Below, one piece after another: positions 1 through 64,000 of a stretch of 64,000 bases of DNA; position 1 is the stretch's first letter; each line of letters opens with the position of its first letter. A program made the translations under genes and the position numbers. Origin of the DNA: an uncultured Lachnospiraceae bacterium (GTDB lineage: Bacteria; Bacillota; Clostridia; Lachnospirales; Lachnospiraceae). The notes below the pieces were generated by a model. It worked only from the letters and a program-made list of their open reading frames with translations, was not told the origin of the DNA and ran no database searches. Where the stretch lies: positions 62,001-126,000 of the forward strand of contig CAOKWI010000001.1 of the NCBI GenBank assembly GCA_948473115.1, written 5' to 3'.

Positions 1-663
1 CTTTTTTTGACGATTATCTTATCGGTTGTGTTCAGTACCGTATTCAGGCAGCCTCTGGGTGAATACGCTATGTATATTTTGTCCGGTATTGTCGTTTGGA
101 ATCTGGCACAGGCGAGTATAGTGGGAGCGGGCAATTCGCTTTTTGCCAGCGAGCAGTATATCAGACAGTTTAATCATCCGATCACAATTTATACCTTGAG
201 GTATGCCTTGCTTTCGGTTATAACCTTTTTGATGGAGCTGCTGGCGCTGATCCTCTGGGTATTGTTTTTTAAGCCGGAGAATCTGATTCTGGCTTTCTTT
301 ACGTTGCCACTTACCGTTTTGCTCTATTTTCCGATTGTCTGGGGACTTACTACAATAGCGGGGTATTCCGGGGCAAAGTACCGTGATTACCCTCAGATTA
401 TGGCGTTGTTCATGCAGATGCTGTACTATTTGTCGCCGGTATTTTTTAAACAGGAAATGTTTATGTCAAATCCGGCGCTTAAGCTGTTGTTTGAACTGAA
501 TCCCGTGACACATCTGCTAAATTTGATCAGGGCTCCGTTTGTTTATATGCGGATGCCTGGCGTAATTGACTATTTGTTTGTGATCGGTATTGATTTGCTG
601 GTAATGCTGTGGGCTTTCTATGTAAACAGAAAAAATGAAAAAAAGATTATTTTTTATTTGTAG
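1..663 (+). CDS. ABC-2 type polysaccharide export permease (Wzm/TagG-like), 5' truncated
   Basis: Membrane subunit of an ABC-2 exporter that moves a lipid-linked polysaccharide across the cytoplasmic membrane. The reading frame is open to the first base of the window, so the N-terminus lies outside; a TTG at 7 is only an internal codon. The remaining ~220 residues hold about five hydrophobic segments and the family-typical stretch with YRDYPQI followed by YLSPVFF, then a proline-rich bend NPVTHLLNLIRAPF before the last membrane segment. The C-terminus is Lys-rich (RKNEKK). The ATPase gene begins 36 bases downstream, so the two form the usual Wzm-Wzt pair. Substrate cannot be read from the sequence; the neighbouring glycan genes imply a cell-wall or capsular polysaccharide. 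Confidence 0.9.
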   Translation, partial: LFLTIILSVVFSTVFRQPLGEYAMYILSGIVVWNLAQASIVGAGNSLFASEQYIRQFNHPITIYTLRYALLSVITFLMELLALILWVLFFKPENLILAFFTLPLTVLLYFPIVWGLTTIAGYSGAKYRDYPQIMALFMQMLYYLSPVFFKQEMFMSNPALKLLFELNPVTHLLNLIRAPFVYMRMPGVIDYLFVIGIDLLVMLWAFYVNRKNEKKIIFYL

Positions 664-698
664 GATGTTGAGAATGCCTGAAAGAGAGTCGGGCAGAA

Positions 699-1460
699 AT
701 GGATTTGGTAAAAGATATGGATTATTACATTAAGATGAAGGATGTGAATCTTTACTATCCTTCCACACTTTATAATGCGATGACATTAAAGCAGGAGATC
801 TTTTCCCGAATGCGATTTGAGAAGCGGAAAGAGAATCTTGAGGATGTGCATGCGCTTAAAAACTTTAATCTGGAAATCCATGAAGGCGAGCGGGTTGGAA
901 TCATCGGACATAACGGAGCGGGAAAGAGTACGCTGCTCAGGGCTCTTGCAGGAGTATATCCCATCAAAAGCGGCTCCATTGAAATGTCGGGAGAGGTGAG
1001 GTCTATGTTTGACCTGACCCTGGGATTTGATATGGATTCCACGGGCCGAGACAATATCATGAACAGAGGTCTGATGCTGGGAAGCACACCCTCTGAAGTG
1101 CGGTCGAAGGAGCAGGAGATCATTGATTTTGCGGAACTTGGCGAGTTTATTGATTACCCGATAAAGGCGTATTCATCTGGAATGCTCGTGCGTCTTGCTT
1201 TTGCCATCTCTACATCGGTGCGGGGGGAAATAATGCTTGTGGATGAAGTGCTCAGCGCAGGAGATGCTAATTTCCAGAAAAAGGCACGAGAGAGAATGCT
1301 GAATATCATGGAACAGGCAAAGATTCTTGTTTTGGTTTTACATGATATGAACACAATACAGGCAGTCTGCAACAGGGTTGTGCTGCTGCAGAAAGGGGAG
1401 ATCGTAGCAGACGGAGCCCCGGATGAAATCGTGGACCAATATTTGGGGAAGAACGGATAA
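699..1460 (+). CDS. ABC transporter ATP-binding subunit (Wzt/TagH-like)
   Basis: Cytoplasmic ATPase partner of the preceding permease. Walker A (GHNGAGKST) is near residues 70-78, the signature YSSGM near 157 and Walker B with VDEVLSAGD near 180; a late His (LVLHD) is the switch. At 253 residues it ends right after the nucleotide-binding fold and lacks the C-terminal substrate-recognition beta domain that many O-antigen Wzt proteins carry. The ribosome binding site before 699 is weak, so ATG 717 or 735 are possible alternative starts. The first ~50 residues (YYPSTLYNAMTLKQEIF) are the extension typical of polysaccharide ATPases rather than of generic ABC proteins. Confidence 0.92.
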   Translation: MDLVKDMDYYIKMKDVNLYYPSTLYNAMTLKQEIFSRMRFEKRKENLEDVHALKNFNLEIHEGERVGIIGHNGAGKSTLLRALAGVYPIKSGSIEMSGEVRSMFDLTLGFDMDSTGRDNIMNRGLMLGSTPSEVRSKEQEIIDFAELGEFIDYPIKAYSSGMLVRLAFAISTSVRGEIMLVDEVLSAGDANFQKKARERMLNIMEQAKILVLVLHDMNTIQAVCNRVVLLQKGEIVADGAPDEIVDQYLGKNG

Positions 1461-1492
1461 AACGAAGTCAGACAAGGACGAGGAGCAAAACC

Positions 1493-3799
1493 ATGCAGAC
1501 AAAACGCATTTTATGGCTATACAACCATTCCACATTGATAAAGAGCGAAGTGGCGTTACTGAGAGAACTGGGTTATGAGGTATATGTGCCCAAGGTGATC
1601 CCCTTTGATGTGAGTGTGGCTGTGAACTGGGAATCAGACCGTTTATTGTCGATACCGGAAGAAGCAATCGAAGTGCTGAATAAAGTGGATTTTTACGGGG
1701 AGGAGATACCGGAAGAAGCGATGGCTGTGATGAATGAGTATTTTGGCATGGCTATATTCGGCACATTTATAGAACCTTTAAAATCGATAGCTGCTCATTA
1801 TAAAGGGATTATGATCTTCCATCCTTTTGGGCTGGAGGACGGGGCGTCTTATACAGAGACAATCATGTTAAGCGCCGGAATCTGGTTGATGAAAAAGCTG
1901 GAGGAGGCGGGGAGGCGTTTCTGGTTTGGTCAGTCGTATGAGAACCTGATGGAGATAGAATGTGATTTTTTCAAAAGAAGAATGATAAATCTGCCCATAG
2001 GAATGCGTGACACTGTGATTGAAGACAGATGGCGCGGAAACAACGGTAAAGTACTCTTTATTTGTCCGAGAATAAAAATCAACACATACTATGAAAAAAT
2101 ATATAAGGACTTTAAGACTAATTTTAACGGTATACCTCATTCTATCGGTGGAGCGCAGCCCATTCCGGTGGAGGGGGACAAGACGGTTCTGGGATACTTG
2201 CCTCAAAAGGAATATGATGACCTGTATCCATCTCACAGTGTAATGTATTATCATTCCACAAACAAAAGGCATGTCCATTATCATCCGTTTGAAGCTGTCA
2301 AGTGCGGGCTTCCTTTAATCTTTATGGGCGGCGGGCTGTTGGATAAGCTTGGGGGGAAAGATCTTCCCGGACGGTGCGAGAGTATAAAGGAAGCGAGAGA
2401 AAAATGCAGACGGATCATTAAGGGAGACAAACGATTTGCAAATAAAGTCCGACAGTCCCAGGGCGTCTTACTGGAAAAGATGTCTTACGAATACTGTAGG
2501 GAAGAATGGCGAAAGGCAATGCAGTTCATAGAGGAAAATTCCGATACGGCGGCTACAGAGAAAAAGAGCAAGAAAATTGCTGTTATTATGCCACAGCCCT
2601 ATTTGGGGGGAGTGCTTGATTATACGCTGCGTCTGCTTAAGGCTTTTGCGAAGAGCAGACAGGTGTCCGGCGATGATATTAATATTGTGTTTGCCGTGCC
2701 CGAGATTATGATGCCCGATCAGTATGAACATATTAAAGAAGTGGAAGAATATGGTATTAGTATCAGGACGTTTAGCTGGGAAGAGGCGGATCAGCGCCGG
2801 ATCAAGGAATTAACCAGCCTTCTTGGTTATCCCCTGAACCTTTACCGGCAGGAATATATGTTGATGAATGACGGGATCAGCTATTTTCAGGATTGCGACT
2901 TCCTGCTTTTTATGGCTGACAGGGTTGCTCCAAATCTGTTTTTGACAAGGCCTTATGGCGTGGTGATCCATGATTATATGCGCAGGTATGTCCCCGAGGA
3001 CTTGCCACAAAAATATGAAAGTGCGATTATGGATCTGGTCAGAAACAGTGCCTGCAACTTTACGACGACTGAGACTGCGGCAGAGGATTGTATTCAATAT
3101 GTCGGAGCAAAGAGGGAAAAGATTCATTTTTTGCCGCTGTTCTTTGATGACGTAAGCAGGTGTGAATATGAAGAAGGCGTAAAGAAAAGGGAATACTTTG
3201 TCTGGTGCACGAATATAAACACACATAAAAACCACAAAATGGCGCTGCGGGCGTTGACGGAATATTATCAGGAGGGAGGCAGGCTGCACTGCTATGTAAC
3301 GGGAGTTAATACGGATCTGTTTGGCAACAGGGCAACACCGGAAGGCCGGCAGCTGACGCAGAAGCAGTGTGCTTACATCCAGGAGATAAAGAATATTGTC
3401 AACAGCGACAGGCTGTTGAAAAAGTATGTACATTTCAAGGGAAGGCTGCCGAAAAAGAACTATTATTCCATTGTCAGAAATGCGAAATTTATGATTCACC
3501 CCGGAATGGCAGATAACGGAAACGGGGCGGTGGTGGATGCTGCCTTTTTGGGAGTGCCTTCCATTTCCAGCGACTATCCTGCCATGAGAAACCGGGATGA
3601 GGCTTTGAAGCTTGGATTGATGTTTTTTGATAAGAGGGACGAGAAACAACTGAGAGACTGCCTGCTCTATGCGGAGGGCAATGCGGAACAAATGAAACAG
3701 CAGTTACCCACAGTGGAAGAATTGAGAAAACATACGATTGACGATCCTGATGTATGCAGGAAAATATATCATACGATTATTCAATATGCGTTTATGTAA
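1493..3799 (+). CDS. Large two-part glycosyltransferase (GT4-like C-terminal half)
   Basis: Probable cytoplasmic glycosyltransferase of 768 residues acting in polysaccharide assembly. The start ATG at 1493 has AGGAG eight bases upstream. The N-terminal ~345 residues form a Rossmann-like half (ILWLYNHSTLIKSEVALLRELGYEV) with a second block HPFEAVKCGLPLIFMGGGLLDKLGG. From about residue 360 a second GT-B unit begins (IAVIMPQPYLGGVLDYTLRLLKAF) and ends with a GT4-like donor half: WCTNINTHKNH, HFKGRLPKKNYYSIVRNA, and HPGMADNGNGAVVDAAFLGVPSISSDYPAMR. The protein may be a fusion of two GT-B enzymes. Donor and acceptor are unknown. The next gene starts 15 bases after the stop. Confidence 0.85.
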   Translation: MQTKRILWLYNHSTLIKSEVALLRELGYEVYVPKVIPFDVSVAVNWESDRLLSIPEEAIEVLNKVDFYGEEIPEEAMAVMNEYFGMAIFGTFIEPLKSIAAHYKGIMIFHPFGLEDGASYTETIMLSAGIWLMKKLEEAGRRFWFGQSYENLMEIECDFFKRRMINLPIGMRDTVIEDRWRGNNGKVLFICPRIKINTYYEKIYKDFKTNFNGIPHSIGGAQPIPVEGDKTVLGYLPQKEYDDLYPSHSVMYYHSTNKRHVHYHPFEAVKCGLPLIFMGGGLLDKLGGKDLPGRCESIKEAREKCRRIIKGDKRFANKVRQSQGVLLEKMSYEYCREEWRKAMQFIEENSDTAATEKKSKKIAVIMPQPYLGGVLDYTLRLLKAFAKSRQVSGDDINIVFAVPEIMMPDQYEHIKEVEEYGISIRTFSWEEADQRRIKELTSLLGYPLNLYRQEYMLMNDGISYFQDCDFLLFMADRVAPNLFLTRPYGVVIHDYMRRYVPEDLPQKYESAIMDLVRNSACNFTTTETAAEDCIQYVGAKREKIHFLPLFFDDVSRCEYEEGVKKREYFVWCTNINTHKNHKMALRALTEYYQEGGRLHCYVTGVNTDLFGNRATPEGRQLTQKQCAYIQEIKNIVNSDRLLKKYVHFKGRLPKKNYYSIVRNAKFMIHPGMADNGNGAVVDAAFLGVPSISSDYPAMRNRDEALKLGLMFFDKRDEKQLRDCLLYAEGNAEQMKQQLPTVEELRKHTIDDPDVCRKIYHTIIQYAFM

Positions 3800-3813
3800 A
3801 AAGGAGATGTCCG

Positions 3814-5493
3814 GTGAAGATTGGTATGTATTTGGGCTATGCGCCTTATATTAAGCCTATGTCCTTAAAGCAGGAGGGATTAGGAAGGTATCTGGCTTTT
3901 TTAACAAAGGGGTTTATCGAGGCGGAGAATAAGCTGACGATTGCGTGTCCCAATTGGGTGGTTCCTCTTTTGGACGAGCTTTTCGATGAAGAGGGTATTG
4001 ACACTTCTAACGTGGAGATCTTAACCTCCACATCAGAACCGGTGCTGTTTCGGCTCTATGTCAAATGGATCAACCGGTCAAGGAAGCCAAAGATCAGGCG
4101 GCATCGGGTAAAGAGGGCCGTTATAAGTGGTATGGACTGGTTTGTGGATATATTGCTGCGATCTAAGAATATGGCCACATTCACCCTGTTGATTATGATA
4201 TGTGGGGTCATAGGGGTGTTGGCGCTACCGTTTTTACTTGCTCTGATGCTGCGCTATGGGGTATTGCGGGTTGTAAGATTATTCTTAAAAATTTTGCATA
4301 TAAACAGCGGGACATTTAGCGTTAGGAATCTTATCAGGAAGATTCCTCGGATAGAAGTCCTTATAGCAATGATACAAAATAGATATTCAGGTCTTGCGAT
4401 ACAGGAGAAGATCCGCCAGTACAGTACGGATGAAATTATAAGAAAAGCGGCTCGCATGAAAAACTCTCCGGATGTATGGTACAGCCCAACTGCCTTTTGG
4501 GGGGAATTTAACCGATTCCCAGGTGTGCGTGTGATCTGCGCTCCGGATCTGGTGACAACAGAGTTCGCGTTCAAATTTTCTCAGGGCAGTTTTATCGACG
4601 CGACGAGAAAGATCAGTGAAACGATTGCGGAGGGCACTTATTTTATCACTTATTGTGAATATCTGAAAAGCAATCTGCTTTTAGGCAAATTTTTTAAAGG
4701 CAAGGAGGATGTGGTGGTCGTACCTCATGCGCAAAATGACCTGATGCCATTTTTGGATCTGGCGGACTATTTTAAGAGGGTCCCTTTCAAGGAAGATGTC
4801 AATTACTATTTTGCGCGGAATATCATTATGCCCGGAATATTCAGTTCTTCCGTGAATATGCATAGATATCTGATTCAGCCGGACAGCTATCAAAATTTTT
4901 CCTTTAAAGACGTGGACTATCTTTTCTATCCGTCACAGGTCAGAGGAAATAAAAATATCTTAAATCTGGTGAAGGCCTACGAGCATATTTTGAGAGAGAG
5001 GAATATCCCGTTAAAACTTATTTTGACATGTAACTTGAACAATGATAAAGAATTATTAAATTATATAGAACAGAAACGTCTGCAGTATGATGTTTTAAGC
5101 TTCAACAGCGTTACTGCCCAACAGCTTGCAGCTTTGTATATGTGCGCTAGGCTTGTGGTCAATCCCACGCTTTATGAAGGTGGCTTTCCCTTTACCTTTG
5201 GCGAGGGGATGTCTGTTAAAACACCTTCTGTGATGAGCAGCATTCCCCAGGTGACGGAGGTGATGCAGGGGTACGGGCTGGAAGATTATTTGTTTGATCC
5301 TTATGATTACTTGGATATGTCTGCCAAAATTGAAAAAGGGCTCAAAAATCGAGATGAACTGATAGCAAAGGAACAAGTTCTATATGACCAGTTGAAGAAC
5401 AGGACGTGGAAAGACGTATGCAGGGAGTATGTGCAGGCGTTTGAATATTTTATTAATAGGAGTAACGAAAATGAAGTGCAGGTACAGAATTAG
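3814..5493 (+). CDS. Glycosyltransferase family 4-like protein with internal hydrophobic segment
   Basis: Predicted GT4 glycosyltransferase, 559 residues. The frame is open from 3754, inside the previous gene, but the GTG at 3814 has AAGGAG at a good distance and follows the previous stop, so it is preferred. The N-terminal half starts with KIGMYLGYAPYIKPMSLKQEG. Residues ~120-170 contain a hydrophobic stretch (LLIMICGVIGVLALPFLLALM), suggesting membrane association. The donor half shows FYPSQVRGNKNILNLVKAYE and NPTLYEGGFPFTFGEGMSVKTP, where the E-x7-E arrangement of GT4 enzymes is visible. Specificity is unknown. Its 3' end overlaps the next gene by 23 bases. Confidence 0.85.
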   Translation: MKIGMYLGYAPYIKPMSLKQEGLGRYLAFLTKGFIEAENKLTIACPNWVVPLLDELFDEEGIDTSNVEILTSTSEPVLFRLYVKWINRSRKPKIRRHRVKRAVISGMDWFVDILLRSKNMATFTLLIMICGVIGVLALPFLLALMLRYGVLRVVRLFLKILHINSGTFSVRNLIRKIPRIEVLIAMIQNRYSGLAIQEKIRQYSTDEIIRKAARMKNSPDVWYSPTAFWGEFNRFPGVRVICAPDLVTTEFAFKFSQGSFIDATRKISETIAEGTYFITYCEYLKSNLLLGKFFKGKEDVVVVPHAQNDLMPFLDLADYFKRVPFKEDVNYYFARNIIMPGIFSSSVNMHRYLIQPDSYQNFSFKDVDYLFYPSQVRGNKNILNLVKAYEHILRERNIPLKLILTCNLNNDKELLNYIEQKRLQYDVLSFNSVTAQQLAALYMCARLVVNPTLYEGGFPFTFGEGMSVKTPSVMSSIPQVTEVMQGYGLEDYLFDPYDYLDMSAKIEKGLKNRDELIAKEQVLYDQLKNRTWKDVCREYVQAFEYFINRSNENEVQVQN

Positions 5494-6067
5494 CACATTG
5501 CTAGCCGTCCTATTTATGCTTGTGGGAAGCTTGAGCATTGGATCGATACATGCCTTTGGCGCGGAAGAAACGCCAGATGTAGAAATTCTACTGGAGGAAG
5601 TGCATCTCACTGATGAAGATATCCAGGCGGCTTTGGAAATTTGCTTTAGCAATTTGAAATACTATAACGAGCATGTTTATCTGTCGTACCATATTTTTGA
5701 TTCCCAAGGTAACCTGGTAATTGGTGAAAATGAGAGAGTTAAAATAGAGTTAAATGCCGGACAGCGGCAAAGTGTTTCCTTACAGATTGATATGGGTGAT
5801 GCTAAAATTTTGGCGCCGGATGAAAAACTATATGTGGAATTTGATATAGTTGATGAAAAAAATGCGTTTTGGTATTCGACCAGTAATGAAATGATTTTTC
5901 GAACTGCCAGAATTGATTTCAGCAGAAGTGTATTACAGAAGGTTGCAGATGAAATTCAAGGAAATGCAATTATCTTTGCCATTAACATAATTGTGTTTAT
6001 ACTGGTTTGCAGTCTTGGTATATGCTATTTTATGAGAAGGCGTAAGACTTTAATGCGTAAAGCATGA
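5471..6067 (+). CDS. Secreted, membrane-anchored beta-domain protein (possible Wzt C-terminal-like domain)
   Basis: 198-residue protein not confidently recognised. The preferred start is ATG 5471 with AGGAG eight bases upstream; the frame is open further up to 5429. It has an N-terminal signal (KCRYRISTLLAVLFMLVGSL), an outside domain of ~125 residues, then a C-terminal membrane segment (IIVFILVCSLGICYFM) and a basic tail RRRKTLMRK. The domain has alternating strands (HVYLSYHIFDSQGNLV, KLYVEFDIVDEKNAFWYST) that resemble the Ig-like substrate-recognition domain at the end of Wzt ATPases. This is intriguing because the ATPase at 699 lacks that domain, but here the domain would face outside the cell. 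The functional link is inference. Confidence 0.7.
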   Translation: MKCRYRISTLLAVLFMLVGSLSIGSIHAFGAEETPDVEILLEEVHLTDEDIQAALEICFSNLKYYNEHVYLSYHIFDSQGNLVIGENERVKIELNAGQRQSVSLQIDMGDAKILAPDEKLYVEFDIVDEKNAFWYSTSNEMIFRTARIDFSRSVLQKVADEIQGNAIIFAINIIVFILVCSLGICYFMRRRKTLMRKA

Positions 6068-6179
6068 ATTTAGACAGCGACAGATACAACAAAACAAACT
6101 CAATGTTTTAAAGAATTCAGGTGATTTTCAGATTGGGGATTACGAAGAGAAATTATTTGGGCGGCAAAGGAGAATTTGG

Positions 6180-8936
6180 ATGAAAAGACTGAATAGCTTT
6201 TATAAAAAATATAGGTTCAATGTCTGCTTGTTCGTTTTGCTGGTATTTGCTTTAGGTGTGAGTTGTGTGAAGTATCTTATTGAAGATGCACTTATTGTAT
6301 CTGGTGATGGTATTGTCACAGAGGTGGCTACCTTGTCTTTTATCAAGGAATGTTTGATAAATGGGGAATATCCATTGTGGAATAAATATTTAAGCGCAGG
6401 GATGACAATGGCGGGAAATGCTTCTATGAGAGTATTCTATTTACCTAATTTTATTTTGGCGCTTTTCCCTTTAAAATATGCTGTTTATTTGGAATATATT
6501 ATTCATGTGGCTGTAGGCGCAATGTTCTTTTTCCTGCTGTTAAAACAAATAGGCTGCAGAAGACAAATAGCTGCTGCAATGGCATTTGTGTATCTGTTTT
6601 CTATAAACTTGGGAGGAGGCAGAAAAGAACATATGCCAATTATAATCACGGCGGTTTACCTCCCTATTATAGTATATTTTGTTGAAAAATATTTAGAGAC
6701 AGAGAGATATAAGTGGCTGATATATGCGGCTGTTGCTATGGCGTTTCAGTTCTGCGGGGGATTTATGCAGTGCATCCTGTATTCGGATGTTTTTGTTGGC
6801 ATTTACTTAGTAGTAGGTTTATTAAGAAGAGGTATATTAGAAAAAAGTGGAAGCAAAATAAAGAAATGGTGTATTCATTTCTTTGTGTGGTTATGTGCTT
6901 ATTTTGGATTGATAGCAATACAGCTAATCCCGCTTGTTGAATTGCTAGGGGAAAATAGTGTTTATGATGTGTCATCAGCTTCTTATGAATTTTTTATGGC
7001 GAATTCATTACATCCAATAAAGCTTTTGCAAATGATTTTCCCAAAAACATTTATAGATGTTTTTGGCGCTATGGGTGGAACTTATTCTTCGGGCATGGAT
7101 ATAGAGCTTTATTTGGGACCCGTTGTTATTATACTGTTGGTATGTGGCGTTATTATTTATGGAAAAGAGTATAGAGTCAAGGCATACAGTATTGCAGCTA
7201 TTGTGACTTTTTGCTGGGCCTGTATAGCATGCTTTCCGGCTGTTGCTAAAATAGTTTGCAAAATACCTCTAATCGGTAATACGCGTGTTCAGTCAAGAAT
7301 AGTTTTTATCTTTTGCTTTTTAATATTGCTCTTAGTAGGATATATAGGGGAGTTATTGGCGGATAGAAAAGATTATCAAAAGTTTTGGGAAAAAGCGAAA
7401 CTTATATTTGGTGCGCTTCTGCTTTTTGCTTTAACTGCTTTTGCGGGGGCATTTGTGTACGCCATTGGGGTACATGGCTTAGAAGATCAGGCAATCAGTA
7501 TAGTGGAATATTTCAAAACTTCATATTACAAAGATATTATTCTTTACTTGCTATGTCTGCTTGTGCTGTTATGCCTTGGTCGTAATGAACAGAAAAGAAA
7601 TGGCAGGCATAGATTTATATTTCTGGTTTTTTTGCTTGCAATTAATATGACTGGAGTTTTGCCATATTTTTTGTATACCAATTGGGTATCTGTAGATGTC
7701 TTTTTAGATACAAATAACGAACAAGATAATTTTCTTAAAGAGAATATTGGAAATTACAAGGTTTGTGATGATTATGCATATACGTATGGATCTCATAGAA
7801 GTAATATTACGCAAAATAAGAGCATTGTTAAAAAAATTGCGGCTATTAATTCATACACGAATTTTCCCAATCCTCTAATTTATATGATGATGACGGGAAA
7901 GGATCACTCATACCTAAACAGCAGTGGGTTGTTGATAGGAGGCCTGTTATCTGATTTAACTTTAACTACAAGAAATGATGTTTTATCTATGTTGGGAATT
8001 AAATATATAATAGATGCGGAAGGATATTTGGATAATGGAACATATGTGTATTCTGCAGGTGAGGAGAAACAAGAAATTTTGTACTTAGAAGAGTTAAAAG
8101 ATGTCAGTGTTGTAGATAATGTTTTTTCTTTTTGGACTACAATTTCATTGAAACCTGAGACGATGTATAAGGTTACATTTGATGGTAGTGCAGTGGCAAA
8201 TGAATATATGTATTGTGATTTCCATGGAGAGCAATATGATAATATAGAACAAGACTATTGGTTTACGCTGACGGATGAAAAAGAACAATATGAAACATAT
8301 GTGTTCTCAGGAGAAAAAGTACCAGATCAGGTAACGTTTAGTTTTATCTGCCCAAATGCGAGTTCGGAAATTTTGATTGAGAATGTGCGGGTGACAGAAA
8401 TGGACACCGTTGTTGATGCTGCTTATCAGCTGGTGAATTCCGAGGGAACATATAATATATATGAAAACGTCAATGCCAACGATATCATGTACTTTTCAAA
8501 TGTAGTCAATTTGCGGAGCGAAAGTAATATTTACGGTTCTAGGGGACGGCGTCTGGACGAGAATTCCTATATTGAAGGTGGGAAAGAATTGAATAATACC
8601 TCTATGAATAAGGAAATAACAGATATTGATTTTGGAATTAATAGTATCAGTGCTAGTGTAAATGTAGACGAAGACTCATTTGTTAATTTTTCGCAGACAT
8701 ATTATCCGGGATGGAAAGTGTACGTAGATGGAGTGAGACAGCAGGTTTATAAGGTAAACGGTGTCATTATGGGAGCATATATTCCTGCTGGGAATCATGT
8801 GATAGAATTTTGCTATAAACCCTTTAGTGTTATGGCAGGGACGATAATTTCCTTTATGACTTTAGCTGTAGTGGTTGTCGTGGGAATGGTTGATACTTGT
8901 ACAAAACAAAAGAAAATGCAAAATATCATTAAATGA
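6180..8936 (+). CDS. YfhO-family membrane glycosyltransferase, paralog 1
   Basis: 918-residue polytopic protein of the YfhO type. In Bacillus and Listeria, YfhO proteins work with a GT2 enzyme (CsbB/GtrB) and a small flippase (GtcA/GtrA) to move a sugar from undecaprenyl phosphate onto a surface polymer outside the cell. The start at 6180 has AAGGAG seven bases upstream. The N-terminal ~500 residues hold about 12 membrane segments, with an early loop DGIVTEVATLSF and YPLWNKYLSAGM. An extracellular domain follows and ends with SQTYYPGWKVYVDG, the family hallmark, before a final membrane helix. AAGGCTTA-rich, AT-rich codon use resembles the two paralogs at 9083 and 18583. It carries no poly-G run and looks intact. 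Confidence 0.85.
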   Translation: MKRLNSFYKKYRFNVCLFVLLVFALGVSCVKYLIEDALIVSGDGIVTEVATLSFIKECLINGEYPLWNKYLSAGMTMAGNASMRVFYLPNFILALFPLKYAVYLEYIIHVAVGAMFFFLLLKQIGCRRQIAAAMAFVYLFSINLGGGRKEHMPIIITAVYLPIIVYFVEKYLETERYKWLIYAAVAMAFQFCGGFMQCILYSDVFVGIYLVVGLLRRGILEKSGSKIKKWCIHFFVWLCAYFGLIAIQLIPLVELLGENSVYDVSSASYEFFMANSLHPIKLLQMIFPKTFIDVFGAMGGTYSSGMDIELYLGPVVIILLVCGVIIYGKEYRVKAYSIAAIVTFCWACIACFPAVAKIVCKIPLIGNTRVQSRIVFIFCFLILLLVGYIGELLADRKDYQKFWEKAKLIFGALLLFALTAFAGAFVYAIGVHGLEDQAISIVEYFKTSYYKDIILYLLCLLVLLCLGRNEQKRNGRHRFIFLVFLLAINMTGVLPYFLYTNWVSVDVFLDTNNEQDNFLKENIGNYKVCDDYAYTYGSHRSNITQNKSIVKKIAAINSYTNFPNPLIYMMMTGKDHSYLNSSGLLIGGLLSDLTLTTRNDVLSMLGIKYIIDAEGYLDNGTYVYSAGEEKQEILYLEELKDVSVVDNVFSFWTTISLKPETMYKVTFDGSAVANEYMYCDFHGEQYDNIEQDYWFTLTDEKEQYETYVFSGEKVPDQVTFSFICPNASSEILIENVRVTEMDTVVDAAYQLVNSEGTYNIYENVNANDIMYFSNVVNLRSESNIYGSRGRRLDENSYIEGGKELNNTSMNKEITDIDFGINSISASVNVDEDSFVNFSQTYYPGWKVYVDGVRQQVYKVNGVIMGAYIPAGNHVIEFCYKPFSVMAGTIISFMTLAVVVVVGMVDTCTKQKKMQNIIK

Positions 8937-9082
8937 AAAACTGTCAAAGTTTATATTTAGGTTTACTCATTTTGAGTTATTGCTTGCATTTATGATACAA
9001 ATTATATATAATATAATACAGTGTTTGACAGAGGAATGCCTTAATAGATTAAAATAGAATAATCAGAGGAGATTTCGTTACT

Positions 9083-11302
9083 ATGAGGACAAAGGCAGAG
9101 GGCAGAAGGGTTATAAAGAAAGCATGTAATATAATGTCGTATGAAGGGTTGAAGAAACTCTGGGAAAAGCACTGGAGGTTAGTGAGTGCAATCGTATTAG
9201 TGACAATATGTTTTTTATTATGGAACTATCAGAACCTGTCTTCTGGTTTGCTCCCTAAGCATGATGGATTACATGGAATTACTGCTTTTGCGACCAGTAT
9301 GCATTCTGTTCGAATAGACGGGGAAATTGCTTGGTGGTCTCCTGCTGATACGAGGACAGGCGGCTGGGCGCAATATTATTCTGGATTTTTATCACCACTA
9401 GCACCAACATATGGGAGTATATTATTTATTGCAGCGGCTTGTATTACGAAGCTTTGCAGTTTTTTTGGTGTAGTAATTCCAGAGTATCCTTTCTATATCT
9501 TGCTGAATAGCTATATTACTCCGATTTTAGCAGTGTTCTTTTTATTCAAATTTAGTTCATTTTTCTTGAAAAACAAATATTCGTATATTTTATTAGGGGG
9601 GGGGTATATTCTCTCAGGGATTGGTTTACAGATTGATTCCTGGTATTATTGGCAGGATCAGTTTTTCCTGTGGCTATTCCTATACGGAGTAATTGGTATT
9701 TTGGAGGAGGCAAATAGCAGAAGATATTATATTTTCTGTGCTTCAATATTGTGTTTTTTCTCATCAGCTAATTATTGGACGCTTCACAATCTGCTTTTTA
9801 TCGCTTGTGTACTTGTGCTGTATCTGTTTACAATACAGAATATGCGAGACAGGATTAAGAAAATATTTACAATTATTAGAGAAAATAAGATAATTACTTT
9901 TCTTTTGGTTTTGTGTCTTGCAATTTGGGCACTTATCCTTGTGAGCGTATATTTAGAACAGCATTCAGTTTATAGCCGCGGGAGTGATTATTCTATCGAC
10001 AGTATGTTGGTCAGAGCAAAAGGTGGGAATCCGATTCAACTTTTAGTAAATGAATTGTTTGATCCGATTATTGGTGGATTTGGTAATGAGAATATGAATA
10101 CTATCCATAATGCTCGATATGTGGGGGCAATGTTATTGCCTCTCATAGTAGTTGCGTTTCAGCGCAGAGGAGGAATATTTCATAAACTGTGCATTATGCT
10201 GTTTGGTATTTGCCTTATGCCAGGTTTTTTGTTGCCAATATGGCAAGTGTTTTTTCGGTTTGATCAACATTATTTCTATTTTTACAGTCATTTTTGGGAA
10301 ATATCAGTACTTTTGCTGGCAGCTGATTCTTTTGACGCATTTTTGGAAGGTGAAAATGCTCGTGTGGGGAAAAGCCTAAAGATTATTCTTGCTATTGCAG
10401 CGGCGGCATTTCTGGTGTTCACATATAAAGACACGGGACTTTCAAGAGCAGTGCCGCTGATGCTGTGTTTGATTGTGCTTTCCTGCATTATCTTATTAAA
10501 ATATATGGAGCAATCGGGAAAAGTATGGCTGTTTCTTTTTTTGATATTATTCTTGGGAGATATCTCAAGATACTATTATGAAGGTTCTGCGGCGGATCAT
10601 CAGTTTACTGTTACGTATTTTCCGCGGACGGGTGAGGGTGATGAGAGATTATATGAGCCCTTTGAAAGAGTGGAGAATAACACATTTTCTCAGGGATTGA
10701 AGGAAAATTCACCACCAGTTACTAATCATATATGGCCATATAATGAATATATTCTCTCTGTTTCATATTACCAGATGTTGGCGGAATACATGGAGGACTC
10801 AAACTTCATAGAACGAGTGGATTATTCTTTTGGGGACGGGCAGGATTTACACTTCTATACAGAACTTAGTCAATATGACGGAAATACGGTTTCTTTAATA
10901 GAAAACCGAGTGCCAGAGGCTGAATTTGCATTTACAGAATATGGATACAATGACTTTACTGTACAATGTAAAATGCCTCAGAATGGCTTTGTTGTATTTA
11001 ATCTGCAATATGATCCCCACTGGAGATTGAAGATTGACGGACAGAAAGTGGAGGTTTGTAAGGCTAATATAAATTATCTTTCGATAGAGTTGGCAGAAGG
11101 TAGTCACACAATCGAACTGTCGTACAGACCTTTAGCAAGAGTGTTGTATCCGTTCGCTGTTATGTTGCTGGCAGGATTGATAGTATATGTGCTTATTAGA
11201 TTGAGAAGGAAAGGATTTGACAATGAAAGTTGTAATACTGGCAGGAGGATTTGGTACGCGAATCAGCGAGGAAAGTCACCTGAAACCCAAACCGATGATT
11301 GA
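9083..11302 (+). CDS. YfhO-family membrane glycosyltransferase, paralog 2 (contains G9 tract)
   Basis: 739-residue polytopic membrane protein. An early outside loop (LLPKHDGLHGITAF, WWSPADTRTGGWAQYYSG) is followed by about 12 membrane segments, an outside domain ending in LQYDPHWRLKIDG (equivalent to the YPGWKVYVDG motif of paralog 1), and a last helix VMLLAGLIVYVLI. Start 9083 has AGGAG about 12 bases upstream, rather far; ATG 9134 is an alternative. A run of nine G at 9596-9604 sits in frame (LLGGGYI), so the gene reads ON here. The last ~26 residues are encoded in the overlap with rfbF (80 bases in a different frame) and look non-conserved, so the family part effectively ends near RLRRKGF. 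Confidence 0.82.
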   Translation: MRTKAEGRRVIKKACNIMSYEGLKKLWEKHWRLVSAIVLVTICFLLWNYQNLSSGLLPKHDGLHGITAFATSMHSVRIDGEIAWWSPADTRTGGWAQYYSGFLSPLAPTYGSILFIAAACITKLCSFFGVVIPEYPFYILLNSYITPILAVFFLFKFSSFFLKNKYSYILLGGGYILSGIGLQIDSWYYWQDQFFLWLFLYGVIGILEEANSRRYYIFCASILCFFSSANYWTLHNLLFIACVLVLYLFTIQNMRDRIKKIFTIIRENKIITFLLVLCLAIWALILVSVYLEQHSVYSRGSDYSIDSMLVRAKGGNPIQLLVNELFDPIIGGFGNENMNTIHNARYVGAMLLPLIVVAFQRRGGIFHKLCIMLFGICLMPGFLLPIWQVFFRFDQHYFYFYSHFWEISVLLLAADSFDAFLEGENARVGKSLKIILAIAAAAFLVFTYKDTGLSRAVPLMLCLIVLSCIILLKYMEQSGKVWLFLFLILFLGDISRYYYEGSAADHQFTVTYFPRTGEGDERLYEPFERVENNTFSQGLKENSPPVTNHIWPYNEYILSVSYYQMLAEYMEDSNFIERVDYSFGDGQDLHFYTELSQYDGNTVSLIENRVPEAEFAFTEYGYNDFTVQCKMPQNGFVVFNLQYDPHWRLKIDGQKVEVCKANINYLSIELAEGSHTIELSYRPLARVLYPFAVMLLAGLIVYVLIRLRRKGFDNESCNTGRRIWYANQRGKSPETQTDD
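9596..9604 (+). repeat. Poly-G run, 9 G, in-frame (ON)
   Basis: Nine consecutive G inside the YfhO paralog 2 gene, coding GGG in ILLGGGYIL within a membrane segment. Loss or gain of one G would truncate the protein within a short distance. Candidate slipped-strand site. Confidence 0.9.
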
Positions 11303-11999
11303 GATCGGAGAGAAACCTGTTCTATGGCATATCATGAAGGAGTACTCCTATTATGGGTTTAATGAATTTATTATCTGCTGCGGATATAAGCAGCACGTTA
11401 TAAAAGAGTGGTTTGCTGATTATTACCTTCATAATAGCGATGTCACTTTTGATTTTGCCCATTCGGGAGAGATGACTGTCCATAATAACGTGTCGGAACC
11501 CTGGAAGGTCACTTTGGTAGACACTGGACTGAATACAATGACGGGAGGACGCGTTAAGAGAATTCAAAAGTATGTAGGTGATGAAGCATTTATGCTTACT
11601 TACGGGGACGGAGTAAGCGATATCAACATTCAGGAGCTGGTGAAGTTCCATAATTCTCACGGGAAAATGGCGACGTTGACAGCAGTGAATGTGGGACAGA
11701 GGTTTGGTGTATTGGGAATTGCGGAGAATAATTCGATTACTTCATTTAAAGAAAAAAGCGCAAGTGATGGAAGCCGCATTAATGCAGGATATATGGTTCT
11801 GGAACCGGAAATCTTCCGCTACATTGAAGGAGACCGGACAGTGTTTGAGAAAGAGCCGCTCGAAACGGCTGCCGCAATGGGTGAGTTGGTGGCATATAAA
11901 TATGACGGCTATTGGCAATGTATGGATACAAAGCGGGAAAAGGATACCTTGGAGGAATTGTGGGCATCCGGGAATGCACCGTGGAAAAGTTGGGAGTAA
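11223..11999 (+). CDS. rfbF: Glucose-1-phosphate cytidylyltransferase
   Basis: Makes CDP-glucose from CTP and glucose 1-phosphate, the first step of the CDP-sugar pathway, in the cytoplasm. 258 residues, the normal length. The nucleotide-binding signature LAGGFGTRISEESHLKPKPM is at residues ~5-24, with TYGDGVSDINI (metal-binding Asp) near 125 and AGYMVLEP near 185. ATG 11223 is chosen over the upstream TTG at 11217 because of AGGAAAGGA just before it. The gene starts inside the 3' end of the previous one. With rfbG at 17485 it supplies CDP-4-keto-6-deoxyglucose. Confidence 0.96.
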   Translation: MKVVILAGGFGTRISEESHLKPKPMIEIGEKPVLWHIMKEYSYYGFNEFIICCGYKQHVIKEWFADYYLHNSDVTFDFAHSGEMTVHNNVSEPWKVTLVDTGLNTMTGGRVKRIQKYVGDEAFMLTYGDGVSDINIQELVKFHNSHGKMATLTAVNVGQRFGVLGIAENNSITSFKEKSASDGSRINAGYMVLEPEIFRYIEGDRTVFEKEPLETAAAMGELVAYKYDGYWQCMDTKREKDTLEELWASGNAPWKSWE

Positions 12000-12007
12000 A
12001 GAAAACA

Positions 12008-12808
12008 ATGACTAGTAAAGAACTGGCAAACAGACTGCGGGTGCATACCGTAGAAATGGCACACTATTCCAAAGAATCCCATGTTGCTTCCGCACTTTCC
12101 ATATGTGATATTGTGGCGGTGCTATATCACGATGTTTTGCGGAAAGACCCTATGGATGCAAAATGGGAGGAGAGAGATCGCTTTATTTTAAGTAAGGGAC
12201 ATGCTTGCTCTACAGTTTATGCTGCCTTGGCAGAAACAGGCTTCTTTAGTGTAGATGAATTGAATACGCAGTGTCAGGATGGAAGCAGATTGTCGGGGCA
12301 TATCACGTATAAGAATGTTCCGGGAGTGGAATTATCGACAGGCTCATTGGGACATGGCTGCTGTGTGGCGGCAGGGATGGCATTGAATGCAAAGTTAAAG
12401 GGAAAAAAATACAGAACTTTTGTGCTTGTCGGAGACGGGGAGTGTGATGAAGGCTCGGTTTGGGAGATGGCGTTATTTGCGCATCAGTATAAATTGGGGA
12501 ATCTGACTGTTGTTGTGGATCATAACAAGATGCAGGCAATGGGGTTTTGCAAGGACATCGCCGATCATGTTAATTTAGCTGATAAGTGGCAGGCGTTTGG
12601 GTGGGAAGTGATAGAGGTTGACGGCCATGACCATGGGCAGTTAAGTATGGCTTTGAACAAACGGGGAACGGAAAAGCCGGTGTGTGTTGTAGCCCATACG
12701 ATTAAGGGCAAAGGCGTGACCTTTATGGAAAATAATCTGCTGTGGCACTACAGGGATCCGCAGGGAGAAGATTATGAAAATGCTTTACGGGAATTGAGGG
12801 CACAATAA
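12008..12808 (+). CDS. Transketolase-like N-terminal (ThDP-binding) subunit, polysaccharide locus copy
   Basis: Thiamine-diphosphate binding half of a split transketolase, 266 residues. GHACSTVYAALAETG, a GSLGHG block and the ThDP/metal motif GDGECDEGSVWE are clear, and HTIKGKGVTFME closes the fold. The start at 12008 follows GGGAG; the open frame reaches back into rfbF. The stop overlaps the start of the C-terminal subunit (TAATG), so the two subunits are co-translated. A second transketolase pair lies at 60068-61854 with the pentose genes. This copy sits between rfbF and rfbG, so it probably transfers a two-carbon unit onto a CDP-linked keto sugar or makes a sugar precursor. That role is inference. 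Confidence 0.88.
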   Translation: MTSKELANRLRVHTVEMAHYSKESHVASALSICDIVAVLYHDVLRKDPMDAKWEERDRFILSKGHACSTVYAALAETGFFSVDELNTQCQDGSRLSGHITYKNVPGVELSTGSLGHGCCVAAGMALNAKLKGKKYRTFVLVGDGECDEGSVWEMALFAHQYKLGNLTVVVDHNKMQAMGFCKDIADHVNLADKWQAFGWEVIEVDGHDHGQLSMALNKRGTEKPVCVVAHTIKGKGVTFMENNLLWHYRDPQGEDYENALRELRAQ

Positions 12809-13746
12809 TGAAAAAGGCGCTGATAAATGCGGTATGTAATTTGATGGATGAGAATGAAAATGTCTATATGTTTACGGCAGATTTAGGCTATGGTGTAATG
12901 AATAACATTATAGAAAATTATTCGGAAAAATTTGTCAATATGGGAATCTGTGAACAGAATATGGCTTCGACTGCGGCAGGAATGGCTATGGAAGGCAATA
13001 TTGTATTTATGTATTCTATTGGTAATTTCCCGACACTGCGCTGCCTGGAACAAATCAGAAATGACATAGCGTATCATTGTGCAAATGTTAAGATTGTTGC
13101 CGTTGGAGGCGGGTTTGCGTATGGTAATTTGGGCATGAGCCATCACGCAACAGAAGATATTGCCGTGATGCGTGCGATTCCGGGGATGACTGTTTTTTCG
13201 CCGGCAGACTCGTCCGAAGTGACGGCTGTGGTTAAAGAAGCTGCAAAAATTGATGGACCAGTATATATAAGATTGGGGCGGGGCGGAGAACCTGATGTCG
13301 CACATATTTCACTTGACATTAATAAGGTTATGCGGATAGCAGAGCGGGAAAGTGATAGCATGAAACCGTCCATAGCATTGCTGGGAACGGGAACGGTAGT
13401 AGCGGATGTGGCAGATGCGTCGAAACAACTTAAAGAAACCTACAATGTATCTGCGTATTCGATTCCCAAATTAAAACCCATCGATATGGATGGGGTGTTA
13501 GAGATTTGTAAGTCAAATGACTGTGTTGTTACCGTGGAAGAGCATAATATAGTTGGAGGCCTGGGGAGTGCAATAGCGGAAGTGATTGCAGACAATAAAG
13601 TGGGAACAAGGCTTATTCGGATTGGGATGAATGATCAATTTACACAGGTTGTAGGATCACCTGATTACCTTCGACATTACTATGGATTGGATTGTGCAGG
13701 GATCGTAGAGAAGCTTCACAAAATTTATGAGGTGGAGAATGATTAA
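12808..13746 (+). CDS. Transketolase-like C-terminal (pyrimidine-binding) subunit, polysaccharide locus copy
   Basis: Second half of the split transketolase, 312 residues. The catalytic Glu region is NMGICEQNMASTAAGMA near residue 48; YIRLGRGGEP and VTVEEHNIVGGLGSAIAE mark the Pyr and C-terminal domains. It shares the TAATG junction with the N-terminal subunit and runs 8 bases into the following SDR gene, showing tight co-expression. Compared with the central-metabolism copy at 60910 the GYGVMNNIIENY region replaces LAAATKTSIFRK, as expected for a different acceptor. The substrate is unknown. Confidence 0.88.
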   Translation: MKKALINAVCNLMDENENVYMFTADLGYGVMNNIIENYSEKFVNMGICEQNMASTAAGMAMEGNIVFMYSIGNFPTLRCLEQIRNDIAYHCANVKIVAVGGGFAYGNLGMSHHATEDIAVMRAIPGMTVFSPADSSEVTAVVKEAAKIDGPVYIRLGRGGEPDVAHISLDINKVMRIAERESDSMKPSIALLGTGTVVADVADASKQLKETYNVSAYSIPKLKPIDMDGVLEICKSNDCVVTVEEHNIVGGLGSAIAEVIADNKVGTRLIRIGMNDQFTQVVGSPDYLRHYYGLDCAGIVEKLHKIYEVEND

Positions 13747-14668
13747 GGTTATTGTTACTGCGGCGAATAGTTTTATTGGACGCAGGTTATGCAAGGCATT
13801 GACAGATGCAGGATGTTTCGTATATGCGGTGGTACGAAATACCTTTTCGGATGAGAAAATGTTTTATGATCATGAGAACTTGTCTGTTGTCTATTCAGAT
13901 ATGGAAGACTATCAGTTCCTTTATCAAAAAATTCAGGATTCCTGTGATATAGGAATAGCGTTGGCCTGGAATGGAACAAGAGGAAAAGAACGTGATGACA
14001 GGATACAGCAGGAATGGAATTACAGAAGATCCATTGATTGTGTGCGTGGTTTTATTGAAAAGAATTGTAAATTGATTATGACAGCAGGATCACAGGCTGA
14101 ATACGGTCCGCGCAGAACAGCTGAAAAGGTCAGGGAAACGGATGCGTGTAATCCAAATACAGAGTATGGACATTATAAACTGAAATTTTATCTTGACACA
14201 CTGGAATTATGTAAGAAGTCTAATGTCAGATTGATTGAGCCGAGATTTTTCAGTTTATATGGGGCGGATGACTCTGATAAGACCATGATCATCTCTATCA
14301 TTCGCAATATGCTGCAAAATGCTCCCTGCGAGTTGACGCGCTGTGTTCAGTTATGGGATTTTTTGTACATCGATGATGCGATAAATGCATTATTGAGATT
14401 ATTGCAGAATGAAAATGCACAAGGTGTTTACAATTTTGGATCAGGAATATCACGCCCGCTGAAGGATTATATAGAGATAATGTATGATCTGACAGAAAGC
14501 AGAAGTCAGCTTTTGTATGGAGCGGTTGAATATCCGGAGACAGGAATGGTTCATACAAATCCCTCAATTGCGCGGCTGCGTGAAGCTATTGACTGGGAGC
14601 CGCAGATATCTTTTGAAGAGGGAATTCGAAGAGTGATTGAGTTACAGAGGCATTATCAGGAGGGATAG
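13739..14668 (+). CDS. Extended SDR (NAD-dependent epimerase/dehydratase) of the CDP-sugar cassette
   Basis: 309-residue nucleotide-sugar epimerase/reductase. The Rossmann motif is VTAANSFIGRRL, with Ala in place of the first Gly of the usual TGAxGFIG. TAGSQAEYG and YGHYK (the YxxxK catalytic pair) are near residues 118 and 144; YNFGSGISRPLKDYIE is the typical C-terminal substrate region. Start ATG 13739 lies 8 bases inside the previous gene behind GAGGTGGAGA. Between rfbF and rfbG it is likely to reduce or epimerise the 4-keto group of the CDP-6-deoxy sugar, perhaps after the transketolase-like step. Exact product unknown. Confidence 0.85.
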   Translation: MIKVIVTAANSFIGRRLCKALTDAGCFVYAVVRNTFSDEKMFYDHENLSVVYSDMEDYQFLYQKIQDSCDIGIALAWNGTRGKERDDRIQQEWNYRRSIDCVRGFIEKNCKLIMTAGSQAEYGPRRTAEKVRETDACNPNTEYGHYKLKFYLDTLELCKKSNVRLIEPRFFSLYGADDSDKTMIISIIRNMLQNAPCELTRCVQLWDFLYIDDAINALLRLLQNENAQGVYNFGSGISRPLKDYIEIMYDLTESRSQLLYGAVEYPETGMVHTNPSIARLREAIDWEPQISFEEGIRRVIELQRHYQEG

Positions 14669-15607
14669 ATGAAAAAAATCAGTATCGTTGTGCCATGCTT
14701 TAATGAGGAGGAAAATGTTGTACCCATGAGTGTGGCCTTAACTCAAGTGATGCAGGATGAATTAAACAGTTATGACTATGAGATTATTTTTATTGATAAT
14801 TGTTCAAGCGATAACACTCGCAATCTACTGGTGGAATTATGCGGTAAGGATAAAAAGATAAAAGCTATTTTTAACGCCCAAAATTTTGGCCCGATGAATT
14901 CGCCTTATTATGGACTATGTCAGGCTACAGGTGATTGTGCTATCCTATTTTGCTGCGATTTTCAAGATCCGATTGAACTGATTCCACAGATGGTAAAAGA
15001 ATGGGAGGAAGGATACAAGATTGTATCTTGTATAAAAACGAGTAGTAAGGAAAACCGGATTATGCGGTTTTTGAGGACAATATATTATAAGCTGATCCGC
15101 ATGATGTCCAGTGTGGAGCAGATTGAGCATTTTACCGGATTTGGTTTGTACGATAAAGATTTTTTGACTATATTAAAAGAGTTAAAAGACCCGGCACCCT
15201 TTCTACGGGGGATAGTGGCCGAACTGGGGTTTCGCCGTAAAGAAATTCCGTATCAGCAGCAAAAGCGCAGGGCTGGTAAGAGCCATCTGAGTTTTTACAC
15301 CTTGTATGATACGGCAATGCTGAGTTTCACAAGTTATACAAAAGTGGGTTTACGTGCGGCTGTTTGGGGGGGGGCTTTTTTATCGATAATTAGTTTGGTT
15401 GTGGCATTGATTTATTTGATATTGAAACTGATTTATTGGGATCGGTTCGTGGCGGGTATGATGCCGATTTTGCTGGGAGTTTTCATTTTAGGGTCAATCC
15501 AGATTTTCTTTATCGGGCTACTGGGCGAATACATTATGAATATCAATACCAGAGTGATAAATCGGCCTTTGGTAATTGAGGAAAAACGAATCAACTTTGA
15601 TGAGTAG
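14669..15607 (+). CDS. GT2 polyprenyl-phosphate glycosyltransferase (GtrB/CsbB/ArnC-like), contains G9 tract
   Basis: 312-residue membrane-associated GT2 enzyme that attaches a sugar from a nucleotide donor to undecaprenyl phosphate. The GT2 fold starts with ISIVVPCFNEEENV; the DNCSSDNTR and CCDFQDP (DxD-like) blocks follow, and GKSHLSFYTLYD leads to two C-terminal membrane helices (residues ~228-255 and 265-290). Together with YfhO paralogs and GtrA at 25711 it fits a three-component glycosylation system. Start 14669 follows GGAGGGATAG and begins immediately after the previous stop. A G9 run at 15366-15374 lies in the first membrane helix (AAVWGGAFLS) and is in frame here. Confidence 0.92.
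   Translation: MKKISIVVPCFNEEENVVPMSVALTQVMQDELNSYDYEIIFIDNCSSDNTRNLLVELCGKDKKIKAIFNAQNFGPMNSPYYGLCQATGDCAILFCCDFQDPIELIPQMVKEWEEGYKIVSCIKTSSKENRIMRFLRTIYYKLIRMMSSVEQIEHFTGFGLYDKDFLTILKELKDPAPFLRGIVAELGFRRKEIPYQQQKRRAGKSHLSFYTLYDTAMLSFTSYTKVGLRAAVWGGAFLSIISLVVALIYLILKLIYWDRFVAGMMPILLGVFILGSIQIFFIGLLGEYIMNINTRVINRPLVIEEKRINFDE
15366..15374 (+). repeat. Poly-G run, 9 G, in-frame (ON)
   Basis: Nine G at the start of the first C-terminal membrane helix of the GtrB-like enzyme. A one-base change would keep the catalytic domain but remove both membrane helices. Confidence 0.9.
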
Positions 15608-15663
15608 GGTGTGGTTTCCTGAAAGGAAAATCATATAAAGAAAATTTTTGCAGGAGGTACTCA

Positions 15664-16614
15664 ATGAGTAAATTTAATTTTGTAATGATTTCCGCGGGCT
15701 TTGAACACGGCGGGAATGTAACTCACAGACACTTGGACGGGCATCCGGATCTTCTGGTTTATCCCTTTGAATCACAGTTAGGAAATCGAAACTTTAATGA
15801 TTTTCTTGCGTCTGTTGAGAGAGTCCAATACAGGTATCCCGAATTTCCAGAAGGGATGGAAGCGGAAGAATTATATGAGCAGATTATCGACGAAGAGATG
15901 AAAACATTTCTTAGAAAGCGTAACGGCTCTAAATTCAGGGACGCAGATCTTGTGATGGATGAGAAGAACAGGAAAACAGAGTTTGTGAAATTATTAGGAG
16001 AGAAGCCGTATACCCGTAAAAAAGTGATAGAGGCATTCTTCAGATCTACATTTGCGGCATGGGAAAATTATTATACCGCTCCTAAAGAAGGTATGACATA
16101 CGTCGGCTATTCTCCGGCAATTGGAATTGATGCTGACAGGATGGTAAAGGATTTTCCCGAAATTAAAATTGTCCATATTGTCAGAAACCCTTTCTCTGCA
16201 TACAGAGATACCAAGAGGCGTCCTTTTCCTCAGCCTTTGAGTAAGTATCTGATTACATGGAATATCTATCATTCCACGGTGGAAATGTACGCTAAAATGT
16301 ATCCGAATAATGTGAGGATTTTCAGATATGAAGATCTGGTTGCGGATAAGACTAAATTTATGCATGAAATGTCAGATTTTATCGGCGTGGAATTTAATGA
16401 AACGATGTTATATCCCAGCTGGAACGGGAAAGAGATTAAGGATATGATAGCGCCTTGGGGAACTGTCCTTAAGAGTGATGAGAATTACAATAAGCAGATT
16501 ATTGAAGAATTGACTGCGGCAGAAAAGAAGCAGATAAGCTATGCAACAACGGCGCTGGCAAAGCACTTTGGTTACGATAAGATCGAATATCTGAAGGAGT
16601 ATTATGCTGAGTAA
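15664..16614 (+). CDS. Sulfotransferase-family protein
   Basis: 316-residue cytoplasmic protein resembling PAPS-dependent sulfotransferases. The N-terminal loop FNFVMISAGFEHGGNVTHRH stands where the 5'-phosphosulfate loop normally reads GxxRSGTT; here it is divergent. The 3'-phosphate motif is well kept: IVHIVRNPFSAYRDTKRR near residues 175-192, and VRIFRYEDLVADKTKFMHEMSDFIGVEF follows the family pattern. Start 15664 has AGGAGG upstream. Its end overlaps the kinase gene by 11 bases. If active it would sulfate the glycan or a precursor; the altered 5' loop leaves some doubt. Confidence 0.78.
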   Translation: MSKFNFVMISAGFEHGGNVTHRHLDGHPDLLVYPFESQLGNRNFNDFLASVERVQYRYPEFPEGMEAEELYEQIIDEEMKTFLRKRNGSKFRDADLVMDEKNRKTEFVKLLGEKPYTRKKVIEAFFRSTFAAWENYYTAPKEGMTYVGYSPAIGIDADRMVKDFPEIKIVHIVRNPFSAYRDTKRRPFPQPLSKYLITWNIYHSTVEMYAKMYPNNVRIFRYEDLVADKTKFMHEMSDFIGVEFNETMLYPSWNGKEIKDMIAPWGTVLKSDENYNKQIIEELTAAEKKQISYATTALAKHFGYDKIEYLKEYYAE

Positions 16615-17473
16615 ATTTTACTATGAAAGCAGTAATGAAAGGAAGCAGGCAGATACATTAGATGTATCTGCCTTAGCTAATAGGATAAAAGATATATATT
16701 TATTTAAATCGGTTACTGTGGAGAGGATATTTCCGGGGGGAACGCTGGGGATTTTTTTTAAGGCGACAGTCGATGGAAGGCAATTCTTTATCAAAACATG
16801 TGCTGCTGATGAAATGAGTCGGCACAATTTACATAAAGAAGCAGAAATTATGAAAGTGCTGTATGGCGACACATTAAACGCAAATTATTTTGTACATTGC
16901 AATAAAGAGTTTATAATAATGGATTTTGTTGACACGAAAAATACGGCGTATGAAATGGATCTTGTCAGCGAATTGATTAGGAATTATAATCTTAAACTGA
17001 CTGATATTGCCCCCGATATTATTAATTACAATCTTGAGGATTTACATCATGCGGCATCTTACTCCTTTGATGTTCTGAGTAACGCAAATTTATTATCTGC
17101 AGAAGTCGGGCTATGGTGTGAGCGTATCTTTGAAGAGATAAAGGAGTATGATGACGGAACCAGAATAATATGTCATGGAGATTTAAGTAATGTCAACATT
17201 ACGGACTGGAATGGAGATGTACTTGTGCTGGATTGGGAAGATGCGATGATGGCGTACCCTCAATATGACATTTTATATTGGCTGACCTTTTATTCACAAA
17301 GAAAATATTATAGCTGCCATTTGCTTAATGATATAGGCGTAGAAGTGTCCTTTGGCAAAAATGTCATGGCAATGATTTTATTAATCAAGTGCTATTTGTC
17401 GTATAGGAATAAGAGTTTTTTGAATAATAAATTAAGCATCAATGACCGAATAAATGAGATTATATGTATGTAG
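16604..17473 (+). CDS. APH/choline-kinase-like small-molecule phosphotransferase
   Basis: 289-residue kinase-fold protein. The catalytic loop is ICHGDLSNVNI near residues 188-198 and the metal-binding DWE follows in LVLDWEDAMMAYPQYDILYW, the aminoglycoside/choline kinase signature. The N-lobe lysine is probably in RQFFIKTCA. Start 16604 is preceded by AAGGAG and overlaps the sulfotransferase stop. A natural role is phosphorylation of a sugar, or an alcohol such as choline or ethanolamine, used to decorate the glycan. A tract of six G near 16735 is too short to call a switch. Confidence 0.82.
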   Translation: MLSKFYYESSNERKQADTLDVSALANRIKDIYLFKSVTVERIFPGGTLGIFFKATVDGRQFFIKTCAADEMSRHNLHKEAEIMKVLYGDTLNANYFVHCNKEFIIMDFVDTKNTAYEMDLVSELIRNYNLKLTDIAPDIINYNLEDLHHAASYSFDVLSNANLLSAEVGLWCERIFEEIKEYDDGTRIICHGDLSNVNITDWNGDVLVLDWEDAMMAYPQYDILYWLTFYSQRKYYSCHLLNDIGVEVSFGKNVMAMILLIKCYLSYRNKSFLNNKLSINDRINEIICM

Positions 17474-17484
17474 GAGATATAAAC

Positions 17485-18549
17485 ATGACAGATCTTTCAT
17501 TTTACAAAAATAAAAAAGTATTGATTACTGGACATACTGGATTTAAGGGATCATGGATGTGCCGGCTGCTGGTAATGCAAGGGGCTCTTGTGACGGGATA
17601 TGCATTAAATGCGCCCACAAATCCGAGCCTTTATGAATTAGGCTGCTTGAAGGAACAAATGAATTCGATAGTTGGCGACATTCGTGATTTAGAGCATTTG
17701 AAAAGGGTGTTTGCGGAGGTACAGCCTGAGATAGTGATCCATATGGCCGCACAGCCCATTGTACGTGAATCCTACAAGGATCCGGTCTATACTTATGAGA
17801 CGAATGTGATGGGGACAGTGAATATACTGGAGTGCGTCAGATGCACGCCTTCGGTTAAGTCTTTTTTGAATGTGACTACAGACAAAGTATATTTGAATAA
17901 AGAATGGGAGTGGGGTTATCGTGAAAATGAGGAATTAAATGGATATGATCCCTATTCTAATTCAAAGTCCTGTTCTGAATTAGTGACAAGCAGTTATAAA
18001 AATTCATTTTTTCAGGATGGAACTGTTGCCATTTCAACAGCCAGGGCAGGTAATGTGATTGGAGGAGGAGATTTTGCGGCGGACAGGATTATTCCTGATT
18101 GTATACGGGCAGTTCAGAAGAAAGAGGATATTGTTGTAAGAAATCCCTTTTCGACAAGACCTTATGAACATGTATTAGAACCAATTATGGCATATTTGAT
18201 GATCGCTCAGATGCAATATATGGATAAGAAATATGCAGGATCATATAATGTGGGCCCGGATGATATTGATTGTTGGACTACAGGTAATTTGGTGGAATTG
18301 TTTTGTCAGAAATGGAATGCTGCTACCGGGGAGAGCGTAAAGTGGATTAATTTGTATGACGGAGGACCTCATGAGGCAAATTTCCTTAAACTGGATTGTT
18401 CAAAGCTGAAAACCATATTAGGATGGAAACCGCGCTGGAATGTAGAGACAGCCATGGATAAGATTGTGGAGTGGTCGAGGATATATCTGGCAGGAGAGGA
18501 TGTTGTGTCCTGTATGGAAAAACAAATAAGAGAATTTTTAGAGGATTGA
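17485..18549 (+). CDS. rfbG: CDP-glucose 4,6-dehydratase
   Basis: Converts CDP-glucose to CDP-4-keto-6-deoxyglucose, using bound NAD. 354 residues. GHTGFKGSW (residues 16-24) is the diagnostic cofactor motif, DKVY and YDPYSNSK (YxxxK) form the active site, and RAGNVIGGGDFAADRIIPD plus RPYEHVLEP are typical of this enzyme. Start ATG 17485 follows TAGGAGAT; a longer frame from 17464 overlaps the kinase. It is separated from rfbF by the transketolase pair, SDR, GT2, sulfotransferase and kinase, all in the same orientation, so these probably make and use one modified CDP-sugar. Confidence 0.96.
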   Translation: MTDLSFYKNKKVLITGHTGFKGSWMCRLLVMQGALVTGYALNAPTNPSLYELGCLKEQMNSIVGDIRDLEHLKRVFAEVQPEIVIHMAAQPIVRESYKDPVYTYETNVMGTVNILECVRCTPSVKSFLNVTTDKVYLNKEWEWGYRENEELNGYDPYSNSKSCSELVTSSYKNSFFQDGTVAISTARAGNVIGGGDFAADRIIPDCIRAVQKKEDIVVRNPFSTRPYEHVLEPIMAYLMIAQMQYMDKKYAGSYNVGPDDIDCWTTGNLVELFCQKWNAATGESVKWINLYDGGPHEANFLKLDCSKLKTILGWKPRWNVETAMDKIVEWSRIYLAGEDVVSCMEKQIREFLED

Positions 18550-18582
18550 TTTAGCAATAGAGATATCTACAGGAAAGGATAA

Positions 18583-21274
18583 GTGTGTATTAAAATGAAA
18601 AAGCATATAGGGGTGATTTGTGTCATCTTAGGAATGGTATTATTTATACACCATCCTATCATTACGTCACAATCCATGGCAGTACAGGGAGACGGGTTAA
18701 TGTACTATTTGTCGAAGGTGTTCTGGATAGACAGTTTAAAGGGAGGGGAATTCCCTTTATGGAATCCTTTTTCGCAAATTGGCACACCTTTTTTGGCAGA
18801 TACACAGCAAACTGTACTTAGTCCTTTTAACATACTGTATTTTTTGTTTGATACAACAACTGCCTTTAATTTGACCCGTCTTATATGTCTTTTAATGGCA
18901 GGATGCTTTATGTATTTATTAATGTATGAATTAACGAAAAAGTATGTAAGCAGTGCTGTAATAGGACTGCTTTTTGCACTTAGTACAATGTTAAGCGGAC
19001 ACAGGATTGAACATGTAACAATTGTTACAACAATATGTTTTTTCCCGGCAATTTTTTGGACCATAGAAAAGTTCAGAACATGTAAAAGCAGGAAATGGCT
19101 TATTTTTACGGCTGTTTTGATGGCGTTTCAATTTTTAAGTGGATTTACACAATTGGTACTTTACTTTGATATAGTGATTTTTTTCCGGATGATTTATGTA
19201 CTTAAACAAACGTGCACCAGATTAAAGGAGGCATTGGTTTTATGCATAAAATGGATTTTGCTATATCTATTGTTCATTTCCTGTCAGCTTTTGCCAACAA
19301 TACAATTAATTTTGTCCTCCGGTAGAAATGATATTTCTTGGGAGACTTTTGCTGTATACGGATGTGACTTGAGAGTGCTGCTAATGATGCTTTTTCCTTC
19401 AGTATATTTTGATGAATTCCAGGCGTTTGGATTATATGCATCTTCTGGTTTGGATATTGAAATATATATTGGAGTTATATGCTTGGTATATATTTTCTTC
19501 GAGGCAATATATTGCAGAAAAGAAAGAGAAGTAAGGAGTATCGGAGCGCTTGCAGTGGGGTGTTTTCTATATGCCATGGCACCTAATGTCCCTATATTGG
19601 GAAGGGTAATATATTCAATACCTATATTGAATTCTTTCCGAGTGTGTGCGAGGAGTCTTCCAATTTTTGTTTTTCTGATCATGATAATTACTGGTATTGG
19701 ACTGGCACATATAAGTGACAGTGAAGATGCTTCTAAAATTATGAAAGTTAACGTAGCTTTAATGGCTTTTGGCTTATTTGCTATGGTGTTTTGGTATTGT
19801 GTATCATCACAACAGGTTTTTCTAAATGAGTATGCAGATTATTATAAAAACGTGAGACAAGGAATTGCAATTTCGTTAGGCTTACTCATGATACATTTCA
19901 TTTTATTATGCTTTTTGGAATGGGCAAAGAAGAGAAGAAAAATAGTATATATGGCGGAAATAATATGTGGTATTATTGGTCTGTTTATAATATCGGACGT
20001 CATGCGATTTAGTATACTTTATAATGAGCAGATGAGGCCTGTGCAGACCATATTGAATAATGGTTTACCTGAAGAAGTACAGGCATTAGTGGATAAAGAT
20101 ACAGAAGACGGATACAGGTCATTTGTTATAATGAATGATCCGGATTTTTTCTATTCTACTGATACTTTCAATATAGCAAAATACGGCAGATCAATTAGCA
20201 GTCACAATAATATGTACAATGCCTGGTTGACATTTTTGGATAAAAAGTTGGATTATTGGGGAATAAAGGAAAATGTATTTTATCCTCATTTTACGGAAGA
20301 ACTTACTGAAAACCCTTCCTTAGCAGCAATGCTTAGTATACATTGTATCTTATCTGCTGGAGATTATGATTTGAATCCTCAAATCATAAATGATTCAATA
20401 GATGGGGAAGTGCTCTTGGCAGATGATGCAATTGAGTTTGTAGGAGATAATGATTTGTTATATTATGCTTCAACTGCGGACTGGGTTGAGGAATATACAT
20501 CCTATTTAGTTACCTTTGATGCGAATGTAACAAATGAAGATATTTTTTATGCTGACTTATATAACGATAATTATGACAATGTAGAGCAAGATGGTTTCTT
20601 TGTGAAAGATACTTGGGGGGGGGGGGCAAATATATAGAACAATAATTACAACAGAGGAAATTCCTGATAATGATATTTATTTTAGAATTCTAGCATCAGG
20701 AGAAAATGATTTGAGTAGTGCGAAGGTAGAAATAAAAAAAATAGAATTAGATGAATTAGAAATTTATGAAAAAATTTGGTCGGGAAATGACATGGTAGTA
20801 TATGCCAGCGATCACGCTCGGAAAATAGTATATATACCTGAAAAAGCAGAGTATATTGCAGAATATGGTGAATCCTGGAAAGCCGATGAACTGAATAATG
20901 CTGACAAAATAAGCTATGTTTTAGGATTGGATAAGAGTATTGAATTTAACGGTTATAATGCAACAATCACAGGAATCACACAGAAAAGAAATTCTGTTTC
21001 TGCAATCATTCGAACAGATGAGGATACATTTGTTAATCATGCCCAGCTTGCATACCCAGGATGGACAGCGTATGTTGACGGACAAAGAGTAAAATTGTAT
21101 ACTGTAAATAACTTAATACAGGGAGCAATTGTTCCAGAAGGAGAACATATAATAGAATTTCGCTATGAACCTATAGTTTTTAAGATAGGGTGCGTTTTAT
21201 CAACATTGGGAATTATATTTGCTTGTGTATGGTGGGGGAAATTATATACAAAACAAAGACTAGAATGTGTGTAG
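18583..21274 (+). CDS. YfhO-family membrane glycosyltransferase, paralog 3, phase-OFF by a G12 tract
   Basis: A YfhO-type gene split by a frame change at a run of 12 G (20615-20626). The first part (684 codons, stop TAG at 20635) has a dozen membrane segments and the loop GGEFPLWNPFSQIG. The second part continues in the next frame to 21274 and ends with LAYPGWTAYVDGQRV and a last helix. Removing one G joins them without a gap: the restored segment aligns with paralog 1 around its VTFSFICPNASSEI region. The joined protein would be about 896 residues, close to the 918 of paralog 1. Translation may start at GTG 18583 or ATG 18595. As written the protein lacks its outside domain. Confidence 0.85.
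20615..20626 (+). repeat. Poly-G run, 12 G, out of frame (OFF)
   Basis: Twelve G inside YfhO paralog 3. With 12 the frame meets TAG nine bases after the run; with 11 (or 14) it runs on for a further 214 codons to 21274. Confidence 0.93.
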
Positions 21275-21361
21275 TTTTTGATCTGAGATTATTGCAAGAT
21301 GGATGAACTTATGCGGGGAAAACAGTAGCGTCGAATCAGTTTATATAAATGGGAGCGTGGA

Positions 21362-22549
21362 ATGCAGTCAAGTTGGCTTATCATCGGAGGCAATTTCCTG
21401 CTCGGCAGCAGGATCCTAAAAATATTGAAAAGAAAACATAAAGCCATTGGTGTGCCGCATGAGGAGATGGATGAACCGGAGCGGGTCGTGGGATTAGCCC
21501 TTTTTAACAAAATGGGGGGGGTGCTAATTGAATCGGAGTGTCTGACAGCCGGAAATGATATGGATTCCATGCGGGATAATATGGAAAAGGTGATTGGCTT
21601 TTGCCGTGAGAGCCAACGGGAATGTATATTTGTACAAGTGCAGTATCCGGCAGGATGCGACCCTGAGTCAGACTTGTATCATCGATACTGCACGGCCTGC
21701 GAGAATATTGCGCAAATGGTGGAAACAGTATTTGTAGTGCATTCGGTATACGAGGATGGCAGTTCGGAAATACAGGCGGGAAAAGCCGGAGAAACCCATT
21801 GCGCAGATGTGGCGGCCTTGTACATTGAACAAAATATTGGACGACATGGGATAATACCAGTCTGCAATGACAGCGGCGTTGATGAACAGGAAGTAATAAA
21901 GCGTCAGAGCAGATGTGTGTTTCAGCTGATTTATGAGTTGAAGGCACAAGATTTTTTTTACGAAAAGCGCGTCGCGGAGATAAGGTTTCAAATGGGGGAA
22001 AGACTGGCAAAGGCTGTTCCCCATCAGGTGGCGGCACAGCTCGACTGCGTCTGCCCCGTCCCCAAGACGGGAATGTATTATGCGATGGGACTGGCGCACG
22101 GGTTAAAGTGCTCCTATGTTCAGGCACTGCTCAAAACAGGCGGGGAGGAGAGATCCTTTCAGATTGCAAACACAGACAAGAGAAAGCAGTTTTTGTGGAC
22201 AAAGCTACAGCCGATAAAGGAACTGATTCAGGGAAAAACGTTAGCGGTGGTAGATGAAGCGATCTTTACCGGTGCAACACTAAAGGTGGTTGTGGAAATG
22301 CTGCGCGAGTGCGGAGCAAAAGGCGTATATTTGTGCATTCCGACTCCGAAATGCCGCAGCCATTGTAATTACCTGATGCAGCCGCCGAGACCCATGCTTC
22401 TGGAATACATCAGGGAGACCATGCTGGAGGGGTACTTTAACGTGGATGGGATTTTCTTTCAGGACGATGATGTGTTTAGACAGTGCATAATGGAGATAGA
22501 TGGACAGATGTGCAGTGAGTGCTTTTTGGGAGGTGATCGAGATGAATGA
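21362..22549 (+). CDS. PurF-like phosphoribosyltransferase fused to an N-terminal Rossmann-like domain
   Basis: 395-residue protein with an unusual build. Residues ~1-170 resemble a shortened nucleotide-sugar SDR (WLIIGGNFLLGSRILK, VFVVHSVYEDG) without a YxxxK pair. From ~185 it resembles the phosphoribosyltransferase half of amidophosphoribosyltransferase: CPVPKTGMYYAMGLAHGL, the PRPP loop VVDEAIFTGAT near residues 297-307, ECGAKGVYLCIPTP, and a C-terminal QMCSECFLGG. The glutaminase domain of PurF is absent. Start 21362 follows GGGAG. A G8 run at 21514-21521 is in frame. It overlaps the next gene by 8 bases, so it belongs to the cytidylyltransferase/aldolase cassette. Substrate unknown. Confidence 0.72.
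   Translation: MQSSWLIIGGNFLLGSRILKILKRKHKAIGVPHEEMDEPERVVGLALFNKMGGVLIESECLTAGNDMDSMRDNMEKVIGFCRESQRECIFVQVQYPAGCDPESDLYHRYCTACENIAQMVETVFVVHSVYEDGSSEIQAGKAGETHCADVAALYIEQNIGRHGIIPVCNDSGVDEQEVIKRQSRCVFQLIYELKAQDFFYEKRVAEIRFQMGERLAKAVPHQVAAQLDCVCPVPKTGMYYAMGLAHGLKCSYVQALLKTGGEERSFQIANTDKRKQFLWTKLQPIKELIQGKTLAVVDEAIFTGATLKVVVEMLRECGAKGVYLCIPTPKCRSHCNYLMQPPRPMLLEYIRETMLEGYFNVDGIFFQDDDVFRQCIMEIDGQMCSECFLGGDRDE
21514..21521 (+). repeat. Poly-G run, 8 G, in-frame (ON)
   Basis: Eight G in the N-terminal domain of the PurF-like gene (KMGGVLI). Shorter than the others, so a lower expected slippage rate. Confidence 0.75.
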
Positions 22550-23216
22550 AACTGGAAAGACTGTCACTGCGGTGGTGCCTGTGAGAAAGGAAGACTCCCG
22601 CCTGGTCGATAAAAACATATTGCCTTTTGGGGAGAGTAATCTTTTGCTTCATAAGCTGCAGCAGCTGAAAGCGACGGAGCGCATTGACAGAATTGTTGTG
22701 TCTTCGGAAGATGACGAGATTCTGGATATGGCCGAAGCGGCGGGGGTACAGGCGATGAAAAGACCTCGGGAGTATGCGGATAGAAGGAATCCTTTCGGGC
22801 GATTTGTAGAGTATATGTGTAATCAGATAAGCGGGGAACATGTGCTGTGGGCATGTGTGACGGCGCCTTTTGTCGAGAGCGGCATGTACGGGGAGGCAAT
22901 CGGGACGTATTTTGACAAGCTAGAGGAAGGCTATGATTCCCTGATTTCTGTCCTGAGGTTGAAGCGTTTTATTTTGGATGAAAACGGCGCCGTCAATTTC
23001 AGGCGGGGGCTTCAGCATAAAAATTCGGAGGAACTGCCTGATCTGTATCTCTACACAAACGGTATCGTGTTGGCGCCGAGAGAAAAAATGATAGAATGGA
23101 AATACAATTGGGGCTACATCCCTTATCGTTATGAGATTGATAAAAAGGCGGGAATAGATATCAGCGACTCCTATGACTATCATATAGCCTGCCTGCTTGA
23201 GGAGGAAAACAAGTGA
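22542..23216 (+). CDS. Acylneuraminate cytidylyltransferase-like protein 1
   Basis: 224-residue nucleotidyltransferase resembling CMP-sialate synthetases. TAVVPVRKEDSRLVDKNILPFG carries the family's substrate-binding R/K pattern, followed by DRIVVSSEDDEIL and YTNGIVLAPRE. Start ATG 22542 is preceded by GGGAGGTGAT and lies 8 bases inside the previous gene. It is a close paralog of the gene at 24222 (shared NKNILPFxESNLL, YADxxxPFG, LDENGxxNFRRG). The stop overlaps the GTG of the aldolase gene (GTGA). It probably activates an acidic or unusual sugar with CTP. Confidence 0.82.
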   Translation: MNETGKTVTAVVPVRKEDSRLVDKNILPFGESNLLLHKLQQLKATERIDRIVVSSEDDEILDMAEAAGVQAMKRPREYADRRNPFGRFVEYMCNQISGEHVLWACVTAPFVESGMYGEAIGTYFDKLEEGYDSLISVLRLKRFILDENGAVNFRRGLQHKNSEELPDLYLYTNGIVLAPREKMIEWKYNWGYIPYRYEIDKKAGIDISDSYDYHIACLLEEENK

Positions 23217-24232
23217 ATGTGAAATTATTGGACTGTACTCTTCGGGACGGCGGCCATGTCAACAATGCCGATTTCGGAGGCGAAAGGATTCGCGGCATTA
23301 TCCGTGGATTAACGGCAGCCGGAATGGATTATATTGAGCTTGGATTCCTCAGGGACGGACAGTTCAGCCCCGACCAGGCTCTATATAATGATGTGACTGA
23401 AATTTATCCGTATCTGCCGGACAATGGGGGAAAAAGTAAGTATACAGTGATGGTCAGACCTGATTGGTATGATATCGGGCAGCTTTCGGATTCGGAAGGC
23501 AGGATAGAGATTATTCGTTTTGCATTTTACTACAGAGATATAGAGTTGACGCGGGAATATGCGCGGATTGCTGAAAGAAAAAAATACAGCTTCATATGTA
23601 ACCCGGTCAATATAATGGGATATTCCGATACGGATTTACAGGAGCTTGTCCGGCAGATCAATGATATGCATCCGGAGCAGCTTACCATGGTGGACACCTA
23701 TGGTTCCATGACCATTAAGGATCTGCATCGCATTTATGAAATCATAGAGAGCGGGCTCGACCGTGATATACGAATAGGCCTGCATTTGCATGAGAATCAA
23801 TCTCTTGCGTTTGGTCTTGCCCAGGAATTCCTGCGGATCAGGGAGAAAGACAGAAATGCGGTGATAGACGGTTCGCTGTTGGGAATGGGGCGTATTCCGG
23901 GTAACCTGTGCATAGAGATTATTTCGGAATTTATGAATAAGCAATATGGCTGCAGTTATGATAATGATATCCTCTATAATCTGATCGGGGAATATATTGA
24001 GCCGATAAAGCGGGAAATACCCTGGGGGTATTCTCCGGCATACTTTATGACGGCACAGCTGAACATGCACCGCTCTTATGCGGAGTTTCTTTTAAAGAAA
24101 AAGGAATTTGATTTATATGATATCAGCCAGATTTTAAAGAGTATCGAATTGCCTATGAGAAGTGAATTTCACAACGATCATTTAGAGGAAAAATGTGAGA
24201 CATACCGGCGGAGGAAGACAGATGGAAAATGA
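23213..24232 (+). CDS. DRE-TIM (HMGL-like) metallo-aldolase
   Basis: 339-residue TIM-barrel enzyme of the HMG-CoA lyase/4-hydroxy-2-oxovalerate aldolase class. The metal and catalytic motif LLDCTLRDGGH is at residues 4-14, a mid-barrel VDTYGSMTIKDLHRIYE block follows and the metal-binding pair HLHENQS is near 192. GTG 23213 follows GAGGAGG and overlaps the previous stop. It lies between two paralogous cytidylyltransferases, so it is likely to build or cleave a C-C bond of the sugar acid they activate. Similar aldolase-cytidylyltransferase pairs occur in other surface-glycan loci; I know of no proven reaction. Confidence 0.85.
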   Translation: MNVKLLDCTLRDGGHVNNADFGGERIRGIIRGLTAAGMDYIELGFLRDGQFSPDQALYNDVTEIYPYLPDNGGKSKYTVMVRPDWYDIGQLSDSEGRIEIIRFAFYYRDIELTREYARIAERKKYSFICNPVNIMGYSDTDLQELVRQINDMHPEQLTMVDTYGSMTIKDLHRIYEIIESGLDRDIRIGLHLHENQSLAFGLAQEFLRIREKDRNAVIDGSLLGMGRIPGNLCIEIISEFMNKQYGCSYDNDILYNLIGEYIEPIKREIPWGYSPAYFMTAQLNMHRSYAEFLLKKKEFDLYDISQILKSIELPMRSEFHNDHLEEKCETYRRRKTDGK

Positions 24233-24920
24233 AATGAAGATTACCGCAGTAATTCCGGTAAAGGGAGACAGTTCGCGTCTGAAAAATAAAAATATTCTGC
24301 CTTTTGCAGAATCCAATCTGCTGATCCATAAGATACGGCAGTTAAAGCAGGTAGAGGAGCTTGCTCAGATCATTGTGTCATCGGATTCGGAAGAAATGCT
24401 TGAGATGGCGAGAGAAGAAGGCGTAGAGGCGATAAAGCGTCCTAAACAGTATGCGGATGAATCTCAGCCCTTTGGCTATTTTTTAGAGTATATCTGTGAC
24501 ACGATCAACACGGAGCATTTAATGTGGGCATGCTGTACATCGCCTATGGTAGAGCCTGAATTATACAGAGAAGCAATCAGGAAGTACAGGGAGGGTCTGT
24601 TGGCGGGATATGATTCTTTGATTACCGTGCAGAAATATCAGCATTTTCTGCTGGATGAAAACGGCCCGATGAATTTTCGCAGGGGGATAGCACATGTTAA
24701 TTCTCAGGATTTACCGGTATACCATTACTTCACAAATGGTATTATCCTGGTTCCCCGGGAGAATGTCAGAAAGTGGAAGTACCATTTCGGTCCCCGGGTT
24801 TATCGCATGGAAATAGCCCAGAATGAGTCCATAGACATCGACACCTATTATGATTATGTGATCGCTAAGGCCTTTTATGAGGACAGGCAAAAAACTGATT
24901 GGGGGGGGGGTAAAGACTAG
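24222..24920 (+). CDS. Acylneuraminate cytidylyltransferase-like protein 2, with C-terminal G10 tract
   Basis: 232-residue paralog of the enzyme at 22542, in the same cassette. TAVIPVKGDSSRLKNKNILPF, QIIVSSDSEEML and FTNGIILVPREN are shared. Start 24222 follows GGAGGAAGACAG and overlaps the aldolase by 11 bases. The C-terminus (DWGGGKD) is encoded by a run of ten G at 24901-24910 immediately before the stop. With 9 G the protein would gain a tail of about 18 residues and end at TGA 24967, overlapping the kdsB start; with 11 G it would stop directly after the run. The catalytic fold is upstream of the run in all states. Confidence 0.82.
   Translation: MENEMKITAVIPVKGDSSRLKNKNILPFAESNLLIHKIRQLKQVEELAQIIVSSDSEEMLEMAREEGVEAIKRPKQYADESQPFGYFLEYICDTINTEHLMWACCTSPMVEPELYREAIRKYREGLLAGYDSLITVQKYQHFLLDENGPMNFRRGIAHVNSQDLPVYHYFTNGIILVPRENVRKWKYHFGPRVYRMEIAQNESIDIDTYYDYVIAKAFYEDRQKTDWGGGKD
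24901..24910 (+). repeat. Poly-G run, 10 G, at the end of a cytidylyltransferase gene
   Basis: Ten G just before the stop of the second cytidylyltransferase. Length changes alter only the tail and the distance of the stop codon from the kdsB start. Confidence 0.9.
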
Positions 24921-24965
24921 CTCTTTATTCTCTGCTGTGTATGCCGTAATGTGCAGGGAGGCGGC

Positions 24966-25718
24966 ATGATGAAAGTTGTAGCGGTCATCCCTGCGAGATA
25001 TGCTTCCACGAGGCTGCCGGGAAAGCCTCTTAAAGATATCTGTGGCAAGCCTATGGTGTGGTGGGTCTACAGTAAAGTAAAATCAATTGAAGGCATAGAC
25101 CGGGCGGTCGTTGCAACGGACGATGAAAGAATTTACAGGGTATGCAATGACTATCATATCGATGCCGTGATGACTGCGGATAACCATCCGACGGCAATTC
25201 ACCGGTTATATGAGGTTGCGGAAGCGATTGGCGGGGATATATACTTACAGGTCAACGGCGACGAGCCTCTCATCAATGAAGGGATATTATCAAAATTTGT
25301 GGAAGAGATCAGAAAGGCTACCTTGGAAGGGGCATGCGGCATGAACGCTATCTCCGCAGTGACCGATCCTGTGCAGGTGATGGATCCTGCCAATATTAAA
25401 ATGGTTTTTAACGAGGAGCTTGAATGCTGCTATATGTCCCGAGCGCCAATTCCCTTTCCGTTCAAGTCACTGGATTATCAATACTATAAGCACGTCGGAT
25501 TGATAGCGTACACAAAGGAGATGCTGCGCTTTTTTACCGTGACCTCACCGGGATATTTTGAGCGGGTCGAGGGCATCGATCTATTGAGATTTATTGATTA
25601 CGGGAAAAGGCTTCAACTGATAGATGTAGGACAATGTGAGACATTGTCTGTTGACACGGAGAAGGATCTGGAGATGGTGAGAAGGAAGATGGAACGGAAG
25701 GTAGAAGAGAATGGATGA
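24966..25718 (+). CDS. kdsB: 3-deoxy-manno-octulosonate cytidylyltransferase-like protein
   Basis: 250-residue cytidylyltransferase of the KdsB type, making CMP-Kdo or a related CMP-ulosonate. VVAVIPARYASTRLPGKPL is the family signature, NGDEPLI the metal/CTP site, and SRAPIPFPF, YKHVGLIAYTKEMLRFF and EGIDLLRFIDYG match KdsB throughout. Two start codons lie in tandem (24966 and 24969) behind GGGAGGCGGC. Kdo is usually a Gram-negative sugar, and no kdsA or kdsD homolog is in this window, so the true substrate may be another 3-deoxy-ulosonic acid, perhaps made with the aldolase at 23213. Confidence 0.9.
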   Translation: MMKVVAVIPARYASTRLPGKPLKDICGKPMVWWVYSKVKSIEGIDRAVVATDDERIYRVCNDYHIDAVMTADNHPTAIHRLYEVAEAIGGDIYLQVNGDEPLINEGILSKFVEEIRKATLEGACGMNAISAVTDPVQVMDPANIKMVFNEELECCYMSRAPIPFPFKSLDYQYYKHVGLIAYTKEMLRFFTVTSPGYFERVEGIDLLRFIDYGKRLQLIDVGQCETLSVDTEKDLEMVRRKMERKVEENG

Positions 25719-26199
25719 GGTCTTACGTCATGTTATCGTTAAAGTCTGTAAACTGTTTAAAGCGGACATTTCGGATGCTTCTGTAAGTAACCTGGTGCAA
25801 TTTGTCAAATTTGGTCTTGTGGGGATATCCAATACAGTGATCAGTTATGTATTGAATGTTATCACACTGCTTTTGCTGAAGCCGTTTCAGGCAGGGTGGG
25901 ATTATATAGCGGCCAACCTGGTGGCTTTCGGGCTGAGTGTCTTATGGTCGTTTTACTGGAATAACCGCTTTGTGTTTACGACAGAAAAGGGAGAACACAG
26001 ATCTGTTTTTAAGACCCTGGTGAAGACATACATTTCATACGGGTTTACGGGAATCGTCTTAAATAACATCTTATCCTGGCTGTGGATTGAAAAGCTGGGA
26101 ATCTCTAAATTTGCGGCGCCTCTGATTAACCTGATTGTCAGCGTACCTCTTAATTTCATAATCAATAAGTTATGGGCGTTTAAGGCAGAAAAGAAGTGA
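25711..26199 (+). CDS. GtrA-family small membrane protein
   Basis: 162-residue protein with four membrane segments; GtrA/GtcA proteins are thought to flip undecaprenyl-phosphate sugars. VQFVKFGLVGISNTVISYVLN and FYWNNRFVF are the family hallmarks, and FIINKLWAFK closes it. Start 25711 lies 8 bases inside kdsB. With the GtrB-like GT2 (14669) and YfhO proteins it completes a three-component glycan glycosylation system. Confidence 0.92.
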   Translation: MDEVLRHVIVKVCKLFKADISDASVSNLVQFVKFGLVGISNTVISYVLNVITLLLLKPFQAGWDYIAANLVAFGLSVLWSFYWNNRFVFTTEKGEHRSVFKTLVKTYISYGFTGIVLNNILSWLWIEKLGISKFAAPLINLIVSVPLNFIINKLWAFKAEKK

Positions 26200-26217
26200 G
26201 AAACGGAGGCTGATAGA

Positions 26218-27604
26218 ATGCATGTAAAAATTCAGAATTTTATTTTGCTGTGTATAAGTGTGCTGTTTTATGCAAGCTTTGGCGTAAAGCAATTACTGTT
26301 TCTTTTTCTGTGTATTATGATAACCTTTATCGGAGCGGTGATTGGGGAAAAGTACAATAAGAAATATATTTTGCTGGCGCTTACGGCGAACATTTCATTG
26401 CTTGTGGTGATGAAATATTTGCCTTTTTTCTATGCGAACATAGATGCTCTGTTCAAAAATGGGGGGGGGGGGTGAAACATCACAGCTTTTGCTGCCTGTA
26501 GGATTATCCTTTTATATTTTTCAAAGTTCATCTTATCTGCTGGACGTATATCATGGCAAAGTGCATGTTGAAACAAATATAGTTGATTATGCATTATACG
26601 TATCTTTTTTTGGAACTATTGTTTCAGGCCCCATTCAAAAGGCAAGGAATTTTTTGCCGCAAATAAAAGAAAAGAGAATCATTACCGATAAGGGAATCCA
26701 GAAAGCGGTTCTCTTCTTTTTGTGGGGAATTTTTATCAAAATGGTTATTGCAGACAGACTGACAATGTTTGTCGATACTGTGTGGAATTCGTATGAACAA
26801 TTTGAAGGTCTTACATTGTTTGCGGCGGCGGTGGCATATAGTATTCAAATATATCTTGATTTTTCGGGATATAGTTATATGGCTGTGGGAGTATCTGCTT
26901 TGTTTGGATTTACGCTGACGGAGAATTTCCGGCAGCCTTATCTTGGAATAACTATAGGTGATTTCTGGAAGAGATGGCATATCAGCCTGACGGAATGGTT
27001 TAGAGAATATTTATACATCCCTTTAGGAGGAAACCGGAGGGGGTCGTTTAGAAAATATATGAATATGATTGTTGTTTTCCTGGTCAGTGGTTTATGGCAC
27101 GGCGCGGAGTGGTCCTTTGTAGTCTGGGGAGGAATACATGCCGCCTATCACGTGGTCGGAAACCTAACTGAAAAATGGAGAATTGCATTGTGCGGCAGGT
27201 TAAAAATAAATAGAGAGACTTTTAGCTATGGTTTGTGGCAGAGGCTGTGTGTCTTTTTGATGGCAGCCTTTGCGTGGATATTCTTCAGGGCGCCGACCTT
27301 GGGAGATGCGTTTGGATACATAAAGGGTATGTTTTCCTGCTGGAATCCGTGGGTGTTATTTGATAAGTCATTATACGCTTTAGGCTTGGCAAAGGAGGAA
27401 TGGACCATCTGTGCCTGGGGGATGGTGATTGTTCTGATTACTTCCTATATCGAGGAGAAGGGAAAGCAGATAGGGGAAGTGTTTTGCCTTCAGAACATTG
27501 TTTTTCGATACTTATGCTATTTTGCCCTGTTTATGGCAGTGGCGATATTGGGAGTATACGGGCCGGATTATGATGCGTCGAAATTTATATATATGGGATT
27601 TTAG
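26218..27604 (+). CDS. MBOAT (AlgI/DltB-like) O-acyltransferase, phase-OFF by a G12 tract
   Basis: Membrane-bound O-acyltransferase gene split at a run of 12 G (26461-26472). The first part is 85 codons and ends with TGA directly after the run; the rest reads in the next frame to 27604. Losing one G gives one ~461-residue protein, the normal AlgI length, with the join producing GGGGETSQLLLPVG, followed by the family block SFYIFQSSSYLLDVY. FWKRWHISLTEWFREYLYIPLGG and the catalytic His in SGLWHGAEWSFVVWGGIH are intact. Start 26218 follows CGGAGG. In the ON state it would acylate (for example acetylate) the glycan with the SGNH partner at 27616. Confidence 0.88.
26461..26472 (+). repeat. Poly-G run, 12 G, out of frame (OFF)
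   Basis: Twelve G near codon 82 of the MBOAT gene, directly followed by TGA in the current frame. Eleven or fourteen G restores the full frame. Confidence 0.93.
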
Positions 27605-27615
27605 GAGGCGTGTAT

Positions 27616-29010
27616 ATGTATAAATGTATTTTGAGAAGTTTATCCTTGATCAGTCTGTTTATTGGTTCGATCTGGCTGATAAATACTATTTTTATACCGA
27701 AAAGGTTTGATGGGATAGTGCCGATGAAAAGCTTTTATGCACAGGAGAAAGAGACTATTGACGTACTGTTCCTGGGAAGCAGTCATTGTGGGATGACTAT
27801 AGATACAGGGGTGCTTTGGAAAGATTATGGAATCCCAGGCTTTGTGCTGTGGGGGTCAGGACAGCCTGCCTGGAATAGCTATTATAATCTGCGGGAGGCA
27901 TTGAAAACACAGTCTCCAAAAGCAGTAGTGTTTGAGGTCTACGCGATGAAATATGATTTTGAATATCAGGATGAAGCGAGGCAGAGTATGAACACGGGTG
28001 CAATGAAATTTTCCTTTAACAAATGGGAGGCAATAAAGGCTTCTGCTCCGAGGGAGCGCTGGAGCGATTTAATGCTTGGCTATCCACTGTATCATACACG
28101 TTATAATGAATTAACGAAGGAAGACTTTCTCTTTTTCCCAAACAGCAGGGATTTGGCAGAGAACAAAGGAACAGGAGGATGCAGATGGGGAACAGGGGAG
28201 TTCGAACTGCCGGATGTAAGTGGCATTACAGAGTGTAAGCCTATATTTGAAAAGCAAGAATTATATTTAAGAAAAATGATTGAGCTATGTCAAGAGGAAA
28301 ACATTCCGATTATATTGTATGTTGTGCCATACTGTACGCGGGACAGCGATCAGCCGTACTTTAACAGTGTGGGAAAAATTGCGCAGGAATATGACGTGGA
28401 GTTTCTGGATTTTAACCTGATGGAGGATACAATAAATTTTACGGCAGGGGATGTCTGGACAGATGGAGGCCATGTAAATACAACGGGAGCAAGAAAGATT
28501 ACACGCGCACTTGGCGAGTATCTTAAAGGGCATTATGAACTGGAGGATCATAGGGGTCAGCAACAATATGCCAGCTGGAATGACAATGCTGATATGCTTG
28601 AGAAAGAATATTTGTCTGTGATCCAAAGTAAGGAGGACTATTTTTCAGAAGTATCAGGAACAGAGTATATATGTCTTTATGCACAGAAGGGTGATTATGG
28701 TCTTACGGAAGCAGAGAGAAGTAATGAAAATATGATAATTGTTCAGGAGGCAGACGGCGTGCTGGATATCATGCCGGCAGGCTGGAAGGCGGAAGATAAT
28801 ATGGTCGATCCGGGCGAAAAATTTTCTGTTGATTTATCAAATGGCATTTCGATCCGATGGGAGGAAACGGTATTGTTGGATGAAGCAGGGAACGGTGCCG
28901 CTGCCGTTATATATGATCCGGAGAAAAGAGAAATAATAGATATCGTCATAATGATGGAAAGTACTAATTTTGCATTTGAGCATAAAAATACTTCATTGAA
29001 TACGCTGTAA
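27616..29010 (+). CDS. SGNH-type periplasmic/extracellular acyltransferase partner (DltD/AlgJ-like)
   Basis: 464-residue protein with one N-terminal membrane anchor (SLISLFIGSIWLINTIF) and an outside SGNH fold. The nucleophile block is LFLGSSHCGM near residues 55-64 and the Asp/His block is TDGGHVNTTGARKI near 280. A C-terminal ~150-residue beta-rich extension follows. ATG 27616 is preferred to GTG 27610 because AGGAGG ends seven bases before it. It lies 12 bases after the MBOAT gene, the usual pairing: MBOAT moves acyl groups across the membrane and the SGNH protein transfers them to the polymer. Confidence 0.83.
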   Translation: MYKCILRSLSLISLFIGSIWLINTIFIPKRFDGIVPMKSFYAQEKETIDVLFLGSSHCGMTIDTGVLWKDYGIPGFVLWGSGQPAWNSYYNLREALKTQSPKAVVFEVYAMKYDFEYQDEARQSMNTGAMKFSFNKWEAIKASAPRERWSDLMLGYPLYHTRYNELTKEDFLFFPNSRDLAENKGTGGCRWGTGEFELPDVSGITECKPIFEKQELYLRKMIELCQEENIPIILYVVPYCTRDSDQPYFNSVGKIAQEYDVEFLDFNLMEDTINFTAGDVWTDGGHVNTTGARKITRALGEYLKGHYELEDHRGQQQYASWNDNADMLEKEYLSVIQSKEDYFSEVSGTEYICLYAQKGDYGLTEAERSNENMIIVQEADGVLDIMPAGWKAEDNMVDPGEKFSVDLSNGISIRWEETVLLDEAGNGAAAVIYDPEKREIIDIVIMMESTNFAFEHKNTSLNTL

Positions 29011-29021
29011 AATACGGATGT

Positions 29022-29198
29022 GGGCAAAAGTAACAGTTCAGCCATACGGCACCGCGAAGTCAATAATTGCAGTGTGTCCCATGGGGACACACTCCTGTGC
29101 AATTTTGCGAGACTTGCAGGCGCCAAAATGAGTTGAAAACTCATTTTGTGTGCATTCTCGTAACAGTTTGGCCGAAGGCTGAACTGTTACGGGCAAAA
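29022..29198. mobile_element. MITE-like palindromic element with 8-bp target duplication
   Basis: A 161-base element (29030-29190) bounded by perfect 14-base inverted ends GTAACAGTTCAGCC and GGCTGAACTGTTAC and flanked by the exact direct repeat GGGCAAAA (29022-29029 and 29191-29198). Inside are further hairpins: AGTGTGTCCC/GGGACACACT at 29071-29093, and CAAAATGAGTT/AACTCATTTTG with loop GAA at 29124-29148. No protein is encoded. A partial copy lies at 57317-57385. Confidence 0.85.
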
Positions 29199-29301
29199 TG
29201 TAATTTCATAATACTTATTGTGGAGAAAACTTCCGAAATGTGGTATAGTTAACTAAATTTGTGCTCAAAACAAGAGTAGAAGCTAAGGGGAGAAGCGCAC
29301 A

Positions 29302-31308
29302 ATGAGAATAAAAAGAGAAGTATGGTTTCGCATAATCTGTATTTTATGCACGATCCTTGCTGTAGGTGAAACAGTAGCCGTGCAATTCATTTATTATGAT
29401 ATTTTGAGTAATTCGGATTTGGCGGGTAATTTCCTGGCATCATTTGTTGCGTTACAGGAGCACACGCTGATTCCTCGCGGCTATAATCATACAAGTACGC
29501 TGGGGTTTGAATCACACGTGTGGACGATGGCTTTTCTTCTGCCTTTAACACATAGCATTAAGGAAGCTGCAATAATCTCTAATTTGGTGATGCTTTTTCT
29601 CTTTTTTCTGAGTGCATATTTTCTATTGAGAAGCTTTGCGGTATCCAAAGCAGCTTCATGGATATGGTCTCTCTGTCTGGTGCTTCCATTTAATTCTCAT
29701 ATAGTCAATATGCATGCGGTAAGCCAATTCTATTTGATTCAGTTAATTGGGATTTGCGTTATAATCTGTCTTTTTAATCAGGTTACGAAAACAGAGGGCA
29801 TCTGGAAATATTTGATTTGCGGGGGCGTTCTGTCCTTTCTTGAGGCATTGAACGGTTCCAGGTATGTTTCTCTGATCGTTTTGCCCCTGGCGCTGCTGGG
29901 TGGAATGCTGTTATTGGAGTTTGTCAGGAAAAAGGCGGCAGACCGCAGCCTTGATCAAGAGTGTTCTGCCAGAATGATTTACCTGTTATGTGTAGGGGCA
30001 TGTACGGGATTGGGTTATATCATGTATCATGTAATGTCAAAATCCTTTTCTACGTATGCGGGGCTTTTAGGAATAGATATAGACTATAGTCTTACGAACA
30101 TCTGCAGCCGTATAAAGGAAATCATTCATGTATGGCTGACGGACTGTTGGGCTGTCGATTTAAATAGTTTTCGCACGTCCGCCCTGTCCGGCATTGAATG
30201 TGTAATTTTCCTGCTGTTCTCAATACAACTACTCATTCTTCCGGTGAAGGCTTTGGCACAATCAAAGAATAAGAAGACGAAATACTTTGCTTTTTACATT
30301 ATTGCATCCTTTGGAGTATCATTTTTACTTATGGCTGTCATGGAGTCTGTGATAGTAACAGCCAGATATTTTTACTTTGTTCAGTATTGTATGCTGTTGT
30401 TGCTTCCGATTTTCTTTCATGACAGAAAAGGAAAATTCGGTTTTTATGGTGTGCTTCTGCTTGTAACCACAGCTTGCTTTGCCGTCTTGTCTCAGGCTGC
30501 TATAGTGAAAGACATGAAAGAGGCTTTGCAGCTGAAGGCATCGGGCGGCATGATTGAGGCAGATTATAGAGACGATATCAATGAGTGGCTTATGGCAAAT
30601 GGGTATCAATATGGATATGCGACATACTGGAATGCGAATATTGGCACAGTCAGATCGGATTGTAATGTGGAATATTGTGCAATATCTATTGTGAATGATA
30701 ACAGCATTTATCCTTGGTTTGGCGGAATGGTTCGGGAATATTATCATTCTGCTGATTATAAGGGAAAAACATTTATTTTATTGACCAAAGAGGAAAACAA
30801 CCGGATGAAGGGAGGACTTCCCTGCGGCCACGTGGAAACATATAGTAACGATCTGTATATTGTATATGGATATGAAGAGAATCCATATGATTTCAGCGCA
30901 CAATTATTGCAATATTTCCCGGTTAAAAAAGAAACGGTGATATTGGAAGAGAAGAATTTCTTTACACAGGGAAGCAGAAGGGATAGTAGTATTATTATAA
31001 AAGATAGTAACCTCGGGGGATACCTGGTTTATGGTCCTTATATAAGTTTTCCGGAGAATACGGCATATGATGTTGAATACAATTTTGAGGTGTATCATGA
31101 AAACAATGAGCCCTCCGGTTATGTGGCAGTGATTGCAAATGATACAGAAGAACTAGCCAGAGCGGAAATCACGGGTGCGGGTGAAGTAAGCATAACGTTG
31201 GAGGATGTACCGATACGTTCCAAGGAGGCTCTTATACAGTTTGTCATATACCTTGACGGAGGATGCGATGCCTTGTTTAAGGACATCAGGATAACGCGGG
31301 TACGATAA
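29302..31308 (+). CDS. Polytopic membrane protein, GT-C-like, function unknown
   Basis: 668-residue protein I do not recognise by family name. Residues ~10-400 hold about ten hydrophobic segments, with a first outside loop containing FLASFVALQEHTLIPRGYNHTS, reminiscent of GT-C glycosyltransferases that use polyprenyl-phosphate donors. The last ~250 residues are soluble and beta-rich (GYLVYGPYISFPENTAYDVEYN, ending in YLDGGCDALFKDIRITRVR), like a carbohydrate-binding sandwich. Start 29302 follows AAGGGGAGAAG. It lies downstream of the MITE and is the last + strand gene before the AraC regulator, so it likely belongs to the glycan locus. Confidence 0.75.
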   Translation: MRIKREVWFRIICILCTILAVGETVAVQFIYYDILSNSDLAGNFLASFVALQEHTLIPRGYNHTSTLGFESHVWTMAFLLPLTHSIKEAAIISNLVMLFLFFLSAYFLLRSFAVSKAASWIWSLCLVLPFNSHIVNMHAVSQFYLIQLIGICVIICLFNQVTKTEGIWKYLICGGVLSFLEALNGSRYVSLIVLPLALLGGMLLLEFVRKKAADRSLDQECSARMIYLLCVGACTGLGYIMYHVMSKSFSTYAGLLGIDIDYSLTNICSRIKEIIHVWLTDCWAVDLNSFRTSALSGIECVIFLLFSIQLLILPVKALAQSKNKKTKYFAFYIIASFGVSFLLMAVMESVIVTARYFYFVQYCMLLLLPIFFHDRKGKFGFYGVLLLVTTACFAVLSQAAIVKDMKEALQLKASGGMIEADYRDDINEWLMANGYQYGYATYWNANIGTVRSDCNVEYCAISIVNDNSIYPWFGGMVREYYHSADYKGKTFILLTKEENNRMKGGLPCGHVETYSNDLYIVYGYEENPYDFSAQLLQYFPVKKETVILEEKNFFTQGSRRDSSIIIKDSNLGGYLVYGPYISFPENTAYDVEYNFEVYHENNEPSGYVAVIANDTEELARAEITGAGEVSITLEDVPIRSKEALIQFVIYLDGGCDALFKDIRITRVR

Positions 31309-31361
31309 AAGAGATCACGGACAGGTCGGATTAACGGTACACAGTTAACTATGGTGAGTGG

Positions 31362-32222
31362 TCACCACATCCGGCGAAACTGTCCCGGTGTCGTACCTTC
31401 TACCTTTTTGAAAACACGGGAAAAATAATTGGCATCATTCATGCCGCATTCATGGCTGATTTTGTCAATGGACAGGTCGGTAAAACGCAGGAGTCTTTTG
31501 GCGTGGGTGATTCGGAGCTGCATTAAGTAGCTGTTTATGGAGATACCGAATTTTTCCCGGAAAATGCGTGTGAGATAAAATTTATTGATAAAGAATTTTC
31601 CGGAAAGAAAGTCCAGGGTAATTTTTTCGGTATAATGTGTGTCCAGGTAATTCTTGATGTTTTGCAGACTGTGGTCGCTGTGGGCGGAGTATGAGACGGT
31701 ATTTATATTTTCGCATTCGCCAATCAGGCCAGTGATCAGCGAGACGAGACTGCTGTAGATTTCCATCTCTGCAGACTGTGCATCTGAGGAGGCATGATAA
31801 AAAATATGCTCCCACAGTTGAAGAAAAGCCTCCATGTTGCTTATTTTAAAGGCAGGGGTGCCGCCCGATTCCAGATATTTTTCGTAAATACTTTCCATAT
31901 TTGAACCAAAAAAATGGATCCATTTCAGTTCCCAAAGGTTTTCGGAGGAGTGATGTGAGTACGTTTTCTGACAGTCAATAAACACACAGTCGCCCTGGGA
32001 CAGAGGATAGCTGATATCTTGATACTCGAGGGTTCCACTGCCCTTTGTAACGATAAAAAACAAGTAGGATGGCAGATCCTTTCGGGCACTGACATGGGGC
32101 TGCTGTGCCTGTGATTCTCCGATCTCCTGTAGATAAATCAAATTTCTTTTTGCAAATCCGGAAGCTGTATAAATAATCCGGTTGGTTTTTACCAGGTTTC
32201 CGCTGAATGAAGAGTTTTTCAT
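31362..32222 (-). CDS. AraC-family transcriptional regulator
   Basis: 286-residue regulator with an N-terminal cupin-like sensor (SYPLSQGDCVFIDCQKTYSHH) and a C-terminal pair of helix-turn-helix motifs. The second ends with ISHECGMNDANYFSRVFKKVEGTTPGQFR, the AraC signature. On the minus strand AGGAGA precedes the ATG at 32222. It is transcribed divergently from gmd, so it may control the GDP-sugar genes or itself. The ligand is probably a sugar, judged only from family habit. Confidence 0.92.
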   Translation of the reverse strand: MKNSSFSGNLVKTNRIIYTASGFAKRNLIYLQEIGESQAQQPHVSARKDLPSYLFFIVTKGSGTLEYQDISYPLSQGDCVFIDCQKTYSHHSSENLWELKWIHFFGSNMESIYEKYLESGGTPAFKISNMEAFLQLWEHIFYHASSDAQSAEMEIYSSLVSLITGLIGECENINTVSYSAHSDHSLQNIKNYLDTHYTEKITLDFLSGKFFINKFYLTRIFREKFGISINSYLMQLRITHAKRLLRFTDLSIDKISHECGMNDANYFSRVFKKVEGTTPGQFRRMW

Positions 32223-32253
32223 TATGTATTTCTCCTAAATATTGTAAAAAATG

Positions 32254-32321
32254 CATCACGAAGTGATGGTAAGCCAGCTTGGGCTGGCATGGATTCTGCG
32301 TGGGCAGAATCGGTATACCAT
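32254..32321. repeat. Cluster of hairpins, cloverleaf-like, between araC-type gene and gmd
   Basis: Three perfect hairpins in a row: CATCAC-GAA-GTGATG (32254-32268), GCCAGC-TTGG-GCTGGC (32273-32288) and GATTCTGC-GTGG-GCAGAATC (32292-32311). An outer pair ATGGTA (32266-32271) and TACCAT (32316-32321) encloses the last two. It lies in the leader of the AraC-type gene. Confidence 0.75.
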
Positions 32322-32500
32322 GAAAGAAGGAAATCAAGCCGCTGCTAAGCAGATATTTGATGTCCAAATCATTATACCACAAAAGTCAATATAGTGCTAA
32401 AAGAATGCAACATTAACACTTATTCTGTATGGTAAAAGTTATTAGAATAATAAAGATGCATTTAGAAAAAATAATTATGTCATTAAGAAAGAGGTAAACG

Positions 32501-33559
32501 ATGAAAAAAGCATTAATTACAGGAATAACAGGTCAGGATGGCTCCTATTTGGCGGAGTTTCTTTTGGAGAAGGGATATGAGGTCCATGGAGTTATCAGAA
32601 GGGCTTCTATTTCCAATACGGCGCGGATTGACCATTTGATTGCCGCCAATGCGATCACATTGCATGACGGGGATTTGTCGGATTCGTCCTCTCTGGTCAG
32701 TATTATTGGGAAGGTGCAGCCTGATGAAATATATAACCTTGCCGCGCAGTCGCATGTACAGGTATCCTTTGATGTGCCTGAGTATTCGGGGGATGTGGAT
32801 GCGATCGGCGTACTGCGTATTTTGGAGGCGGTGAGGATACTGGGGCTTACAAAGAAGACCAGGATATATCAGGCTTCCACATCAGAATTGTACGGCAAGG
32901 TGGAGGAAGTGCCTCAGAAGGAAACTACGCCGTTTCATCCTTATAGCCCTTATGCGGTGGCGAAGCAGTATGGTTTTTGGATTACGAAGGAGTATCGTGA
33001 GGCATATGGGATGTTTGCGGTAAACGGTATTTTATTTAATCATGAATCCGAGCGCAGGGGAGAAAATTTTGTAACAAGAAAGATTACTTTGGCCGCCGGC
33101 CGGATTGCGGAAGGACTTCAGGATCATTTGGAACTGGGCAATCTTGATTCTCTTCGCGACTGGGGCTATGCAAAGGATTATGTGGAATGTATGTGGTTGA
33201 TTCTACAGCATGACACACCGGAGGACTTTGTGATTGCAACGGGAGAACAGCATACAGTCAGGAACTTCACGGAAAAAGCGTTTAAGATGAACGGAATCGA
33301 TATAAGATGGGAAGGTGCCGGCATTGATGAGAAGGGATACGACATCGCCACAGGGAAGATGCTGGTATGTGTAAACCCTGCGTGGTTCCGGCCTACGGAT
33401 GTGGATAATCTTTGGGGAGATCCCACAAAGGCAAAGACGGTTCTCGGGTGGAATCCTCAGAAGACTAGCTATGACGAACTGATCCGTATTATGGCAGAGC
33501 ATGACAGACAACTGGCAAAAAGGGAAGCAACGGTAAAAAAGGCATTAGAGGAAGCATAA
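32501..33559 (+). CDS. gmd: GDP-mannose 4,6-dehydratase
   Basis: Converts GDP-mannose to GDP-4-keto-6-deoxymannose. 352 residues. [17 protein letters not shown] (residues 5-21), [10 protein letters not shown], the active-site TSELYG and YAVAK (YxxxK), and [15 protein letters not shown] are all diagnostic. Start 32501 follows AAAGAGGT. It is the first gene of a tight GDP-sugar operon with fcl-like, manC and manA. The AraC-type regulator is divergent, 278 bases upstream. Confidence 0.96.
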
Positions 33560-34483
33560 ATGGAAAAACAGGATAAGATTGTCGTCTTAGGCTTTGATGT
33601 AATGATAGACACAGCGATCGTAAATGCATTGTATGGTCAAGGCTTTGAGAATGTGATTGAAGTGGTTCAGGAGCAGGTAAATCTCTCTCGCCAGAAAGAG
33701 GTGGAGTCCTTTTTTGAGAGGGAGAAACCGGACTATGTGTTTTTGACGGCACCCATGGCAGGCGGACTTGCGGAAAACCAGGAGCATTTGGCGGATTTTT
33801 TCTATCAGAATATGATCGTTGAAATGAACGTTATCCACTCGGCCTGGAAGAATCAGTGTAAGCAGTTACTGTTTATTGGTTCTTCCAGCATTTATCCGAA
33901 AATGGTGTTGCAGCAGGAACAGGGTGTGGAAGGGGAAGACCTGGAAAAGACAAAGGAAGCGAATGCTTTGGCGAAATTTTCCGGTCTGAAATATTGCGAG
34001 TTTTTGAATAAGCAGTATGGCACTAATTACATTTCCGTCATCCCGACAAATGTCTATGGACCGAAAGATAATTTTCATGTGGAAAAAGGGCGTGTGATTC
34101 CGGCTTTTATCAGTAAGCTACATGCGGCAAAGATTAATAAAAGGCCGGAGGTGTCCTGTTGGGGAACCGGTTCGGCTTTGCGGGACTTTTTGTATGTAGA
34201 CGACTTGGCGGAGGCGTGCGTTTTCCTGATGCGGCACTATCCGCAGGGAGGAACTGTGAATGTTGGCACCGGACGAGAAGTGAGCATTAAAGAATTGGCG
34301 GAAATTATAGCGCGGACGATTGATTATGCGGGGGAAATGCGTTGGGATAAGACAAAACCGGAAGGATTGCCCAGAGTAGCATTGGATATTTCCAGGATGA
34401 ATGATCTGGGATGGAAGGCAAAAGTAGACCTGGAGGAAGGTATTAGGCGAACTTATGCCCATTTTTTGGAGGATATGTCATGA
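33560..34483 (+). CDS. GDP-fucose synthase-like SDR lacking key residues
   Basis: 307 residues, clearly homologous to GDP-L-fucose synthase (Fcl): FIGSSSIYPK, PTNVYGPKDNFH, WGTGSALRDFLYVDDLA, VNVGTGREVSIKELAEII and the C-terminal LGWKAKVDLEEGI. Two core motifs are altered. The NADP loop, normally GxxGMVGSA, reads GFDVMIDTA, so most glycines are gone. The YxxxK catalytic tyrosine is Asn 135 (codon 33962-33964) in NALAK. No in-frame damage is seen and the gene starts right after the gmd stop and overlaps manC by ATGA, so it is expressed. It may be catalytically dead, structural, or use another mechanism. Confidence 0.85.
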   Translation: MEKQDKIVVLGFDVMIDTAIVNALYGQGFENVIEVVQEQVNLSRQKEVESFFEREKPDYVFLTAPMAGGLAENQEHLADFFYQNMIVEMNVIHSAWKNQCKQLLFIGSSSIYPKMVLQQEQGVEGEDLEKTKEANALAKFSGLKYCEFLNKQYGTNYISVIPTNVYGPKDNFHVEKGRVIPAFISKLHAAKINKRPEVSCWGTGSALRDFLYVDDLAEACVFLMRHYPQGGTVNVGTGREVSIKELAEIIARTIDYAGEMRWDKTKPEGLPRVALDISRMNDLGWKAKVDLEEGIRRTYAHFLEDMS

Positions 34484-35796
34484 ACATAGTTTTACTATCA
34501 GGAGGATCGGGAAAGCGCCTTTGGCCTTTGTCCAATGATATCAGAAGCAAGCAGTTTATCAAGCTTTTTAAGGATGATGCCGGGGAGTATGAGTCCATGG
34601 TTCAGCGTGTGTATCGCCAGATCTCTACGGTGGACGCGCAGGCAAAGGTAACCATTGCTACCAGCAAGACGCAGGTATCCGCTATTCATAATCAACTGGG
34701 AGAAGAAGTGGGGATCAGCGTGGAGCCTTGCAGGCGGGACACTTTTCCTGCCATTGCGCTTGCCACGGCGTATCTCCATGACGTGCAGGGAGTGCCGGAG
34801 GAGGAAGCGGTGGTGGTATGCCCTGTGGATCCCTATGTGGAACAGGATTATTTTGAGGCTTTGAAGGATCTGGGGGAGCAGGCCGCCAAGGGGGAGGCAA
34901 ATCTGGTACTTATGGGGATCGAACCGACGTACCCCAGCGAGAAATATGGGTATATTATTCCCTGCGGAAAGGAAACTGTGAGCGAGGTGGAAACCTTTAA
35001 GGAAAAGCCGAATGAGGAGACGGCAAGGGCGTATATCGAGCAGGGCGCGCTTTGGAACGGCGGTGTCTTTGCTTATAAACTGAAATATGTTTTGGATAAG
35101 GCCCATGAACTGATCGATTTTATTGATTATGACGATCTATATCAAAAATATGAGACCCTGGAAAAAATCAGCTTCGACTATGCCGTAGTCGAAAAAGAAA
35201 GTAAGATCCAGGTCATGCGCTTTGGCGGACAGTGGAAGGATCTGGGAACCTGGAACACGCTTACGGAGGCGATGGTAGAAGATTCCATTGGAAATGTCAT
35301 TCCTAATGATACCTGCCAGGAAGTTCATATTGTAAATGAACTGGATATGCCGATCCTCTGTATGGGGCTGAATAATGTGATTGTGTCCGCAAGTCCGGAA
35401 GGGATTCTGGTAGCGGACAAGGAACAGTCTTCGTACATCAAGCCCTACGTGGACAAGCTGGACAATCAGATTATGTTTGCAGAGAAATCATGGGGAAGCT
35501 TCCATGTCCTGGATGTGACCGCGGACAGCATGACGATCAAGGTGACGTTGAATCCGGGGCATCAAATGAATTATCACAGCCACAAATACCGTGACGAGAT
35601 CTGGAACATTATCTCCGGAAAGGGAACGGTGATCATAGACGGCATGAAGCAGGACGTTGAGACTGGGGATGTAGTCACAATGCAGGCGGGCTGCCGGCAT
35701 ACGATTATTGCCGAGACGGAATTGAAAGTGATAGAGGTTCAGCTGGGCAGGGAGATCAGCATCCATGACAAGCAAAAATATCAATTGGAAGAATAG
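34480..35796 (+). CDS. manC: Mannose-1-phosphate guanylyltransferase with C-terminal cupin
   Basis: Makes GDP-mannose from mannose 1-phosphate and GTP. 438 residues. The pyrophosphorylase signature LLSGGSGKRLWPLS is at residues 4-17, then EPCRRDTFPAIALA, VCPVDPYVEQD, and FKEKP. The C-terminal ~100 residues are a mannose-6-phosphate isomerase type II cupin (NPGHQMNYHSHKYRDEIWNIISG). Start 34480 overlaps the previous stop (ATGA) behind GGAGG. It feeds gmd. Confidence 0.95.
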   Translation: MNIVLLSGGSGKRLWPLSNDIRSKQFIKLFKDDAGEYESMVQRVYRQISTVDAQAKVTIATSKTQVSAIHNQLGEEVGISVEPCRRDTFPAIALATAYLHDVQGVPEEEAVVVCPVDPYVEQDYFEALKDLGEQAAKGEANLVLMGIEPTYPSEKYGYIIPCGKETVSEVETFKEKPNEETARAYIEQGALWNGGVFAYKLKYVLDKAHELIDFIDYDDLYQKYETLEKISFDYAVVEKESKIQVMRFGGQWKDLGTWNTLTEAMVEDSIGNVIPNDTCQEVHIVNELDMPILCMGLNNVIVSASPEGILVADKEQSSYIKPYVDKLDNQIMFAEKSWGSFHVLDVTADSMTIKVTLNPGHQMNYHSHKYRDEIWNIISGKGTVIIDGMKQDVETGDVVTMQAGCRHTIIAETELKVIEVQLGREISIHDKQKYQLEE

Positions 35797-36778
35797 GGAA
35801 AATCTTCCTTTTCGCCTGCGGCCGGCAGGAAAGGACTATCTGTGGGGAGGCCGCAGATTGAAGGAGGATTTCTCCAAGGAGATAGAATTGTCCCCTTTGG
35901 CGGAGACATGGGAATGCTCCACCCATCCGGATGGCCCCAGTATAGTTGCTTCCGGCATATATGAGGGAATGTCTCTGAGGGAGGTTCTGGCGGAGCATCC
36001 TGAATATATGGGGAAAAGCCATGTGGACAAAGATGGTCTTCCTATTTTGATCAAATTTATTGACGCGAAGGCGGATCTGTCCGTTCAGGTTCATCCCGAT
36101 GATGCGTATGCCCGGAAACACGAGGGGGGAGCCCTCGGAAAGTCAGAGATGTGGTACGTGCTGGATGCCCAGAGAGATACGGATATCATTTATGGCTTCC
36201 GGCATGAAATGGACAGGCAGACGCTGCGGGAGAGCCTGGAAAACGGGACGGTTGGCAGGTATCTACAGAAAGTGCCCATTCAAAAGGATGATGTGTTCTA
36301 CATTCCGGCGGGGCAGGTTCATGCCATTGGTGCGGGAGCGTTGATGGCAGAGATCCAGGAGAGCTCCAATCTGACCTACCGTATGTTTGATTATAATCGT
36401 TTGGACAAAAATGGGAAACCCCGTCCGCTGCATATTGAGAAGGCGGTGGAGGTGGTGGATCTGGGCGGCGCGGCGGAGCCCAGGCAGCCCCTCAGGGTCT
36501 TGAAATTTAAAAGGGGATATGCCACCGAACTTTTGTGCCGGTGCAAATATTTCCAGACGGAGAGAATGCTGCTGAACACGGAGAGATGGCGTGAAGGAGC
36601 AGCCTTTGGAACGGGAGAAGCTTCTTTTAAGGTGCTTTTGTGTACAGAAGGCGTAGGCACCCTGGCTGGAGAGGAAAACAGTCTGCCGTTTATCAAGGGA
36701 GACTGCATCTTTGTCCCTGCGGATTCGGCTCCGCTGCGGCTGCACGGGAAAGGAAAGCTGCTGGTGGTGGGATGTTAA
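35765..36778 (+). CDS. manA: Mannose-6-phosphate isomerase, class I
   Basis: Interconverts fructose 6-phosphate and mannose 6-phosphate, a zinc enzyme. 337 residues. YLWGGRRLKEDF, WECSTHPDGPS, the zinc-site block VQVHPDDAYA, KSEMWYVLD, and YIPAGQVHAIGAG are all present. It starts 32 bases inside manC. The last codons (APLRLHGKGKLLVVGC) matter because a decayed copy of this 3' end lies at 47.6 kb. Downstream is a long repeat-rich non-coding stretch. Confidence 0.95.
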   Translation: MTSKNINWKNRENLPFRLRPAGKDYLWGGRRLKEDFSKEIELSPLAETWECSTHPDGPSIVASGIYEGMSLREVLAEHPEYMGKSHVDKDGLPILIKFIDAKADLSVQVHPDDAYARKHEGGALGKSEMWYVLDAQRDTDIIYGFRHEMDRQTLRESLENGTVGRYLQKVPIQKDDVFYIPAGQVHAIGAGALMAEIQESSNLTYRMFDYNRLDKNGKPRPLHIEKAVEVVDLGGAAEPRQPLRVLKFKRGYATELLCRCKYFQTERMLLNTERWREGAAFGTGEASFKVLLCTEGVGTLAGEENSLPFIKGDCIFVPADSAPLRLHGKGKLLVVGC

Positions 36779-36780
36779 GG

Positions 36781-37230
36781 TTACCCGCACGGCGTTAACC
36801 TCGCAAGGTTAACCATACACGGTTAGATCGGCTTGGCTAACGGTATGCGGGTAATGTTACACGGTTAACCTTGCACCGTTAATCAAAAGGAAAGCCTGGA
36901 ATGTAATGTTTTTGTTACGAGTGACAGTGTGAGTGATATTATTTCACAGGATTTTGCTTGATCAAGAAATCCGTGTAAGGCTAACCGTATACGGGTAATG
37001 TAAGCACACGGCATTGACGGGAGCTAACCGTATACGGGTAATACAAGCACGCGACATTGACGAAAGTTAACCGCATACGGGTAATTTGGCCATGCGACAA
37101 TGGCGGGATGCTAACCGTATGCGGGTAACATGACTGTACAACAACACTACTTAGATATCAGCTGTGCACGAGTATACCCGCACACAGTTACTTCACGACA
37201 CGCTGTTCCGCGAAATACCCGCACACGGTT
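36781..37230. repeat. Array of TAACCGTATACGGGTAA-type repeats, direct then inverted
   Basis: Downstream of manA, the motif CTAACCGTATACGGGTAA and close variants occur at 36981, 37024, 37067 and 37111 with 43-44 base spacing. Their spacers also resemble each other (AAGCACRCGRCATTGACG). Inverted copies (TACCCGCACACRGTT) follow at 37175 and 37216. Looser copies lie at 36781, 36806, 36835 and 36857. A related TTAACGGTACACAGTTAAC stands alone at 31331. The 975 bases from 36779 to 37753 contain no credible gene. Confidence 0.85.
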
Positions 37231-37414
37231 TATATTAATTCTCGCGTCTCCGTCATCACCCTACAGTTCTTCCTGCTGGAACTTGCGCGGTTAACCGCGC
37301 ACTGCATCAGGTCTGCCAATACCATTTCATGCCGTTTCCGGTTTCCACATCCTCCAGGTAGTACTTTTCTATCACTTCTGCCGCTGTTTCCTCAAAAGAA
37401 ATTTCGAATTCCTT

Positions 37415-37498
37415 GCAGGGAATAACTGATCATTCAGAGTTGTTTCCCTGCTTTTTGTTTACGTATCGAAAGGCATTTCTGTTCGATGGAAAGAAACA
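37415..37498. repeat. Hairpin repeat HR, copy 1
   Basis: Begins GCAGGGAATAACTGATCA and pairs with TTTCCCTGC at 37443-37451, followed by TTTTT, then a conserved tail CGAAAGGCATTTCTGTTCG and GAAAGAAAC. Two more copies are at 40643 and 47495. It may act as a terminator; a minus-strand frame of 62 codons across it is not considered a gene. Confidence 0.8.
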
Positions 37499-37585
37499 GC
37501 GTGACTGGATGAAGCAGGAAGCAGGAAGCGGGAGCATTCCACAGCCTTTATTTTCAGAAAAATCACCAATAATCATGAAAATGTA

Positions 37586-37614
37586 TTGACAAATGCAGAA
37601 GAAAAATATATTAT
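37586..37614 (+). promoter_or_regulatory. Predicted sigma-A promoter
   Basis: TTGACA at 37586-37591, a 17-base spacer and TATTAT at 37609-37614, about 140 bases before the small gene at 37754. The 12-base block TTGACAAATGCAG recurs at 47683 upstream of the GTPase operon, where the -10 box is less clear. Confidence 0.7.
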
Positions 37615-37753
37615 ACAATTATAATTAGAGAGAAAAATTACTATTACGCAGGACGGCTTAGGAGAACAAAAAGCATATGTGGCCATTGGGTGTCCTTCTA
37701 TGAAAGTTTATTTTGCCCATTATTAATAATACCAGTAAAAGGAGGAATATAAG

Positions 37754-37957
37754 ATGTCAATTACAATAGCTACAATAGTTGCTGCAGCAGCACCGGTTGT
37801 GTTGGAGACAATAAGCAATTTTGCAAGGGAAAACAGGGGAACTTTCAATGCACTTTTAAAACAATCCAAACCTGCTATTCAGGATATGAGTAAAAAGCTG
37901 GATGGTGAAATAAATAAATTTGAAAATAACGGATGGCAAAAGGATAAAAAAGGATAA
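37754..37957 (+). CDS. Small hypothetical protein (67 aa)
   Basis: Unrecognised. AAAAGGAGG stands before the ATG, and a good promoter lies upstream, so it is likely real. Residues 4-20 (IATIVAAAAPVVLETI) form a hydrophobic/amphipathic helix, followed by a charged, Lys-rich tail (DGEINKFENNGWQKDKKG). The build recalls small membrane-active peptides or phage/toxin partners, but no family can be named. The next gene starts 9 bases downstream, so the two are co-transcribed. Confidence 0.65.
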   Translation: MSITIATIVAAAAPVVLETISNFARENRGTFNALLKQSKPAIQDMSKKLDGEINKFENNGWQKDKKG

Positions 37958-37965
37958 ATGATCGG

Positions 37966-38397
37966 ATGGCAACAAAATTAGTACGTACATATACATTGAA
38001 TCCCGGGCAAAATATTCACGGTATGGGGCAGGCGATAAAGAAATTTTTCAGTGGTTACAAAGGAACAAAAGTAACATTGTGTTACGGTGAGGATGGAAGC
38101 TGTATCATTTCCTGTGCCACAGATAATATTATGAGAGCACCGGATATAGAGCAGAAGTTCAATAGCATAGTACGGAAGGCTTCAGGATGTGATGTGCAGA
38201 TTACTGTCACCATAATTCAAAAGGGAAATCAGGCGGAGGTACATTACAGACAGGATATATGTGAATCATTGCAGGCAGCAAAAGCAGTTTTTTTAAGCTT
38301 TGCACTGGTTGGGGTTAGTGAATTGTATGGAATGCGTGCACGCCGTGAAATTCCAATAGAATTAAATGCTGCAATTGAAAGTTATTTAAACGGTTAA
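37966..38397 (+). CDS. Hypothetical protein (143 aa), partner of the preceding small gene
   Basis: Unrecognised 143-residue protein. It has an alpha-beta N-terminal part (TYTLNPGQNIHGMGQAIKKFF, VTLCYGEDGSCIISCATD, IVRKASGCDVQITVTII) that reads like a small two-layer domain with paired strands. A hydrophobic helix (AVFLSFALVGVSELYGM) follows and may be a membrane segment. AAAGGA precedes ATG 37966. Nothing in it indicates a catalytic site. Placed in the accessory island behind the shared hairpin repeat. Confidence 0.65.
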   Translation: MATKLVRTYTLNPGQNIHGMGQAIKKFFSGYKGTKVTLCYGEDGSCIISCATDNIMRAPDIEQKFNSIVRKASGCDVQITVTIIQKGNQAEVHYRQDICESLQAAKAVFLSFALVGVSELYGMRARREIPIELNAAIESYLNG

Positions 38398-38510
38398 TGT
38401 GTTCCGGCTGATCCGTATGCGATTGCATTGGGGCGTTTTACGAAGAGGAAAATGACCATGGACGGTCCGAAAAACGTATTGGATATCAAAAATGTGTAAA
38501 CGTCAAAAAT

Positions 38511-38544
38511 AGGGCATATCAGATTATTGCATCCGATATGCCCT
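38511..38544. terminator. Palindrome / possible terminator
   Basis: AGGGCATATC (38511-38520) pairs with GATATGCCCT (38535-38544), with an outer CGTCA/TGACG pair. There is no clear T-run, so termination is uncertain. The 296 bases from 38398 to 38693 hold nothing else that I can see. Confidence 0.4.
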
Positions 38545-38693
38545 ATAAGTGACGCTACGAGGTTAATATTACTACGAAAAATGAATCCCCGTTTTCTGTT
38601 TGTCTATGCTTTTATACACAGTAAAGTGTAGAAATTGATTATGGAAGAAAGCTATTAACCTACAGAAGTGAAAACTTACGGAGGCATTAAAGT

Positions 38694-39116
38694 ATGGTTT
38701 ATGATGTTATTATCATAGGAGCCGGACCAGCCGGTCTGGCTGCCGGGCTGCTGCTTGCAAAAGAAAAAGTACAATACATAATTCTTGAAAGAGGAAAGGA
38801 TTTGCTTAGGCGCAATGTACTGGAGCCTGAAGATGTGGCTTCCGGCATTGGAGGAAGCGGATTATTTTCTGGTGGAAAGCTTTCTTTTCCCCCATCTGCT
38901 TCGGAATTGTGGGGAAAACTGGATGGAAGAAAATTAAAAACCGCATATTTGTTTCTGAAGCAAACTTTGGATGGCCTGGGGATAAAAATACCGGACTGGG
39001 AAGAACAGTGGAGAAAAATAGAATCTGTTGAAGGGGAAAAAAAGTGTTGCCCTATTGTGCTAAATGATTTTTTGAGAAACCGCATTTTAAATAATTTTAT
39101 TATGAAAATGTTGTGA
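38694..39116 (+). pseudogene. Truncated FAD-dependent oxidoreductase, 5' fragment
   Basis: N-terminal 140 residues of a flavoprotein dehydrogenase. The dinucleotide-binding motif DVIIIGAGPAGLAAGLLLAKE and ILERGKDLLRRN are intact, and GIGGSGLFSGGKLSFP follows; family members are normally over 450 residues. The similarity stops near NDFLRN and the frame ends at 39116. Right after it the sequence becomes GC-richer and matches an unrelated AAA ATPase, so the rest was lost by recombination. Unlikely to be functional. Confidence 0.8.
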
Positions 39117-39129
39117 TGACGGTCGGTTT

Positions 39130-39917
39130 ATGATGACGGATGAAACCCTTACAGGTTCTCTAAAACTTCTCTGCGGTCTCCTGCACAAGCACTATGGCCG
39201 GAAAGTCATTCTGTTGATCGACGAGTACGACGTGCCGCTTGACAAAGCCCAGCATTATGGATACTACGACGAGATGGGCACCCTGATCCGCAACCTGTTC
39301 GCCCAGGCACTCAAGACCAATGACCACCTCCAGTTCGCGGTGCTGACGGGATGCCTAAGGGCTGCCAAAGGGAGCGGGTCGGTGCGACTACCTACCGCCT
39401 GGCCATCCCGAACCTGGAGATTCGTCAGATCTTCGTCGAGCAGATACAGGAATGGTTCCAGGAGGATGCGCGCCGGGACACGCCCACACTGGATACATTC
39501 TGCGCCGCGTTCCCCGAGGGGGACGCACAGACGGTGGAGCGGCAATTTGGCGCCTATCTGCGCAGGATGATCAGCATCCGAGATACAGGTGTGCGCAAGG
39601 AACGGAAGGAGAACTTCTACCACGGCATTCTATTGGGACTGCTGCGACACCGGGATGACTGGATCTTGTACTCCAATGCAGAATCCGGGGATGGCTACAG
39701 CGACATCCTGGTGGAGGATCCGGAAGTCGGCATTGGCATAGTGATCGAACTCAAATACCGAGAGGATGGAAAACTGGAAGAGGGCTGTCGGGAGGCGCTT
39801 GAACAGATCGAAGACCTGGACTATGCGGCCAGGCTTGAGGATGACGGGATCGAGACAGTGGTCAGGTATGGGATTGCGTGTAACCGAAAGAAGTGCAGGG
39901 TGATAAAAGGGTTATGA
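39130..39917 (+). pseudogene. AAA-ATPase / PD-(D/E)XK nuclease-like gene remnant
   Basis: Remnant of the common AAA-ATPase-like plus PD-(D/E)XK family. The 5' piece (LLCGLLHKHYGRKVILLIDEYDVPLDKA, the Walker B part) reads to about 39357 (FAVLTGCLR). The 3' piece continues in another frame from about 39372 (TTYRLAIPNLEIRQIF) to 39917 with the nuclease-like YSNAESGDGYSDILVED and GIVIELKYRED. The Walker A region and the middle (normally IAKESIFTGLNN) are missing. It is GC-richer than its flanks, consistent with a separate origin. Confidence 0.85.
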
Positions 39918-39988
39918 TAAGCTTCTGTTTTCCTATCTTGTTCTCTTATAGGAAGTTTCTCCTGCCGGAGGACTCTTAAATTAAAATA

Positions 39989-40005
39989 GCCCGCCAGAGG
40001 CGGGC
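39989..40005. terminator. Strong GC hairpin, possible terminator
   Basis: GCCCGCC-AGAG-GGCGGGC-like stem (GCCCGCCAGAGGCGGGC) flanked by A/T-rich sequence on both sides (TTAAAATA and ATAAAAA). Could stop transcription in either direction. Confidence 0.45.
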
Positions 40006-40131
40006 ATAAAAACAAGACAAATGCTTTTGTTCCTCTATGAATTTTGGATCCATTGCGTGCCTCCTGTCTTTTGATAGCTTCAGTCATGAGTTCATACTAC
40101 AGGCGAGAAAGGTTTTCCGGAGTATAATAAT

Positions 40132-40605
40132 GATGAGCGGAAGCTGGCGGAATTGAAGGCGGAGTATCAGGAAATTTTAGAAAGGCTTGATGAACTGGAG
40201 CAGCAGGAAGTGATTGGGGCATTTGATAAACGTACAATCATAGAACTTTCCGGGGATGTGATTAAAGAGATCGCACAGAAATACGAGAATGTGCAGAAAG
40301 GCGTAGGTGATATCATGGGCGGAGCATTGATTGAAACAGAAGCAAGAACCATTTTGAATCAGGGAATAAAACAGGGAATAAAACAGGGAATAAGGCAGGG
40401 AATAAGGCAGGGAATAGAGCAGGGAATAAAGCAGGGAATAAGGCAGGGAATAAAGCAGGGAAAGACACAGGGCATCAGTGAAACAAAAAAGCAGACAGCA
40501 CTTAGGATGCTGAAAATGGGAAAGCTGACAGTCGAGGAAATTGCGGAGTGTTCTGAACTCAGCGTGGCAGAGGTAGAACAGCTTGCAGGACTTCAAACGG
40601 TGTAA
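40132..40605 (+). pseudogene. Rpn-family (PD-(D/E)XK transposase/nuclease) C-terminal remnant
   Basis: C-terminal part of an Rpn-type recombination-promoting nuclease. The frame is open from about 40132 (ERKLAELKAEYQEILERLDELE), without a good start signal, and the nuclease core is absent. A 12-base unit CAGGGAATAARR repeats nine times at 40360-40467, coding QGIK/QGIR, as is usual in Rpn tails. A small helix-turn-helix-like end follows (RMLKMGKLTVEEIAECSELSVAEVEQLA). ATG 40153 could make a 150-residue product, but function without the nuclease domain is doubtful. Confidence 0.75.
40360..40467 (+). repeat. Tandem 12-base repeat, nine units (QGIK/QGIR)
   Basis: Consensus CAGGGAATAARR; the last unit is degenerate. 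Variation in unit number keeps the frame and would lengthen or shorten the tail of the Rpn remnant. Confidence 0.9.
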
Positions 40606-40642
40606 AACGATAACGTGGAAAATTTAATATCGCTGCCATTAA

Positions 40643-40730
40643 GCAGGGAATAACTGATGATTTAGTGTTGTTTCCCTGCTTTTTTTGTTGATTTATCGAA
40701 GGGCATTTCTGTTTGATGGGAAGAAATGGT
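40643..40730. repeat. Hairpin repeat HR, copy 2
   Basis: GCAGGGAATAACTGATGA ... TTTCCCTGC followed by TTTTTTT, and the tail CGAAGGGCATTTCTGTTTG. The stem plus T-run looks like a terminator after the Rpn remnant. It begins with the same bases as the Rpn repeat unit. Confidence 0.82.
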
Positions 40731-40937
40731 GCCGGTGGAGAAAAATGTTCTGGGATTATTTTGTTGTATAAGATCATGATATGGCTTATAATGAAAAAGA
40801 ATCACAGAAGACAGCCATGACGGTTTTAAAATGTTTACAGGATTTGTCGTGGCAGGCTGTATGCAATGGCTTTTTGGTATGATGAATGATTGAAGATTGA
40901 AAAGACAGACACAGGATATAATGGGAGAGGTGATTGG

Positions 40938-43900
40938 ATGGCGACATACATTGCGGATCGTTACAGAATGAAGAAAAAGGACATTGGTGGAGGAAATATG
41001 GCATCCATACATTTATGTGAGGATACAGACGTTGATGATGACGAGAAGGAAAGCACTGTTATTGTAAAAATGTTTGATAAGCCCAAGGTCGGAGATGAGG
41101 ATCTTCAGAAACAGCTGTTTAACAGGGAAGTCGAATCTCTGGACAAGCTGAACCACAAGAATGTCGTCAAGATCCTGGACCGGGGGTATGACGAAGAATT
41201 TAAGGCTTTTTTTATTGTACTTGAGTACATACACGGCCAAACATTTAAGGATCTGTTTAAAGATATCTGCAGATATGAATATGATCAGAAAATAGAGTTA
41301 ATGGAACAGGTGGTGGAGGGGATCGAATACCTGCATAAAAAGAATATCATTCATCGGGACCTGAAACCATCCAACCTTATGCTTGATGCTGATAATAATG
41401 TTAAAATTATCGATTTTGGGATCAGCAAGCTGCAGGATACTTTCTATAGTGATTATACACTGTCAGGCTTTGCTACCAAAAGATACAGTTCGCCGGAACA
41501 GATGGCAGGAAGAACAATAACAAAACAGAGTGATATTTTCTCCCTTGGTTTGATTTTTTATGAAATATTTACCTGTGACACTATTTCAACCAGGGAGACA
41601 ATGGATGTTGGCAGCCTGCCGCCAGGGATGCAGAATATACTGGTCAGGATGACGAAAGAGGAGCCTGGTTCTCGATATGCGACAATCTCGGAGGTTAAAT
41701 GTGACCTGAAAAAAGAACATAGCAAGCTTGTTCAGGAGAAATATCTCAGTGTCAAATTTGCCGGTAGTGTAACGAAAAGATTATTTAACGCAGGTTACAT
41801 CAATAGGGAAGATAATGTTCATGCATTAGAGATACTGAATGATGAATATTCAGGAAAGTGCTATATGCTGACCCAGAAGGACAGGGAGACAGGTAAATTT
41901 GAAGGTGCCTTTGAACTGTATGGGCGAAGATTTGTATCGATCCTGAAAATTGACCAGAGGGAGCCCTCCCGTTTTACCGTGATCGGGGTAGGCTTTCTGT
42001 CTCCGGACCGGCTGCTGGCTCAGAAAGAAAGAGGATATGAAATCCCATATGGTATAAAGGTACTTACCGGTGTACGGGTCAAGACAAAATCGGAAATAGA
42101 TGCAAATACGATTATAGATGATGTGTTGAATTATGAGGTAGAATTTAACAGCCAGCGAAGCGATGAGAAGCAGGTGAAAGACATTGCGGGAAAATGGGAA
42201 AATATTCTTACATTGCAAAGAAAACAGCTGGATCAGAAAAAGGCAACCTTAAACTATCATGGCTGCAGAATAAATGAAGAAGATGCATCTCTGGCGATTG
42301 AAATCAATACGGACAATTCCTATGAACTGAATTTTTCCCCGGATGATATGCTTCAGATGACGACAAGGAAGAATGTGCATCGTTATATTGATGTAGGACA
42401 TATGAGAGAGTGCTGCGATGGCCATATGATCATTGATCTGGCGCCTCATGCAGACATTGCCAATATAGCGGCTTCCGGCGAAATATCCATCAGCAACAAG
42501 ATGGCAGAAATAGCCTTGCAAAGGCAGAGCAAGGCCCTGAAGAGCATTCAATATAAGGAGAATGCGAATCCGGAAATCAGTGAGATTATTTTCAGGCCGG
42601 AAATTGCCAGGTCAAAAAGTAATCTAATGCTTACAGAAGAAGATTGTATGTCCGGGGAAATTGACAAGTCGAAGCTTGTCAGCCTTGAAAAGGCATTATC
42701 GGCTGAAAATATGTTTCTGCTGCAGGGACCGCCTGGAACAGGAAAAACTACCTTTATCTCCGAACTGGTGTATCAGATACTTTATGGGAACGGTAAGTAT
42801 AAGGGAAATCCTGACGCAAAGATATTGATCTCATCCCAGTCCCATGTTGCGGTGGATCATTCCCTTGCAAAAATCAAGAAGCTCATACCCGATATCAGGA
42901 TGATCCGCGTGGGGATATTGGACAAAATGGCGGAATCCTCAAGGGATTATACCCTGGATATCTTCTGTAAGGATTGGGCAAGGAAAGTCATTGAAAACTG
43001 CAGGAAGGCCCTGACCGAATATAAGGCGGAGATCGGTATCGATGATTCCATTCAGGAGAAGAATGGAATTATCGATGAAATAGAAAGTATAACTGCTGAG
43101 ATCGCAGGCCTGATTGATGAATTGGCTGACGTGGAAACAGAATTGGAAAAGGTCAATGTATTAGACGCTAAGTGGCAATATGTCAATGACAGGATTGCTG
43201 CCATGAAACAAATGGTTGCGATACGGACGGCGGGGGTGACGGAAGACCAATTAGTGCAAATCATAGATGCATTTACGGAAAATCTGACCGGTTTAAATGA
43301 CAGACTTGCAGCGGTGGTTGAGGAATCCATAGAGCTTTCAGATCAGAAAGAGGCGCTGGAAATCAGGTATGCCGCCATCAATAATGAAATTGAGGAAAAA
43401 GGAGCGGCGGTCAATGAGTGGAAGGAATTATTGGGTGTCGATTCACCGGAAGCCTATGAACAGATAAAAGCCGAGACGCGGGCTTCCTTGAAAGAGAATC
43501 AGAAAAAGTATGCCCAATACTCTAAAGTGGAGAGCTTATGCAAGGAGTGGCAGCAGCGCGTTGCACGGGGAAATGAACTGCTTCAGGAGAGTCTTGCCGA
43601 TGCAACCCTGGTAGGAGCAACGTGTCTGGGGATAGCAGGCTTAAGTGAAGGGATTGAATTTCAGTTTGACTGGGTTATCGTGGATGAAGCAGGAAAAGCT
43701 ACTCCGCCGGAAATCCTGGTGCCGATTTGCCTTGGTAAAAAAGTGGTTCTGGTAGGGGATCACAAACAGCTTCCACCGGTGGTGGATGAAGCCTTGCTTA
43801 AGCTGCAGGATAAGGAAAGAATGAACATAACGAAGGAGGACCTGGAGGTTAGTCTTTTTGAATATCTTGAGCGGAGCTTAAGCGACGAGTGTAAGAATAT

Positions 43901-44546
43901 CCTCGACGAACAGTACAGGATGAATCCGGTGATCGGTGATCTGATCAGTAACCTGTTCTATGAGAATAAGCTTGTTTCCAGGACGTCCAGGGAAGAAAAG
44001 ACCATCCCGCTTGAGATTTATGAAGGCAAGCCCCTTGTCTGGCTCACAACAGCGGAAAATCCGGACAGAAAAGAGGAAAAAATATCCGATTCTTATAGCA
44101 ATACCTGTGAAGCAAAACTTATTTTTGAACAGCTGCTGGAGGTCGATGAAGAACTCGGAAAACTCAAATTGGAAAAGGAAACAGCGATCATAGCCGGATA
44201 TAGGGGACAGAAGGATAAACTGAACAGACTGTATGAGAGTAATTATAAGGCGAGATTTCATCATATGACTGTGGAAATCAATACAGTGGACGCGTTTCAG
44301 GGGCGGGAAACGGATATTGTATTTTACAGTGTTGTCCGCAGCAATGATGAGGGAAAACTTGGTTTCCTGAAAGATGTGAGAAGATTAAACGTTGCTTTTT
44401 CGAGGGCAAGGGAGCTTCTTGTTGTCGTAGGCGACCACCATTGTGCACAGAGGCAGCTGGAAATAAATGGGCAGGGAAATCCGTTTGTAGATATTATCAG
44501 ATATATCCGCAATCATCCCGAAGACTGTATGTTTAAGGAGGTATAG
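40938..44546 (+). CDS. mkoA: Ser/Thr kinase-SF1 helicase fusion, Mokosh type I MkoA-like
   Basis: 1202-residue fusion. Residues ~5-265 are a Hanks-type kinase: VIVKM lysine near 44, HRDLKPSN near 139, DFG near 159, SPEQMAG. After a ~300-residue linker comes a COG1112/Upf1-type SF1 helicase: Walker A GPPGTGKTT near 597, a long coiled-coil insert, Walker B VDEAGKA near 915, GDHKQLPPV near 940, and NVAFSRARELLVVVGD near 1150. ATG 40938 is chosen for the GGGAGAGGTGAT before it. Kinase-helicase plus PLD nuclease is the make-up of the Mokosh type I anti-phage system; the PLD gene follows after 4 bases. All catalytic motifs look intact. Confidence 0.85.
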   Translation: MATYIADRYRMKKKDIGGGNMASIHLCEDTDVDDDEKESTVIVKMFDKPKVGDEDLQKQLFNREVESLDKLNHKNVVKILDRGYDEEFKAFFIVLEYIHGQTFKDLFKDICRYEYDQKIELMEQVVEGIEYLHKKNIIHRDLKPSNLMLDADNNVKIIDFGISKLQDTFYSDYTLSGFATKRYSSPEQMAGRTITKQSDIFSLGLIFYEIFTCDTISTRETMDVGSLPPGMQNILVRMTKEEPGSRYATISEVKCDLKKEHSKLVQEKYLSVKFAGSVTKRLFNAGYINREDNVHALEILNDEYSGKCYMLTQKDRETGKFEGAFELYGRRFVSILKIDQREPSRFTVIGVGFLSPDRLLAQKERGYEIPYGIKVLTGVRVKTKSEIDANTIIDDVLNYEVEFNSQRSDEKQVKDIAGKWENILTLQRKQLDQKKATLNYHGCRINEEDASLAIEINTDNSYELNFSPDDMLQMTTRKNVHRYIDVGHMRECCDGHMIIDLAPHADIANIAASGEISISNKMAEIALQRQSKALKSIQYKENANPEISEIIFRPEIARSKSNLMLTEEDCMSGEIDKSKLVSLEKALSAENMFLLQGPPGTGKTTFISELVYQILYGNGKYKGNPDAKILISSQSHVAVDHSLAKIKKLIPDIRMIRVGILDKMAESSRDYTLDIFCKDWARKVIENCRKALTEYKAEIGIDDSIQEKNGIIDEIESITAEIAGLIDELADVETELEKVNVLDAKWQYVNDRIAAMKQMVAIRTAGVTEDQLVQIIDAFTENLTGLNDRLAAVVEESIELSDQKEALEIRYAAINNEIEEKGAAVNEWKELLGVDSPEAYEQIKAETRASLKENQKKYAQYSKVESLCKEWQQRVARGNELLQESLADATLVGATCLGIAGLSEGIEFQFDWVIVDEAGKATPPEILVPICLGKKVVLVGDHKQLPPVVDEALLKLQDKERMNITKEDLEVSLFEYLERSLSDECKNILDEQYRMNPVIGDLISNLFYENKLVSRTSREEKTIPLEIYEGKPLVWLTTAENPDRKEEKISDSYSNTCEAKLIFEQLLEVDEELGKLKLEKETAIIAGYRGQKDKLNRLYESNYKARFHHMTVEINTVDAFQGRETDIVFYSVVRSNDEGKLGFLKDVRRLNVAFSRARELLVVVGDHHCAQRQLEINGQGNPFVDIIRYIRNHPEDCMFKEV

Positions 44547-44550
44547 GGCA

Positions 44551-46026
44551 ATGACGATTGAAGAATTGGCAAAGATGAAAGCCAACTCCATACCGAACTC
44601 AAACCTGGTAAAATATTATGAAGCGGGGATTCCGCAATGGCATATGGAATCAATCCTGACAATGCTCAAGCCTAAAAAAATATCTGTGCTGCAGGAATTC
44701 ATTCTTAAATTCATTTCGGCCGGCATTGATGATATCTCTGCAATCTGTAAGCTTTTGGGGGTTCATTTATCATCCGTGAACAAGGCGGTTGCCATACTGC
44801 AAAAGAATGGGCTTATTTCCGTAGATATCTTTTTTTCTAAATTGAAGCTTACAGGAAAAGGAGAAGAGGTATTAAAAGAAGCCGTGACAATCGTTCCGGA
44901 GGATCTTGAGTATGCCCTTTATGTAGATGGTTTGCTGGGAAATATTTATCTTGACAAGAGAAAACTATATACGCGGAAGGAACTCCAAGGTTTTGATATC
45001 AGACCCGTCAATGCAGACGTGGACGAGCCCACATTGGAAGACCTGGTGTTTGAGGATGTCAGACGGGCTGTTAACGTATTCAAAAAGAATCATGCCTATG
45101 AAAGGGATAAGCTTGAGGGTGACCTGATGGAAGTATCGAGGGTTGCAAAGGCATATGTGGAGTATAAGAAGGTTTATGTGCTGGTTTTTATGAATCAAAA
45201 ATCCGGGGAGCTGGAATTTCAGGTTTATGACGGAGCGGTGAGAAATGATGAATATGGTATCGCTTTACAGAAACAGTATAACGAGAAGACCAGGGTGCTT
45301 GAATTTGACAAAAGAGGAGAAGTGGATGAACAGGATGAAAGCTCACTGATACATATGCTGCCCAAAGAAATCATAGACAGTGCAAAGGCTTTTTCCTATA
45401 AAGATTCGTTGATTGAGAAAGAGATTTCAAGTCTGTCAACACGGCTTAAGGAACTGGAAGGCGACAGCCAGGATGAAGATGACGAGTGGAAGGAATCAGC
45501 TACCGAAAGAATTCATTCCCTGGAAAGAAAAATAGCAGAAATGGAGAATGAACGGAAGGGAGCCGACAAGGTCCTGTCTACGTATGACCATCGGCCACTG
45601 CTGATTGACGCGCTGGAGAATGCCCAAAATTCTGTAATCATTGTTTCTCCCTGGATCAAAGCGGGTGGACTGAACAATCAAATACTCGGCCGCATTGAGA
45701 AAGCGCTGCAAAGGAAAACGCAGATTATTATCGGATATGGAATAGGCGAAAAGGAGGATAGTGACAAATGGATTCTAAATAAATTGGCAGAGGTTCAGAA
45801 AAAGAAGTATGGACAGTACCTGAAAGTTGTGCGCTTAAACAATACTCATGAGAAAGTCCTTATGAAAGACAATGAGTTTATGGTTATCACAAGCTTTAAC
45901 TGGCTCTCCTTCAAGGGAGATCCTGAGAAGGGATTTCGGCAGGAAACAGGATACTATACGGAATCGAAGGATACAATTGCGCAGATGAAGCAGAGCCTTT
46001 CACAAAGGCTTGGAATAGAACTGTAA
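44551..46026 (+). CDS. mkoB: Winged-helix plus PLD-nuclease protein, Mokosh type I MkoB-like
   Basis: 491 residues. The N-terminal part contains a winged-helix-like segment (DISAICKLLGVHLSSVNKAVAILQKNGLI). Residues ~290-330 form a coiled coil (EISSLSTRLKELEG, RIHSLERKIAEMENE). The C-terminal domain is PLD-like: AQNSVIIVSPWIKAGG and one HxKxxxxD motif (HEKVLMKD near residue 433) followed by FMVITSFNW. One motif per chain implies a dimeric active site. AAGGAGG precedes ATG 44551, 4 bases after the helicase gene. It is the likely nuclease effector. Confidence 0.83.
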   Translation: MTIEELAKMKANSIPNSNLVKYYEAGIPQWHMESILTMLKPKKISVLQEFILKFISAGIDDISAICKLLGVHLSSVNKAVAILQKNGLISVDIFFSKLKLTGKGEEVLKEAVTIVPEDLEYALYVDGLLGNIYLDKRKLYTRKELQGFDIRPVNADVDEPTLEDLVFEDVRRAVNVFKKNHAYERDKLEGDLMEVSRVAKAYVEYKKVYVLVFMNQKSGELEFQVYDGAVRNDEYGIALQKQYNEKTRVLEFDKRGEVDEQDESSLIHMLPKEIIDSAKAFSYKDSLIEKEISSLSTRLKELEGDSQDEDDEWKESATERIHSLERKIAEMENERKGADKVLSTYDHRPLLIDALENAQNSVIIVSPWIKAGGLNNQILGRIEKALQRKTQIIIGYGIGEKEDSDKWILNKLAEVQKKKYGQYLKVVRLNNTHEKVLMKDNEFMVITSFNWLSFKGDPEKGFRQETGYYTESKDTIAQMKQSLSQRLGIEL

Positions 46027-46039
46027 AGGGGTGTTGGGG

Positions 46040-47443
46040 ATGGTATATCTGTTACTGGAAAATGATAAAATTCCTTTGGGCAATTTTACATTCCTTTTTG
46101 ATGTGACTCAAAATGTGGATCTGTTTTATAAATTTTATAATGCAGAGAAAAATATAAAGGTTGATTATATTGATTTTGCCCATAAAATGAGATTGGCTTT
46201 TGAGGCATTTGCACTGGAGGAGGAAGCAAAAAAGAGGAAGCTTGAAGATGAATATAAGGAGTTGCCGCTGGAAGGGATCAAGGAGAATATTTTGACGGAA
46301 TTAAAGGAGCCGGCTTCCCTGTTAAATTATAAGACCATAGTGATCGGACTATGTGATGGCAGGGAGATGGAATTCAGCGATGTGCTTTTAAGATATTCTT
46401 TTGTAAAAAAAATATCTTCCGAAGAAGATGTCAGGAGAAAGCTGAAGGCATATATCAGGTTTTTATATGCTTTTGGAAGCGAAAACTCCCATGAGAATGT
46501 GTCCGTTGAAGAAAATTATCTGGCAAATAAAGAAAACTGTCTCAGGGTAATCGGTTCATTCCATGATTTCCTGTGTGCCTATTATCGTGTTGATAAGAAG
46601 TATGACTGTACATTAACTCCCATAAGGGATTATATCCCGGTACCTAAGGCTGTGGTTGAAAAGATGGGATTGTCGTTGGATTCCGGCAGATATTTGTTTG
46701 TTAAGGAATGTCGGGGAAAAATTGCCTATTATATTTTTTCAAGTGACAGGGAGGACATCGGCATAGGCCAGAGGAGGGATATGGACACATTGAGCAAACT
46801 CTGGGATGACAATTTACAGGATCCGGCTAATGTGATCAGGAAAACCGATAGTATTAGCAGCAGTAATGGGGACTATAAGTTCCAAATATATTCTCTGCCG
46901 GGAAAACCACTGCGACTGTCTTTGGATTTTTTACAAAAGCTGTCCATAGAAGAAAAGCTGGATATCATAGCAGGGCTGTGCAAGGGACTTGAATCTGTCC
47001 ACAGGTACGAAACACCGCTATATCACAGGAATGTTAACCCGGATGCGTTTTACATATTTAATATTCGGGGAAAGTATAAGCCGCTGTTGGCAAAATTTGA
47101 TTGCATCAAGGATACTGGAAATGCAGATTTCACTGTGCAGCAGAATGTGGAAAGGAAAATGCGGAATCCGAAAACAAATCATTTTTTTGCACCGGAAGTA
47201 TTAACAAATCATATGGGACAAGGAGTTGACTGGAAAAAGGCAGATATATTTGCGCTGGGAAAGACTTGTCTCTATATTTTGTCCGGGGGAGAGTTTGGCG
47301 ATGAAGATATGATAAGGGTCATAGATGGCTGTGGTATAAGTGATAATATAAAAATTGTGCTTATGGAAATGCTGTCTTCCAATCCGGCTGACAGACCTGA
47401 ACTGGTAGATCTGATGGACGCATTGGCTGGTCAGGGTACGTGA
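46040..47443 (+). CDS. Pseudokinase, third gene of the Mokosh-like operon
   Basis: 467 residues. The C-terminal ~200 residues follow a kinase C-lobe (LSIEEKLDIIAGLCKGLESVHRYE) but the HRD is HRN (HRNVNPDAF near residue 328) and the DFG aspartate context is KFD, so it should not phosphorylate. FAPEVLTNHMGQGVDWKKADIFALGKTCLYILSGG matches the APE-to-helix F region. The N-terminal half is unrecognised. ATG 46040 follows AAAGGGG; the frame is open from 46031. It lies 13 bases after the PLD gene, so it is part of the same operon. Probably a regulator or sensor for the kinase-helicase; this is inference. Confidence 0.75.
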   Translation: MVYLLLENDKIPLGNFTFLFDVTQNVDLFYKFYNAEKNIKVDYIDFAHKMRLAFEAFALEEEAKKRKLEDEYKELPLEGIKENILTELKEPASLLNYKTIVIGLCDGREMEFSDVLLRYSFVKKISSEEDVRRKLKAYIRFLYAFGSENSHENVSVEENYLANKENCLRVIGSFHDFLCAYYRVDKKYDCTLTPIRDYIPVPKAVVEKMGLSLDSGRYLFVKECRGKIAYYIFSSDREDIGIGQRRDMDTLSKLWDDNLQDPANVIRKTDSISSSNGDYKFQIYSLPGKPLRLSLDFLQKLSIEEKLDIIAGLCKGLESVHRYETPLYHRNVNPDAFYIFNIRGKYKPLLAKFDCIKDTGNADFTVQQNVERKMRNPKTNHFFAPEVLTNHMGQGVDWKKADIFALGKTCLYILSGGEFGDEDMIRVIDGCGISDNIKIVLMEMLSSNPADRPELVDLMDALAGQGT

Positions 47444-47494
47444 AGCGAGCCATTCTCATGCCAGTGTCAGGTTGTATGCAAGATCTATTTTAAA

Positions 47495-47580
47495 GCAGGG
47501 AATACCTGATGATTCAGCGTTGTTTCCCTGTTTTTGGTTGACTGGCCGAATGGCATTTCTGTTCGATGGGAAGGAACGGT
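47495..47580. repeat. Hairpin repeat HR, copy 3
   Basis: GCAGGGAATACCTGATGA ... TTTCCCTG followed by TTTTT, and the tail CGAATGGCATTTCTGTTCG with GATGGGAAGGAACGGTG. It separates the Mokosh-like operon from the GTPase operon. The region 47444-47849 has no gene; it holds this repeat, the manA remnant and a promoter-like block. Confidence 0.82.
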
Positions 47581-47606
47581 GTTGTTGGAGAAAGCAGGGC
47601 GCGGTG

Positions 47607-47646
47607 CCGCTGTAGCTGCATGGGAAGGGTAAGCTGTTGGTGGTGG
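47607..47646 (+). pseudogene. Decayed duplicate of the manA 3' end
   Basis: 40 bases matching the end of manA (36731-36770) with 6 differences by eye. In the matching frame it reads PL-stop-LHGKGKLLVV against PLRLHGKGKLLVV. The following bases (GCGGTTAATTATCGCGCAAGG) also echo the sequence after manA (GCGTTAACCTCGCAAGG). No upstream part of manA is left. Confidence 0.75.
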
Positions 47647-47849
47647 TGCGGTTAATTATCGCGCAAGGATCATGGGAAGATATTGACAAATGCAGATAAA
47701 AATATAACAACCCTGGAAAACAAGGCCCAGAACCTTGACGGCAGAAAACTGCCCTGATATAATAGCATTGTATTGCATGGAAAGAAGGCGAAATAACTAT
47801 AAATAATGATAGCGTTCATCAAACCAATCTGCTCCGGGATGATATTCAG

Positions 47850-48689
47850 ATGATACGAAGACTTGCCATGAAAGACTTTATTCAATTGCCAGATGATATC
47901 TATTCTGATATTGTACCTGCACCCGGTGAAATCGGAACTCCATTTGAAGATGCTGCATACGCTCCAGGACCGCAGGAAAGAATGGATTCTTGCGCAATAA
48001 GAGCCCAGCAGCACGTCCTTTCCATGTTTGGCATTGATGTTTCTGAAACTGATCTTGTGAACGACGCCGTTAATCATGGTGAATATTCAGTAAATGATAT
48101 ATATGGCACTTCTATTTCAGATGTAGGAAACCTTTTGGAACGGAATGGTGTTGATGTTCATCGATATGAGGGGGCGACTTTGGCTCACCTGATTTCGGAA
48201 CTTGGACAGGGGCACAAAATTATTGTTGGTATTGATGCTAATGAAATAGTTGCGTCTGGCATGAAAGAAACAATCATTGAACATGTAAAGGACGCAATTC
48301 GAGAAGTTCCTAATCATGCAGTTGTTGTTTCCAATGTCGATCCTGATACACTTGATGTTGATATTGTCGATCCTGCAGATGGAAAGCTGCATAGAATTCC
48401 TGCAAGTACTTTTGTGGACGCATGGCATGATAGTAACTGCTTTATGGTATCTACGAATCATGCGCCAAAAGGATTTAGTGCAGAGACAACAGATTTCGCT
48501 GATAGCACAGCGCCTGACAGCCCAATACAGAGAATCGATCTTGACGGAGATGGATTGACGGATATTATCGGCTTTGACTATAACGGTGATGGGAAAATAG
48601 ATGAATATTTCATTGATTTTAATCATGACGGAATTCCTGATGCCGGTAAAGGAGGATTTATATCCTTATCAGAACTCGAAGGTGAATAG
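47850..48689 (+). CDS. C39-like cysteine peptidase domain protein with EF-hand-like calcium loops
   Basis: 279 residues. A papain-like/C39-type domain is indicated by Cys 48 (DSCAIRAQQHVL), His 156 (PNHAVVVSNVD) and Asp 174 (VDIVDPADG), spaced as in double-glycine peptidase-like proteins. The C-terminal 50 residues have three DxDxDG-type loops (DLDGDGLTD, DYNGDGKID, DFNHDGIPD) like EF-hand or dockerin calcium sites. No signal peptide is seen. The N-terminus is uncertain: no good ribosome binding site lies before ATG 47850 or 47868, and the frame is open further upstream. It precedes the GTPase genes and probably belongs with them. Confidence 0.7.
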   Translation: MIRRLAMKDFIQLPDDIYSDIVPAPGEIGTPFEDAAYAPGPQERMDSCAIRAQQHVLSMFGIDVSETDLVNDAVNHGEYSVNDIYGTSISDVGNLLERNGVDVHRYEGATLAHLISELGQGHKIIVGIDANEIVASGMKETIIEHVKDAIREVPNHAVVVSNVDPDTLDVDIVDPADGKLHRIPASTFVDAWHDSNCFMVSTNHAPKGFSAETTDFADSTAPDSPIQRIDLDGDGLTDIIGFDYNGDGKIDEYFIDFNHDGIPDAGKGGFISLSELEGE

Positions 48690-48786
48690 CTTGTGGAAGA
48701 AAAAGATTGACCATGGGAAACAGTAGTCAGGTTACTCGGAAATTTTAACTGTTAAGCAGTATAAATTCTACGAAGGAGGAAACTAT

Positions 48787-50184
48787 ATGCCGGGATCTGG
48801 TGGAGTATTCGGAACATCATACTTGGCGACAGCTATTATCAATGCTGCAACAAGTACTGTTAATAGTGCGTTGGCAAGGAAACAACAAAATGAGCTTGCT
48901 GCTAAAAATCAGAAATTTACGGAAAGAATGGAGCAAAACCGCCAGGATTTTCAGTTAAGGCTCAGCGAGGAAAATGCTCAGCTTCAGAGGGAAATGAGCA
49001 AGGCCAATCATGCCATGCGTTTGCTTGAGCAGAAGAATAACTTTGAATTAATGTGCCAATCATCAGAATGGAATCATTTTGAGGCTGAGTGGCCATTGTG
49101 GGTGCGGCCAATGGTTCTCAGAAGTGAACAGATTCTTGATGATGGCACGGTGGCTTTAAGAGTACTATTCTCCAAGAGTAATAATCAAGTCTTTACAAAT
49201 TATGTCTTTCCGGAAATAGAGCAGGGACTCGTTGAATTTGTAGATAGATATCACAATATTTTTGGATCCCAGAACATTGTTTTTTATCATAATGCTTTTA
49301 AGGAGAACTATTATGGAGGTGCTTTCAATGCTAATGTTCACTATGCATTGAAGGAACTCCCTGTTTTGATTATTGACAACAATGTGTTAAATAATGAGAT
49401 ATGCGTATCTGCCACTATTTGGGGATTTGGAAATGCGCAGGAACAGCATTCCACTCTGTTCAAGCTCCCCTACAGGTTGGAATTGATTGACGGTAAGGTT
49501 GATAAAAAATATCTTAAGGATCTCACGAACCAGATTCTTGCCTATTTGAAGTTTGTAATTGGTTATGCGTATGATGCCTATAACTTAATCCTGTATAATC
49601 AGGAGCCGCTTCTTCCCAAAGTAGCTGCCTTTGAGTTGGCACAGGGTATTGGAAGCGCATCGCTAAGATATAATGGAATTAAAAATGTTATCGGTGCTCA
49701 ATATGGAGAGATCTATTCAGCTGTATTAGCAGCTCCTGCAAATGGCAATCTAAGTTTTGCGGAAAAACCTGAAAGCTATAAGAAAACTGTTTTGCATGAG
49801 CTGAGGCTTGGTTATGCTCTTTCTACAAAGGATTATAGCAGCATAAACGACTACAAAAAATATTTAGACGAATCTTTGCGCGCTTGGGCTGAACTGAGAA
49901 GTACATCTTCAGCGGAATCTTTCTTGGGGGCTCTTCTTTCCGGAACGCTGTCTCTTACACAATACTGCTCGGAAGATGATGAACACTATTTCATCAGATT
50001 GGATGATGCTTACCAGTTGAGGGCAATTAAGTGTAATTTTGGAGAACTTTGTCACAGGATCCGGATCAAACTGAATGATATGAAGCACAATTCAGTGGCA
50101 TTCTCCAAGGTTTTCCTGCCACAGCGTCCACACATGCGAGAAGAAGATTCTGATAATAGTCAAGTTCAGTTTATAGATCTATGA
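48787..50184 (+). CDS. Hypothetical coiled-coil protein of the GTPase operon
   Basis: 465 residues, unrecognised. AAGGAGG precedes the ATG. Residues 1-30 are glycine- and alanine-rich and mildly hydrophobic (SYLATAIINAATSTVNSALA). A long charged coiled coil follows (~31-85, KFTERMEQNRQDFQLRLSEE). The remaining ~370 residues form a globular alpha-beta domain (FEAEWPLWVRPMVL, TNYVFPEIEQGLVEFVD, NNEICVSATIWGFG). The C-terminus SQVQFIDL matches the C-terminus of the first GTPase (STVDFIDL). It may be a membrane-near or oligomerising partner or target of the GTPases. Confidence 0.75.
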   Translation: MPGSGGVFGTSYLATAIINAATSTVNSALARKQQNELAAKNQKFTERMEQNRQDFQLRLSEENAQLQREMSKANHAMRLLEQKNNFELMCQSSEWNHFEAEWPLWVRPMVLRSEQILDDGTVALRVLFSKSNNQVFTNYVFPEIEQGLVEFVDRYHNIFGSQNIVFYHNAFKENYYGGAFNANVHYALKELPVLIIDNNVLNNEICVSATIWGFGNAQEQHSTLFKLPYRLELIDGKVDKKYLKDLTNQILAYLKFVIGYAYDAYNLILYNQEPLLPKVAAFELAQGIGSASLRYNGIKNVIGAQYGEIYSAVLAAPANGNLSFAEKPESYKKTVLHELRLGYALSTKDYSSINDYKKYLDESLRAWAELRSTSSAESFLGALLSGTLSLTQYCSEDDEHYFIRLDDAYQLRAIKCNFGELCHRIRIKLNDMKHNSVAFSKVFLPQRPHMREEDSDNSQVQFIDL

Positions 50185-50194
50185 GGTGATGCCA

Positions 50195-51139
50195 ATGAAA
50201 ATATTGATGATAGGGAATAAAGAATCTGGTAAAACTACATATATGGCGAGTGCCTTTGGCGTGTTGAATGATGGTATCTCCGGATTCTATATACACACAG
50301 ATACTACGACGAGAGAGTGGTTCCAACGTCTATACAAGCAGATTGGAAGAGGTTATTATCCTGACTATACAGATAAAAGAGGAAGTTACCATTTTCAGCT
50401 TTTCCATAATCAACGCAGCGTATTGGATTTTGACTGGATTGATTATAATGGCGGAGTTATCACAGATACAAGTATTGAAAAGTTAAAAAATGATATTGAT
50501 ACTGCAGATGGAATGATGATATTTCTTGATGCAGAAGCACTGCTGAACAATGATATCGTGACTCATCGATTTCGTAGGATTATCGCATTAATTTCGGAAA
50601 AACTTGAGTCGGGTGACAGCCCATTATTTTCGGTAATCATCGTGCTGACAAAATATGACAAACTGCCTGCTGACACTGATATTGAGAGCGTCACGAAAAG
50701 CATTAAACCGTTTATAGATGATGCGGATGAGAATGAGAAATTATACATCCGGGTGGTTCCGGTATCGTGTACGGAAAAGGGCTTTTACAATGTGGATTTA
50801 CCTTTACTGGATATTTTAGATAGCGGCCTGAGACTTTCAATTCTCACGGCGGCGTTTGAGGCAAAGTACTATACAGAGCAGTTTGCAGACCGCGCTAATA
50901 AGACCGGGGTGATAGACTGGGGAGTAAGTCGGCTGATGGGTCTGAAAACGAATGGTGAATTGGCAAAGGAATATAGAAATAAAGCACTTGAAAGAATAGC
51001 TTTATTTGAAACCATCAAGATGCCAATGGAGATGTTATCCGATTATGTAGCAAACTATGTAGTAACATATCCTAAAGGTGGTGGTATAAGCAAAAAAATA
51101 ACCAGAAGGCAAAGTACAGTAGATTTCATTGATCTATAA
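50195..51139 (+). CDS. Small GTPase-like protein A
   Basis: 314 residues with a TRAFAC-like G domain. P-loop GNKESGKTTY at residues 7-16, switch II-like DFDWIDYNGG near 88 and TKYDKLP (the TKxD base-recognition motif) near 154. The C-terminal ~120 residues are helical and extend beyond the G domain, ending in STVDFIDL. ATG 50195 is preferred because AGGTGA lies 5 bases before it, although the frame is open from GTG 50186. It is a tandem paralog of the next gene. Similar to the GTPases reported in NTP-dependent conflict systems (DO-GTPase type) but I cannot assign a subfamily. Confidence 0.78.
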   Translation: MKILMIGNKESGKTTYMASAFGVLNDGISGFYIHTDTTTREWFQRLYKQIGRGYYPDYTDKRGSYHFQLFHNQRSVLDFDWIDYNGGVITDTSIEKLKNDIDTADGMMIFLDAEALLNNDIVTHRFRRIIALISEKLESGDSPLFSVIIVLTKYDKLPADTDIESVTKSIKPFIDDADENEKLYIRVVPVSCTEKGFYNVDLPLLDILDSGLRLSILTAAFEAKYYTEQFADRANKTGVIDWGVSRLMGLKTNGELAKEYRNKALERIALFETIKMPMEMLSDYVANYVVTYPKGGGISKKITRRQSTVDFIDL

Positions 51140-51153
51140 CAGGAGGATAAAAA

Positions 51154-52143
51154 ATGTTTGAAAACAAAGTTACCGTAATTGGATACACAGCATCCGGAAA
51201 AACGACATATTTAGCAGGCATGTATACCTGTATGACCTTAGGCATTAAGCATTTTTCTTTATATGCCACAAATCCTAATAATGATTTGTATCTAGAGCAG
51301 CTTTGGAGCAGGATCTGTGAGGGAGTGAAACCGGATCCGAGTGATAATGTGGAAAAATATTCATTTCACATTGCCCATAATCGCAAGCCCGTAACGGATT
51401 TTGAGTGGATGGATTACCCCGGTGGGGTATTGTCCCAACCAAATTCACAGGAATTTCAGGCACTTGTCGCAAATGTGAAAGAATCAGATTGTCTTCTGCT
51501 TATCTTAGACGGTGATAAGCTGTTTAACATTGAGGCTTCTGATGTTGAGGATTATAAGGACAACGTGCTTAGAAATATAAGTATGGATGAGGGAATTCGC
51601 AGAGAGGTGAAGCTGTTTTCTTATTTATCCGCGAATTATATCGACCTTCCGCCTGTAGGTATTGTTGTCACTAAGTGTGATCTGATACCAAAACAATATC
51701 AAACAGCAATTCAAGAAATTATCGGCACTCAGTTTGAAGATATTATTGAAGAAAAGGGTCGGGTTGTTTTACCCATGTCAGTAACACTGGGTGGAAAGAT
51801 TGAACCGGGATTTTCGCCAAGACCTTATAATATTGAGCAGCCTATTGCCTTTGCAGTGCTGGCAATCCTGTTAAAATATTTAAATGACGCAAACGCCAAG
51901 AAAGATGCCAATAACAGTTATATTGAGAATAATTCGGGAATTATTAAGGGCTTTTTTAATTCGGGAAAGGTTGACAGGGCTCGTCAGAATTCTCAGGAGC
52001 TTATGCAGGAAATCGATAAATGGTCAGATAATGCCTTTAAATTAATTGATTTATTCTCCGAAAAGAAACAGATTTATGTTGATGGAAGGTCAAGGAATTT
52101 GAAGGAGTATTACCAAGAGCTGTTTCGGGCTATTTCTAATTGA
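51154..52143 (+). CDS. Small GTPase-like protein B
   Basis: 329 residues, paralog of GTPase A: P-loop GYTASGKTTYLAG at residues 9-21, DFEWMDYPGG near 89 with proline where A has asparagine, and TKCDLIPK near 172. Shared landmarks such as the HNRxxVxDF segment show a tandem duplication. The C-terminal part is helical and lacks the FIDL end. AGGAGG precedes the ATG 14 bases after gene A. The pair could form a heterodimer. Confidence 0.8.
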   Translation: MFENKVTVIGYTASGKTTYLAGMYTCMTLGIKHFSLYATNPNNDLYLEQLWSRICEGVKPDPSDNVEKYSFHIAHNRKPVTDFEWMDYPGGVLSQPNSQEFQALVANVKESDCLLLILDGDKLFNIEASDVEDYKDNVLRNISMDEGIRREVKLFSYLSANYIDLPPVGIVVTKCDLIPKQYQTAIQEIIGTQFEDIIEEKGRVVLPMSVTLGGKIEPGFSPRPYNIEQPIAFAVLAILLKYLNDANAKKDANNSYIENNSGIIKGFFNSGKVDRARQNSQELMQEIDKWSDNAFKLIDLFSEKKQIYVDGRSRNLKEYYQELFRAISN

Positions 52144-52159
52144 AAATGAGGTGACAAGA

Positions 52160-53098
52160 ATGCTGTTAAAAGCGATGCCCGTGCTTCATGCGCGTACATA
52201 CAATATTGATTTCAGAACGGGAAAACTGTTAATTGAACCGGAATCTTTTTCTCGTTCTGATGCAGATGCTATTTATAGGATTGCAACGGAGAGTACTCGT
52301 CGCCGTGAGCTGGCACCTCCTTGTGGCAGATATGTTATATACGGGTCAGGATCTTACTCTGTTGTAGGGCGGACAGTTAGGTTTTCTGACTTATATGCCC
52401 GCTGTGGAAAAGAACCCAAATATATCAAGGTTGATAAAGATGATGGCAGGCTGGCTTATGGCTTCGTTGGGCTGATGATTAAAGCAGGAAGTCAAAATAA
52501 GCCCATAGATCTCTCTGATGAACTTATTTTAGACATATATGAGCGTTGTATCGAAAAAAGGTGGGAAGAAACTGAAAATGACGAACAGGCTTACGATACA
52601 ATGAAAATTGGTCTTATGGATTTTGAGGTACAGCCAAAGTTGGCAGGTGCTAATTACAGACCCATACCTGGGCAGCCTTCTCGCCCGATTATTCTTGAAG
52701 ACAATGATGATTTGCGTGAACAGATTGTATACGCCGCGATGTCGCAGGCATTTGAGGGTAAAACTATCTCTCTTTGTACCTCCATTTCTGTAGTTAACAA
52801 GGACATTTTTAGTATTGTAACGTGCAAGGATGCAGCATCAAAAATTCAGGAAATTACTGAGGCAGTTAATCGGGTTTCCGCTGATGACCTGAGAAAATCA
52901 GAACATGGCCCGGTTTTCCCAGCACTATGTCATTTTATGAAACTTGGCAGTAAAACTATGACAGGTAGGGGGAAAACGGAAAAGCCGTTGGGAATGGAAA
53001 AGCAGAATAGGGTAAGATCCTTGGATGATTTATTGAGAGAAACCGAAGTCCCTGATAATAATGATGGAAGCATTCAAAAAAGAAACAGGAAAAGATAA
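52160..53098 (+). CDS. Hypothetical GTPase-operon partner protein
   Basis: 312 residues, unrecognised, probably cytoplasmic. It has an N-terminal segment with paired strands (VLHARTYNIDFRTGKLLIEPE) and an aromatic Gly-rich strand (RYVIYGSGSYSVVGRTVRF). A middle part (IKVDKDDGRLAYGFVGLMIKA) is followed by a C-terminal helical region and a basic tail (SIQKRNRKR). ATG 52160 is preferred with GAGGTGA before it; GTG 52151 is in the same frame. It lies 16 bases after GTPase B and ends the operon. Possible adaptor or effector. Confidence 0.72.
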   Translation: MLLKAMPVLHARTYNIDFRTGKLLIEPESFSRSDADAIYRIATESTRRRELAPPCGRYVIYGSGSYSVVGRTVRFSDLYARCGKEPKYIKVDKDDGRLAYGFVGLMIKAGSQNKPIDLSDELILDIYERCIEKRWEETENDEQAYDTMKIGLMDFEVQPKLAGANYRPIPGQPSRPIILEDNDDLREQIVYAAMSQAFEGKTISLCTSISVVNKDIFSIVTCKDAASKIQEITEAVNRVSADDLRKSEHGPVFPALCHFMKLGSKTMTGRGKTEKPLGMEKQNRVRSLDDLLRETEVPDNNDGSIQKRNRKR

Positions 53099-53198
53099 AG
53101 GATTGATCCTCGATAAAGGGATTATTGGGGAAACCCTGATTTGGGGAAGCAAGGTGGAACTGCAGCAGGATAAGGAATTGCCTGCCTGGGCAAAATAA
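53061..53198 (+). CDS. Possible 45-aa small ORF or coding remnant
   Basis: An ATG-initiated frame of 45 codons overlaps the end of the preceding gene by 38 bases in another frame. The product is protein-like (GIIGETLIWGSKVELQQ, ending ELPAWAK), with the look of the end of a larger protein, but no ribosome binding site is evident. It may be a recombination remnant. Confidence 0.25.
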   Translation: MMEAFKKETGKDKGLILDKGIIGETLIWGSKVELQQDKELPAWAK

Positions 53199-53243
53199 AT
53201 ATCCACCTGTGCGGTTGGATAAATTTTTGTTTGATCGATGACT

Positions 53244-53283
53244 TTACATAAATTTTACACAATATTGATGATAGACTTTACTT
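53244..53283 (+). promoter_or_regulatory. Putative Pho box before the Na/Pi transporter gene
   Basis: TTTACA at 53244-53249 and again at 53255-53260, exactly 11 bases apart, with TTTACT at 53278-53283 about two periods further. This matches the direct-repeat layout of PhoP binding sites in Bacillus (TTxACA-like, 11-base period). It lies 50-90 bases before the gene. Confidence 0.55.
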
Positions 53284-53332
53284 TTGATTGTCAAAATAAG
53301 GGTGTGTAGAATTATGAGGAGGATTTGGTCAA

Positions 53333-55075
53333 ATGGATATTTTTAATGTGCTTACGATGATCGGCGGACTGAGCCTGTTCCTGTTTGGCATGAATATCAT
53401 GGGACAGGCGCTGGAGAGAAGGGCAGGCGGGCACCTGCGTGTCCTTCTTGAAAAGATGACAAACAGCAGGCTTGCCGGCTTGCTGACAGGTATGGGCGTC
53501 ACTGCGATCATCCAGAGTTCTTCCGCAACTACTGTCATGGTGGTGGGTTTTGTCAACTCCGGTCTTATGACCCTGAAACAGGCGATTAATATCATCATGG
53601 GTGCCAATATAGGCACGACGGTCACCGCGTGGCTCTTAAGCCTGGCAGGAATTGAAAGCGGGAATCTGTTTGTACGGTTACTGAAACCGTCTTCCTTCAC
53701 TCCCGTGCTGGCCTTTGTCGGAATGATATTTTATCTGTTTGTCAAGGATACGAAAAAGAAGGATACAGGAGCGATTCTTCTGGGTTTCGCGACATTGATG
53801 TACGGGATGGAAACCATGTCCGGCGCGGTTGCCGGCCTGCGGGATGTCCCCGGGTTCCAGCAGATGTTTATCATGTTCCGGAACCCGGTCCTGGGGGTGC
53901 TTGCAGGCGCGGTCCTCACGGCAGTCATTCAATCCAGCTCCGCATCCGTCGGTATTTTGCAGGCTTTAGCGGTGACGGGCAGGGTATCTTATGGCATGGC
54001 GATTCCGATCATTATGGGACAGAATATCGGGACCTGTGTGACAGCCATGATCTCCGCTGTGGGAGCCAACAAGAATGCAAAGCGTGCAGCAATGGTCCAT
54101 CTTTCCTTTAATCTGATCGGAACCGTAGTCTGGCTGTCAGTGTTCTGTCTGCTCAGGGCAGTCTTTCCCTTGCCCTTCCTGGATGAGCCGGCCTCTTTGG
54201 CAGGGATTGCCGTGGCTCATTCCATATTCAATATCCTCTGCACAGTGATCATGCTGCCATTATCGGGATTTCTGGAGCGGTTTGTCACTGTCCTGGTTCC
54301 GGATGCGGAACAGCCGGAAGCGGTCTCGGAATTGGACGAGAGGCTTTTTGCCACCCCGTCCATCGCCTTGGAGCGGTGCCACGAGGTGGCAGCCGACATG
54401 GCGCAGACCGCGGTTGTGTGTCTGAAAGAGTCCCTGACATCTTTAAAAGAATATTCCGCTGAGGCGGCTGCATCCATCCGGGAAAAGGAGGATAAGACCG
54501 ACCATTATGAGGATATCCTGGGCACTTACCTTGTGAACCTGAGTACACGGCGGATCAGCGAGGCGGACAGCAGGGAAGCGGCAAAGCTGCTGAAGATGAT
54601 CGGGGACTTTGAGCGCATTGCCGACCATGCGGTCAATCTTCTCGAATCAGCGGAAGAACTGCGGGACAAGGGACGGCATTTTACCGATGCGGCGGCGGAG
54701 GAGTTTGCTGTCATCTCCGGGGCGGTAAAGGATATTCTGGATCTGTCCCTGAATGCTTTCCTCAAAGATGATTCGGAAACAGCTCTCATGGTGGAGCCTT
54801 TGGAACAGGTGATCGACCACTTGAAGGAGCAGCTGCGTACACGCCATATCCTTCGTCTGCAGAAGGGCGATTGTACCATCGATACAGGTTTTGTGTGGCT
54901 TGACCTGCTGACCAACCTGGAGCGCACGGCGGACCATTGCTCCAATATTGCAGGATGTGTGATAGACGTTGCCCATGACAATATGAATCTGCACCAGTCT
55001 CTGCGCAGCTTCCGCGATGACAGTGAAGAGTTCCGTGAGCGGTATGAAGAATATATGTGTAAATATACCCTGTAA
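53333..55075 (+). CDS. Na/Pi cotransporter with C-terminal PhoU-like domain
   Basis: 580 residues, NptA/SLC34-like. Two inverted halves each hold the QSSSA motif: AIIQSSSATTVMVVGFVN near residue 62 and AVIQSSSASVGILQALA near 200, with GANIGTT and GQNIGTC following. About eight membrane segments end near residue 315. The rest is a PhoU-like helical bundle (KLLKMIGDFERIADHAVNLLESAEEL and LLTNLERTADHCSNIAGCV). It imports phosphate with sodium. AGGAGG lies upstream of ATG 53333. Confidence 0.94.
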   Translation: MDIFNVLTMIGGLSLFLFGMNIMGQALERRAGGHLRVLLEKMTNSRLAGLLTGMGVTAIIQSSSATTVMVVGFVNSGLMTLKQAINIIMGANIGTTVTAWLLSLAGIESGNLFVRLLKPSSFTPVLAFVGMIFYLFVKDTKKKDTGAILLGFATLMYGMETMSGAVAGLRDVPGFQQMFIMFRNPVLGVLAGAVLTAVIQSSSASVGILQALAVTGRVSYGMAIPIIMGQNIGTCVTAMISAVGANKNAKRAAMVHLSFNLIGTVVWLSVFCLLRAVFPLPFLDEPASLAGIAVAHSIFNILCTVIMLPLSGFLERFVTVLVPDAEQPEAVSELDERLFATPSIALERCHEVAADMAQTAVVCLKESLTSLKEYSAEAAASIREKEDKTDHYEDILGTYLVNLSTRRISEADSREAAKLLKMIGDFERIADHAVNLLESAEELRDKGRHFTDAAAEEFAVISGAVKDILDLSLNAFLKDDSETALMVEPLEQVIDHLKEQLRTRHILRLQKGDCTIDTGFVWLDLLTNLERTADHCSNIAGCVIDVAHDNMNLHQSLRSFRDDSEEFRERYEEYMCKYTL

Positions 55076-55077
55076 TG

Positions 55078-55244
55078 ACTAGTACATCGTTGCATTAATC
55101 CTGAAGTAATAAGCGCTTGATGTTTGCGTCAGTGCAAGGCGGCGGAGGGAGGCGATGCGGTGGCATCGTTGACCGACAACAACGCGGCAATGACGTGAAC
55201 AGCGAGTGCTGATTACTCAGGAATTAATGCAATGATGTACCAGT
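55078..55244. mobile_element. MITE-like element with ~36-base inverted ends
   Basis: The left end (ACTAGTACATCGTTGCATTA...) and the reverse complement of the right end (ACTGGTACATCATTGCATTA...) match over about 36 bases with a few changes. The core has GGAGGCGATGCGG and GGCATCGTTGAC, also seen in the element at 61893. It starts 3 bases after the transporter stop codon. No protein is encoded. Confidence 0.75.
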
Positions 55245-55330
55245 TTGTCCCTGTGTTCAACCTTCCGTGTGTGCCCTGCTTTGCAGCCCTCGGCGGCCAC
55301 AACCATTATCATGGTAAAACGGCAAAGGGA

Positions 55331-57163
55331 TCAGTCAGGATGGGCGGATATCGTGGACAGTCTCTCCCGCAGGGACAGGAAATCGGCCGGACCGCAGTCC
55401 AGGTAGAAGCTGTGGAAGCGATAGTCGGAGTATTCGCTGCCCCAGAGTTCCACGGCCTGCTCCTGCAGGGACAGGATCTCCAGATAGCCCAGATAGTATT
55501 TCAGGTAGTTACAGGGCTCCTGGGCGATATAAGTGTAAACCGAGCGTATGGAATTACTGTTGGTAATGCCAAAACCTTCCATGATCTCCGCAATCTGATT
55601 ATAGGAGGCGCCTTCATAGTGAATCATGATATCCAGCAAGGAGTACAGGCACAGCTGCATACTGCGGTTGTGCTTTTCCAGTTCCGTGAAAACGGCTTCG
55701 GCGCTGTAACCCTGTTCCTGCATGACCGCGGCAGCGTAGTCGTAGGAAATGAATTCCACATATAGCGCCCAGCCCTCCTGATAACCGCCATACCATAATA
55801 GTTCCCTGGCCGGCCGCTCTTCGTTTTCCAGGGCGTTCCTGTTATGGTAAATGGTCTGGTAGAGGTGCCCGGGGTAGCCCTCGTGGGCGAGGGTGGTATA
55901 GAGCTCCAGCCCGTCCGGTGTCTTGCTGGTATTGATATGGATGGTGTTCTGTGCCGTGTCATCCATTGGGGAAGTGATATAAAATGCGGGTGCGGTATAC
56001 TTTTCCAGACTGGGTGAAACAGGCCTGACCGTGACAGTAGTGCTGCCCCCCGGGACCGAGGGAAACTGCCCGTGCATCCGTTTCTGCAGGTCTGTCAGCA
56101 TTTCAGCGGCATCCGTATATGGGAAAGCGGCCTGGGCACTGTATTCACCGTCTGTAAAAAGGTCGGGATGGGCGTCCACAAGGCTGCGGATCGTTTCATA
56201 TTCTTCCTTGAATTTCCCGGTCAGGAGTGACTGTATTTCTTGCACAGGGCGATAGGAGCCGGTCTCTGAGATCAGCAGGTATTGATAATATTCTTTTCCG
56301 GTCTCTGTGCGGCCAAGGCCTGTCAGGGCGGCGTCATTGTTCTCCAGTAGGATCAGGCCGTCTCCCAGGTCGATATAGGCGGGCAGCAGCACTGTCTTCA
56401 ACAGACGGTCATTCTGGGCAATATAAGAGTCCGCTTCGGTCTGGGAGATGACCCCGGACTGTAAAAGCGGTGTCAGCCTTTCCAGGAAGGTGGTCTGCAG
56501 GAAATGCGTGCCGCTCTCCAGACCTGATTTTGTGACAATTGTGTCACATTGCTTCCGCACTTCCTGGAGGGCGGCAGCGGGCATGATCATCCCGGCGGCA
56601 GCCTTTTCCTGCTCGAAGGTGAGAAGTGAGGCGAAGTATTCGTCTGTCTGATCTAACAGGGCGAGGTAATCATCAATATCCCGTCTGGAGCGGAATGCAT
56701 ATTCTGCCAGCAGGACGGGAAGCTGGGACTGCATTCCGGAATTGGGGGCGAGAGGCTCATTATAATAGGGATATTCCGCCATGGAAAGGGAGTTTTCCAG
56801 GGAGCGGGTGAGCAGCTTATGAAGCCAGGCGTCCGACTCGGAGAGATGATCCGGATCCACGGCCTCCAGTGCAGTCAGGGTATTTTCCACCGCGGCCCGG
56901 TTCTGTAGGGAGGCTTTCCTGTCATAACAGGAGAGAACCGGTTCGTAATCATGGATGCCATAGTTCTCGGGCCAGGCCAGGGTATAATGCATATTCAGGG
57001 TATTGGAGCGCATTTCCTCTGCAAACATGGAGGAGGTGATGTGGGCGAAGCGCTTTTCGTCCTGCTGATATGTAAAAAGAAATGTGGTAACAGCAGTAAA
57101 GGTGAGGAAAACGCTTACCGCCAATGCCAGCTGTTTTATAGAGAGTGGATTTCTATGTTTCAA
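55331..57163 (-). CDS. DUF885-family putative metallopeptidase, membrane-anchored
   Basis: 610 residues on the minus strand. An N-terminal signal anchor (QLALAVSVFLTFTAVTTFLFT) directs it outside. The DUF885 core is recognised by TTLAHEGYPGHLYQT, where HExxxxH-like histidines and glutamate could bind a metal, and by RPARELLWYGGYQEGWALYVEF and PCNYLKYYLGYLEI. Its size is normal for the family. Enzymatic activity of most members is unproven. The gene is convergent with the transporter and divergent from the sugar kinase. Confidence 0.88.
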   Translation of the reverse strand: MKHRNPLSIKQLALAVSVFLTFTAVTTFLFTYQQDEKRFAHITSSMFAEEMRSNTLNMHYTLAWPENYGIHDYEPVLSCYDRKASLQNRAAVENTLTALEAVDPDHLSESDAWLHKLLTRSLENSLSMAEYPYYNEPLAPNSGMQSQLPVLLAEYAFRSRRDIDDYLALLDQTDEYFASLLTFEQEKAAAGMIMPAAALQEVRKQCDTIVTKSGLESGTHFLQTTFLERLTPLLQSGVISQTEADSYIAQNDRLLKTVLLPAYIDLGDGLILLENNDAALTGLGRTETGKEYYQYLLISETGSYRPVQEIQSLLTGKFKEEYETIRSLVDAHPDLFTDGEYSAQAAFPYTDAAEMLTDLQKRMHGQFPSVPGGSTTVTVRPVSPSLEKYTAPAFYITSPMDDTAQNTIHINTSKTPDGLELYTTLAHEGYPGHLYQTIYHNRNALENEERPARELLWYGGYQEGWALYVEFISYDYAAAVMQEQGYSAEAVFTELEKHNRSMQLCLYSLLDIMIHYEGASYNQIAEIMEGFGITNSNSIRSVYTYIAQEPCNYLKYYLGYLEILSLQEQAVELWGSEYSDYRFHSFYLDCGPADFLSLRERLSTISAHPD

Positions 57164-57316
57164 GTGGGGTCACCGCCGGGAATTTGAGATTGATTTAATA
57201 TATGCGGCAGAAATCCGGACTATGAACTGTTGCGAACTGTTACTTTTCCCCCTGGGAAGTTGAACTCACAGGTTGACGAATTTTTCCGGAATTGATAGGA
57301 TAAAAGTAACTGTTCA

Positions 57317-57385
57317 GTAACAGTTCAGCTATATGGCACCGCGAAGTCAAAATTGCTTCCCTGTGCAATTTTGTGAGACAAGAAT
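57317..57385. repeat. Partial copy of the 29-kb MITE
   Basis: GTAACAGTTCAGCTATATGG, then CACCGCGAAGTCAAAATTGC and CTGTGCAATTTTGTGAGAC match 29030-29113 closely, but the inner hairpin and the right half are missing. A stray GAACTGTTAC end lies at 57234. The gap 57164-57420 contains no gene. Confidence 0.75.
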
Positions 57386-57420
57386 AGAGCCGCAGGGCGG
57401 CGGAACGGAGGATCAGATCA

Positions 57421-59043
57421 ATGAGTGAAACAGCAAAGAAGGCAATCGAAACGGGCAGTGCAGTGCTTGGGATCGAGTTTGGCTCCACCAGGATCAAGGC
57501 AGTGCTGGTGGACGAGACCCACGCGCCCATCGCCATGGGTACACACGACTGGGAGAACCGCCTGGAAGACAATGTCTGGACTTACAGCCTGGAGGATATC
57601 TGGAGCGGTCTGCAGGGCTGCTATCAAAGCCTTGCGGAGGACGTGCAGGCAAAGTATGGCGCAAAGCTGACAAAGCTGGCCGCGCTGGGGTTTTCTGGGA
57701 TGATGCACGGCTATATGCCCTTTGACAGGGAGGGAGAACTTCTGGTTCCCTTCCGCACATGGAGGAACACCATGACGGAGGAGGCCTGTAAGAAGCTGGT
57801 GTCCGTATTTGACTTCAATATTCCACAGAGATGGAGCATTGCCCATCTCTATCAGGCCATCCTGAACGACGAACCCCACGTGAAGGATATCGCTTTCCTC
57901 ACTACCCTGGCCGGTTACATCCACTGGAAACTGTCCGGTGAGAAGGTACTGGGGGTGGGAGAAGCCTCGGGCATGTTTCCCATTGATTCCAATATCTGTA
58001 ATTATGACGCAAGGATGCTGGAGCAGTTTGACCGTCTGGCGGCGTCCGGCGTCTATGGCTGGAAATTGCAGGATATCCTGCCCCGGGTGCTGAAGGCAGG
58101 CGAGACGGCGGGCGTGCTGACAGAAGAGGGGGCAAAATTGTTAGACCCCACAGGGACTTTACAGGCAGGCGTTCCCATGTGTCCCCCCGAGGGTGACGCG
58201 GGCACCGGCATGACGGCTACGAATGCGGTCAGGGTGCGCACCGGCAATATCTCCGCAGGCACCTCCATTTTCTCCATGGTGGTGACCGAAAAGGCGCTGT
58301 CTAAGGTGCATGAGGAGATCGATATGGTGACAACCCCTGACGGAAGCCCGGTGGCAATGGTGCACTGTAACAACTGCACCTCCGATCTCAACGCCTGGGT
58401 GGGGCTGTTTCAGCAGTTTGCGGATGTCTTCGGCGTGAAGGCGGATAGGAATGAGCTTTACGGGACGCTTTACAGGGAGGCCCTGAAAGGGGATGCGGAC
58501 TGCGGAGGCATGGTGTCTTACAATTATTTTTCCGGGGAGCCGGTGACGGGACTCAACGAGGGCAGACCCCTGTTTGTGCGCACTCCCGATGCGAAATTTA
58601 CCCTTGCCAATTTCATGCGGAGCAATCTGTACAGCGCTATGGCAACCTTGAAGATCGGTAACGATATCCTGCTGAAGGAAGAGCAGGTAAAGGTGGATTC
58701 CCTGACAGGCCACGGCGGGCTGTTTAAGACCCCGGTGGTGGGGCAGCGGCTGATGGCGGCGGCCATGAACGCCCCTGTCACGGTGATGGACACTGCCAGC
58801 GAGGGCGGCGCCTGGGGGATGGCGGTGCTTGCCTGCTATATGGCGGAAAAGCAGGAGGGTGAAGCCCTGGCGGATTATTTGAATGATAAGATATTTGCGG
58901 GACAGGGCGGCACTACCATCGAACCGGAAGCGGAGGATGTGGCAGGCTTTGACGCTTATATCGAGAGGTACAGGAGCGGGCTGAAGGCGGAGAAGGCAGC
59001 AGTGGAAAGTGTGGGAAGAACTTCTAAAGACGTCCCATCATAG
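57421..59043 (+). CDS. FGGY-family sugar kinase, probable L-ribulokinase or xylulokinase
   Basis: 540 residues. The actin-like fold starts [16 protein letters not shown] (phosphate loop) and contains [14 protein letters not shown], a [22 protein letters not shown] block and [21 protein letters not shown] plus [12 protein letters not shown]. The adjacent araD argues for L-ribulose as substrate. The C-terminal RTSKDVPS appears to come from an inserted hairpin element: without it the gene would end ESVG-stop, at TGA 59161. Start 57421 follows GGAGGATCAGATCA. Confidence 0.85.
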
Positions 59044-59160
59044 GATGGGACGCCAAGAAGTTCTAAATCCCACACGGAAGAACGCAAGTGCAGCGTTCTT
59101 CCGGACTTGCACAAATTCATTGTTTGTGCCGACTGTGTCGGCATGATGGAAAGTGTGGGA
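59003..59160. repeat. Hairpin-string insert flanked by a 14-base direct repeat
   Basis: TGGAAAGTGTGGGA occurs at 59003-59016 and 59147-59160. Between the copies are four hairpins: AGAACTTCT/AGAAGTTCT around GTCCCATC/GATGGGAC (59031-59051), GGAAGAACGC/GCGTTCTTCC (59076-59102), GCACAAA/TTTGTGC and GCCGAC/GTCGGC. Removing one repeat plus the 130-base insert restores a natural kinase stop. Confidence 0.75.
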
Positions 59161-59190
59161 TGATCCTGCGGAATGGAAAAGGAGGTTTTT

Positions 59191-59883
59191 ATGTTAGAGG
59201 AGTTAAAAAAGTTAGTCTATGAGGCAAATATGGATCTGCCCAAATATGGGCTTGTGACTTTCACGTGGGGCAATGTCAGCGCCATTGACAGGGAGAGCGG
59301 CCTGTTTGTGATCAAGCCCAGCGGCGTGGAATACGACAGGCTGCGGCCGGAGGATATGGTAGTGGTGGATCTGGATGGGAATAAAGTGGAGGGACGCTAT
59401 AACCCTTCCTCGGACACGGCTACCCATAAAGAGATTTATAAAGCGTTTCCGGCCATAGGCGGTATTGTACATACCCATTCCTCCTATGCCACAAGCTGGG
59501 CGCAGGCGGGAAGGGATATCCCCTGTTACGGGACGACCCATGCCGATTATATCTACGGGGAGGTTCCCTGCGTCAGATGCCTGACGAAAGAGGAGATCGA
59601 GGAGGCCTACGAGGAGAATACGGGTCATTTGATCGTCAATGAGTTCAGGCGTCTGGGCAAGGATCCTGTGGCGGTGCCGGCGGTGCTGTGTAAAAATCAC
59701 GGCCCCTTTGCCTGGGGAAAGGATGCGAAGGAAGCCGTGCATAACGCGGTAGTGCTGGAGGAAGTGGCCAAGATGGCTTACCGCGCGGAGGCCATCAATA
59801 CCCGGATCCAGCCGGCGCCCCAGGAATTGCAGGATAAGCATTATTACAGAAAGCACGGGGCAAACGCCTACTACGGACAATAA
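59191..59883 (+). CDS. araD: L-ribulose-5-phosphate 4-epimerase
   Basis: 230-residue class II aldolase-fold enzyme converting L-ribulose 5-phosphate to D-xylulose 5-phosphate. [38 protein letters not shown], the zinc ligands in [12 protein letters not shown], and KNHGPFAWG are all diagnostic. ATG 59191 follows AAAGGAGG; the longer frame from 59173 lacks a site. It belongs with the kinase upstream and the transketolase pair downstream. Confidence 0.95.
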
Positions 59884-60067
59884 TATGGCGCAGCTACAGC
59901 TGCATTGAGCACGGTGGCTGTCACAGGGTGAATAGCAACCGTGCCCGTGCACATTCGGCACTTTTTGGATAAAATGACTGGACGCGGAAGGAAAACTGTG
60001 CTAGTATAAACATCAGGATGAATAAGGAATAAGCCTCAGGCGCAGCCCTGGGCAGAATGGAGGAAAC

Positions 60068-60910
60068 ATGAACAATTTAGAACTGCAAAAGCACGCAAAT
60101 GAAGTGCGTAAAGGCATTGTAACCGCAGTTCACGGTGCAAAGGCGGGACATCCAGGCGGATCTCTTTCCGCGGCGGATGCGTTTACCTTCCTGTATTTTG
60201 AGGAAATGAATATTGATCCGGCGGATCCCGATAAGAAGGACAGGGATCGTTTTGTACTGTCCAAGGGGCATACGGCTCCCGGGTTATATTCCACGCTGGC
60301 AAACAGAGGATTTTTCCCGGTGGAGGATCTGAAAACGCTGCGTCATCTGGGCTCTTATCTCCAGGGACACCCCTGTATCCATATCCCCGGTGTGGACATG
60401 TCCTCCGGCTCCCTGGGTCAGGGCATTTCCGCCGCGGTCGGCATTGCCCTGGGCGCAAAGATGAATCAGGAGAGCTTCCGCGTTTACACCCTTTTGGGCG
60501 ACGGCGAGCTTGAGGAAGGACAGGTCTGGGAGGCTTCCATGTTTGCGGGACACCGTAAGCTGGATAATCTGTGCGTGATTGTGGATAACAATAATCTCCA
60601 GATTGACGGCCCCATCGACAAGGTATGCTCCCCCTATCCGATAGATAAGAAGTTTGAAGCATTTAACTTCCATGTGGTCAATGTGGATGCCCACGATTTT
60701 GACGCGCTTCGGGCAGCCTTTCAGGAGGCCAGGGAGACGAAGGGAATGCCCACCTGTATCGTGCTTCACAGTTTGAAGGGCAAGGGCGTTTCCTTTATGG
60801 AGAACAGCATTGACTGGCACGGCAAGGCACCCAATGACGAGGAATATGCGGTGGCTATGGCTGATCTGGAGAAGATCGGCGCAGAATTAGAGAAAGCAGG
60901 TGAAGCATAA
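60068..60910 (+). CDS. Transketolase N-terminal subunit, pentose operon copy
   Basis: 280 residues. ThDP motif GDGELEEGQVWE, GHTAPGLYSTLANRG and SSGSLGQGISAAVG; HSLKGKGVSFMENSIDWHG is the loop near the C-terminus. AGGAAAC precedes the ATG. Its stop touches the C-terminal subunit start (TAATG), as in the locus copy at 12008-13746, to which it is clearly related. It passes xylulose 5-phosphate from araD into the pentose phosphate pathway. Confidence 0.94.
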   Translation: MNNLELQKHANEVRKGIVTAVHGAKAGHPGGSLSAADAFTFLYFEEMNIDPADPDKKDRDRFVLSKGHTAPGLYSTLANRGFFPVEDLKTLRHLGSYLQGHPCIHIPGVDMSSGSLGQGISAAVGIALGAKMNQESFRVYTLLGDGELEEGQVWEASMFAGHRKLDNLCVIVDNNNLQIDGPIDKVCSPYPIDKKFEAFNFHVVNVDAHDFDALRAAFQEARETKGMPTCIVLHSLKGKGVSFMENSIDWHGKAPNDEEYAVAMADLEKIGAELEKAGEA

Positions 60911-61854
60911 TGGCCGAGAATACAATCAGGAAAGTTGCAACTCGTGAAAGCTATGGTAATGCACTGAAAGAGCTGGCGGAGGAATTCCCCGACCTGGTGG
61001 TGCTGGATGCGGATCTTGCGGCGGCCACCAAGACCAGTATTTTCCGGAAGGCCTACCCGGACCGCCATATTGACTGTGGGATCGCGGAGGCAAATATGAT
61101 GGGCATTGCAGCGGGGCTGTCCCTGGTGGGTAAGATTCCCTTTGTCAGTTCCTTTGCCATGTTTGCGGCGGGACGTGCCTTTGAACAGGTCCGTAATTCC
61201 ATCGGATATCCCCATTTGAATGTAAAGATCGGTGCAACCCATGCGGGTATCACAGTAGGCGAGGACGGAGCCACCCATCAGTGCAATGAGGATATCGCCC
61301 TGATGAGAACCATTCCCGGGATGGTGGTAATGTGCCCTGCGGACGACGTGGAGGCAAAGGCAGCTGTGCGCGCTGCCCTGGAGTACCAGGGTCCTGTTTA
61401 CATACGTTTCGGCCGTGCGGCGGTTCCCGTGATCAATGACAGGCCGGATTATAAGTTTGAGATCGGCAAGGGCTCCATAGTCCGTGAGGGAACGGATGTG
61501 ACCATTGTGGCAACCGGTATCTGCGTGGATTCTGCCCTGGGGGCAGCGGAGAAGCTGGCAGCAGACGGGATCAGCGCGGAGGTTGTGAGCATCTGTACCA
61601 TCAAGCCCCTGGACGAGGAGATCATTATAAACAGTGCGAAGAAGACGGGCAAGGTGGTGACCGTGGAGGAGCATTCCGTGATCGGCGGCCTGGGCAGCGC
61701 GGTCTGCGACTGTCTCAGCGCAAATCTGCCTACGAAGGTGAAGAAGCTGGGTATGCAGGATGTGTTCGGCGAATCCGGTTCCGCTGCGGCGCTGGTGCAG
61801 AAGTACGGGCTGGACGCGGAAGGGGTTTATAAATCCGTGAAAGAGTTCCTGTAA
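60910..61854 (+). CDS. Transketolase C-terminal subunit, pentose operon copy
   Basis: 314 residues. LDADLAAATKTSIFRK, the catalytic glutamate region DCGIAEANMMGIAAGLS, YIRFGRAAVPV, and VTVEEHSVIGGLGSAV. It completes the transketolase with the preceding gene and ends the pentose operon, followed by a MITE-like element. Confidence 0.94.
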   Translation: MAENTIRKVATRESYGNALKELAEEFPDLVVLDADLAAATKTSIFRKAYPDRHIDCGIAEANMMGIAAGLSLVGKIPFVSSFAMFAAGRAFEQVRNSIGYPHLNVKIGATHAGITVGEDGATHQCNEDIALMRTIPGMVVMCPADDVEAKAAVRAALEYQGPVYIRFGRAAVPVINDRPDYKFEIGKGSIVREGTDVTIVATGICVDSALGAAEKLAADGISAEVVSICTIKPLDEEIIINSAKKTGKVVTVEEHSVIGGLGSAVCDCLSANLPTKVKKLGMQDVFGESGSAAALVQKYGLDAEGVYKSVKEFL

Positions 61855-61892
61855 GAAAGGTTCCGGAATGAGCGGTTGATTCTGGACATTTA

Positions 61893-62098
61893 GGAACTGT
61901 TAAGAATTAACTTTACACTTTGACGCAGGACGAGATTGCAAAGGCAAGGCGGAAGAAGGAGGCGATGCGGGCATCGTCGACTGATGGTGCTGTGTGCCAG
62001 TGGCACACGTCCAGCACGGACCGAAGCGGAGCGTAGACCAACGCAGCATTTGCGAACTCAGACAAGTCAAATGTGAAGATTAATTCTTTAACAGTTCC
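61893..62098. mobile_element. MITE-like element with 33-base inverted ends
   Basis: GGAACTGTTAAGAATTAACT... at the left and its near-perfect inverse at 62066-62098 form 33-base ends with a few changes. TTA lies on both sides and could be the target duplication. The interior has GGAGGCGATGCGG and GCATCGTCGAC, shared with the 55-kb element, and GTGTGCC/GGCACAC. It fills most of the gene-free stretch 61855-62200. Confidence 0.75.
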
Positions 62099-62111
62099 TT
62101 ACTGTGAATGA

Positions 62112-62145
62112 TCAGGAAAGCGGCATGATTTCTCATGCCGCTTTC
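62112..62145. terminator. Possible bidirectional terminator
   Basis: GAAAGCGGCATGA and TCATGCCGCTTTC form a 13-base perfect stem with a short loop TTTC between the convergent transketolase and BlaR1-like genes. No long T-run follows on either side. Confidence 0.5.
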
Positions 62146-62200
62146 TGCTATCATAAATGTAGTTTTCCCGGATCCCTGCCTGCAGTCTCCGGAGGGGCGG

Positions 62201-64000
62201 TTACAATTCCCTGTCCTTTAGGTTCAGGGTGTCATAATGATATCTGTCCGCATCGGACACCTTATCTGTCCGAACCTCGCCTTCCTGGGTGCTGAGCAGC
62301 AGATGGCAGTCTTCCAGCCATGCGGTCATGCCGCCGGACCATTCCCGGAAAAGGTCGTCATCATAGATTTCCGCATTGCCGTTGCCGCTTAACTCGAAAT
62401 CAAAGCGGGATCCGGCAATCTGACGGATACTGCCGTCTTCGCCCAGACGATACACCCAATAGCCATATCCTCCGAAATCCCAGCGATCCTCCACATACAC
62501 ATTCATGAGAAAGGCAGTGCCATCCCTTTCGCCGAGATAAATATTGTTCCAGCCCGCCCGGGCAATATGGGCGTCCTGTGTATAGAGAAGCTCCCCGGAT
62601 GCGTTTTTAAACAGCACGATGCCGCTGTCACCGTCCCCGATATTTCCTGTGTATACCTCAATGGTCTCGATGCCCGGACAGTCGGCTATGTCTGCGGATT
62701 CTGCACTCACAAGGGAATAATACGTTTCAAACGTCTCTTCTCCCCCGTTCTCCAGCAAAAAGCCGTAAACATTACTACTGGGGCTGTAGCGGTCGAAAGA
62801 GATCCCGTAATGCAGCAGGGCGCTGTCCAGGGCAGCCGATGTGATCACCCCGTCCTTCAGGGTAATGCGGCACGGGGATATCTGCCATTCGGAGCCAGCC
62901 GAGATCAGGTCGGCAAACACATCGAATGTGACGGTCTCATAGTCAAGTGTATCCATGTGATAGTTGACCATAAATTCACAGTCCTCCCCAAAAGCGAGGG
63001 GCTCCATGCCGTCATAGGGTTCTTTGTAAGAGGACGTATAGCGGTCAATGGCCCTGGCACTTCGTGAAAGGCTTTGGATGCCTACACTGTAAACGCCGTC
63101 TGCGCCCATGATTCCCCCTGTCTGGGGAAGAGGGGCGCTCTCTCCGTTTCCGGGATCGAAGGATTGTCGTCCGCCCGGTTCCGGGATCGAAAGACTGTCG
63201 TCCGCCTCCAGGTCAAACCGGATGTGGAATCCGAAGCCTGCAAGCGTTTGTTGAAGTTCCGATGCAGACAGTTCTATGGTGAGCATCTGCCCACCTGCTT
63301 CATTTTCCGTGACAGCCAGGACAGGGGTGGAGGCAATCAGGCGGGACTGATCGCTTTCCGGGATTTGCGTCAGGTAGGCTGTGTCTTCCGGCTCTTCCCT
63401 GTAGAGAGACAGGATATCGCCGGGGCTGGCCGACGGGGCATCTGTAACCACCCCGCCGGGGAAGGTCAGCCGGTAAGCGCTGTCCGGCTGTCCGGAGCCG
63501 CCTGCGTCTTCCAGGGCGAGCCCCTGCCACATAATGGTGATGCTTTGGGCAGAGGTTGAAAATTCTGCGGGCCACAGACTGTCTATGATCAGGGGGTCTT
63601 CCGCAGAGTCAAAGGTGACAGCGGCCAGATCTCCCGGCAAAAGCTGGTGAGGATCCCGCTCATCGCCGGGTTCGAAATAGGTATCAATGGTCTCGGCGGC
63701 TGGGATCTCCACCTCACCTATCCCGGGGCAGAGCAGCAGTTGCCGGGAATTGCCCTCAACAATAACATCTGTTACAATTCCGTAAAAGGTCAGATAGCTG
63801 CCGGATTCTTCCCTTTCCTCTGGCCTGGCAGGATTGGCCAGCAGGACGATGGCCGTTACGGCGCACAGCCCTGCTGCAATGCATGCGGCAAAGGCGGCAG
63901 GCTTTTTATACCGGAGGATATTTTTAATCCGGCTGCCGGCATCTCCTTCGCCAAAAGCCAGGGGAATGCCGTTCACAATGCGCTTTCCGGTGGAGAGGCA
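62201..64000 (-). CDS. BlaR1/M56-type membrane protein, 5' part outside window
   Basis: C-terminal ~590 residues of a BlaR1-like M56 protein on the minus strand. The visible start (LSTGKRIVNGIPLAFGEGDAGSRIKNILRYKKP read in pieces) is the family stretch after the metallopeptidase domain; the frame is open to the window edge, so the HExxH part lies outside. A membrane helix follows (FAACIAAGLCAVTAIVLLA), and then a large outside beta-rich sensor of ~500 residues with LRY/GDGDSGIVLF-like strands. Such proteins sense cell-wall stress or beta-lactams and usually pair with a BlaI repressor, which is not in the window. Confidence 0.8.
   Translation of the reverse strand, partial: CLSTGKRIVNGIPLAFGEGDAGSRIKNILRYKKPAAFAACIAAGLCAVTAIVLLANPARPEEREESGSYLTFYGIVTDVIVEGNSRQLLLCPGIGEVEIPAAETIDTYFEPGDERDPHQLLPGDLAAVTFDSAEDPLIIDSLWPAEFSTSAQSITIMWQGLALEDAGGSGQPDSAYRLTFPGGVVTDAPSASPGDILSLYREEPEDTAYLTQIPESDQSRLIASTPVLAVTENEAGGQMLTIELSASELQQTLAGFGFHIRFDLEADDSLSIPEPGGRQSFDPGNGESAPLPQTGGIMGADGVYSVGIQSLSRSARAIDRYTSSYKEPYDGMEPLAFGEDCEFMVNYHMDTLDYETVTFDVFADLISAGSEWQISPCRITLKDGVITSAALDSALLHYGISFDRYSPSSNVYGFLLENGGEETFETYYSLVSAESADIADCPGIETIEVYTGNIGDGDSGIVLFKNASGELLYTQDAHIARAGWNNIYLGERDGTAFLMNVYVEDRWDFGGYGYWVYRLGEDGSIRQIAGSRFDFELSGNGNAEIYDDDLFREWSGGMTAWLEDCHLLLSTQEGEVRTDKVSDADRYHYDTLNLKDREL

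What the first reader, a model, noticed from the sequence alone, without database searches (positions are those of the whole stretch)
9596..26472. Six coding poly-G runs point to multi-gene phase variation of a Gram-positive surface glycan
Runs of 9, 9, 12, 8, 10 and 12 G lie in six different genes at 9596, 15366, 20615, 21514, 24901 and 26461. All are on the coding strand, all are in the polysaccharide locus, and I found none of 8 or more elsewhere in the window. By base frequency alone one such run would be expected in 64 kb at most. Genes hit are two YfhO transferases, the GtrB-like lipid-sugar synthase, a PurF-like protein, a cytidylyltransferase and an MBOAT acyltransferase, mostly decoration steps. 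Slipped-strand switching of several genes would make many surface variants. Poly-G switching is well known in Campylobacter; I know of no described system of this kind in Lachnospiraceae.
Basis: partly seen in the sequence, partly recalled or inferred. Interest (0 to 1): 0.93.

Follow-up and report, generated by a model that had tools for sequence, protein, structure and literature searches.

The report
Poly-G switches in a glycan locus
Six genes of a predicted surface-sugar locus each carry a run of 8 to 12 G, and copies of three of them in close relatives stand in the opposite open-or-cut state, so the runs are likely on/off switches that would let one strain show many surface coats.

Summary
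In detail: six G runs (9, 9, 12, 8, 10, 12) lie in six genes, all on the coding strand, with no other G or C run of 8 or more in the window. Five runs of at least 9 G in 17 kb is far above the genome's own rate. As assembled, the second YfhO gene and the MBOAT gene are cut short at their runs; YfhO1, the GtrB-like gene and the PurF-like gene are open; the cytidylyltransferase run lies in the last codons. The protein database holds the opposite state for three genes: an intact copy 99.7% identical to the cut YfhO2, an intact 94% relative of the cut MBOAT, and a copy of the open GtrB-like gene cut exactly at the run. Same-genus genomes carry such runs in or before glycosyltransferase, acyltransferase, LicD and MBOAT genes. 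Unexpectedly, 39 of 397 family genomes, this one included, carry G runs between -35-like and -10-like boxes (72 matches at 59 sites; 1 control match), and three orthologous promoter pairs differ in run length. Slipped-strand phase variation is the best explanation; switching within a clone was not shown. The mechanism is known; ten literature searches showed no report in this group. The 8-G and 3'-terminal runs are weakest.

The parts
9083..11302 (+). YfhO-family membrane protein 1 (GT-C-like glycan transferase), 739 aa, frame open
   Evidence: PF09586 E=9.7e-15
9596..9604 (+). G9 run, codon 172 of YfhO1, open state
14669..15607 (+). GtrB-like lipid-linked sugar synthase (GT2), 312 aa, frame open; a 239-aa version cut at the run exists in the database (P0199)
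   Evidence: PF00535 E=8.6e-21; best NCBIfam match PgfS, below its cut-off
15366..15374 (+). G9 run, codon 233 of the GtrB-like gene, just before its hydrophobic C-terminal part
18583..20637 (+). YfhO-family protein 2, front part (684 aa) ending at a stop right after the run: closed state
   Evidence: intact 895-aa near-identical copy P0001
20615..20626 (+). G12 run in YfhO2
20627..21274 (+). rest of YfhO2 in another frame, intact; 217 of 217 residues identical to P0001
   Evidence: PF09586 E=1.9e-9
21362..22549 (+). PurF-like phosphoribosyltransferase-domain protein, 395 aa, frame open
   Evidence: PF00156 E=7.8e-8
21514..21521 (+). G8 run, codon 51 of the PurF-like gene; weakest of the six
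24195..24920 (+). CMP-sugar cytidylyltransferase (PseF-like), 241 aa; run in its last codons
   Evidence: PF02348 E=3.7e-14; TIGR03584 below its cut-off
24901..24910 (+). G10 run, codon 236 of 241; the three frames after it end at 24913, 24920 or 24969, the last overlapping the next gene
26218..26475 (+). MBOAT O-acyltransferase, front part (85 aa) ending right after the run: closed state
   Evidence: intact 94%-identical relative P0045
26461..26472 (+). G12 run in the MBOAT gene
26444..27604 (+). rest of the MBOAT gene in another frame, intact
   Evidence: PF03062 E=1.1e-27
25711..26199 (+). GtrA-like flippase, likely partner of the GtrB-like enzyme and the YfhO proteins; no run of 8 or more
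   Evidence: PF04138 E=3e-20
6180..8936 (+). third YfhO paralogue without a run (longest G run 5): internal control
   Evidence: PF09586 E=1.4e-12
11223..14668 (+). sugar-nucleotide block: glucose-1-phosphate cytidylyltransferase, two-part transketolase-like enzyme, epimerase; no run of 8 or more
   Evidence: TIGR02623 over cut-off
22500..25718 (+). second sugar block: two PseF-like cytidylyltransferases, HMGL-like aldolase, KdsB-like cytidylyltransferase

Best explanation
The poly-G runs of this locus likely are slipped-strand switches, the 8-G and the 3'-terminal run being least certain: the DNA polymerase would gain or lose G at a run during replication, which shifts the reading frame and would close or reopen a gene for surface-glycan synthesis or decoration. 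Shown here: the runs, the excess of runs of 9 or more G over chance, two genes cut at their run in this assembly, and the opposite reading state of three of the six genes in near-identical or closely related database sequences. Inferred: that slippage causes the differences, that it is reversible within one clone, and that the glycan changes. Three run-bearing genes (YfhO1, YfhO2, GtrB-like) belong with the GtrA-like protein to a lipid-linked-sugar decoration system of the CsbB/GtcA/YfhO type (recalled from Bacillus subtilis), and the MBOAT gene is a predicted O-acyltransferase, so the predicted outcome is decorated or undecorated surface polymer. The run at 24901 would only change a C-terminal tail or the coupling to the next gene. 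A second, transcriptional form of the same device, G runs in predicted promoter spacers, is present elsewhere in this genome and in part of the family.
For: Runs and excess. Frames. Opposite state, YfhO2: P0001, 895 aa, 678 of 680 residues identical before the run and 217 of 217 after it, one frame. Opposite state, GtrB-like: P0199, 239 aa, ends WGGLFYR; the window DNA read from the first G of its run gives GGGLFYR and a stop; an open form is found in 58 contigs (P0166). Opposite state, MBOAT: P0045, 94% identical, continuous 459-aa frame. The GtrB run is lineage-specific: in an 18-row alignment chosen by me, VWGG occurs only in the copies at 96% identity or more; the 11 rows at 75-89% have FLG, FGG, FFG, FAG or WAG there. 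Same-genus genomes carry runs in or before glycan genes; one, L180, is an acyltransferase split at the run with the same Pfam domain on both sides. Promoter form in 397 family genomes: 103 matches to 19 control (both hand counts; one of the 103 is the coding run at 9596), and 72 matches at 59 sites in 39 genomes to 1 control match; three orthologous promoter pairs keep the run at different lengths, G11/G10, G11/G9, G11/G10.
Against: No reads: run lengths come from assembled consensus, and homopolymers are error-prone. P0199 has a garbled stretch near residues 91-98 that looks like sequencing error in its 1.7-kb contig, so its cut could be error too. P0045 is only 94% identical. DNA of the other-state copies could not be fetched; the nearest MBOAT in the 79 other genomes is 47% identical. 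For runs of 8 or more the loosest nulls reach the observed count. MutS and MutL frames are present and long, so slippage need not be as fast as in bacteria lacking them. The 8-G run is near chance and the 24901 run cannot switch the enzyme domain. 22 of the 49 same-genus genomes searched have no run of 9 or more G (hand count), and 18 of 37 run loci examined by Pfam have no clear surface link.
Confidence: 0.8

Rival explanations
1. Sequencing or assembly error: the true run lengths keep all genes open, and the cut copies are artefacts of homopolymer miscalling.
For: All data are assemblies; P0199 shows other error-like changes; one poly-G at a contig tip of another genome (L166, 28 G) looks artefactual.
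Against: The window runs lie inside a 141-kb contig; the excess of runs does not depend on exact length; P0001 stands for 26 clustered sequences and P0199 for four; runs keep promoter geometry and recur in orthologues.
Confidence: 0.1
2. Gene decay: YfhO2 and MBOAT are pseudogenes on the way out, and the runs are incidental.
For: Both are closed in this assembly; the YfhO2 gene is rare, with no match at E 1e-60 or better in 396 other family genomes.
Against: The frame after each run is intact to the normal end; the YfhO2 remainder is 217 of 217 identical to the open copy; five runs of 9 or more cluster in one locus.
Confidence: 0.05
3. Frame correction by the expression machinery: RNA polymerase or ribosome slippage on the G run makes some full-length protein whatever the DNA length, so the run is a constant low-level dial and not a switch.
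For: Long homopolymers are known sites of transcriptional slippage; a passage of PMC2831843 mentions it for poly-A tracts of Buchnera.
Against: A constant programmed shift predicts one conserved out-of-frame length; here open and cut forms coexist among close relatives. Not tested directly.
Confidence: 0.05

Closest known systems
Campylobacter poly-G contingency genes (PhasomeIt survey, PMC6321876, passages read)
   Same: G runs in open reading frames, on the coding strand, lengths peaking at 9-10, surface-modification genes, several per genome
   Different: Other phylum and envelope; genes are YfhO, GtrB-like, MBOAT and CMP-sugar enzymes; 15 runs of 9 or more here against about 25 per genome of 7 or more there (1944 in 77 genomes, cut-offs differ); MutS and MutL present here; a promoter-spacer form is prominent in this family
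Bifidobacterium breve G-tract pilus switch (PMC9187656, passages read)
   Same: Gram-positive gut commensal, intragenic G run of 11-12, open or closed by replication slippage, measured by deep sequencing
   Different: Sortase pilus genes and actinobacterial host; there length mixture was measured, here it is inferred
Neisseria-type homopolymer in promoter spacers, such as porA (recalled, no call)
   Same: Run between -35 and -10 boxes, length alters spacing; such sites occur in this genome at C18 and C22 and in 39 of 397 family genomes
   Different: The six window runs are not of this type; they lie inside coding sequence
CsbB/GtcA/YfhO lipoteichoic-acid glycosylation of Bacillus subtilis (recalled, no call)
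   Same: Same three protein families: GtrB-like synthase, GtrA-like flippase, YfhO transferase
   Different: No poly-G switching known to me there; here the GtrB-like gene and two of three YfhO genes carry runs

Membership tests
Poly-G slipped-strand (simple-sequence-repeat) phase variation | Homopolymer G run above the usual cut-off (7 or more G/C in PhasomeIt) in a gene or promoter | tested here: met
   Six runs of 8-12 G; cut-off from PMC6321876 passages
Poly-G slipped-strand (simple-sequence-repeat) phase variation | Run more frequent than chance | tested here: met
   Met for runs of 9 or more; for 8 or more the loosest nulls reach the observed count, and the 8-G run alone would not pass
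Poly-G slipped-strand (simple-sequence-repeat) phase variation | Run length sets open or closed reading frame | tested here: met
   Two genes closed, three open; sixth run is 3'-terminal
Poly-G slipped-strand (simple-sequence-repeat) phase variation | Different states or lengths among close relatives | tested here: met
   Three of six genes, at protein level; the other three were not searched in the protein database
Poly-G slipped-strand (simple-sequence-repeat) phase variation | Reversible switching within one clone | not testable with these tools
   No reads or cultures
Poly-G slipped-strand (simple-sequence-repeat) phase variation | Genes affect surface structures | tested here: inconclusive
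   Pfam and NCBIfam assignments point to glycan synthesis; product not known; no background rate of glycan genes was computed for the genus set
Promoter-spacer poly-G switch | Run between -35 and -10 boxes | tested here: not met
   Window runs lie inside open frames; met at sequence level for two other runs of the same genome, C18 and C22
Invertible promoter (inverton) switch of capsule loci | Inverted repeats flanking a promoter | tested here: inconclusive
   In 5400-31400, arms of 16 or more within 3 kb: two imperfect pairs only (82-83%); one has its arms inside two genes and spans the 33-base gap before YfhO2, the other is a palindrome inside YfhO2; shorter repeats were not sought
Bifidobacterium pilus G-tract switch | Run in a sortase-dependent pilin gene | tested here: not met
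   Genes hit are not pilins

The most novel reading that the evidence does not exclude
This bacterial family has its own poly-G phasome: single strains switch several glycan genes independently by coding G runs, giving tens of surface coats, and a recurrent promoter design, TTGACA, about 9 bases, a G run, then the -10 box, switches transporters, LicD enzymes and secreted proteins by spacer length.
Probability: 0.6. Interest if true: 0.85.

Novelty: new member of a known kind. Interest (0 to 1): 0.72.

Why it matters
My impression, recalled, is that phase variation in gut commensals is mostly discussed as DNA inversion, and that poly-G slippage is known chiefly from Campylobacter, Helicobacter and Neisseria. 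If a major Gram-positive family uses it on its surface glycans, clonal populations would be mixtures of coats, which bears on phage resistance, antibody coating and strain-level metagenomics, and the run lengths could be read directly from existing sequence reads. A 2026 paper on Mediterraneibacter gnavus found its capsule promoter not bimodal (PMC13121745, passages), so a positive case in the wider group would be informative.

Tried and rejected
YfhO2 in 397 family genomes at E 1e-60 or better: only the window's own genome matched. PurF-like gene in 295 relatives at E 1e-30 or better: the window's own genome and three others, the three matched only over the second half, so the 8-G run could not be judged. 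MBOAT in 80 relatives: 66 match, the nearest outside this genome at 47%, so no close DNA relative was available; one homologue, in G028, carries its own in-frame G10 run (L164). An attempt to place the genome taxonomically through a named Butyrivibrio locus failed because the tool tells no kinship for such records. Single-strand folding around two runs showed nothing (z -0.54 and 0.47). Loss of mismatch repair as a cause is not supported: MutS and MutL frames of 902 and 704 aa are present. Invertible promoters are not favoured but not excluded: two imperfect inverted repeats only, one of them spanning the gap before YfhO2. The G9 run in YfhO1 is followed by TATATT, but I saw no -35 box at usable spacing by eye, so an internal promoter was not claimed. 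The promoter spacer median of 19, against 17 as the commonest value of 56 TTGACA-TATAAT matches of this genome, may partly be a selection effect of requiring 8 or more G; 13 control matches show that some of those 56 are chance. Literature: ten searches showed no report of poly-G switching in Lachnospiraceae or related Clostridia; listings were capped at 12-20 rows where up to 289 papers matched, and the library holds open-licence papers only. The 2025 review PMC11868660 has no occurrence of Lachnospir, Gram-positive, Firmicutes or poly-G (find).
Full report
Observation. All six G runs are present as described: 9596 (9), 15366 (9), 20615 (12), 21514 (8), 24901 (10), 26461 (12). No other run of 8 or more G or C occurs in the window; A and T runs stop at 8. 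Markov nulls of order 2 and 3, trained with the runs shortened, expect 0.05-0.07 runs of 9 or more G against 5 seen, and overpredict A and T runs of 8 or more; the order-1 null expects 0.47, at most 3. For 8 or more G the order-1 null expects 1.8 and once reached 6, the observed number. Keeping the proteins of 33 window genes and re-drawing synonymous codons gives 0.38 runs of 9 or more, at most 2 in 300 draws, against 4 seen in that set; for 8 or more it gives 0.74, at most 5, against 5. The genome (4.44 Mb, 143 contigs) has 15 runs of 9 or more, so five in 16.9 kb has p = 4.8e-9, a post hoc figure since the runs define the interval. Of the 49 same-genus genomes searched this one has the most; 22 have none (hand count).

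Genes. Pfam confirms YfhO (9083-11302 and the part after 20626), GT2 of GtrB type, a phosphoribosyltransferase-domain protein, a CTP-transferase and MBOAT. Neighbours are a glucose-1-phosphate cytidylyltransferase over its NCBIfam cut-off, a two-part transketolase-like enzyme, epimerases, a sulfotransferase, a GtrA-like flippase, PseF-like and KdsB-like cytidylyltransferases and an HMGL-like aldolase. This reads as a surface-polymer locus with a lipid-linked-sugar decoration module; the polymer is not known, and the part played by the PurF-like protein is unclear. A third YfhO paralogue (6180-8936) and a paralogue of the cytidylyltransferase (22500-23216) have no G run longer than 5.

State in the window. 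YfhO2 and MBOAT are closed: the frame entering the run ends within a few codons, while another frame continues intact to the normal end. YfhO1, the GtrB-like gene and the PurF-like gene are open. The 24901 run lies in codon 236 of 241; the three frames after it stop at 24913, 24920 and 24969, so it could alter a tail or the coupling to the next gene but not the enzyme domain.

State in relatives. A protein-database search with the front part of YfhO2 returned P0001, 895 aa, standing for 26 clustered sequences; it is 678/680 identical before the run and 217/217 after it in one frame. The MBOAT piece found P0045, 94% identical, 459 aa, matching the front piece at 75/84 and continuing through Gly-Gly-Gly. 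The GtrB-like protein found its own copy (P0165), an open copy in 58 contigs (P0166), one on a 32,902-bp contig, the same length as the contig of P0001 (P0167), and P0199, four clustered sequences, 239 aa, which ends WGGLFYR. The window DNA read from the first G of its run gives GGGLFYR and a stop. P0199 also has a garbled stretch near residues 91-98, so sequencing error in that contig is possible.

Age of the runs. In an 18-row GtrB alignment only the copies at 96% identity or more have VWGG; the 11 copies at 75-89% have other residues there. P0002, a 63% YfhO2 relative, has no glycine stretch at the site. These two runs therefore seem recent in this lineage; the other four were not examined this way.

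Other runs. I fetched 10 further regions of this genome and 46 from eight same-genus genomes and read 59 runs. The eight genomes were chosen because they have runs. Pfam on 40 proteins beside runs at 37 of those 56 loci gave 14 loci with a domain that I count as glycan-related, in or just after the run (two LicD, MBOAT, GT1, two GT2, pyruvyl transferase, three acyltransferase-3, GDSL hydrolase, epimerase, hexapeptide, CTP-transferase-like), three secreted proteins with Ig, fn3 or LRR domains and two ABC transporters. The remaining 18 are unlike or unknown: HisD neighbour, RsmF, a D12 DNA methyltransferase, a Myb/HTH-domain neighbour and an integrase-core (rve) neighbour, GGACT, BTAD, FkbH, TylF, DUF4956 and proteins without a hit or with only weak hits. 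No background frequency was computed. L180 is a clear closed case: the same acyltransferase domain on both sides of the run in different frames.

Promoter form. Many non-coding runs sit directly before a -10-like box. Among 58 runs of 9-14 G in the fetched loci, 10 are followed by TAWWWT or TANAAT, against 4 of 355 runs of 5-6 G (Fisher p = 9e-7). In 397 family genomes, G9 followed by TAWWWT gives 103 matches in 62 genomes against 19 for the reversed pattern (hand counts; one of the 103 is the coding run at 9596). TTGACA, 4-14 bases, at least 8 G, 0-6 bases, TANNNT gives 72 matches, 59 distinct sites, in 39 genomes against 1 control match. In 52 of the 59 the box follows the run at once; those spacers run from 12 to 28 with a median of 19, against 17 as the commonest among 56 TTGACA-TATAAT matches of this genome, for which the control gives 13. 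Two sites are in this genome, one before an ABC transporter. In a set of 26 such promoters chosen by me, three orthologous pairs keep the run at different lengths: ABC transporter G11 here and G10 in G038 (79% identical), an ATP-binding protein G11 and G9 (81%), LicD G11 and G10 (73% over 266 residues). By my reading of the N-termini, 12 of the 24 with a usable downstream frame precede a secretion signal; no predictor was run.

Mechanism. Slipped-strand mispairing at G runs explains all of this most simply. Mismatch repair genes are present, so rates may be moderate. Reversible switching in a clone, effect on the glycan, and benefit are inferred.

Comparison with the literature. The 2010 survey of 99 genomes found poly-G of 7-8 over-represented in only 9 genomes (PMC2831843, passages). 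Campylobacter shows the same coding-strand bias and lengths (PMC6321876, passages). The nearest Gram-positive case I saw is the B. breve pilus G-tract (PMC9187656, passages). In M. gnavus, the authors conclude that capsule genes are very rarely or not phase-variable under their conditions (PMC13121745, passages). Ten searches with capped listings showed no such report for this family; other papers were seen as listings only, apart from passages of PMC11868660 and PMC6437147.

Verdict. A real, unusual cluster, best explained as poly-G phase variation of a surface-glycan locus. The mechanism is known; the bearer and the scale in this group appear new.

Noticed in passing
G000:C18:19276-19307 and G000:C22:33910-33941 (L252, L036): G10 and G11 runs between TTGACA and TAAAAT/TAGAAT boxes in this same genome, the second before an ABC transporter; the same design occurs at 59 sites in 39 of 397 family genomes.
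   Followed up: partly
L037, L038, L039 (G000 C27, C48, C58): G9-G10 runs in the N-terminal part of secreted-looking proteins with fn3, Ig-like or LRR domains, two of them (C48, C58) near contig ends.
   Followed up: partly
L165 (G028:C6): In-frame G9 run in a D12-class DNA adenine methyltransferase gene; a possible switch of methylation and hence of many genes.
   Followed up: no
G065, G074, G052: Order-level relatives with 93, 29 and 19 runs of 9 or more G, above the other genomes of that search; some G065 matches lie at contig tips and may be artefacts.
   Followed up: no
window 21362-25718: Unusual sugar block: PurF-like protein, two PseF-like cytidylyltransferases, HMGL-like aldolase and KdsB-like enzyme; I recognise no known pathway.
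   Followed up: no
window 11223-13746: CDP-glucose synthase next to a transketolase split in two genes, suggesting a CDP-linked sugar made with a two-carbon transfer.
   Followed up: no
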